From positions 1 through 31,539 of IMG/VR virus record IMGVR_UViG_3300025889_000571: DNA of 31,539 nt; one strand, 5' to 3'. The notes below the pieces were generated by a model. It had not been told where the DNA came from. It saw nothing but the letters and a program-made list of their open reading frames with translations, and made no database searches. The stretch's first letter is position 1, and each line of letters begins with the position of its first letter. The position numbers were made by a program, and so were the translations under genes. This DNA comes from a virus. Below are positions 1 to 31,539 of the stretch, one piece after another.

Positions 1-1
1 C

Positions 2-148
2 AAGCAGACGGATGTGGGCGACCACTACAAGAGGCGGCTCGTCGATCACCTCGAATACTATCCCACGCGCTTCCCGGAGTACACGGCAGCGCAGGAAGAT
101 GGGATGCATCCGAATCATTCACGCAGGTCAAATCGTTGGGTCTACTGA
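2..148 (+). CDS. Head-tail connector protein of phage A, C-terminal 48 residues (5' truncated)
   Basis: Open from the window edge in frame 2 and ending at TGA 146-148. The visible residues (GDHYKRRLVDHLEYYPTRF then PEYT and a final RWVY) align without gaps to the C-terminus of the complete connector gene at 27761-28261, which has GDHYRKRLIDHL, FPEYT and RWSF. It is therefore the end of the equivalent gene from a second, related phage. The base composition is clearly higher in GC than the 27761 copy. It is followed after one base by the tail-fibre start at 150, the same neighbour relation as 28261/28263. The role, by homology of position and sequence, is head completion between portal and tail. 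Family assignment (DUF6712-like) is from memory and moderate. Confidence 0.8.
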   Translation, partial: KQTDVGDHYKRRLVDHLEYYPTRFPEYTAAQEDGMHPNHSRRSNRWVY

Positions 149-149
149 T

Positions 150-1934
150 ATGGCAAACAGCAACAACTGGGGAGAGATTTACAAGTCCACATGGTGGGGG
201 GACAAGGCATGGAGCGCGAACACGCTCTTCATTGATTCAGCCCCTCCCGGCTTTGGGCTCAACTTGCTGAAGGCTTCCGAAGACATGAACATCACTCGCG
301 ACTGGAGTCAGTTCCTTATTTCAGTTGCGGCCAATAGCACAGACGAGGCAGCTCCCAATGCAACGGACACGGCCGAAAAGCTAACCTTCACGGACGCACC
401 GCAGTCAAGGATTCAGCAGCAGATCGCCCTCGAGGCAAACACGACCTACACCTTCAGCGTATACGCAAAGGTGCGGACGGGCACAAAGAACTTCAGGCTT
501 CGTAATGTAACTCTCGGTCAGGCGCAACAATTCACAGCGGACACATCTTGGGGGCTGAACCCAGACGATGGACGCTACTCCTTCAGCTTCACAACGGGAG
601 CGACAGCGATCACCCACACCTTGAGCATTCAGAACGCAGCAGCGGCAGGGACAGGGGAGGTCTTCTTCTGGGGCGCGATGTTGAACGAGGGAGCGACAGC
701 GGGCGACTATGTGAAGACGGACGCCTCGGTCGGTGGCAGCGCACCCGCGCCTGCATATAGCGGCTTCGGGGATGCCTTCGGAGGGGTTACGGCTTACTAT
801 TCTCTGCGCCAGTTCACAGAGGCCGAAACGCTCAACGCCATACGGGTGAGAAGGTCAAGCGATGACACCGAGCAAGATATAGGCTTCGATGCGAACGGAG
901 ATTTGGATAGTACGGCTCTCCTTGCTTTTGTGAATGAGGATGTGGATGTGTACACATCTGACTTTTCAAGTACCGAGGACTTATCCGCAGGTAATGGAAC
1001 GGGGGCAGCAGCCCAAAGTGTGGGAGGGGTAAACGATGCATATAAGTTTACTTTGAGTGGTGGTTCTACTTTTCATCTTGCATCTTTGCCGTCAGTTATG
1101 CCAGTTGGACAAGTTTTTAATGTAAGTTATGAGTACTACATTCCAAGTGGTCAAACAGTTAATGAAATAAAATTTATTGATAGTGGGTTATCATCACAAT
1201 CAACACTCGACCAATGGGTAACGGTTAATGAAATAAATAAAACCTCAACGAGAGCAAGTTTGAGATTTTTTGCATCTGACGGGACAACTACAGTAGATGC
1301 CGATGACGATGTGTTCTACCTCAAAAACATTGTAGTCACCCAAACCACCGCAGACGGAGCGGTCACAACTTGGTACGACCAAAGCGGCAACGGCAACCAT
1401 GCGACCAACTCGACCGCATCCGAGCAACCATTGATTGTTGAGGGTGGAGATATCATATATGAGGGAGCAACGATATCACGACCGGCAATTGAGTTTGATG
1501 GGGTGGATGACTACTTCACGGCAAGTAATTTGATTACAGAACTTGACAACACTGACTTTTTAATTTCAGTAGTTAGCGCAGATGAATTTAGTGGAGGCTC
1601 TGAAGCCTCTGTTCCTCGCTTGTATTTAAGGCATAGAGCTTGGTCATACAACACTCTTGATACAATGACATGGAGTCCTTTAACGGGTCAGTCACTTATA
1701 TCATTTCAAGTGGATGGTGCTACGCAAGAAGTTTTTGGAAATGGAACATCCGTAGCCACGGCCTCAGAGGCTCAAGTAGATTTTACGCCAACAGATTTTT
1801 TAATTGGTCGTTATGCCTCAACGGGGTGGATGGATGGAACGTTGCAAGAAATCATAATTTTCGCTTCCGACCAATCAGCCAACCGAACCGGCATCGAGGG
1901 GAACATTGACAATTATTTCAGAATCACATCATGA
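150..1934 (+). CDS. Tail fibre / receptor-binding protein with CBM-like and arabinofuranosidase-like modules (A/B hybrid)
   Basis: 594 residues from ATG 150, two bases after the preceding stop; an earlier in-frame ATG at 12 lies inside the connector gene and is rejected. Residues 1-40 carry a WG-x-IY ... WWGD motif also seen at the start of the 28263 fibre, probably the virion-attachment end. Residues about 50-205 look like a beta-sandwich carbohydrate-binding module. Residues about 210-255 plus 395-440 (RVRRSSDD, QDIGFDANG, then TTWYDQSGNGN) resemble the arabinofuranosidase-like lectin domain common in phage fibres. A second CBM-like module of about 130 residues (257-386) is inserted in it and is the exact repeat shared with the other fibre. 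The last 200 residues are a LamG-like fold (FDGVDDYF ... GIEGNIDNYF). Base composition changes along the gene, so the 5' part is phage A and the 3' part may be phage B. It overlaps the next gene by ATGA. Confidence 0.8.
   Translation: MANSNNWGEIYKSTWWGDKAWSANTLFIDSAPPGFGLNLLKASEDMNITRDWSQFLISVAANSTDEAAPNATDTAEKLTFTDAPQSRIQQQIALEANTTYTFSVYAKVRTGTKNFRLRNVTLGQAQQFTADTSWGLNPDDGRYSFSFTTGATAITHTLSIQNAAAAGTGEVFFWGAMLNEGATAGDYVKTDASVGGSAPAPAYSGFGDAFGGVTAYYSLRQFTEAETLNAIRVRRSSDDTEQDIGFDANGDLDSTALLAFVNEDVDVYTSDFSSTEDLSAGNGTGAAAQSVGGVNDAYKFTLSGGSTFHLASLPSVMPVGQVFNVSYEYYIPSGQTVNEIKFIDSGLSSQSTLDQWVTVNEINKTSTRASLRFFASDGTTTVDADDDVFYLKNIVVTQTTADGAVTTWYDQSGNGNHATNSTASEQPLIVEGGDIIYEGATISRPAIEFDGVDDYFTASNLITELDNTDFLISVVSADEFSGGSEASVPRLYLRHRAWSYNTLDTMTWSPLTGQSLISFQVDGATQEVFGNGTSVATASEAQVDFTPTDFLIGRYASTGWMDGTLQEIIIFASDQSANRTGIEGNIDNYFRITS
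917..1305 (+). repeat. 389-bp exact direct repeat, copy 1 (CBM-like module of tail fibre)
   Basis: Identical by eye to 28664-29052, with a constant offset of 27,747 at both ends, so there are no indels. The offset is a multiple of three, so both copies are read in the same fibre frame. Similarity tails off on both sides (patchy from about 840, about 85 percent to about 1430). The repeat is AT-richer than either flanking phage. It encodes a complete beta-rich module and marks the junction between phage A and phage B sequence. Confidence 0.95.
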
Positions 1935-2167
1935 GTTGGTACATCGGGACACATGCGGAATGCACCGCATACAATGACAAGGTCAACGAGGTCAAATCGT
2001 ACAATGGGAGCATCACCGCAACATGGGGAATTGTCCGACCGAATCAGAGCGATCCGGAGCAATTTGCAATTGTATCATGTCCGGGCATTGAACCGGATGA
2101 GGAATCATCATTGAAATTGGTTGAGGAATTGGGATCTGAATGGTATCCAGCAAACGAAATTGAATAG
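1931..2167 (+). CDS. Small conserved fibre-associated protein (phage B)
   Basis: 78 residues, starting MSWYIGT, with the ATG overlapping the fibre stop (ATGA at 1931). The protein at 29759-29989 is its counterpart, with the same N-terminus, the KVNEVK/KVNEAK and GSIT motifs and similar length (roughly 45 percent identity by eye), again overlapping the end of a fibre gene. There are no signal peptide, membrane segment or cysteine motifs. Strict conservation of position after the fibre suggests a fibre chaperone or small tail-tip subunit, but that is inference from context; I do not recognise the family. Confidence 0.75.
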   Translation: MSWYIGTHAECTAYNDKVNEVKSYNGSITATWGIVRPNQSDPEQFAIVSCPGIEPDEESSLKLVEELGSEWYPANEIE

Positions 2168-2169
2168 AC

Positions 2170-3345
2170 ATGGCAACACTATATGACACCGCCACGATGC
2201 TCTATGTCCCATCCGGGTACAAAGCATCCAAAGTTTATGGTCTGAAACCCACCGGAGCGGATGGTGAGGGTACTGCAACGAGATCCACCATCTCCTCCAG
2301 GATCAACTCAAGCGGAGTTGTGGAGGAATCGGTGGCAATCAATACCATTGCCCACGATTACGGCTCGGTCTCATCACCTCTGAATTGTCCGGAGGCAATT
2401 GTATCTCCCGATCGCACCAATCACCTCCTCAAATCCAATGTGGTCAACACCGGTGAAGCGGAATGGCTCGGAACGGCATCGAGCGGAACGGCAATCACCT
2501 CACCAAATGGTGCAACCGAGGGAGAGGAGATCGTGTTTTCATCGAGTGCATCCGATTATGTCGGTCAGCGACCATCGGGATTGTCCGCTGGTGTGGAGTA
2601 CACTTTCTTTTTTTGGGTGCGGATAGCAGATGGTGGAACGGCAAAGGACATTCGGATACAACATTACGATGGCACATCCACCAATCTCCTTGCATCTCCG
2701 ACCATTTCATCCAATGAATGGGTGAAAGTATCGTACACATTCACGGCAACGGCAGATGCCACCGAGAGAGTTGACATCAAGAATTGCACACCGGGAGTTG
2801 CCGGATCGATTTATGTGTGGGGTGCAAATGTTCAGAAATCGGGAACGGACATTCACATTAAGACCGACACATCCACCGCATCCAGGTCATTCGATATCAT
2901 CGCATTTGACGATTTGCAGACCAACAATGTGTTCAGCAACGCATCCGGAACTTTCTTTTTTTATGGAACGATTGGAGTTGATTCCGCTAACAATGATTTG
3001 TTGTCGATATGGGACACCACCACCAACAACCGGATCATTTTGGAGGGAGGTGCATTCAAATCATATGTCGGTGGATCAGCGGTGACTGGATTGGAGGTAC
3101 TCTCACCATCGAGCAACGATCGTTTCAGCGGTGCATTTGCAATTGCATGGGACTCCTCATCATGCCGGATCTCGGTCAATGGGGCAACGGCTGATGCAAG
3201 TGGGTTGACCTCATTTGCTCCGGCTACTTATTCCGATCTCCGCATCTATGGATCGAGTCAAGCATCCACCACACGCATCAAAGCGATTGCCGGTTGGAAT
3301 GCTAAACTCACACAAACCGAATTGAACACTCTGACCGCTTTGTGA
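2170..3345 (+). CDS. LamG/CBM-type adsorption protein (phage B)
   Basis: 391 residues. The N-terminus (MATLYDTATMLYVPSGYKASK) matches the N-terminus of the 29993 protein (MANLFDSASLLLVASAFKSAK). Residues about 78-225 form a CBM-like beta-sandwich (HLLKSN, GVEYTFFFWVRI, SIYVWGANVQ, IHIKTD) of the same style as the module at residues 50-205 of the 150 fibre. The C-terminal half is a LamG/concanavalin-like repeat ending LTQTELNTLTAL, also shared with 29993. The 29993 homologue lacks the middle module, so the domain is an insertion or deletion between the two phages. Probable role is glycan binding at the host surface as a secondary fibre or tail-tip component. Two bases separate it from the previous gene; its stop overlaps the next start by one base. 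Confidence 0.7.
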   Translation: MATLYDTATMLYVPSGYKASKVYGLKPTGADGEGTATRSTISSRINSSGVVEESVAINTIAHDYGSVSSPLNCPEAIVSPDRTNHLLKSNVVNTGEAEWLGTASSGTAITSPNGATEGEEIVFSSSASDYVGQRPSGLSAGVEYTFFFWVRIADGGTAKDIRIQHYDGTSTNLLASPTISSNEWVKVSYTFTATADATERVDIKNCTPGVAGSIYVWGANVQKSGTDIHIKTDTSTASRSFDIIAFDDLQTNNVFSNASGTFFFYGTIGVDSANNDLLSIWDTTTNNRIILEGGAFKSYVGGSAVTGLEVLSPSSNDRFSGAFAIAWDSSSCRISVNGATADASGLTSFAPATYSDLRIYGSSQASTTRIKAIAGWNAKLTQTELNTLTAL

Positions 3346-3755
3346 TGAAATGTGAGGTGACACTCCACCGATTGTCCGATGATGGCATACAGACCATCGG
3401 AGAGATGGTATATCAAGGAAAGAGAGTGTGCCACACATTAGAATTGGCATGGAGGGACAACAGACGATCCATCTCATGCATCCCTCCTGGATCATATGTG
3501 GTCAAGTATGTCAACTCTCCTCGATTCGGAGCGGAGACATATCACATCACCGAGGTCAAAGGGAGATCGCACATCCGCATCCATGTGGGCAACTTTTACG
3601 ATCAGATCGAGGGATGTGTATTGGTAGGGACTGATCTCAAGGATCTCAATGGTGATGGCAGATTGGATGTGGTTAATTCACGCAAAGCATTGGCACATCT
3701 GAAAAGCATAGTCGGATCACCTTTTACACTACACATCAAAAATTGTTTGGCATGA
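3345..3755 (+). CDS. DUF5675 family protein, possible cell-wall-active enzyme (phage B)
   Basis: 136 residues from ATG 3345, overlapping the previous stop by one base (a GTG one codon earlier is also possible). It matches the DUF5675 pattern: an N-terminal strand with LELAWRDN and IPPGSY, then IRIHVGN with His80 and EGCVLVG with Cys91, and LKDLNGDGRLDV after it. The His ... Gly-Cys arrangement resembles the active site of L,D-transpeptidase-like folds, and its place before membrane lysis-type genes suggests action on peptidoglycan. That function is inference; the family itself has no established activity that I know of. A diverged copy lies at 30717-31157 in phage A with His85 and Cys96 conserved. 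Confidence 0.75.
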   Translation: MKCEVTLHRLSDDGIQTIGEMVYQGKRVCHTLELAWRDNRRSISCIPPGSYVVKYVNSPRFGAETYHITEVKGRSHIRIHVGNFYDQIEGCVLVGTDLKDLNGDGRLDVVNSRKALAHLKSIVGSPFTLHIKNCLA

Positions 3756-4060
3756 ACTATTGGGGGGAAATCGCAACCGGTCTGATCACCGCATTGACCA
3801 CATACTTTGTGACGATGAAACGCACAAAGGCAGAGATCCGAGGGATCGAGGCAGAGGCATCCGGGAGTGAATTGGATTCGGTGGAGAAAGCCATTGAGAT
3901 TTGGCGAAAATTAGCGGAGGAGATGACCGAGAAAATGACCGAGCAGAGGAATGAGATGGAGAAACAGATGGACATCTTGAGAGGCAAGATTGAGGAATTG
4001 GAATCCGAGAATAAGAAATTGAAAAGGGAATTGTCCGCTCTCCGGAGGAATAGCAAATGA
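3752..4060 (+). CDS. Membrane-anchored coiled-coil protein, holin or inner-membrane spanin-like
   Basis: 102 residues from ATG 3752, coupled to the DUF5675 stop by ATGA. Residues 5-22 are one hydrophobic N-terminal segment (IATGLITALTTYF). From about residue 28 to 100 the protein is a charged amphipathic helix rich in Glu and Lys, ending LRGKIEELESENKKLKREL, a clear coiled coil. One N-terminal membrane helix plus a coiled coil is the topology of an Rz-type inner-membrane spanin, and the next gene is a lipoprotein. It could instead be an atypical holin. The position between DUF5675 and the lipoprotein makes a lysis role likely. Confidence 0.6.
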   Translation: MNYWGEIATGLITALTTYFVTMKRTKAEIRGIEAEASGSELDSVEKAIEIWRKLAEEMTEKMTEQRNEMEKQMDILRGKIEELESENKKLKRELSALRRNSK

Positions 4061-4464
4061 GGAGTGCATATCTGATCCTCATCATGCTCTCGATGGGTTG
4101 CCGGTCAGCAGATCAGCACATCGGGAGAGCCATTGCCAAAGATCCCACACTCATCCAATACAAACCGATCCGGCTGGATACAATGGTGGTCACCTTTGCA
4201 CCATCCATTGACACATCCATCAGCATCACACCGGACAAACCGATCACCATTGAGGAGGATGGGTTGATCGTGACTCTCCAGGAGGAGGACGATGGTCAAT
4301 TGTCGGTGAGTGCGGAATGCCCGACCGATACCATATACATCGAGAGAGTTGAATATGTGCCACAAATTGAATACCACGAGCCACCATTCAAGGTGATGGA
4401 TCTGTTGTATGCATTTGGTGGATTGGTTGCCATTTCGCTCATCGTTTCTATCCTCCGCAGATAG
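4057..4464 (+). CDS. Spanin-like lipoprotein with C-terminal membrane helix (candidate unimolecular spanin)
   Basis: 135 residues, coupled by ATGA to the coiled-coil gene. The N-terminus is a short lipoprotein signal (MRSAYLILIMLSMGC) with the lipidated Cys at residue 15; the residue at -3 is Ser, so the lipobox is not ideal. Residues about 112-132 (DLLYAFGGLVAISLIVSIL) form a C-terminal transmembrane helix followed by RR. A lipoprotein anchor at one end and an inner-membrane helix at the other, with a beta-rich middle and about 130 residues, is the layout of unimolecular spanins such as T1 gp11. Alternatively it pairs with the preceding coiled-coil protein as the outer-membrane partner. It is the last gene before a terminator. 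Confidence 0.55.
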   Translation: MRSAYLILIMLSMGCRSADQHIGRAIAKDPTLIQYKPIRLDTMVVTFAPSIDTSISITPDKPITIEEDGLIVTLQEEDDGQLSVSAECPTDTIYIERVEYVPQIEYHEPPFKVMDLLYAFGGLVAISLIVSILRR

Positions 4465-4470
4465 CTGAAA

Positions 4471-4501
4471 ATCAGTCCATCACACATGGATTGATATTTT
4501 T
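4471..4501 (+). terminator. Rho-independent terminator closing the fibre-lysis operon
   Basis: Arms atcagtccat (4471-4480) and atggattgat (4486-4495) pair over 10 bp with one G-U pair around a cacac loop, followed by A and a T-run (4497-4501). It sits 7 bp after the spanin-like gene and just before the next promoter-like sequence. Confidence 0.7.
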
Positions 4502-4513
4502 CTTTGCAGTTTT

Positions 4514-4546
4514 TTTGATTGTTTGTTTGTTTTTTCTATACATTAG
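4514..4546 (+). promoter_or_regulatory. Bacteroidetes-type promoter for the early block
   Basis: TTTG at 4514-4517 and TACATTAG at 4539-4546 approximate the Bacteroidetes -33 TTTG and -7 TAnnTTTG boxes with a 21-bp spacer, inside a very T-rich stretch. It lies between a terminator and the ATG at 4572, leaving a leader of about 20 nt. One base of the -7 box differs from consensus. Confidence 0.4.
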
Positions 4547-4571
4547 CGGAAACAAACAACACACAATCATC

Positions 4572-4973
4572 ATGCGTAGAGCATCATACAATCAGATCCA
4601 GCGATATCACGATGCGTTGGTCAACTTGAAATCCATGAGCGGTGAGGTATTCACACAAAAGGATTTCAGCAGAGCGCACAAGGTCACCACCGAATTCCTC
4701 CGGGCATGTCAAGATATGCAACTCATCGAGAGAAGAGGGAGGCAATACCATTGGATCAGCACCGAACCGATCACATTGTACACCGCTGATGAGGTCAGAG
4801 AGCGCACCGCAAAGATGCATCGGGGATATTTGGAGGCAATGGCAAAGAAATCCAATCCGGAGATCAAGGTCACGCCAAAGAAATCACCAGCACCACGAAA
4901 GCGGAGAAAGGTCACACCACCAAAGAAAAGGGAGATCTCTATCCTTTGGGGAATGTTCACCATCAAATACTGA
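4572..4973 (+). CDS. Putative winged-helix DNA-binding early protein
   Basis: 133 residues from ATG 4572. An upstream in-frame ATG at 4491 would add a hydrophobic leader, but that stretch is T-rich promoter sequence between a terminator and this start, so I reject it. Residues about 20-65 (FTQKDFSRAHKVTTEFLRA then LIERRGRQYHWI) read as helix-turn-helix plus wing: a recognition-type helix followed by the short strand pair typical of winged helices. The last 40 residues are very basic (KKSPAPRKRRKV, PPKKR), which suits nonspecific nucleic-acid contact. First gene after the early promoter, so an early regulator is plausible. No specific family is recognised. Confidence 0.55.
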   Translation: MRRASYNQIQRYHDALVNLKSMSGEVFTQKDFSRAHKVTTEFLRACQDMQLIERRGRQYHWISTEPITLYTADEVRERTAKMHRGYLEAMAKKSNPEIKVTPKKSPAPRKRRKVTPPKKREISILWGMFTIKY

Positions 4974-4978
4974 TCGAC

Positions 4979-5206
4979 ATGACCAATCAACCAACACTCC
5001 TGGAGCAACTGACCGAGGAATGTCACAACAAATTGATGGCATATGAATATGAGGTCACCAAACAAAGGCTCATCGACATCCTCAAGGATAAGCATTGGAT
5101 CAGTGAACTCACCATCGGTGATGCACAAGATCTGACCGATATCATGGAGGATCAACCATTCCCTCTCTTGGATGTCGGCAAATTGTTTAAATACATCAAC
5201 AAATGA
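4979..5206 (+). CDS. Small hypothetical early protein
   Basis: 75 residues from ATG 4979, five bases after the previous stop; an in-frame ATG at 4946 inside the previous gene is less likely. Acidic and helical (LLEQLTEECHNKLMAYEYE), without membrane segment or recognisable motif. It overlaps the next start by ATGA, so it belongs to the same translationally coupled early operon. Function unknown. Confidence 0.6.
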   Translation: MTNQPTLLEQLTEECHNKLMAYEYEVTKQRLIDILKDKHWISELTIGDAQDLTDIMEDQPFPLLDVGKLFKYINK

Positions 5207-5445
5207 GCATTCAAGAAAACATGGAGCAGTACAATGCCGATCGCATTGTATCTCTTGAAAAGCGCATCAAGGAATTGGAGAGTGAGTTGAATGAGGCAAT
5301 CTCATGCACCGCATTGATGACCATTGCGTACATGCAAAATCGAAAGGTCAACAAAGCCGGAATGGACAAAGTTGTCACATTCCTGGATCGTCAAGATCCC
5401 GATGCACTCACACAATTTCCGCAGAAAGAGGAAAAAAATCCGTAA
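5203..5445 (+). CDS. Small coiled-coil early protein
   Basis: 80 residues, ATGA-coupled to the previous gene. Residues about 15-35 (IVSLEKRIKELESELNEA) form a short coiled coil with heptad leucines and isoleucines, followed by a less regular helical tail. It ends KEEKNP. I recognise no family. Its position in the early cluster, ahead of the SSB-like gene, suggests an accessory or host-takeover role, but nothing in the sequence shows this directly. Confidence 0.6.
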   Translation: MSIQENMEQYNADRIVSLEKRIKELESELNEAISCTALMTIAYMQNRKVNKAGMDKVVTFLDRQDPDALTQFPQKEEKNP

Positions 5446-5506
5446 ATTTCGGAGCAGAAAAAAGGGAAAGCACCATCCCTCGACCGGTGTACCTAAACAA
5501 CAAAGA

Positions 5507-5713
5507 GTGAAAGATTACTCCATTCTATTTGGATTGACCTATGATTTCAATTGGCGAATCAAGGTCATCCAGCGCAACGAACAATCCACATTGTCCAAGG
5601 ATGGTGGACGATTGACCATCGATTATGATGAGAAAGTCGTGACCACCAAAGGATATCAACTCTCCGAACTTGAGAGAGTATTCATCAACCACAAAGGCTA
5701 TCAAATCCAATGA
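5507..5713 (+). CDS. Small hypothetical protein, GTG start proposed
   Basis: 68 residues if started at GTG 5507, which is preceded by an A-rich tract. The frame is open from 5324, but that longer version runs through the whole end of the preceding gene and would start with a very basic, low-complexity segment, so the short form is preferred; no in-frame ATG lies between. The conserved-looking core reads DYSILFGLTYDFN ... LTIDYDEKVVTTKGYQLSE. It is ATGA-coupled to the SSB-like gene. Function unknown; the start is the weak point. Confidence 0.45.
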   Translation: MKDYSILFGLTYDFNWRIKVIQRNEQSTLSKDGGRLTIDYDEKVVTTKGYQLSELERVFINHKGYQIQ

Positions 5714-6237
5714 GCATGGAAATCAAGAAATCCACACCGGTAACGATAACCGGCAACGGCACATGGGAATCTCAATATGGTTTGTTCTACAAATTCGAGA
5801 TCGAGATGGACAATGGTGATATCGGTGAGTATTCATCAAAGAGCAAGGATCAAAATAAATTTGTGTTGGGTCAAGAGACCGAGTACGAATGGCACTCCAG
5901 GAATGTCAACGGCAAAGTGTATCACAACATCAAGCCGGTCAAACAAGAATTCCAGCCCAACAGATCCGGAGGAGGATTCCAAAAATCCAACAATGCGGAT
6001 CGGGATCTCATGATCAACCGACAATCATCCCTCAACCGAGCCACCGATCTTTGTATCAATGGCAAAATCGAGTTGGCTGATGTGCTGGTGTATGCGGAGG
6101 TCTTTGTAAATTATGTTCAGAGCGGAGCAAAAGCGCAATCAAACAATCCCGGAACTCAAGAAACGATCGATCAGATCAAGGACAATGCAGAGAAAAAGAG
6201 CATCGTCCAAAACGGATCGGATGGGTTGCCATTTTAG
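5710..6237 (+). CDS. Single-stranded DNA-binding protein-like (OB fold), early replication
   Basis: 175 residues. Residues 1-80 read as an OB-fold barrel (TPVTITGNGTWESQ, FYKFEIEMDNGD, GEYSSK, YEWHSRNVNGKVYHNIKPV). A linker follows, then a helical region about 98-135 (RQSSLNRATDLCINGK ... DVLVYAEVFVNYV) that I recognise from phage SSB-like proteins. The C-terminus SDGLPF resembles the acidic DDDIPF tip that SSB uses to recruit partners. Expected role is coating ssDNA during phage replication in the cytoplasm. It ends the first early transcript, with a hairpin terminator ten bases after the stop. The start overlaps the previous stop by ATGA; a second ATG follows two codons later. Confidence 0.65.
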   Translation: MSMEIKKSTPVTITGNGTWESQYGLFYKFEIEMDNGDIGEYSSKSKDQNKFVLGQETEYEWHSRNVNGKVYHNIKPVKQEFQPNRSGGGFQKSNNADRDLMINRQSSLNRATDLCINGKIELADVLVYAEVFVNYVQSGAKAQSNNPGTQETIDQIKDNAEKKSIVQNGSDGLPF

Positions 6238-6246
6238 GGAATAAAA

Positions 6247-6278
6247 AAAGGGAGGCACAAGCGGTGTGACCTCCCTTT
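6247..6278 (+). terminator. Hairpin terminator after the SSB-like gene
   Basis: Arms aaagggagg (6247-6255) and cctcccttt (6270-6278) pair perfectly, and an inner CAC/GTG extends the stem past one bulged A. The flanking A-run and T-run make it potentially bidirectional. It lies between the SSB-like stop (6237) and the next ATG (6322). Confidence 0.6.
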
Positions 6279-6321
6279 ACAAACAAAACACATACCGCAA
6301 AATTAAGCAATCAAAACACAC

Positions 6322-6801
6322 ATGAAAGATTCAACTCTCAACACAATTGCCGGAGATGAGCAAGGCATCAAAGCCAAATCAGATCTGCAATCGGTCAATG
6401 CATTTCCATCCCTAATATCCAGCATCGTTGATGCGGTGAAAGATGGATGGCTCGATCCCTCTGATGCATTCATATCATTCCGCAATGCGGAGAAAATTCT
6501 GAAATCTGCGATGACCTCAATCAATGAGGATGTCATCGATCAGATTGATACCGGACAACCGGTCGAGATCGGGGATCAGAGATTGGAGGTGAGGAATGGT
6601 GCTGGACGATGGACATTCACAGACGATGATCACAACGATCTCAAGGTGAAACTCAAGGCAATGGAGGATGACCGGAAAAAAGCGTACAAGATGCACCTCA
6701 ATGGTCAAGTGATGGTGAATTCCATGACCGGAGAAATCATCCCACCGGCTGAATTCACACCGGGAAAGCGCACCATCTTTTTGAGCAAGAAAAAGAGTTG
6801 A
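6322..6801 (+). CDS. Hypothetical early protein upstream of the replication gene
   Basis: 159 residues from ATG 6322, with its own leader after the terminator at 6247-6278. It is mostly helical, with a mid-region LKSAMTSINEDVIDQIDTG and an EIGDQRLEVRNGAGRWTFTD beta segment, then a basic C-terminus (PGKRTIFLSKKKS). Genes of this size sit next to SSB and recombination genes in many phages, sometimes as nuclease inhibitors, but I see no diagnostic motif and do not assign one. It is followed by a structured noncoding leader. Confidence 0.6.
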   Translation: MKDSTLNTIAGDEQGIKAKSDLQSVNAFPSLISSIVDAVKDGWLDPSDAFISFRNAEKILKSAMTSINEDVIDQIDTGQPVEIGDQRLEVRNGAGRWTFTDDDHNDLKVKLKAMEDDRKKAYKMHLNGQVMVNSMTGEIIPPAEFTPGKRTIFLSKKKS

Positions 6802-6805
6802 TGTG

Positions 6806-6813
6806 TATATTTG
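6806..6813 (+). promoter_or_regulatory. TAnnTTTG -7 promoter box
   Basis: TATATTTG fits the Bacteroidetes -7 consensus exactly. A TTTG at 6780-6783 is a possible -33 element with a 22-bp spacer, slightly long. A transcript from here would begin near 6820, at the start of the structured leader ahead of the replication gene. Confidence 0.5.
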
Positions 6814-6824
6814 CATATTGTGTT

Positions 6825-6918
6825 CCCTCTCACTATACGGACACATGATTGCATTTGCCTAAAGCCTATTTGATGAGATGCCATGTGAGAGGGGCATTGA
6901 TTCGGATGGGCTTTTTTT
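6825..6918 (+). ncRNA. Structured leader or small RNA ending in a terminator, before the replication initiator
   Basis: Two exclusive folds are visible. In one, ccctctcac (6825-6833) pairs all nine bases with gtgagaggg (6885-6893). In the other, atgcc (6878-6882) pairs with ggcat (6893-6897) inside an outer aaagcc (6861-6866)/ggcttt (6909-6914) stem that leads into a seven-T run (6912-6918), a terminator. The initiator ATG is 13 bases after the T-run. It could be a terminator/antiterminator switch or a short RNA; the sequence alone does not decide. Confidence 0.45.
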
Positions 6919-6930
6919 ATACGAAACAAA

Positions 6931-7605
6931 ATGAGCGGATGGATAAAATTGCACCGATCACTTAAAGATTGGGAATGGTACGATGACCACAATGCATGTC
7001 GATTGCTGGTGCATCTGTTGATCTCGGTCAATTACGAGGAGAAAAAATGGAAAGGGATCACCATCCCTCCAGGGAGTATGATCACCTCATTCGACAAACT
7101 TGCAAACGATCTTGGATTGACACCCAAACAAATACGAGGAGCGATGCAGAAATTGGAAAACTCCGGAGAAACGGCACGAGAAAGGGCACGAGGAGGGCAG
7201 TTGGTATCCCTTGTAAAATGGGATAAATTGCAAGGAGGAGACGATGAGGAGGGCACGAACTTGGGCAGAGGGAGGGCAGAGCGAGGGCAGATGGAGGGCA
7301 GACAGAGGGCAACAACTAAAGAAATAAAGAAGAGAAAGAATATAAAGAAAGAAAAAGAAGAGATGGTGAGACCATCGGTCGAGGAGGTGATGGAGTATTT
7401 TGAGGTCAATGGATATGATCCGGAGAAAGGGAGAAATGCATTTCGGTACTATGCCGAATTAGATTGGAGGGATGCCAAAGGCAATCAAGTACGATCCTGG
7501 AAAGCCAAAATGAATGCCGTTTGGTTCAAGGAGGAAAACAAACTCACCGCCAAAACCAACCGGATCAACATCATCGATCAAGCCAGGCACGATTTTAATT
7601 CCTAA
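6931..7605 (+). CDS. Replication initiator / replisome organiser-like protein carrying an internal iteron origin
   Basis: 224 residues from ATG 6931. Residues about 1-95 form a winged-helix domain (MSGWIKLHRSLKDWEWYDD, then TSFDKLANDLGLTPKQIRGA as the helix-turn-helix), as in phage DnaD-like replisome organisers. Residues 100-150 are a low-complexity basic linker that coincides with 11-bp DNA iterons and an A-rich tract. The C-terminal part (VMEYFEVNGYDPEKG, YYAELDWRDAKG, RSWKAKMNAVWF) is the conserved end of such proteins, probably the helicase-loading part. An initiator gene holding its own origin parallels lambda O. The gene follows a terminator-like leader and precedes other replication-type genes. 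The exact family is moderate; the replication role is well supported by context. Confidence 0.7.
   Translation: MSGWIKLHRSLKDWEWYDDHNACRLLVHLLISVNYEEKKWKGITIPPGSMITSFDKLANDLGLTPKQIRGAMQKLENSGETARERARGGQLVSLVKWDKLQGGDDEEGTNLGRGRAERGQMEGRQRATTKEIKKRKNIKKEKEEMVRPSVEEVMEYFEVNGYDPEKGRNAFRYYAELDWRDAKGNQVRSWKAKMNAVWFKEENKLTAKTNRINIIDQARHDFNS
7184..7362 (+). repeat. Iteron array and A-rich tract: candidate replication origin
   Basis: GGGCA occurs at 7184, 7195, 7251, 7263, 7274, 7285, 7296 and 7307. From 7263 the unit is a tandem 11-mer GGGCAGAnnGA, four full copies plus a partial one, and the earlier copies are near-phased with it. Because 11 is not a multiple of three the repeat does not give a peptide repeat, so selection is on the DNA. 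An A-rich purine tract (about 7311-7362) follows directly, as an unwinding element would. The layout matches lambda-type origins inside the initiator gene. Confidence 0.7.
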
Positions 7606-7615
7606 AATTGCGAAA

Positions 7616-8386
7616 ATGAACACACAACTCATCCAGCGGTCAGACCTGGAACACCATCCACAATTCAAAAAGCAATCACCGGTCATCCGGGATGCCATGA
7701 TCTCCCATGTGGAGGGAGTGCCATTGATGGGAGATGCACGAGAGAAATTTGTGATCTCCGAAATCGCAAAGGCATCCACACGATGCGGTCAAAACGAGAT
7801 GCCCGGAGAGAGGTATTTCCTCCTCCGCAAAGACCTTGAGCATTACATCCAATCGAATTGTGCCACATGGAAAGCCGATCAGCTATCCAACGCATTTCGG
7901 GATGGTGCGATGAGAGATCCCGACCGATCCCTCACGATCAACACATTCATCCGCTGGATAAAGCACTACGATGAGCATGTGCGGAGAATTGCACTCCATG
8001 AGTTGAGGTCATTGGACAAGAAAAAGGAGAGGGAGCAATTCAAGGTGAGTGAATTATCGTCTGACAAACGAAAGGCATTCATCCGATCGGCATTCGACCG
8101 CTGGAAAAAAGGCAACAAAAAAGGATTGTCGGTCGTGTACGATTATCTCACCGAGGAGAAATTGATTGAGATCTCGGTCAAAGAGCGGTGGCGGTACATT
8201 TATGAGAGCGCAGAGGCATTGACCAAATCCCTCAAGGAGCAAAATGAGGGGATGATGATGTCATTTGTCCGCATCCGGATGCATCAGATCAAAGGCATCA
8301 AGGAAAATGAACCATTATCCGTTCCGGGTTTCGTCAAAGTGGAGGCACAAACCAGGATCGTTGAGGATTATTTCCGGACATTATGA
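7616..8386 (+). CDS. Hypothetical helical protein of the replication block
   Basis: 256 residues from ATG 7616, ten bases after the initiator stop, with an A-rich leader. The frame is open from 7514 within the initiator gene, but the upstream part is a shadow. Mostly alpha-helical and charged; notable segments are MPGERYFLLRKDLEHYIQS, TINTFIRWIKHYDEH and a basic SSDKRKAFIRSAFDRWKKG. No Walker motif is visible, so it is not an obvious ATPase loader. Position after the initiator and ATGA coupling to the PAPS-reductase-like gene suggest a DNA-metabolism accessory role. Family not recognised. Confidence 0.65.
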   Translation: MNTQLIQRSDLEHHPQFKKQSPVIRDAMISHVEGVPLMGDAREKFVISEIAKASTRCGQNEMPGERYFLLRKDLEHYIQSNCATWKADQLSNAFRDGAMRDPDRSLTINTFIRWIKHYDEHVRRIALHELRSLDKKKEREQFKVSELSSDKRKAFIRSAFDRWKKGNKKGLSVVYDYLTEEKLIEISVKERWRYIYESAEALTKSLKEQNEGMMMSFVRIRMHQIKGIKENEPLSVPGFVKVEAQTRIVEDYFRTL

Positions 8387-9237
8387 GTGACATGATCACA
8401 TGCACCAGCATCTCCGGTGGTCGTACCTCCGGATATGTGGCATCCAAGTATCCATCGGATCACAATGTCTTTGCTTTGGTACGCACAAGCGATCCAATTT
8501 GCAAATATCCGGATGCAACATTGCGGAAAAGAGTTGAGGATCGAATACAAAAACCATTTGTCGGTACTCTTGAGGATGATCTCATCATTCAAACCATATT
8601 TGATTTGGAGCAACACATTGGGCGTGAAATCAGTTGGGTGAGCGGTATCACATATGATGAAATCGTTGATACCAAAGGTGGATGGTTGCCCAACAAGTTG
8701 CATCGATATTGCACAACCTGGATGAAACTCACTCCGATATTTTATTGGTGGGCGGAGCATATCGGTGAACCGGTACAAATGCAAATTGGATTCCGAGCAA
8801 ATGAAGGGAGAAGAGCCAAAAAGATGATGGACAAGACCAACAAAAATGGATTGCTGGAATTCAAAGCGACATTCGGTAAAAATTCAAGAGGACAAAACAA
8901 ATGGGAGCAAGTAGAATGGCAAAAGCCATCATTCCCATTGATCGACAATGGCATTTTTAAGGATCAGATTCAAGCGTATTGGGACAAACACACCGATGTT
9001 GAATTTGCTCCATTCAATAATTGTGTGGGATGTTTTCACCGCAATCCCATATTCCTCCGCAAAATGGCTGATGAGCATCCAAACAAAATGGAATGGTTCG
9101 CCAAACAAGAGGAGAGAGAGAGCAAAGGTCAATGGAGATCCGATGTGAAATATCGGGACATCATCAAATCCAAATTGCAAATGGAATTGTCATTTGACGA
9201 TTTCAGCGATTGTGATTCGGGATATTGCGGAATGTGA
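8383..9237 (+). CDS. PAPS reductase-like PP-loop ATP pyrophosphatase family protein
   Basis: 284 residues, ATGA-coupled to the previous gene. The N-terminal SGGRTS (residues 11-16) is the PP-loop that binds ATP in the PAPS reductase/ATP sulfurylase/DndC superfamily. RYCTTWMK (108-115) is the family RxCTxxxK motif. A CVGC pair (Cys214, Cys217) plus Cys277 and Cys282 near the C-terminus could bind an Fe-S cluster or zinc. Such genes are frequent in phages and usually annotated as phosphoadenosine phosphosulfate reductase, but no sulfate-assimilation partner is present here. A role in nucleotide or nucleic-acid modification is possible and unproven. The neighbouring VRR-NUC nuclease overlaps its stop by one base. 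Confidence 0.75.
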   Translation: MSDMITCTSISGGRTSGYVASKYPSDHNVFALVRTSDPICKYPDATLRKRVEDRIQKPFVGTLEDDLIIQTIFDLEQHIGREISWVSGITYDEIVDTKGGWLPNKLHRYCTTWMKLTPIFYWWAEHIGEPVQMQIGFRANEGRRAKKMMDKTNKNGLLEFKATFGKNSRGQNKWEQVEWQKPSFPLIDNGIFKDQIQAYWDKHTDVEFAPFNNCVGCFHRNPIFLRKMADEHPNKMEWFAKQEERESKGQWRSDVKYRDIIKSKLQMELSFDDFSDCDSGYCGM

Positions 9238-9596
9238 TGAGAGAGGAGGAGCATCACATCCAGGTGGCATGTGTCAATTGGTTTCGCTATCAATTCCCAC
9301 AATACCGGACAAATCTCTTTGCCATCCCGAATGGTGGGCATCGACACCGAGTTGTGGCATCCAAACTCAAAGCGGAGGGAATGACCGCTGGTGTCTCTGA
9401 TCTGATCCTCATGGTTGCAAGGCATGACCATCATGGATTGTGCATTGAAATGAAAACGCCAAAAGGGAGACAATCAGACACACAAAAGGCATGGGAGGAG
9501 GTGGTGACCGATGCCGGATATCTGTATTGTATCGCTCGATCCCTCGATGAATTCCAATCAATCATCAACACATACCTCATCGATGCGGAACATTGA
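9237..9596 (+). CDS. VRR-NUC domain nuclease
   Basis: 119 residues from ATG 9237, sharing one base with the previous stop (a TTG at 9225 is the only longer start). The whole protein is a VRR-NUC domain: an N-terminal EEEHHIQ helix, IPNGGHRH with a glycine turn, GVSDLIL with Asp55, and IEMKTPKGRQS with Glu71-x-Lys73 forming the PD-(D/E)xK core. Stand-alone VRR-NUC proteins are common in phages and are thought to cut branched DNA such as replication or packaging junctions. Small size and catalytic residues are as expected for the family. It lies in the replication-to-packaging block. Confidence 0.85.
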   Translation: MREEEHHIQVACVNWFRYQFPQYRTNLFAIPNGGHRHRVVASKLKAEGMTAGVSDLILMVARHDHHGLCIEMKTPKGRQSDTQKAWEEVVTDAGYLYCIARSLDEFQSIINTYLIDAEH

Positions 9597-9993
9597 ACAC
9601 GATAAGATCGGGACGATGAAAGTGATCTTGATGAATGCCATTTGGATCATGCAAATCCCTCTGATGGATCTGATCTCACCATCTCGGAAAAGAAAGATTG
9701 TGACATGTCGAATGATCATCACCGACATTGCACTCCGGTATCAGATCAGTATGGTATCGATCGGGGCAATGCTCAACCGGGATCACTCATCCATCAGCTA
9801 TTGCGCTAAAAAGCATCAAGATTTCATGGACACCGATGCCCAATATCGGGAATGGCACTCTCTTATCCTGGAGAGCATCAAAGAATCGGAGTGCAGAAAT
9901 CTCATGGATCAATGGAATGCATGGTATGTGGAATCCCCGATACCCAAACAACCATCGGTGCAAGAGTTGTTGCATCTGTATGTGGAGAGGTAA
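9583..9993 (+). CDS. DnaA domain IV-like DNA-binding protein
   Basis: 136 residues if started at ATG 9583, overlapping the nuclease gene by 14 bases; ATG 9616 is an alternative. Residues about 40-85 match the C-terminal DNA-binding domain of DnaA: a helix ending in IITDIALRYQ, then MVSIGAMLNRDHSSISYC, where NRDHSS (Asp67, His68) corresponds to the DnaA-box-reading GRDHST signature. There is no AAA+ domain. A stand-alone domain IV could bind the phage origin 2.3 kb upstream or compete for host DnaA boxes. The tail (MDQWNAWYVESPIPKQP) is of unknown function. A promoter box follows the gene. Confidence 0.7.
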   Translation: MRNIEHDKIGTMKVILMNAIWIMQIPLMDLISPSRKRKIVTCRMIITDIALRYQISMVSIGAMLNRDHSSISYCAKKHQDFMDTDAQYREWHSLILESIKESECRNLMDQWNAWYVESPIPKQPSVQELLHLYVER

Positions 9994-10008
9994 TTCACAC
10001 CAATTGCA

Positions 10009-10016
10009 TAATTTTG
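10009..10016 (+). promoter_or_regulatory. TAnnTTTG -7 promoter box before 10035
   Basis: TAATTTTG matches the Bacteroidetes -7 consensus exactly and lies in the 41-bp gap after 9993, with an A-rich leader to ATG 10035. No good -33 TTTG is visible at the usual distance. Confidence 0.45.
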
Positions 10017-10034
10017 AACAACTAAACAATCAAC

Positions 10035-10451
10035 ATGGCAAGAAGAGGCAGAAAACCCAAAGGTGCTGGAGATGTGGTCGAGAAGATCACCAAAGCCACC
10101 GGAATCAAAAAAGTGGTCGAGATATTTTCCGAGGCAACCGGGATCGATTGCGGATGTGAGGAGAGGAAAGAGAAATTGAATAAACTCTTTCCGTACAAAT
10201 ATCCCAAATGCATGACCGCTGATCAATTCCATCTCTATTCGGAATACAAAGCGACACGCACCAAAACGCTCTCCAGCATCCAACAAGAATTCATCGCATC
10301 TCTTCATGCTGATCTCTTCCAACATCAGAAATACAAGCCATGCACATGTGATCCCAAAGCATGGATGACGATGGTTCACGATCTCGACAAGATGCATGGT
10401 CAATATGAAAGCGATATCCAGGATGAGCGAAAGAGAGGAGGTCAGAATTGA
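10035..10451 (+). CDS. Conserved Bacteroidetes phage protein with Cys pairs
   Basis: 138 residues from ATG 10035. The N-terminus is basic (MARRGRKPKGAGD) followed by VEKITKATGIKKVV and DCGCEERKEKLNKLFP, a stretch I recognise from hypothetical proteins of Bacteroidetes phages and prophages. Cys39 and Cys41 (by count about there) plus a later CTC near residue 110 could bind zinc. The remainder (MTADQFHLYSEYKATRT) is helical. It precedes the ParB-like gene, which starts inside its end. Function unknown; the position before terminase suggests DNA transactions or packaging. Confidence 0.65.
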   Translation: MARRGRKPKGAGDVVEKITKATGIKKVVEIFSEATGIDCGCEERKEKLNKLFPYKYPKCMTADQFHLYSEYKATRTKTLSSIQQEFIASLHADLFQHQKYKPCTCDPKAWMTMVHDLDKMHGQYESDIQDERKRGGQN

Positions 10452-10971
10452 GCATGACATCATCGATCTCGATGACCTCACATGCCATCCGCACAATCCC
10501 CGATTGATACGCAAAAAGAAATTCAGCGATCTCCAAAAATCACTCAAGGAGGATATGTGGATGATGTCGGTGAATCAGATCATCATCGATGAGAGCAATG
10601 TGATATTGTCCGGCAACCAACGAGTGAGAGCATTGAGAAAGATGGGCATCCAAAATGCACCGGTGATGCGTTTGATAGGAGCATCGGAGGAGCAGAAAAA
10701 GAGACTCCTATACAAGATCAATGACCATCATGGAGAGTACGATCCCGATATGGTTGCAAATGATTATGATGTGGTCGACATGGACAATCTGAAACACTAT
10801 GGAAACGAGTTGGAGAAAATGAATTCAACTCTGATGGAGCAGAATATCCGCATTGTGCTGGAATATTCAGAGGAGAAACACGATGAGGTCATCTCCAAAT
10901 TGGAGGAATCGGAGGAATCGTACTCCGACCAGGTATATCAACTGATCACCAACCGGACATCCACCACATGA
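10423..10971 (+). CDS. ParB/Spo0J N-terminal domain (ParB-like nuclease fold) protein
   Basis: 182 residues from ATG 10423, overlapping the previous gene by 29 bases (an earlier ATG at 10396 is possible). The core is a ParB N-domain: IDLDDLTCHPHNPR at the start, LQKSLKEDMWMMSVNQIIID, then ILSGNQRVRALRKMG, which is the GxxRxxA-type CTP/DNA-binding loop. The C-terminal third is helical and acidic (EKHDEVISKLEESEE). In phages this domain is often fused to a DNA methyltransferase; here it stands alone beside the terminase genes. It may act on DNA end recognition or packaging. The partition partner ParA is absent. ATGA overlap with the next reading frame. Confidence 0.75.
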   Translation: MSEREEVRIEHDIIDLDDLTCHPHNPRLIRKKKFSDLQKSLKEDMWMMSVNQIIIDESNVILSGNQRVRALRKMGIQNAPVMRLIGASEEQKKRLLYKINDHHGEYDPDMVANDYDVVDMDNLKHYGNELEKMNSTLMEQNIRIVLEYSEEKHDEVISKLEESEESYSDQVYQLITNRTSTT

Positions 10972-10972
10972 G

Positions 10973-11092
10973 ATGTCCAGGAGACCATATCAATTCAAAC
11001 TCGACTATTGTTTCCGATGCAAAGCGGTCACGCTATTTCGCAAAAAGGAATGTCAGATGTGCAAAATGAACCTAAACACCAAAGAGAGATGA
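10973..11092 (+). CDS. 39-residue zinc-ribbon protein
   Basis: A short frame beginning two bases after the ParB-like stop. Residues 12-31 contain two CxxC pairs (Cys13/Cys16 in CFRCK, Cys27/Cys30 in CQMCK) ten residues apart between basic segments, a compact zinc ribbon. It ends NTKER at TGA 11090-11092. Such mini zinc-ribbon proteins lie near terminase genes in many phages and may assist DNA recognition. A competing frame from ATG 10968 (ATGA-coupled, 34 codons) has only one weak Cys pattern and is less convincing. Confidence 0.55.
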   Translation: MSRRPYQFKLDYCFRCKAVTLFRKKECQMCKMNLNTKER

Positions 11093-11214
11093 TGCAGATA
11101 TGCACCATTGACTCCCTCAAACGGCAACAACGATGCAAACACACATCAAATGCGATCTCCTCCCAAAGGGATGCGATTGTGGAATCACCGAAATTCAAAA
11201 ATGCCAAAGCATGA
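11089..11214 (+). CDS. Possible small ORF between zinc ribbon and terminase small subunit
   Basis: 41 residues (MMQICTIDSLKRQQRC ...), with its start overlapping the zinc-ribbon stop and its stop forming ATGA with the terminase start at 11211, so the coupling pattern of the operon is kept. It is basic and has no motif. The same bases are also open in another frame from 11133, which would add a Cys-rich N-terminus (CDLLPKGCDCGITEIQKC) to the terminase small subunit. Only one is probably used, so confidence is low. Confidence 0.3.
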   Translation: MMQICTIDSLKRQQRCKHTSNAISSQRDAIVESPKFKNAKA

Positions 11215-11585
11215 CAACGGAAAAGGAAAGAGAGCAGATGGTTGAGGAGATCATTGAGATCGTCAACAGAAAGAAAATCAAACGATTCTCCCATGTGTTC
11301 AACACATTCACAAAGATCTCCCTCCGAACTGCATACAATTATGGATTTCACGAATTGCATGAGATAAAAGATGCGATCGAGAAACAACGAGAGAAAGCAA
11401 AGCAATACCTCCTCGATTCCTGGATCACATCCGACAATCCCACACTCAACATCTCTGCCATGAGATTATTGGCTGATTCGGATGAACACCGGAAATTGAA
11501 TCAAAATTACATCGACCACACCACCGGTGATGAGAAAATCAGCACCATCAATGTTGTGGTGCATAATAAAAAAGACGATGAGTGA
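11211..11585 (+). CDS. Terminase small subunit-like DNA-packaging protein
   Basis: 124 residues from ATG 11211 (ATGA with the small ORF); a start at 11133 is the alternative and would add 26 Cys-containing residues. Helical throughout: EQMVEEIIEIVNRKKI, a helix-turn-helix-like ISLRTAYNYGFHEL, then KQYLLDSWITSDNPTLNISAMRLLADSDEHRKL, resembling Bacteroidetes phage small terminases (SDN-x-T ... A-x-x-LLA pattern). Immediately before TerL. Its expected role is to recognise pac/cos DNA and load the large subunit. It overlaps the tiny membrane ORF by 8 bases. Confidence 0.6.
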   Translation: MTTEKEREQMVEEIIEIVNRKKIKRFSHVFNTFTKISLRTAYNYGFHELHEIKDAIEKQREKAKQYLLDSWITSDNPTLNISAMRLLADSDEHRKLNQNYIDHTTGDEKISTINVVVHNKKDDE

Positions 11586-11670
11586 CAATTCAATTATGGG
11601 CATGATGGTCGTTGTGGTGGTGAGTGTGCTGGTTTTGATTTGGTACATGGTGAGACAATGCGATGAATGA
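11578..11670 (+). CDS. 30-residue single-pass membrane peptide overlapping TerS and TerL
   Basis: ATG 11578 to TGA 11668-11670. After MSDNS the peptide is an almost pure hydrophobic helix (IMGMMVVVVVSVLVLIWYM) followed by VRQCDE. It overlaps the small terminase gene by 8 bases and TerL by ATGA, filling the only gap between them exactly, which supports translation. Possible roles are a membrane modulator such as a holin-like or superinfection factor, but nothing beyond the membrane helix can be said. Confidence 0.5.
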   Translation: MSDNSIMGMMVVVVVSVLVLIWYMVRQCDE

Positions 11671-12824
11671 GATCTGTTGATTTCAACACCTCCTGGATCT
11701 TTGCAGAGAATTACAATGCGACCGAGAGCATTGTGATCAATCAAGGTGGTGCACGATCCTCCAAAACATACTCGATCCTCCAAATGCTGATTGTCAAATG
11801 CATGGAGAATCGGGATCTGACCATCACCATTGTGCGGAAAACTCTCAAGGCACTCCGGTCAACTGCGATGCGTGATTTCTTTGACATCCTCAAATCGCAT
11901 GATCTGTATGTCCAGGATGACCATAATCGAACGGACAACATATATCAGTTGAACGGCAACCGAATTGAATTCATGGGGATGGATGATCCCCAAAAGCGGA
12001 GAGGAGCATCGAGGGATATACTATTCGCCAACGAGGTCAATGAACTGACCAAGGAGGATTGGATGCAATTGGAGATCCGCACAAGAGGTCAGATCTTCGC
12101 TGATTTCAATCCCTCGGATGAATTCCATTGGTTGTATACCGAGGTGATTCCACGATCAAAATTCATCAAATCCACATATCGTGACAATCCATTTTTGGAT
12201 GCAAAGGTGGTGGAACGCATCGAGCGATTGAAAGACACCGATCCGGAGGCATGGAGAGTCTATGGATTGGGAGAGAAAGCCATGTCGATGGATCTCATCT
12301 TTCCGAATTTCACCATCAGCGAAATTCCGGAGAGTGCAAAATTCCTTGCAAGAGGATGTGATTTTGGATTCACAAACGATCCCACCAGCATCATTGATGT
12401 GTACCGAGATGGGGATGATCTGTATTTCCATGAGCGGATGTACAAATGGGAGATGACCAATGCCGACATCCGAAAGGAGATGCAACTCCTGGAGATGGAT
12501 GTGCGATTGCCGATGTACTGCGATTCAGCAGATCCAAAGAGCATCGAGGAATTGTATCGGTTGGGAGTCAATGCAAAGCCATCGGACAAGGGAAAGGGAT
12601 CTATCATTGCCGGTATTCAATACCTCAAATCGTTTCACCTCCATGTGACCTCGGATTCCCACAACATGATCAAGGAGTTGCGGAATTACAAATGGCAAAA
12701 GGACAAGGAGGAGAAACGCATCAATGTCCCGGTGGACAATTTCAATCATTGCATCGATGCGATGAGGTATGCGGTATTCACCTCCCTCCATTCTAAAGGG
12801 AGCGGAAAGTATTTCATTCGATGA
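11667..12824 (+). CDS. terL: Terminase large subunit (Terminase_3 / PBSX type)
   Basis: 385 residues, ATGA-coupled. ATPase domain: Walker A GGARSSKT (27-34) and Walker B/catalytic Glu in DILFANEVNEL (about 116-126), followed by IFADFNPSD. Nuclease domain of the RNase H-like fold: CDFGFTNDP (about 231), YCDSADPKSI (about 285) and CIDAMRYA (about 362) supply the three metal-binding Asp residues. This enzyme drives DNA into the prohead and cuts it. Length is slightly short for the family but both domains are complete. Unlike the usual order, portal and capsid do not follow; tail genes do. Confidence 0.93.
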   Translation: MRSVDFNTSWIFAENYNATESIVINQGGARSSKTYSILQMLIVKCMENRDLTITIVRKTLKALRSTAMRDFFDILKSHDLYVQDDHNRTDNIYQLNGNRIEFMGMDDPQKRRGASRDILFANEVNELTKEDWMQLEIRTRGQIFADFNPSDEFHWLYTEVIPRSKFIKSTYRDNPFLDAKVVERIERLKDTDPEAWRVYGLGEKAMSMDLIFPNFTISEIPESAKFLARGCDFGFTNDPTSIIDVYRDGDDLYFHERMYKWEMTNADIRKEMQLLEMDVRLPMYCDSADPKSIEELYRLGVNAKPSDKGKGSIIAGIQYLKSFHLHVTSDSHNMIKELRNYKWQKDKEEKRINVPVDNFNHCIDAMRYAVFTSLHSKGSGKYFIR

Positions 12825-12848
12825 TATATTGCATCAAACAAAATACAC

Positions 12849-13112
12849 ATGACCATATTTCATCACACCGATGGGGACGATCAAATCATGATCGCTCGAC
12901 ATTTATCACCAGCAACGGCACAAAAGATCGTTGATCTCATGACCTCCGATGAGGAGGAGTCACGGATGACCATCTCACACGATGTCTCCATCAAGGAGAT
13001 CCCGGAGATCATCGGTATCATGTATCCATCGATGAATCAAACCATCGGAGATGTGCCGGAGGCAATACAACCACGACACATCCACGATTCAAGCCATACG
13101 GAAAATCCTTAA
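12849..13112 (+). CDS. Small hypothetical protein after terminase
   Basis: 87 residues from ATG 12849, with a 24-bp A/T-rich gap after TerL. Acidic, with a helix LSPATAQKIVDLMTSDEEE and a second region MTISHDVSIKEIPEIIGI. No cysteine motif or membrane helix. It sits between packaging and tail genes and has codon use like its neighbours. Family not recognised; a virion or assembly accessory is possible only by position. Confidence 0.55.
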   Translation: MTIFHHTDGDDQIMIARHLSPATAQKIVDLMTSDEEESRMTISHDVSIKEIPEIIGIMYPSMNQTIGDVPEAIQPRHIHDSSHTENP

Positions 13113-13121
13113 ATTTGACAA

Positions 13122-13850
13122 ATGGAATTGGAGGTCAGCATACCAAATGGATGGAATGAGATAACCATTTCCCAATACCGGGACATCGTGTCATTGCCCG
13201 ATGACATGTCCGAGGAGGAGCGACAAAATAAGATCCTCACCATCGTGTGTGGTGTGCCGGAGAAATTGCTGGAGAGCATCCCGGTGGCTGATCGGACAAT
13301 GATCATCACCAAACTCAATGAGGCAATCAATAAAGAGCCGAAATTCATCCGGAGATTCCATCACCGAGGGATCGAATATGGATTCATCCCGAATCTCGAT
13401 GACATCACATTCGGTGAATGGATAGACCTTGAGAAATATCAAGGAGAGATGACCAAGGTGCATCACCTCATCTCAATCCTATACCGACCAATCACCGAGG
13501 TCAGCGGAGATCGGTATGCGATCAGACCATACGATACAAAGCAAATGATCCCCGATGTGGATGATATCTCTGCGGAGATCCTGGTGGGTGCATCTGTTTT
13601 TTTTTATCGTTTAGGAATAGAATCCTCGATGTCTATTCTGAAATATTCCCACGAAAGAAAGACGAAGAGGAAGAGGAGCAGATTCCACAGATTGATGAAT
13701 CGCAATGGATCAAAGACAAATGGGGATGGTATATCGCAATCCATAGACTTTGTGAGGGAGATATCCGGAGAATTGATCAGATCACAACACTCTCCGCACA
13801 TAAGGTATTTTTGTGGCTCTCTTTTGAAAGCGATTGGTCTGAATTCGTAG
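13122..13850 (+). CDS. Tail-assembly type protein, zero-frame product (C-terminal part probably read in -1 frame)
   Basis: The zero frame encodes 242 residues from ATG 13122. Residues 1-160 look like a normal structural/assembly protein (ITISQYRDIVSLPDD, KILTIVCGVPEKLLE, GFIPNLDDITFGEWIDLEKY, ILYRPITE). At a nine-T run (13597-13605) the zero frame passes into a basic, Ser/Arg-rich tail that looks noncoding. The -1 frame instead continues into a sequence with protein character ending at 13894, giving 257 residues. The shift is either programmed, as in tail chaperones before tape-measure genes, or a one-base sequencing error in the homopolymer. The N-terminal half and the -1 tail together match the pattern of Bacteroidetes phage proteins of this position. 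Confidence 0.7.
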   Translation: MELEVSIPNGWNEITISQYRDIVSLPDDMSEEERQNKILTIVCGVPEKLLESIPVADRTMIITKLNEAINKEPKFIRRFHHRGIEYGFIPNLDDITFGEWIDLEKYQGEMTKVHHLISILYRPITEVSGDRYAIRPYDTKQMIPDVDDISAEILVGASVFFYRLGIESSMSILKYSHERKTKRKRSRFHRLMNRNGSKTNGDGISQSIDFVREISGELIRSQHSPHIRYFCGSLLKAIGLNS

Positions 13851-13894
13851 AAACGAAAAGGAAGAATGAGCAAACTATACGACATAATCGATAA
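13597..13894 (+). other. Frameshift site (T9) and -1-frame extension of the 13122 gene
   Basis: Nine Ts at 13597-13605 allow slippage of GTT TTT TTT TAT into the -1 frame. The -1 frame then reads FLSFRNRILDVYSEIFPRK, an acidic DEEEEEQ stretch, WIKDKWGWYIAIHRLCEGD and TLSAHKVFLWLSFESDW, stopping at TAA 13892-13894, 29 bases into the next gene. KWGWY ... GD-x-RR-x-D-x-IT is a motif I recall from tail proteins of Bacteroidetes phages, which is why I think this is the real C-terminus. Confidence 0.6.
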
Positions 13895-14336
13895 ACTCAA
13901 GGAGACCGGTGAGGCATTGCCATCCATCCGGACAATCACCTTTGGCAATTTGGAGGATGTCGATATCAAACGCCAAACGATATTTCCGCTCATTCACATT
14001 GTTCCAGGCACGGCAACTCTGAATGGATCAACGATCTCATGGGCATTTCAAATCCATGCAATGGATCTCATTGATTTCAACAAGGATGATCTCAATGACA
14101 TGGACGATCCGTTTCACGGAACGGACAACATGCAAGATGTGTTGTCAGACATGGTGCAACAACTCTCAATCATGGTTGACAAGATCAAAAGAGGTGCATC
14201 ATTCGGCACATATGAGATTGTCGGATCACAAACCATGACTCCTTTCTTTGACAAAACCGGAAATTCATTGGCGGGATACACACTCTCGGTCACCATCAAC
14301 TCACCATCAGCATCCGTTGACGATGGCATCTGTTGA
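13866..14336 (+). CDS. Phage structural protein, tail terminator/neck-like
   Basis: 156 residues from ATG 13866. It begins with a helix (LYDIIDKLKETG), then ITFGNLEDVDIKRQTIFPLIHIVPG, a mixed alpha/beta body with AFQIHAMDLIDFN and DVLSDMVQQLSIMVD, and closes with GYTLSVTINSP. Size and alpha/beta pattern (helix, strand, long helix, final strand) resemble tail-terminator or head-tail joining proteins of siphoviruses. It lies among tail genes and before the gp10-like protein. The assignment is from fold pattern and position, not from a diagnostic motif. Confidence 0.6.
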   Translation: MSKLYDIIDKLKETGEALPSIRTITFGNLEDVDIKRQTIFPLIHIVPGTATLNGSTISWAFQIHAMDLIDFNKDDLNDMDDPFHGTDNMQDVLSDMVQQLSIMVDKIKRGASFGTYEIVGSQTMTPFFDKTGNSLAGYTLSVTINSPSASVDDGIC

Positions 14337-14922
14337 TCAAAATGATTTCCCGGAGTTGTACAATGTCCTGGAGGAGATGGGATGGTCGATCATCGACAAT
14401 GCGGAGGCAAATCTCAAGAAGAAGAAGAAACGAAAGTATGTCCGGGCAAAATGGAAAGATGGAAAGCCGGTCAATGCGGAGATAAGGTATAGCAAACCGA
14501 GAGCATCGTACAACACCGGAGCAACCATTGATGGACTCGGTGTGAAACTCATCCCGAAAGGTGGATCATTCATCATGGAGATCACCGATTCAAACGGACA
14601 TGCCGAATCGGTGGACAAAGGGAGGAGACCATTTGTCAAGAATTTTGAGGAGGGACACAAAGGAATCCCACCAGCCAAAATGAATTCCTGGATCAAGAGC
14701 AGAGGCATCAAGCCAAGAGACCTCACCACCGGACAATTCATCCCGATCGATGAGAAAGGGACACAAATCCGGACGATGGCATTCCTAATGAATAGGAAAA
14801 TCAAATGGTTCGGCATCGAGCCAACCAATTTCCTCACAGATGCCAGGATCGACACCGAGAATGAATATCAAGATCGGTTGATCGAGGCATACGAGGAGGA
14901 CATCAGAAATCAATTCACATGA
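14323..14922 (+). CDS. Tail completion-type protein (HK97 gp10-like by position)
   Basis: 199 residues from ATG 14323, overlapping the previous gene by 14 bases; the frame is open further upstream but that is a shadow. Residues 1-45 include a long helix ending in a lysine cluster (NLKKKKKRKYVRAKW). The middle (VDKGRRPFVKNFEEGHKGIP) has the VexG...RPF pattern of gp10-like tail-completion proteins that cap the head-tail joint. The C-terminus is helical (EYQDRLIEAYEEDIRNQF). The identity is supported mainly by position before the large tail genes; moderate. Confidence 0.5.
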   Translation: MASVDQNDFPELYNVLEEMGWSIIDNAEANLKKKKKRKYVRAKWKDGKPVNAEIRYSKPRASYNTGATIDGLGVKLIPKGGSFIMEITDSNGHAESVDKGRRPFVKNFEEGHKGIPPAKMNSWIKSRGIKPRDLTTGQFIPIDEKGTQIRTMAFLMNRKIKWFGIEPTNFLTDARIDTENEYQDRLIEAYEEDIRNQFT

Positions 14923-16148
14923 CGATATTTCAGAAACCGGAAAACACAACCGATATCATCTATGCTCTCTCTCCGGTGGTTTACACCATCTATTCAGCGA
15001 ACAACACAAATGCCGATTTTGAGTATTTGCTGGAGGTGAGGGTATGGAATGGCAACTCCGCATCTGTTCCAGCATCGGCATCGTACACATTGAGCAAATT
15101 ACCCAATGCATCCGGATCGGCATCATTCGATATCTCCGGATTGATTCGCTCAAACCTGGAGAGGCAGTTGCCGGACAACATCACCACATCCACATCACAG
15201 ATCGTTGATGCGATCGAGGAGAGTGCATGGGTGCAAGTGTTGGCAACATACCGGGATTCCACCGGAGGGACACCGACACAAGCCACATCGCAAACATTGT
15301 TGGCGGTGAGGGGATACACCGATCCATATCAAGGATTCAACGGATCGAATTCCGACAAATCCACATTGTCACAAACCATGACAATTGACTATGCATCCAA
15401 TTTGCCCATGTCCATTTCGGTCATCACCGATGATGTCAAGTACATTGATGTGACCACCGCATCATACACGCACCGAATTGATCTGACCGGGAAAAATACC
15501 GCTCTCTCCACCGAGGCATATGTGAGTGTATTGTGTGGGACAAATTGGTATGGTGGGAATGGCATCGGTATCCATCAGCATTTGTGGTCAACCGATGGTG
15601 CAACGATTGAAAACATCTCATGTGCCGGTGCATATCTCACCGATGGTGGGTCATATACCATCACCACCAAAGATTCATCAGAGACCACCATTGAGACCAT
15701 GACGATATCCAGCCAATGTGAACTCAAATACACTCAATCGGTCATTGGATACCTCAACAAATTTGGTGCATACGATTACATCCCGGCAACATTGGTCAAG
15801 ACCGAGAGTGCATCGTTCACACGCCAACGATTCCAAAACAAGAATGCGACCACCGGCATCAATTCAGCCACATATGATGTCACCGCATCCACATATCGGA
15901 CATTCAACACTCAAGGGAGGCAGTCCATCACCATCAACACCGGATATCAAGAGGAGGAGATCCGAGATCGCATTGAACAGATGCTCATGTCGGAGGAGAT
16001 ATTCATGTACGACACGACACATGGCACACGACCATTGAGTGCAAGTGACTCATCAGTACGATTCCAACTCCAGGAGAGCGACAAACTGATCAACTACCAA
16101 TTGCAATTTGACATTGCTAACGATCTGCGAAATGTGGTGACCATATGA
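14919..16148 (+). CDS. Tail structural protein (tail-tip component)
   Basis: 409 residues, ATGA-coupled. Nearly all beta-strand: FEYLLEVRVWNG, SYTLSKLPNASGSASFDISG, then repeated strands (YVSVLCGTNWYGGNG, SYTITTKDSSETTIETMTI) and a short helical end (EEIRDRIEQMLMSEEIFMYD). I recognise this architecture from hypothetical tail proteins preceding the large tail-hub gene in Bacteroidetes siphoviruses. The stop overlaps the start of the 900-residue gene. It may be a distal tail or tube-associated component; no enzymatic motif is present. Confidence 0.6.
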   Translation: MTIFQKPENTTDIIYALSPVVYTIYSANNTNADFEYLLEVRVWNGNSASVPASASYTLSKLPNASGSASFDISGLIRSNLERQLPDNITTSTSQIVDAIEESAWVQVLATYRDSTGGTPTQATSQTLLAVRGYTDPYQGFNGSNSDKSTLSQTMTIDYASNLPMSISVITDDVKYIDVTTASYTHRIDLTGKNTALSTEAYVSVLCGTNWYGGNGIGIHQHLWSTDGATIENISCAGAYLTDGGSYTITTKDSSETTIETMTISSQCELKYTQSVIGYLNKFGAYDYIPATLVKTESASFTRQRFQNKNATTGINSATYDVTASTYRTFNTQGRQSITINTGYQEEEIRDRIEQMLMSEEIFMYDTTHGTRPLSASDSSVRFQLQESDKLINYQLQFDIANDLRNVVTI

Positions 16149-18847
16149 CAACCATCACTCTCAAAATAGCCGGGACGATTGCGGATCTCTTCGATGATGA
16201 GGTGGTCACTTTGACCAAGCAACGGAAAGACATGCAAGATCTCGGACGATTGTTCGCAGATTTCAGCCAACCATTCACCATTCCGGCAACCGATGTGAAC
16301 AATGGCATTTTCACACATTGGTACAATCTCGACATCGATGATCCATATGATGCTCATGGGAAAGCCGATGCGGAGATCTCGGTGGATGGGATCGTCCTAT
16401 TCTCCGGCACATTGGAATTGGTGTCATGTGAGATTGCAGATCACCAGCCGATCTCATATGAGGTCATTTTCTATGGTGAGACAAAGCAAATCCTCACCGA
16501 ATTTGGAGAGGATACATTGAGGGATGTCACATATGGGACAAGTATGGTGATGTCGTATACCAACATCGCATCATCATGGAGCGGATCATATCAATCCGGA
16601 GATGTTGTGTTCCCGGTATTTGATTATGGTGGACGATCAGCCGGAGCGATGCAATATGACATCTCATCGAATGCGGTCAACTCCATTGCACGATCGGATG
16701 GATCACCGGTACAATACCATGAACTCCGACCATCGTTCAGATTCAAAACGATCCTGGAATATCTGTTTGCGCACATTGATTATCAGATCGAGTTGCAAGA
16801 TGATTTGGACACCGAATTGAATTCTTTGTACATGTTGCCGATGGAAAAGGAGGGATACATTGATCTCTCATTTGATGGCACATGGTCGATGAGAACCGGA
16901 TCGATTTCTCTCTCTGCATACCCACCACCGACAATCAATCCGGGATTGATTCTCAATACATATTCAACCATCATCAACGATCCATCCGGTGCGTTGAATC
17001 TGAATGGCATATTCACGGCACAAGCCAATGGACAACATGTATTGACAATCAATTTTGCCAATGCAACGAGAGGTGCTGGAACATTGTACATCCGAGTTTT
17101 CAATGTGGCATATCCGCAAAACACATATGATCTTGTCAACGATTATTGGCAAGTCCCGGCATCCGGGAGCGGATCAAATACAAAGACATTCACATACACT
17201 CGATCGGTCACCGCTGGTGAGACATACCGCATCAAGATTCTCAACACACAAGGAAATGCGATGACCTTTGACAGCATCACATGGTCATGCATTCAAGCAC
17301 CTTTGTTGCCACCGGCATCTGATCTTGAATGGGCTGATGTCATGCCCGACATGAAGATCAAAGAATTTGTATCATCATTCATCAAATCATTCAACCTTGT
17401 TGGCATACCGGAGCGGAAACAAACCGGAGGAGGGACAATTGTCAACAACTTGAAATTGTACAAGTTTGATGATTGGATTGCGGAGGGAACAAATGTGGAT
17501 GTCTCCGACCAGGTACACACGATCAAACAGATCATCCGCAAACAACCATTCCCGGAGCGGATCGAGTTGAAACATGCGGAATCGGAGGATCTTGCAAATG
17601 TCTCATGGAGGGATGCATTTGGTCGGACATTCGGTCGTGTGGTGTATGACAACGCTGGTGATGATTTCACCGGAGATCCCATCGAGGTGGAATCCCCATT
17701 TGCAATCATGCCACCATTGAGGATGATGAGAGTGACCGGATCGGGAGTGACCAATCAGTACACCGATTTGGAGGTCATGCCATTTATGGATGCGGAGGGA
17801 AAGGCAATGGAGATTCCATTGTCGCTTTGGTATTTCAGCGGATATGAGAGTGTGAATGATGAATGGTGGATGAACAACGATAGTGCAACACCAACTCTCC
17901 AATCCTCATTCCCCTATTTCAGAGCATGGAATGATGTGCCGGTCGGATCAAGTGATCAGACCATCGCATACGGATATGAGATCGCACCATCCAATGTGGT
18001 GGTCACGGATACATTGTACTCTCGGACATTCAAGAAATATTTGGATACCATCTTCAATCCCAAGATGCGGATCATCGAGGTGGACATGTACCTCACCATC
18101 GCACAATGGCTCACCTTGAAATTGAATGACACATTGGTCATCACCGGGAGAGGATATCAGATTGAATCGGTCAAATACAATGTGATCACCGGCAAAGCAT
18201 CATTCAAGTTGTACACCAGCAATGAGAGAGTGAGAGCGATTCCAACATTCACATGGGGATCGGGCATCATGTCGGTGACATGGGACACCACACCATCCGC
18301 ATCCGATCTCACTTTGTACAACACTCAAAGGTGGACATCATTGGGTGGATTCAAAATGAAATCACCGAATTTCAACACGATCCCCAATGCAGTGATGCGG
18401 AACGATGCCCACCGGCAAAAATCCGAATCATTACATCTGACCAATTGCATCGAGATTGTCAAGGATACGACCACCACATATTCATCAATCGGCACGACAT
18501 ATGAGAATATCACCGATTATGATGGTGAGCAAATCAAACAAGGAAAGGGATTTGATTGGGATTTGACCACCGGTGAGATCGTTGCCAATGAGAGCATGAT
18601 TGTCCATGTCTCCGCATCGCTGGAATTCAGCCATGATGCATCAAGAGATATAGTATTCACATTCCTTATTGATGGAAATGAAACCGGATTTCAAAACTTT
18701 GCAGAGCGGAAAGCGGAGCATCTGAATTTGATCGGCACATTCAGAGTTGATGCCGGGCAAAGCATTACGATTGCAATGAAATTGGCAACATCACACACAA
18801 TGGACATTGATATTGACCATGTCCATTTTCAAGCGCACGAAATATGA
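16145..18847 (+). CDS. Large tail-tip/baseplate hub protein
   Basis: 900 residues, ATGA-coupled at both ends. The N-terminal 150 residues (LADFSQPFTIPATDVN, ADAEISVDGIVLFSGTLEL, YEVIFYGETKQILTEFGED) resemble the first domains of tail hub proteins. LRPSFRFKTILEYLFAHIDY (about 200-218) is a motif typical of the Bacteroidetes tail-hub family. Residues 260-400 look like a CBM-type beta-sandwich, and the C-terminal 140 residues are a TNF/C1q-like beta region (SIGTTYENITDYDG ... IAMKLATSHTMDIDIDHVHF) that may contact the host. It precedes the tape measure. Expected to form the tail tip and carry the fibres. Confidence 0.65.
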   Translation: MTTITLKIAGTIADLFDDEVVTLTKQRKDMQDLGRLFADFSQPFTIPATDVNNGIFTHWYNLDIDDPYDAHGKADAEISVDGIVLFSGTLELVSCEIADHQPISYEVIFYGETKQILTEFGEDTLRDVTYGTSMVMSYTNIASSWSGSYQSGDVVFPVFDYGGRSAGAMQYDISSNAVNSIARSDGSPVQYHELRPSFRFKTILEYLFAHIDYQIELQDDLDTELNSLYMLPMEKEGYIDLSFDGTWSMRTGSISLSAYPPPTINPGLILNTYSTIINDPSGALNLNGIFTAQANGQHVLTINFANATRGAGTLYIRVFNVAYPQNTYDLVNDYWQVPASGSGSNTKTFTYTRSVTAGETYRIKILNTQGNAMTFDSITWSCIQAPLLPPASDLEWADVMPDMKIKEFVSSFIKSFNLVGIPERKQTGGGTIVNNLKLYKFDDWIAEGTNVDVSDQVHTIKQIIRKQPFPERIELKHAESEDLANVSWRDAFGRTFGRVVYDNAGDDFTGDPIEVESPFAIMPPLRMMRVTGSGVTNQYTDLEVMPFMDAEGKAMEIPLSLWYFSGYESVNDEWWMNNDSATPTLQSSFPYFRAWNDVPVGSSDQTIAYGYEIAPSNVVVTDTLYSRTFKKYLDTIFNPKMRIIEVDMYLTIAQWLTLKLNDTLVITGRGYQIESVKYNVITGKASFKLYTSNERVRAIPTFTWGSGIMSVTWDTTPSASDLTLYNTQRWTSLGGFKMKSPNFNTIPNAVMRNDAHRQKSESLHLTNCIEIVKDTTTTYSSIGTTYENITDYDGEQIKQGKGFDWDLTTGEIVANESMIVHVSASLEFSHDASRDIVFTFLIDGNETGFQNFAERKAEHLNLIGTFRVDAGQSITIAMKLATSHTMDIDIDHVHFQAHEI

Positions 18848-18987
18848 TCACGGAAATCATCAAGATGGTGCAAATGATCCCTCACTATGGAGTGAGTGAG
18901 GACATGGAAATCGCAAAAGGGAGATATCACATTCCCCGATCCTGGAGGAGAGTGTATGAACAAATCAAGAGACGATGGAAAAGATAG
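18844..18987 (+). CDS. 47-residue basic protein before the tape measure
   Basis: ATG 18844 overlaps the hub stop by ATGA and the frame stops at TAG 18985-18987, 13 bases into the tape-measure gene. The peptide starts MITEIIKMVQMIPHYGVSED and ends in a very basic helix (RRVYEQIKRRWKR). ATGA coupling on the left and tight overlap on the right support real translation. No family recognised. Confidence 0.55.
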   Translation: MITEIIKMVQMIPHYGVSEDMEIAKGRYHIPRSWRRVYEQIKRRWKR

Positions 18988-20723
18988 TCATTGAGTTGGA
19001 GGCAAAGTTGGATAAGGCACTCCAACAGATCGAGGAGTTGAAAGATGAGGTGAAAGGAGTCGGAGAGGAGACGAAGAAAACCAAGGAGGAGACAAAATCC
19101 CTTGCAAAAGGTTTCAAGGGAATGGGATTGGCAATGAAGTCAATGGGCATTGGCTTGATTATGAAAGCCTTTGATAAGTTTGTCGAGATCCTCGGACGAA
19201 ATCAGAAAGCGGTGGATCTGCTCAATACCGCAATGGGGACAATTGAGGTGCTATTCAATGACCTCATCGAGGTGGCTGATCCATTGTTCGACATCCTCTC
19301 CAATCTGTTCAGCAATCCATTGCAATCCATCAAGGATTTCGGGACATCCATCAAGGAGTATGGCATCAATGCGATGAATCAATTTTTGAGTGCGGTGGGT
19401 CATGTCGGAAAGGCAGTTGGTCATCTGTTTAAATTGGAATTTGATGAGGCAAAGAAATCAGTCCAGGATGCCGGGAGGGACATGGTGGATGCAATGGTCG
19501 GAGTTGAGGAGGGAGGAGTTGAGGTGGTCAATGAGGCATTGGAAAAGACCTTGGAATATGCCAAAGAGATTCCCGGACGAATCGCAGAGGCAACAAAGAC
19601 CGCACAAGTATTGACCGATGCTCTCAAGGAAATGGAGATGGCAGAGGTGCGGAGAGCGGAGATTCAATTAGAATATCAGCGACAAGAGGAATTGCTCCGA
19701 CAATTCAGAGATGATGAATTCCAAAATCTCACCGAGCGCATCCAAGCCAATGAGGATCTGTTGGGGATGCTGGAGGAACAGACCGAAAAGGAAGCGGAGC
19801 AAATTCAAATCCGCATCGATGCATTGAGATTGCAATATGCAATCAATAGCAACCAGGAGAATCTCATTGCACTCAAACAAGCCGAATTGGAAATGACCGA
19901 TCTCCTTGAACGATTGGAGGGACAACGATCCGAGGCATTGATGAATGTCATGGGTCTCCAAAAGGAGCAACTCGATCTCAAGCGGTCAGAGGTAGAAACC
20001 GAGGAGGAGATCCGGAGGATACAAAGTGAGGGAGAGTTGGAACTGATGACCAATGAGATCGGTCGCATGGAGGCAACTATTGAGAATCAGAACAAGATAT
20101 ACGATGTCACACGGACACGCATTGATGATGAAATCATGGCTCTCACATTAGCCGGTCAGACCGAGACTCAATTGTATGCCGATTTCCTCAACGAGCGAAA
20201 GATCCTCGATGCCCAATATGAGAAAGACTCATTGAAAGGTGCAATGGATCTTGAGAAAGCAAAGAGCAGTTTTCGTATCAAATTGACCAACGACACATTC
20301 AATGTGATCGGAGCATTCGCCAAAGAGGGGAGCGAACTGCAAAAAGGATTGGCGGTCGCACAAGCAACGATGAACACATATGAATCGGTCACCGCATTTT
20401 TGACCATGAAACCGGCATCACCATTCAACTTTGTACAAGCCGGGATCGCCCTTGCAACCGGCATTGCCAATGTCCGGAACATACTCTCCACCGATCCGAT
20501 GGGAGGTGCTGGAGGTGGTGGTGCACCCGGAGGATCTGTACCTCAACCAACGATGCCAAATGTCGCAGTCTTGGGAGGAGGCATGGGATCAGATCCCTCA
20601 TCACAAATTGCGGAGAGCATCGAGCGGATGAGAGATCAACCGGTGAAAGCATATGTGGTGGCTGATGATGTCACCTCTGCACAAGCCTATCAAAGGAGAA
20701 TCGCACGAAATCGAGTTGTATAA
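18975..20723 (+). CDS. Tail tape-measure protein
   Basis: 582 residues from ATG 18975. Residues 1-50 are a charged coiled coil (LEAKLDKALQQIEELKDEV), followed by a glycine/methionine amphipathic stretch (GMGLAMKSMGIGLIMKAF) and weakly hydrophobic helices to about 170. Residues 210-420 are long Glu/Gln-rich coiled coils, then a hydrophobic segment around 455-500 (ATMNTYESVTAFL ... AGIALATGIANVRNIL) and a Gly/Pro-rich tail. This is the classical layout; at about 1.5 angstroms per residue it predicts a tail near 85-90 nm. Position after the tail-tip genes is reversed relative to many siphoviruses. Confidence 0.8.
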   Translation: MEKIVIELEAKLDKALQQIEELKDEVKGVGEETKKTKEETKSLAKGFKGMGLAMKSMGIGLIMKAFDKFVEILGRNQKAVDLLNTAMGTIEVLFNDLIEVADPLFDILSNLFSNPLQSIKDFGTSIKEYGINAMNQFLSAVGHVGKAVGHLFKLEFDEAKKSVQDAGRDMVDAMVGVEEGGVEVVNEALEKTLEYAKEIPGRIAEATKTAQVLTDALKEMEMAEVRRAEIQLEYQRQEELLRQFRDDEFQNLTERIQANEDLLGMLEEQTEKEAEQIQIRIDALRLQYAINSNQENLIALKQAELEMTDLLERLEGQRSEALMNVMGLQKEQLDLKRSEVETEEEIRRIQSEGELELMTNEIGRMEATIENQNKIYDVTRTRIDDEIMALTLAGQTETQLYADFLNERKILDAQYEKDSLKGAMDLEKAKSSFRIKLTNDTFNVIGAFAKEGSELQKGLAVAQATMNTYESVTAFLTMKPASPFNFVQAGIALATGIANVRNILSTDPMGGAGGGGAPGGSVPQPTMPNVAVLGGGMGSDPSSQIAESIERMRDQPVKAYVVADDVTSAQAYQRRIARNRVV

Positions 20724-20739
20724 ATGAAATGATATCACC

Positions 20740-21816
20740 ATGAACGAACAACAACGCATCCGGGAGATTGTCCGAGATTACATCGTCCGACACAAAGAGG
20801 AGTTGGAATTGGGGACGATCGGGAAAAAAACATTGGCAAAGATGGTTGTCATGGAAAATCCGGAGATGTTCGATGGTGATATTGCAAAGGCTCAAGAGAA
20901 TGTGAGAGATATCATCCGGTATCTCACAAAATCAAGAGGAGATCGACACCGGAGGCAGATTGATCCAGCCAATGCAATTGATCTCGACATCAAGGCAGAT
21001 GCATCAACGATCGTCAAAAATGCCATGAGGCACATGCCATCATCCCGGTCGATCGACAAACCCAATTTCATCATCCCACACAAGAAAGTTGGCATCATGT
21101 CCGATGTCCACATTCCATATCACGATGAGGAAGCGGTCATCATCGGTGTGCAATATTTCCTGGAGAATGAGATTGATTGTCTCCTCCTCAATGGTGACAC
21201 ATTGGATGCATGGCAAATATCCCGATGGATGAAGAAAGGAGCGAGACCGGACATCCATGAGGAGATGGTCATATGTCGTGAATTCCTCTATTGGTTGCGG
21301 ATGCTATTTCCGGAGATTCCAATCATTTGGAAATCGGGCAACCATGATGTGCGTGTTGAGGATCACATGTGGAGCAAAGCACCGGAGATGGCAAAGTTGT
21401 TTGAATTGACAATGGGTCATGCTGGATTGTTACAACAGATCCTCCATTTTGAGGAATTGAAAATCCAATATGTGGATGACAACACACTCATGGAGTGCGG
21501 AAAGATGATGATCATTCATGGACATGAATTCGGGCAATCGATATTCAGTCCGGTCAATCCAGCACGAGGGATGTTTCTCCGGGCAAAGTACAATGTCATC
21601 GCTGGACATATGCATCAGACCTCGGAACACCATGAGGGGAATTTGAATGGGGACAATCATGTCACCTATTCGACCGGATGTTTCTGTGAATTGAAACCGG
21701 CATACAGACGAACGGCATTCACAAAATGGAATCATGGAGGTGCAATCCTCCATGTCGATGATGATGGATCGTTCAGAGTTGACAATTTCCGGATCAAGGA
21801 TGGTCGGGTGCTTTGA
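20740..21816 (+). CDS. Calcineurin-like metallophosphoesterase
   Basis: 358 residues from ATG 20740. Residues 1-110 form a helical N-terminal domain (IREIVRDYIVRHKEE, DIIRYLTKSRGDRHRR), then the phosphoesterase core: DVH (Asp122, His124), GDTLD (152-156), GNHD (200-203), HGHE (260-263) and GHMH (289-292). All five metal-binding motifs are intact, so activity on a phosphodiester or phosphomonoester is expected; the substrate is unknown. The N-terminal domain may bind DNA. Similar genes occur in phages near structural or replication genes. Here it separates the tail block from the head block. Confidence 0.88.
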   Translation: MNEQQRIREIVRDYIVRHKEELELGTIGKKTLAKMVVMENPEMFDGDIAKAQENVRDIIRYLTKSRGDRHRRQIDPANAIDLDIKADASTIVKNAMRHMPSSRSIDKPNFIIPHKKVGIMSDVHIPYHDEEAVIIGVQYFLENEIDCLLLNGDTLDAWQISRWMKKGARPDIHEEMVICREFLYWLRMLFPEIPIIWKSGNHDVRVEDHMWSKAPEMAKLFELTMGHAGLLQQILHFEELKIQYVDDNTLMECGKMMIIHGHEFGQSIFSPVNPARGMFLRAKYNVIAGHMHQTSEHHEGNLNGDNHVTYSTGCFCELKPAYRRTAFTKWNHGGAILHVDDDGSFRVDNFRIKDGRVL

Positions 21817-21829
21817 TTAACTTTGTAAG

Positions 21830-22165
21830 ATGCGGAAACGGATCAAGTATTATCTCCAATCGTTCAGCGATTATCCCGATGCGGTGAGCAACAACGCAAA
21901 GAGGGGACGATTGCTCAATGAGAAACATGGGATGAAATGTGCAACGGCAATCGGTCGCAGACGATCAGCCGATCTCGAAGCAAAGAGACCGGTCAGCGTT
22001 GACACGATCAAACGCATGTACTCTTATCTCTCAAGAGCGTCCGAGTATTACGATCCATCCGACACCTCTGCATGTGGCACGATTTCATTTTTGCTATGGG
22101 GTGGGAAATCTGCATTGAATTGGTCACGATCTAAATTGAAAAGCATTGGCGAACTCAAAGAATAA
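21830..22165 (+). CDS. Head-block small protein with the YLSRA...W-GG-x-A-x-W motif
   Basis: 111 residues from ATG 21830. The second half reads VSVDTIKRMYSYLSRASEYYD then SACGTISFLLWGGKSALNWSR. The pattern (S-x-x-T-x-x-RM-x-SYL-x-R ... LLWGG-x-x-A-x-W) is one I recognise from phage head-morphogenesis proteins, frequently as a domain attached to the prohead protease or Mu-type portal genes. Here it is a stand-alone gene upstream of the protease. Its biochemical role is unknown. It overlaps the TTG-start small gene at 22146. Confidence 0.7.
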   Translation: MRKRIKYYLQSFSDYPDAVSNNAKRGRLLNEKHGMKCATAIGRRRSADLEAKRPVSVDTIKRMYSYLSRASEYYDPSDTSACGTISFLLWGGKSALNWSRSKLKSIGELKE

Positions 22166-22310
22166 CGAACCACCAAAAACGAATCCAAGCAACACACCAT
22201 CCCGGTCATCGCCAAAGGGAGGGAGTCGAGCATGTCTATGTGAGGACAACACATATCATGTGAAATGTTGTGAGGGATATCTGTTAAATCAAGGAATCGG
22301 AGCAGTATGA
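22146..22310 (+). CDS. 54-residue Cys-rich conserved small phage protein (TTG start)
   Basis: The frame opens after 22139 and the only sensible start is TTG 22146 (giving M-ANSKNNEPPK). The N-terminus is Pro/Ser/Lys-rich; the C-terminus reads ACLCEDNTYHVKCCEGYLLNQ then GIGAV. The CLC ... KCC-x-G ... QGIG signature is one I recall from tiny hypothetical proteins in Bacteroidetes phages, and four Cys suggest metal binding. The stop makes ATGA with the protease start at 22307, strong support for translation. The non-ATG start would make it easy to miss. Confidence 0.6.
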   Translation: MANSKNNEPPKTNPSNTPSRSSPKGGSRACLCEDNTYHVKCCEGYLLNQGIGAV

Positions 22311-22876
22311 AAATAAAGGAACTGATCATCAAGGATGAACATGAGATCTCGGTATCCGCAATTGCATTGGTCAATCAACCAGCCATTGAGGATGATTTCA
22401 TCGCACTCTCGGAACACAAGTTTGCGATCCAGGACAAGGACAAACGATTACTCATCGGAGCATCATTGATCCCGAACAAACTGATTTACCGCAATCAGAA
22501 CGAGGAGGAGTTTTATATCTATTTCACAAAGGACACCATTCGAAAGACTGCGGAGAAATTCATTGAGTTTGGAATGCAACGATCGGTGAACATTGAGCAT
22601 GAAATCGCAACGAGAGGAGCATCTGTCGTTGAATCATGGATTGTTGAGGATACCGAGAAAGACAAATCCGCTTTGTACAATCTCTCATTGCCGGTTGGCT
22701 CATGGGCAATTGCAATGCGTGTGCATGATGATGAATTGTGGAAAGGAGTGAAAGAGGGATTGTTCAAAGGATTCTCGATTGAGGGACAATTTGCGGAGCG
22801 ACTAATGGAAAAACCATCAGAAAAAACGCAAAGCAAGTTGAAACATTATTCCATCAAGGAAAAGGAAAGCAAGTAA
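22307..22876 (+). CDS. Prohead serine protease, XkdF-like
   Basis: 189 residues, ATGA-coupled. ISVSAIALVNQPAIEDDF at the N-terminus and the YIYFTKDTIRKTAEKF segment are typical of XkdF-type proteins of the PBSX group. NIEHE carries the likely catalytic His98, and LFKGFSIEGQF the catalytic Ser157, as in the phage prohead protease fold. It would cleave scaffold and trim capsid protein during maturation. Scaffold and major capsid genes follow directly, as usual. Confidence 0.8.
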   Translation: MKIKELIIKDEHEISVSAIALVNQPAIEDDFIALSEHKFAIQDKDKRLLIGASLIPNKLIYRNQNEEEFYIYFTKDTIRKTAEKFIEFGMQRSVNIEHEIATRGASVVESWIVEDTEKDKSALYNLSLPVGSWAIAMRVHDDELWKGVKEGLFKGFSIEGQFAERLMEKPSEKTQSKLKHYSIKEKESK

Positions 22877-22899
22877 TTTTACAACGAAAAGCATTTGAT

Positions 22900-23601
22900 A
22901 TGTCCATTTTGAGCAAAGTATTGGAATTCATCCCGATCAACCTACACAAAGAGGTCATGACAAAATTAGCCACCGCCACACTCCAGGAGGGAGCAACCAT
23001 TGAGGCGGAGGAATTTGCAATCGGTCAAGTTGTGTTTGTTGTCTCTGAAGATGGTGAGAAAATGCCATTGCCGGAGGGTGAGTACACATTGGAAGATGGA
23101 TCGATGCTGGTGATCGATGCGGAAAGCAAGATCGCAGAGGTGAAATCACCGGAGCAAAAAGAGGAGGAGGTCAAAGAAGAGACCGAGGAGGTGACCGAGG
23201 AATTGGCAAAGAAGAAGAAAGAGGAGAAAGAAGAAGAGCCAAAGGAGGAGGTCAAAGAGGAGGTGCAAGAATCAGCACCGGTCGAGGCAAAAGATCCGGA
23301 GGAGGATGAGATCGTCAACCTTGAGGAGGACAAGCCAATGACCGAGGAGATGAAAAAGATGGTCGAGGAGATGGTGGATGCCAAACTCAAGGAGATGAAA
23401 GAGGAATTGACCTCTCTCATGGATGACCGATACGGAACGAAAGAAGAAAAGGAGGAGGAGAAATTGTCAGCACAACGCAAGGTGGCGAAACTCAAGCCAA
23501 ATCCCGATGCGGACAAGACCTCAACCACAATGCCCAAGATCAATCTCACTCGGAACATGAGCGGAATTGAGAGAGCATTGCATGTCATTAACAATTCATA
23601 A
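22900..23601 (+). CDS. Scaffold / capsid assembly protein
   Basis: 233 residues from ATG 22900. The N-terminal 80 residues are mixed (PEGEYTLEDGSMLVIDAESK), then residues about 85-190 are a very charged Glu/Lys coiled-coil stretch (KEEVKEETEEVTEELAKKKK), and the C-terminus is basic and ends GIERALHVINNS. Low-complexity acidic helices between protease and major capsid genes are the standard signature of siphovirus scaffolds. No enzymatic motif. The repetitive codons explain the long antisense frame opposite it, which is a shadow. Confidence 0.75.
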   Translation: MSILSKVLEFIPINLHKEVMTKLATATLQEGATIEAEEFAIGQVVFVVSEDGEKMPLPEGEYTLEDGSMLVIDAESKIAEVKSPEQKEEEVKEETEEVTEELAKKKKEEKEEEPKEEVKEEVQESAPVEAKDPEEDEIVNLEEDKPMTEEMKKMVEEMVDAKLKEMKEELTSLMDDRYGTKEEKEEEKLSAQRKVAKLKPNPDADKTSTTMPKINLTRNMSGIERALHVINNS

Positions 23602-23621
23602 ACGGCTAAAAAAGATAAATC

Positions 23622-24569
23622 ATGCCAACACCAGCAATCACAAGTAATTTCACCGGCGAACACGCCGGGAAATACATCAACGCTGCTCTCCAAAGCGGAT
23701 CAACCATCGGCAACGAGGAGGTGACTATCCTCCCCAATGTCCGATATAAGACAAATGTCACTCGACTCACTTTGGGAGATGTCATTGCAGATGCCACATG
23801 TAATTTCACCGATGGCTCTTCATTGGCTCTTGTTGATCGGGAAATTGCCCCGAAAGAGATGCAAGTGAATTTGCAACTCTGCAAACAAGATCTGTTGGAT
23901 TCTTGGGAGGCTTTGCAAATGGGTTTCTCTGCATACAAGGAGATCCCACAAAATTTCACCGATTACCTCCTGGCATATGTCGGAGAGAAAGTTGGTGCAG
24001 AGGCAGAGAATTACATTTGGACAGGTGATGCTGGAACATCCGGAGAATTCGGTGGTTTTAATGCAACTCTGATCAGCGAGACTGCATCGATTCCAGCCGG
24101 TCAGAAGATCAATGCCGGTTCAGCGGTCGCAGTTGATTCAACAAATGTCCTGGCTCGTTTGGGCGCAATGCTCGATGCTTTGCCACAGAGCGTGTACGGA
24201 AAGAATGATGTTCGTTTCTATGTCGCTCCGAATGTCGCTCGTGCGTACATGCGTGTACTCGGTGGATTTGCCTCCGGTGGAGTTGGCGCAAACGGATACC
24301 AAAATGAGGGATCTGTTGGTTTCAAGCCATTGAATTTCGATGGAATCGACATGGTAATGTGCCCCGGTCTGACCGCATCCACAATGCTCCTCACTCGCAA
24401 ATCAAATCTGTTCTTTGGAACGGGTCTGATGAATGACTGGCAAGAGGCACGAGTGCTGGATATGGCTGACATCACCGGTTCAAACAATTATCGTGTGATC
24501 ATGCGTTTCTCCGCTGGTACTCAAATTGGAATCATCGAGGATGTAGTATTGGATGGTCTCGGAGCATAA
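23622..24569 (+). CDS. Major capsid protein
   Basis: 315 residues from ATG 23622, behind an A-rich leader. Typical HK97-fold features: an N-terminal arm, an extended region DLLDSWEALQMG, E-loop-like sequence, a spine helix around 190 (VLARLGAMLDALPQSVYG) then VRFYVAPNVARAYMRVLG, and a final beta strand segment (YRVIMRFSAGTQIGIIEDVVL). Codon use shifts toward CGT, GGT and GCT compared with neighbours, as expected of the most expressed virion gene. Position after protease and scaffold fixes the identity. Confidence 0.82.
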   Translation: MPTPAITSNFTGEHAGKYINAALQSGSTIGNEEVTILPNVRYKTNVTRLTLGDVIADATCNFTDGSSLALVDREIAPKEMQVNLQLCKQDLLDSWEALQMGFSAYKEIPQNFTDYLLAYVGEKVGAEAENYIWTGDAGTSGEFGGFNATLISETASIPAGQKINAGSAVAVDSTNVLARLGAMLDALPQSVYGKNDVRFYVAPNVARAYMRVLGGFASGGVGANGYQNEGSVGFKPLNFDGIDMVMCPGLTASTMLLTRKSNLFFGTGLMNDWQEARVLDMADITGSNNYRVIMRFSAGTQIGIIEDVVLDGLGA

Positions 24570-24593
24570 GTCTAACCACTAAAGCAAAGAGCC

Positions 24594-25097
24594 ATGTCAT
24601 GTACTATTTCAACGGCACGAACCGAGCCATGCAAAGACAAGATCGGTGGAATCAAGAGAGTGTGGTTTTCCACATTCTCTGACACCATCGCATGGGACAC
24701 CACAACACCGGGAACAATTGCGATTGATTCCGCTGGAACAATTGCCGGGACGCAATATGATGTCCGTATGGCATCCGGTCTGACCAACACGATCACCAGC
24801 AGTCGGGAGAATGGGACAACATTTGTCACACAATCTCTCACTCTGCAACTGAAAGGATTGACCGCAACTGATGAGGCAGAGATCCTGGCATTGTCACGAG
24901 GACGATGGATCGTTGTCATCGAGGACAACAATGGATCGGGATGGGTAATCGGTCGGGAGTATGGTGCAGATGTCACCACCGGCACGGCTCAAACCGGAAC
25001 GGCATTGGGTGACCTCTATGGATACACCATCACCATCGAGGGAATGGAGAGAGAGTTGCCATTGTACAACGCTGATCCATCAAGTCTGATCTCATAA
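24594..25097 (+). CDS. Structural protein after capsid, possible tail tube protein
   Basis: 167 residues from ATG 24594. It begins MSCTISTARTEPCKDKIGGI, an N-terminus I recall from proteins that follow the capsid gene in Bacteroidetes phages. The body is beta-rich (VTQSLTLQLKGLTATDEAEI, GRWIVVIEDNNG, LYGYTITIEGMERELP), compatible with a tail-tube or head-decoration fold. No other tube candidate of normal size exists in the window, which favours the tube. A strong terminator lies 36 bases downstream, so it probably ends the capsid transcript. Confidence 0.5.
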   Translation: MSCTISTARTEPCKDKIGGIKRVWFSTFSDTIAWDTTTPGTIAIDSAGTIAGTQYDVRMASGLTNTITSSRENGTTFVTQSLTLQLKGLTATDEAEILALSRGRWIVVIEDNNGSGWVIGREYGADVTTGTAQTGTALGDLYGYTITIEGMERELPLYNADPSSLIS

Positions 25098-25133
25098 AAT
25101 TCAGCAACCACATCTGTTGTTGTTTAGGGGAGG

Positions 25134-25159
25134 AGGGAGCATTTGCTCCCTTTTTTTTT
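25134..25159 (+). terminator. Strong Rho-independent terminator after the capsid operon
   Basis: agggagca (25134-25141) and tgctccct (25144-25151) pair over 8 bp around a TT loop, followed by nine Ts ending at 25159. It stands between 25097 and the small gene at 25170. Confidence 0.85.
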
Positions 25160-25169
25160 ACATTTAGGG

Positions 25170-25319
25170 ATGCCAATACCAAAACCCACACCCCAAGAGG
25201 ATCAAAAATCATTCATGCAGAGATGCACCTCGGATGATGTCATGGTCAAGGAATATCCCAACAAACAACAACGGATTGCCGTTTGTTTCGTCCAATGGAG
25301 AGATGCTAAAATTCGCTAA
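25170..25319 (+). CDS. 49-residue head-block protein (MPIPKP ... MQRC family)
   Basis: ATG 25170, ten bases after the terminator T-run, to TAA 25317-25319. The sequence starts MPIPKPTPQEDQKSFMQRC and continues with VMVKEYPNKQQRIAVCFVQW. I recognise this signature (MPIP-x-P ... F-x-x-RC-x-x-D-x-x-M-x-x-EYP ... QR-x-AVC) from phage head genes, where it occurs as a small protein or at the N-terminus of the prohead protease. Two Cys are conserved. Function unknown. It is too short to be found by length cut-offs. Confidence 0.7.
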   Translation: MPIPKPTPQEDQKSFMQRCTSDDVMVKEYPNKQQRIAVCFVQWRDAKIR

Positions 25320-25328
25320 ATTTGTTTG

Positions 25329-25802
25329 ATGCAAGTGTGGACAACATCGAGTGAGGGCAACACATGGAGATTCATGCCCCGGACAATCACCGATGCTGAT
25401 TCAATCATTGCATGGGGTGAACGAGAACACACCGGAAAATCAGATCTTTTTTTCAATACCTTGACCGGAAACATCTCCGGATCATGGATTGTCATTTCAA
25501 ATCGTGACATCCCCACATACAAGGAGGGAGAATTTGTGTATTTGCGTGTGTTCAAAGTAGGGACACCGGGAGGACTTGTTGAACAGATCAGAGAGCAACC
25601 ATCCGAGATCCTGGCAAACATCACACACAACGATGCATTCAATAAGATCGTCACCGCATTTGATGAAGATGAGTTGTCGGAGGAGATATACCGGGGAAAG
25701 GTTCTGATCACCGATGAGACTCCGGATCTGAAATACTCCATTTATGCCGATGATCCGATGAGCGCACCTCCGAAACCAAATCGATCATGGCTGACAACTT
25801 AA
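25329..25802 (+). CDS. Hypothetical head-block structural protein
   Basis: 157 residues from ATG 25329, nine bases after the small gene. Mostly beta: TWRFMPRTITDADSIIAW, GNISGSWIVISNRDIP, EFVYLRVFKVG, then a helical part (IREQPSEILANITHND) and VLITDETPDLKYSIYADD. It overlaps the portal start by 16 bases. A head-tail joining or capsid accessory role is plausible by position; I do not recognise the family. A TAAATTTG box (25317-25324) lies too close to its start to be a convincing promoter. Confidence 0.6.
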   Translation: MQVWTTSSEGNTWRFMPRTITDADSIIAWGEREHTGKSDLFFNTLTGNISGSWIVISNRDIPTYKEGEFVYLRVFKVGTPGGLVEQIREQPSEILANITHNDAFNKIVTAFDEDELSEEIYRGKVLITDETPDLKYSIYADDPMSAPPKPNRSWLTT

Positions 25803-27757
25803 AGCAATACCTCAAATCTCACCGGGTGGTGAAGATGAGTGCATATACCTCACCAAAGATCGAGGAGAATGCCAAAGGTGGGTATGTGAAATATGGTGCG
25901 AACGATGAGTATTATCAGCACCTCATCGATTTATTTCATACCTCACCAACCAACAATGCATCCATCCAGGGGATATCCGATCTCATCTATGGGGATGGTG
26001 TGGAGGTGAACATGGATGAGACCGATGTCAATGATTGGGCAATGTATCAATCATTGTTCAATGCCGATTGCATCCGGAAAGTATGCCACGATCTGAAATT
26101 GTTTGGACATGCATCATTCCAATGCACCTTTGAGGGAGGTCAACTGATCGCAGTCTCTCACATTGCAAGGGACACGATCCGACCAGGCATCTTGAATGAG
26201 GATGGTGAGATCGATTGTTTCTATTTCTGTTCGGATTGGAGCAAGGTTGGGAAAAGAGGATTTGAACTGCAAAAGATTCCAGCATACGGATATCAATCTG
26301 ATGGTGATCAGTTTGCCATCTTGAGCATTGATTCGTATTCCGCTGGATCTGTTTATTTCACTCCGGTGGATTATCAAGGTGGGTTGCAGTATGCCGAATT
26401 GGAGGGAGAGATATCCAACTATCATCTCAATGCCATCCACAATGGTCTGGCTCCTGGTCTGTTGGTGAATTTCAACAACGGCATCCCGACCGAGGAGGAG
26501 CAAGATCAGATCGAGAGGGACATCAATTCCAAATGGGGTGGGTCATCCAATGCCGGTCGCACGATCATTGCATTCAACGATGACAAGGAAAAGAGCGCAA
26601 CGATCGAACCGGTGCAGTTGTCGGATGCTCACAACTTATATGAATTCCTCTCATCGGAGTGCATGAGAAAAATCATGGTATCTCACCGGATTACCTCTCC
26701 AATGTTGTTGGGAATTAAGGACAACACCGGATTGGGCAACAATGCCGATGAATTGGAAAAGGCATCTATCCTCTTCAACAACTCGGTGATCAAGCCATTT
26801 CAAGATCTGATCATCGAGGGGATGCAATACATATTGCGTGACCAGGATCTCAAAGTTGACATATCATTCAAGACATCAAACCCATTCAAATCGAGTGAGG
26901 AAGATGCCGGAGATGTTGAGGTATCGTACACCGCACAACAGATCACCACCGCATTGGATGTGATTTCAAGGAATCAATCCGGTGAATTGACCGAATCTCA
27001 AGCCATGACCATTTTGGTCAGCATGTTGGGATTGACAAAGGATGTCGCAGAGCAGATGTTTCGATCCGAGGAGGTGCAGTTGGCATCCAACATGCCCAAA
27101 TTGGAGGAGGAGGATGCACAATTTTGGGTTGATTACCTATCCGACAAGGGAGAGACCATCGATGAGGATGAATGGGAGTTGGTGCATGAGGAGGTGGTCG
27201 AAGATTACGACCAACCGGATTCCGATTTCTTCACCTTATTCAAACGATTTGCCGATCCGGATGCAAAGAGTGAGGATGATTCGGGGATCTATCGTGTGAG
27301 GTATCGGTACGATCCACCGGAGGAGACACGCAATGACAAAGGTGAGGTGGTCTCCAGGATTTTTTGTCGCACGATGGTAAGGAATGCCAAAGCCAATGTG
27401 ATATATCGCAGAGATGACATCGACAAGATGAGCGATGCCGGTATCAATGGTGAATGGGCGAAGAAAGGACAATCCAAATACGACATTTGGAAATTCAAGG
27501 GAGGTGGTGGATGTTATCATCGTTGGGTGCGGATGGTATTCAAACGCAAAACCGACAAAGGAAAGGTGCGACCATTGGACGAATCCGAGAAAGGCACAAC
27601 CGATCGGAACTTGGATAAGAATTACAATGAGATCCCCGGATCAACTGCGAAATCTGATGGTGTGCCGAATGCAAAACTCGAACCCAAAGGATACCAGGAA
27701 GCCATCACAAAGCCAAAGGACATGGATGATCGGGGATTTGTAACCAAAAAAGGATAA
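25787..27757 (+). CDS. Portal protein with extra C-terminal domain
   Basis: 656 residues from ATG 25787. Residues 1-425 are a portal: LFHTSPTNNASIQGISDLIYG near the N-terminus, FGHASFQC and HIARDTIRPG in the wing, then SHRITSPMLLGIKDN and the helical stem/crown (LEKASILFNNSVIKPFQDLI). After an acidic linker (460-495) a second domain begins near 498: YRVRYRYDPPEE, SRIFCRTMVRNAK, YDIWKFKGGGGCYHRW and VRMVFKRK. I know that domain from other head proteins of Bacteroidetes phages, so its fusion to the portal is notable. The portal forms the dodecameric DNA channel at one capsid vertex. Confidence 0.82.
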   Translation: MADNLKQYLKSHRVVKMSAYTSPKIEENAKGGYVKYGANDEYYQHLIDLFHTSPTNNASIQGISDLIYGDGVEVNMDETDVNDWAMYQSLFNADCIRKVCHDLKLFGHASFQCTFEGGQLIAVSHIARDTIRPGILNEDGEIDCFYFCSDWSKVGKRGFELQKIPAYGYQSDGDQFAILSIDSYSAGSVYFTPVDYQGGLQYAELEGEISNYHLNAIHNGLAPGLLVNFNNGIPTEEEQDQIERDINSKWGGSSNAGRTIIAFNDDKEKSATIEPVQLSDAHNLYEFLSSECMRKIMVSHRITSPMLLGIKDNTGLGNNADELEKASILFNNSVIKPFQDLIIEGMQYILRDQDLKVDISFKTSNPFKSSEEDAGDVEVSYTAQQITTALDVISRNQSGELTESQAMTILVSMLGLTKDVAEQMFRSEEVQLASNMPKLEEEDAQFWVDYLSDKGETIDEDEWELVHEEVVEDYDQPDSDFFTLFKRFADPDAKSEDDSGIYRVRYRYDPPEETRNDKGEVVSRIFCRTMVRNAKANVIYRRDDIDKMSDAGINGEWAKKGQSKYDIWKFKGGGGCYHRWVRMVFKRKTDKGKVRPLDESEKGTTDRNLDKNYNEIPGSTAKSDGVPNAKLEPKGYQEAITKPKDMDDRGFVTKKG

Positions 27758-27760
27758 CCG

Positions 27761-28261
27761 ATGAGCGATGTTCTATTCATAAGGAGGGAAGATCTGTTGA
27801 GGTACACATCCATCGGTGGAAATGTGGATACTGACAAGATCATCCCACACATCAAGACCGCACAAGACCTCCACATCACTCCATTGTTGGGGACAAAGTT
27901 GTATCAGAAGATCGAGCAGATCATCACCGCTGGAACAACATCCGGAGTGTATTATGAACTCCTCACCGATTTCATCCAACCGGTGATCATCCACTATGCG
28001 ATGAGTGAATTTCTGCAATTCCATGCATATGAGATCAGCAATGGAGGAGTGTTCCGGCACATTTCGGAGAATAGCACGACACCATCTCTTGATGAGGTGC
28101 TGATGTTGGTGCAGAAATCAAGGGACAATGGAGATCATTACCGCAAACGATTGATAGATCATCTGTGCTACTACACATCTAATTTTCCGGAGTACACCGA
28201 GAGCCAATTGGATGGGCAATATCCCACCAGCACCAGGAGATTAACACGATGGAGTTTCTGA
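27761..28261 (+). CDS. Head-tail connector protein (phage B)
   Basis: 166 residues from ATG 27761, three bases after the portal. Helical, with FIRREDLLRYTSIGGNVD, TPLLGTKLYQKIEQIITAG and IHYAMSEFLQFHAYEI, the pattern of the connector (DUF6712-like) proteins that follow portal/capsid genes. The last 48 residues match the truncated gene at 2-148. It ends one base before the fibre start. Expected to bind under the portal and seal the packaged head. Confidence 0.72.
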   Translation: MSDVLFIRREDLLRYTSIGGNVDTDKIIPHIKTAQDLHITPLLGTKLYQKIEQIITAGTTSGVYYELLTDFIQPVIIHYAMSEFLQFHAYEISNGGVFRHISENSTTPSLDEVLMLVQKSRDNGDHYRKRLIDHLCYYTSNFPEYTESQLDGQYPTSTRRLTRWSF

Positions 28262-28262
28262 T

Positions 28263-29762
28263 ATGAGTTGGGGAAAGATTTATTGCGACACAAATTGGGG
28301 TGAGAATAAGTATCGCACCGCTGGATCGATCATCAACGAGGCAACACCGGATTGTTTCCAATTCCCGGAGTTTGTCTCGTTCAAGGATCATGTCAGATCC
28401 GAGGGAGCGACATATGAAAAGATGCAATGTGGCATCGACATCCTCCTCTTTTTAGGGAGATCCATATCCATCACACCACAATCACCGGACAATCCAACAT
28501 TCAGCGGAATTTTGGACACATACACCGGTGCAACGGCTGGATATAGCACAAGGAGATTGACCAACACATACACCGGAGGATTGATCCGGGTGCGGAGGTC
28601 AAGCGATGATGCGGAGCAAGATATTGGATACGATGCCAATGGAGAGGATTTGGATATCTCTGGTCTCCTTGCTTTTGTGAATGAGGATGTGGATGTGTAC
28701 ACATCTGACTTTTCAAGTACCGAGGACTTATCCGCAGGTAATGGAACGGGGGCAGCAGCCCAAAGTGTGGGAGGGGTAAACGATGCATATAAGTTTACTT
28801 TGAGTGGTGGTTCTACTTTTCATCTTGCATCTTTGCCGTCAGTTATGCCAGTTGGACAAGTTTTTAATGTAAGTTATGAGTACTACATTCCAAGTGGTCA
28901 AACAGTTAATGAAATAAAATTTATTGATAGTGGGTTATCATCACAATCAACACTCGACCAATGGGTAACGGTTAATGAAATAAATAAAACCTCAACGAGA
29001 GCAAGTTTGAGATTTTTTGCATCTGACGGGACAACTACAGTAGATGCCGATGGTGATGTGTTCTACCTCAAAAACATTGTCATAACCCAAACCACCGCAG
29101 ACGGAGCGGTTACAACCTTCTACGACCAAAGCGGCAACGGCAACGATGCGACCAACTCGACCGAATCCGAGCAGCCTCTTGTGGTGAGTGGGGGGACATT
29201 GGTAGAGGAGAATAGCAAGGCGGCAGTTGAGTTCAGCGGAAACCCCGTATACCTTGACGCAAGTAGCGCAATTTCGGACGCATTTACGGGCAATTCTGTT
29301 TACCAAAAATTTGAAGTAGCGCAAGTAACAAGCACATCGAAGGGCGGCATTTTGTGCGCGAATACGGGGTACAGAAGTTTCTTTAATCCCCCCTCTTACG
29401 ACTATGCAAATTTTCACAATCCTAACGGGTTGGAGGTTATCAGTTCCCTTAGTGTAGACCGAACGAATCAGTTTCTTTTTTCTGAATCATTTGACGCTAA
29501 CACGGGCGGAGGGACATACGAACTTTATGGTAATGGTGCATTGGAAAGAAGCCAAGGAAGCGAAGGAACAAGCAACCTCGACACTCCGACAAGTGTACAC
29601 ATTGGACGCGACCCAATTGGCGGTTCGAGTGCTTATTTAGTTGGCAAAATTCAAGAAATCATTTTCTTTAACTCCGACCAATCAGCCAACCGAGGCACAG
29701 TTACAACGGGCGGAGGCACGGGCATCGAGGGGAACATTAACACCTATTTCGACATCGTATGA
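28263..29762 (+). CDS. Tail fibre / receptor-binding protein (B front, A end hybrid)
   Basis: 499 residues from ATG 28263. It starts MSWGKIYCDTNWGENKY, matching the first residues of the 150 fibre. Residues 95-135 (RVRRSSDDAEQDIGYDANG) begin the arabinofuranosidase-like lectin domain. The CBM-like module encoded by the 389-bp repeat covers about 134-264, after which the lectin domain resumes (VTTFYDQSGNGNDATN). The C-terminal 230 residues are LamG-like (AVEFSGNPVYLDA ... GIEGNINTYFDIV) and unrelated in detail to the 150 fibre. The 5' 400 bases have phage B composition, the 3' part matches phage A. ATGA overlap with the next gene. Confidence 0.8.
   Translation: MSWGKIYCDTNWGENKYRTAGSIINEATPDCFQFPEFVSFKDHVRSEGATYEKMQCGIDILLFLGRSISITPQSPDNPTFSGILDTYTGATAGYSTRRLTNTYTGGLIRVRRSSDDAEQDIGYDANGEDLDISGLLAFVNEDVDVYTSDFSSTEDLSAGNGTGAAAQSVGGVNDAYKFTLSGGSTFHLASLPSVMPVGQVFNVSYEYYIPSGQTVNEIKFIDSGLSSQSTLDQWVTVNEINKTSTRASLRFFASDGTTTVDADGDVFYLKNIVITQTTADGAVTTFYDQSGNGNDATNSTESEQPLVVSGGTLVEENSKAAVEFSGNPVYLDASSAISDAFTGNSVYQKFEVAQVTSTSKGGILCANTGYRSFFNPPSYDYANFHNPNGLEVISSLSVDRTNQFLFSESFDANTGGGTYELYGNGALERSQGSEGTSNLDTPTSVHIGRDPIGGSSAYLVGKIQEIIFFNSDQSANRGTVTTGGGTGIEGNINTYFDIV
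28664..29052 (+). repeat. 389-bp exact direct repeat, copy 2 (CBM-like module of tail fibre)
   Basis: Second copy of 917-1305. Sequence before it differs from copy 1 apart from patchy similarity, and sequence after it diverges first at 29053-29054. Right junction between phage B and phage A sequence. Confidence 0.95.
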
Positions 29763-29989
29763 GTTGGTACATCGGAACACGCGAAGAGGTTGAGCAGTAC
29801 AACGAGAAGGTAAACGAGGCCAAGGCGTACAAGGGGTCTATTACTTCCAACTGGGCGAACCCACGGCAACACCCTGACGGGAGCAAGTGGGCGATCGCTG
29901 CGAACAACTCCATCGAGCCACAAGAGGATTCAAATCTTATCTTTGAAGTTCAGCTCTCGGACGACTGGACGCCCGAGGTAGAACTCTAA
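29759..29989 (+). CDS. Small conserved fibre-associated protein (phage A)
   Basis: 76 residues, homologue of the 1931 gene (MSWYIGT start, YNEKVNEAKAY, GSIT), again ATGA-coupled to a fibre gene. Codons are clearly GC-richer (for example AAGGCGTACAAGGGG), showing it belongs to the second phage. It contains the first GGCC (29818) after the long GGCC-free stretch. The function is unknown, as for its counterpart; the repeated linkage to fibre genes points to fibre assembly or tail-tip attachment. Confidence 0.75.
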   Translation: MSWYIGTREEVEQYNEKVNEAKAYKGSITSNWANPRQHPDGSKWAIAANNSIEPQEDSNLIFEVQLSDDWTPEVEL

Positions 29990-29992
29990 AAC

Positions 29993-30727
29993 ATGGCGAA
30001 CCTTTTCGACTCCGCGAGCTTGTTGCTCGTTGCATCTGCATTCAAATCAGCAAAAGCATACAGCGTAATACCGACGGACGGAGACGGAGACTTCACCTTC
30101 GCCAGAGCAGCGACATCCTCACGAACGAAGAGCGACGGCACGACGGAGACAGGCATCGCCACCAACGTCCCCGCCCTGCACTACGGCACAGCGGGAGACC
30201 CCGAGACGTGCCCATCCTTCCGCGTGGAGAACAGCACAGCAGCCGCCACCTTCACCCTCTCGGACATCGTAACGAAGGGAATCTTGACGGGCGACAGCGG
30301 CACGCTGATGCTCGAGGGCAAGCTGCCGGACAGCGTGACGGGGTTCATCGACATCGGCTTGAGCTCCGACTTCAACAACAACCGCATCAGAACCCTCAAT
30401 ACAGGCTTCAGCATCGTGCAGGCACCCTCGGGAGTGGTCTCCTCGGATGGGACGATCTTCGACAGCGATGGCACGCATATCGTGACAAGGATCGCGGTCT
30501 CATGGAGTGGAGCAGGGGAGGCGGCAAGCGCGACCCCGACGATCCTGATGAGCCAGAACGGAGAGACCAAGACGCACAGCATCACCGAGTGGAACGATGC
30601 GAGCTACTTCGACGAGATACGCATCACAGGGAAGAGCAGCGACGACAGCGACGAGATCAAGGTCTTCGCTTTATGGGACAGCGCCCTGACGCAGACAGAA
30701 CTCAACACGATCACAAGTGGCAGCTAA
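29993..30727 (+). CDS. LamG-like adsorption protein (phage A, short form)
   Basis: 244 residues from ATG 29993. The N-terminal 75 residues align with the 2170 protein (MANLFDSASLLLVASAFKSA; SSRTKSDGTTE), but the roughly 145-residue CBM-like middle module present there is absent, and the LamG-like second half follows directly (GTLMLEGKLPDSVTGFIDIG, IRTLNTGFSIVQAP, LTQTELNTITSG). Likely a glycan-binding accessory of the tail tip. High GC. A long overlapping frame in another register (30208-30966) is only a composition shadow. Confidence 0.7.
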   Translation: MANLFDSASLLLVASAFKSAKAYSVIPTDGDGDFTFARAATSSRTKSDGTTETGIATNVPALHYGTAGDPETCPSFRVENSTAAATFTLSDIVTKGILTGDSGTLMLEGKLPDSVTGFIDIGLSSDFNNNRIRTLNTGFSIVQAPSGVVSSDGTIFDSDGTHIVTRIAVSWSGAGEAASATPTILMSQNGETKTHSITEWNDASYFDEIRITGKSSDDSDEIKVFALWDSALTQTELNTITSGS

Positions 30728-31157
30728 AAGCGACGAGATACGCCTCCACCTCATCAGGGAGCAGGAGGACGAGTGGCAGACGACAGGACGCCTTGAAGAC
30801 CGCAACGGCATCGAGCTCGCCAAAACCCTCGAGCTGCCGTGGAGGAACAACGAGCGCAACATCTCCCGAATCCCGGGCGGTATTTATCCAGTCATCAAGC
30901 ACATCAGCCCCAAGTTCGGGCAGTCCTTTTGGCTTCAAGACACGGGCAGCCGTTCCCAGATACTAATTCACGCGGGAAATTATCACAGAGATACCCACGG
31001 ATGCATCCTTGTGGGTGAGGGACTTAAGGATATAAACAACGACGGCCACCTCGATGTGTACAACTCCCGCAACACAATCACCAAGTTGCTGCGGGCTTTG
31101 CCTCGTAAATTTGCAATGAAGATCACGACAATCGGAAAAGATGAAGTTCGACCTTGA
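30717..31157 (+). CDS. DUF5675 family protein (phage A)
   Basis: 146 residues from GTG 30717 (no nearby ATG), overlapping the previous gene by 11 bases. Homologue of the 3345 gene: TLELPWRNNERNISRIPGG, ILIHAGNYHRDTHGCILVG with His85 and Cys96, then LKDINNDGHLDV. The conserved His and Cys in the same spacing support a catalytic or structural pair. It precedes a small membrane protein, so a lysis role is again suggested. It overlaps the next start by 17 bases. Confidence 0.75.
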   Translation: MAAKSDEIRLHLIREQEDEWQTTGRLEDRNGIELAKTLELPWRNNERNISRIPGGIYPVIKHISPKFGQSFWLQDTGSRSQILIHAGNYHRDTHGCILVGEGLKDINNDGHLDVYNSRNTITKLLRALPRKFAMKITTIGKDEVRP

Positions 31158-31419
31158 CGAGATAGGCATCAACATCGGCCTGATGATAGGCGGCTTCTTT
31201 GGCTCTCTTATCACCATTAAGAAGAAGCGCGACCTGAAGGAGCAGCTCCTCTCCGTAGTCACCGGCACAATGTCGGCCAACTACCTCGCCCCTGTTCTCA
31301 TCGACTGGCTGAACTTGACGGGCTCTTCACAATACGGCACCGCCTTCATCGTTGGCTTCGGTGGCCTGAAGATGGTCGAGGCCTTTTATCACAAGTTCTT
31401 CGATAAGGTCACCAAGTGA
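31141..31419 (+). CDS. Putative holin (phage A)
   Basis: 92 residues from ATG 31141. Hydrophobic segments lie at about 9-25 (INIGLMIGGFFGSLITI) and 64-80 (YGTAFIVGFGGLKMVEA), with a weaker one near 40-57, separated by a charged loop (KKKRDLKEQ). Small size, membrane helices with glycines and position after DUF5675 and before another membrane protein fit a holin. Not similar to the coiled-coil protein at the same place in phage B, so the lysis genes differ between the two phages. Confidence 0.6.
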   Translation: MKFDLDEIGINIGLMIGGFFGSLITIKKKRDLKEQLLSVVTGTMSANYLAPVLIDWLNLTGSSQYGTAFIVGFGGLKMVEAFYHKFFDKVTK

Positions 31420-31539
31420 ACAAGCAGCGATTCATCGGGGAGCTCATTCAATGGCTTGTGATCGCCCTGCTTGCCTTCGCCATGTTCGCGTGGATTGAGA
31501 TCAGGTTCTTCCTCCCGACCCTTGAGCGCGACATCGAGA
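31416..31539 (+). CDS. Membrane protein, 3' truncated by window end (phage A)
   Basis: GTG 31416 overlaps the holin-like stop and the frame stays open to the window end (41 residues). NKQRFIGELIQ is followed by a membrane helix (WLVIALLAFAMFAWIEI) and then RFFLPTLERDIE. An N-terminal helix followed by a probable periplasmic part resembles an inner-membrane spanin; without the rest this is only a suggestion. Confidence 0.5.
   Translation, partial: MNKQRFIGELIQWLVIALLAFAMFAWIEIRFFLPTLERDIE

Follow-up and report, generated by a model that had tools for sequence, protein, structure and literature searches.

Why does a single phage contig hold an identical piece of DNA in two fibre genes near its opposite ends? 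The window (the whole IMG/VR virus record of 31,539 bp, to which all positions refer) is identical across 389 bp at 917-1305 and 28664-29052 in a direct sequence comparison, and the exact match extends 0 bp further on either side. This bears out the identical pair reported in a preliminary description. Both copies are in frame within fibre genes, at 150-1934 and 28263-29762. Since the two fibre genes are homologous and the repeat encodes a domain of their proteins, some similarity is expected. Exact identity exceeds the expectation from homology, given that no other copy of the domain has more than 53% protein identity, and the match is not due to chance. Outward of the repeat, similarity is ~82% on the left (840-901 vs. 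28584-28645) and ~90% for ~110 bp on the right, and short matches are common to the ends of both fibre genes.

Composition of the record

The order of genes given in the preliminary description is correct, running from the end of a connector gene and the front of a fibre gene of one phage (A) through the repeat to the fibre end of another (B), and from the connector and fibre front of B through the second repeat copy to the fibre end and further genes of A. The parts of A to the left and right of the repeats are called A-left and A-right.

1..149, + strand: 3' end of the head-tail connector gene of phage A, counterpart of 27761-28261; frame 2 reads DHYKRRLVDHLEYYPTRFPEY
150..916, + strand: front of the phage A fibre gene (MANSNNWGEIY...), up to the repeat; 98% amino acid identity to L037 and 96% to L104, contiguous with A-right in relatives
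917..1305, + strand: repeat copy 1 (exact 389 bp), most of a predicted inserted CBM-like domain; insertion boundaries 931/1362, set by comparison with insert-less relatives (L046, L048, L049, L052, L053, and L058)
1306..1934, + strand: end of the phage B fibre gene (C terminus NIDNYFRITS); matches the B backbones L003/L096 and L006
1931..28261, + strand: phage B core, with DUF5675, DnaD-like loader, PAPS-reductase-like, ParB-like, terminase, tape measure, protease, capsid, portal, and connector genes, from family matches to its genes and other contigs at ~100% identity
28263..28663, + strand: front of the phage B fibre gene, up to the repeat; 99-100% amino acid identity to L096 and L006
28664..29052, + strand: repeat copy 2 (exact 389 bp), same predicted CBM-like domain; insertion boundaries 28678/29109, insert absent in L006 (B backbone)
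28664..28790, + strand: first 127 bp of the repeat, the exact end point of B contigs G002 and G003; a toy k=127 graph branches there
29053..29762, + strand: end of the phage A fibre gene (C terminus NINTYFDIV), from comparison with relatives
29759..31539, + strand: phage A genes for a small protein, a fibre-associated protein, a DUF5675 protein, and a putative holin-like protein (the last so called from position and size alone); adjoins A-left, downstream, in relatives

Nucleotide composition and relatives both differ among these segments. GC content is 56.8% in 1-916, 46.2% in the core between the copies, 53.7% in 29053-31539, and 40.4% in the repeat itself. In a map of 250-bp tiles, A relatives are the best matches at both ends (92-98%) and 89 of the 92 core tiles match the B relative best, with the switches from A to B and back to A falling inside the two repeat copies. 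The first 250 bp are 98% identical to A relatives and have no match in the B relative, and at least 14 A-relative contigs match the segment at 29759-31539 with a nucleotide identity of 80-92%, in most cases about 90%. The C termini of the fibres are swapped between backbones: the gene at 150-1934 has an A front and the B-type ending NIDNYFRITS, and that at 28263-29762 has a B front and the A-type ending NINTYFDIV.

Relatives, retrieved with the fibre, terminase, A-left fibre front, A-right DUF5675 protein, and B fibre-associated protein as queries, preserve the parental orders. The A-left fibre front leads to the A-right fibre end in 24 contigs (23 plus one closed circle), the B front leads to the B end in two, and the crossed order (A-left then B, or B front then A-right) occurs in none of these 26 relative contigs spanning the fibre gene. 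These 24 A-to-A and two B-to-B arrangements confirm the topology inferred in the preliminary description, in which a single crossover joins A and a circular B (27,747 bp). The B relative IMGVR_UViG_3300029568_000010 is 27,927 bp, compared with 27,747 bp for the B circle of the window, and ~93% identical across the core; it runs unbroken from the B front (to 28822) through an insert and then into 1298-1512 and 1848-3367. In a second B backbone (L006), 28678 joins 1362 directly, without an insert. The 23 A contigs have A-left, an insert or none, and then A-right (29642-31539; typically about 90% identity in the closest), and in A relatives a separate portal and connector immediately precede the sequence at position 1. 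One A relative (G004; 3300025674_000255) has an exact 127-bp terminal overlap that closes it inside its own fibre insert, indicating a circle of 29,627 bp. From these comparisons, we read the record as the circular B (27,747 bp) embedded in A by way of the repeat. B is a complete genome of ~27.7 kb that assembles as a circle, and A is a phage of ~29.6 kb of which 916 bp plus 2,487 bp are present.

Phage A at near 100% identity was not found elsewhere in IMG/VR, and its uncrossed arrangement is seen in relatives rather than in the strain itself. In exact searches of all IMG/VR, neither a 36-base piece of the repeat nor strain-exact segments from the A and B ends hit any other record. Compared with known A relatives, the ends of the window have longest exact matches of 66 and 39 bp, with no branch points in common. 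By portal protein, the closest annotated phages are Nonlabens phages P12024S and P12024L (35% amino acid identity over 78%). These flavobacterial phages are 35.7 kb and their fibre has no match to those of the window; the relation is distant only. No portal relative was found in the genome contigs in which a host was sought. A Bacteroidota host is plausible for the window phages because the nearest annotated phages infect a flavobacterium.

Origin of the two joins

Very probably, the record is a chimeric metagenome contig of two separate, related small tailed phages, and chimeric assembly is by far the simplest reading of it. At both junctions the exact repeat (389 bp) is longer than the assembler k (127), and the sequences flanking each junction belong to different genomes according to the tile map, GC content, and relatives. 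In a de Bruijn graph of short reads, the 389-bp piece would be one edge with two entries and two exits. A single wrong turn from A-left into B would then send the assembly around B and on to A-right, giving exactly this record; where two paths enter and two leave the repeat and the partner is circular, one such error would suffice for both joins. Chimeras of this kind are recognized by a phylogenetic profile and coverage that differ across the join (PMC7111523), and the phylogenetic profile differs in this way across the joins of this record.

The ends of other contigs bear on the contexts of the repeat. Closure of the A relative by 127 bp indicates that an assembler with k=127 is in use for data of this kind, and metaSPAdes and MEGAHIT contigs that break at repeats are reported to terminate in a sequence of length maxK (PMC10914622). 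Two contigs that are ~100% identical to B (3300025759_000843, 21,350 bp, and 3300025769_002288, 13,009 bp; G002 and G003) both stop at precisely 127 bp inside the repeat, where a de Bruijn assembler with k=127 would break at an unresolved branch. In two further assemblies, this 127-bp start of the repeat therefore has a second, different left flank. We considered these ends as proof of two molecules and dropped the argument, since branch k-mers in the toy k=127 graph are the same whether there are two molecules or a single true cointegrate; the ends are used here solely as proof that the repeat has two contexts.

The preliminary description had offered a choice between a chimera and a cointegrate, and the order in relatives, the size of a fused molecule, the sufficiency of one wrong turn, and the partial state of A strongly favour the former. 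A real cointegrate would have arisen by one homologous crossover in the identical module, in a co-infected cell, that fused circular or concatemeric B into A, with the fused molecule then being sequenced. The gene order is exactly the product of such a crossover, which would be mechanically possible given that the assembly of one A relative closes into a circle and the order of B is circular, and the k=127 break signature is equally expected. However, the cointegrate would be ~57 kb, twice the genome of either parent, and should not fit in one head. All 26 relative contigs across the fibre gene are in parental order, and A is present in short pieces only and B whole, though A relatives are abundant and diverse. 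These points leave a real fused molecule very unlikely. Slightly slimmer is the chance that the molecule is real and that co-infecting phages sharing an identical fibre insert regularly form cointegrates whose resolution passes the insert between lineages, in which case the record would be a snapshot of the exchange intermediate.

The two other explanations concern the number of phages and the exactness of the repeat. One natural phage, 31.5 kb or longer, whose two fibre loci arose by duplication, would account for the same set of genes (fibre, small protein, fibre-associated protein, and DUF5675) at both ends. But the two sets come from different lineages, with different GC content and different best relatives, and the fibre halves are swapped between lineages. 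Since A relatives have their own portal and connector upstream, this explanation is ruled out in practice and we give it almost no weight. It is also conceivable, though unlikely, that the contig is a chimera in which the insert of A was slightly unlike that of B and the assembler collapsed both, so that the 389-bp identity and the recency of sharing are overstated. Assemblers do collapse strain bulges, and only the first 127 bp of the repeat are independently confirmed in two contexts. Against this, inserts of other phages differ at about half of their residues, far too much to collapse, and the joins require at least about 127 bp in common at each end.

A chimera of A and B resembles cases described for COBRA (PMC10914622) and in genome curation (PMC7111523), in which multi-path breaks leave maxK ends and joins at shared sequence merge two organisms. 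It differs from them in that both crossings lie within one record and a whole circular phage is embedded in another. As a warning to users of such records, the length, gene count, and completeness estimate of this one, as well as its two hybrid fibre proteins, are wrong for both phages.

The inserted domain and its exchange among phages

The repeat is predicted to encode most of an autonomous domain resembling a carbohydrate-binding module (CBM), a point absent from the preliminary description; the domain interrupts one loop of a laminin-G-type fibre domain. In an alignment of 29 fibres, the insertion lies at one loop of the laminin-G-type domain, which has weak matches to alpha-L-arabinofuranosidase B and laminin-G families. 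Chains without the insert read ...LLAFVGTGGTDNGxVTTWYDQSGNG..., and those with it have roughly 115-160 extra residues between LLAFV and VTTWYDQSGNG. The repeat starts 15 bp ahead of the insertion site and ends 56 bp short of the end of the insert. Across relatives, the insert at this one site is absent or is one of at least three types, of which the main type reads YTSDFSS...VFYLKNIVVTQTTADG, the second reads DEDFSSSTGW...IDDFEVVQITADG, and the third is that of L056.

Modelled alone, the main-type insert folds as a beta-sandwich (AlphaFold2 mean pLDDT of 86.8); the full-length fibre model was poor (pLDDT of 59.5) and we relied on the insert model. In Foldseek searches, it matches CBM22 (4xup/4xuo) with TM of 0.6-0.7, and CBM4, CBM29, and a porphyran-binding CBM are among the best solved matches. 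A Pfam CBM_4_9 match was present in one of 11 inserts (E=3.8e-5), in another member of the insert family; no significant Pfam match was found for the window's own insert, and searches of solved structures by sequence gave no significant match for the fibre or the insert. The insert would share its fold class with CBM22, CBM4/CBM_4_9, and CBM29 modules, but it is 16% identical to CBM22 and its sugar binding is predicted only. We infer that its target is a glycan, either at a surface or extracellular, and that it adjusts adsorption.

On a 24-row tree built from the 1.5 kb that precedes the fibre gene, insert type needs 11 changes, compared with a mean of 10.8 for shuffled labels. Within this sample, insert type therefore retains no detectable trace of backbone ancestry. 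In the window, the insert is 100% identical over 389 bp in fibres with flanks of different lineages, and the closest other insert is 53% identical in protein. This contrast indicates a recent exchange, from one phage to the other or from a third source. The claim in the preliminary description that exchange was recent gains support from the identity between A (about 55% GC) and B (46% GC), with the caveat that collapsing of bulges during assembly may mask a small number of mismatches midway through the repeat. Flanks that are ~80-90% alike for a short distance beyond the repeat would serve homologous exchange. Phages of this group very probably gain, lose, and exchange inserts by recombination at the conserved borders, plausibly by homologous recombination in co-infection, and would thereby probably change the surface glycan that they bind. 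Alongside the parental topology, comparison of sequences establishes a single insertion site, several insert types plus an empty state, conserved borders, and no link to backbone.

The join and the shared module both belong to kinds already known. With receptor binding predicted from folds, the module would be a fresh instance of domain shuffling in receptor-binding proteins, a known process; recent shuffling across families was found only in proteins of this class (PMC10684548). The mosaicism described there is alike in placing a domain at high identity in otherwise diverged fibres, and differs from that seen here, where the shuffled unit is an insert in one laminin-G-type loop and a single site is either empty or filled by one of three types. 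Cassette-like insertion into a fibre loop thus has a clear example in nature. Of lasting value is the series of inserts at one loop, the empty state included, and the phage group is a convenient natural series for testing whether one inserted module sets adsorption specificity.

Variation at other genes of the two phages

Other parts of the fibre and of its neighbour also vary. A-type fibres have a further CBM_4_9-like domain (150-760; E=0.0014) between the N-terminal anchor and the laminin-G part, which B-type fibres and L062/L063 lack. Two A-type fibres (L040 and L042) have a common front and insert and a different C-terminal laminin-G part, implying that this part is exchanged too. A like pattern recurs downstream, where the fibre-associated protein of B (2170-3345, 391 aa) has an extra CBM_4_9-like stretch at residues 86-203 (E=2.5e-9); that of A (29993-30727, 244 aa) is about 150 residues shorter at this stretch, and both ends align.

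Elsewhere in the core of B, the PAPS-reductase-like gene (8383-9237; phrog_424) is in a stretch without a nucleotide match in the 93%-identical B relative, and a 72%-identical counterpart is on the opposite strand in an A relative (L037, 2491-3170). It is probably another exchanged gene. A ParB-like protein (10396-10971), not far upstream of the terminase, matches ParB/methyltransferase families (phrog_498 and phrog_620). In both phages, a DUF5675 protein directly follows the fibre cluster (3342-3755 in B and 30717-31157 in A), a position that suggests a putative role in lysis.
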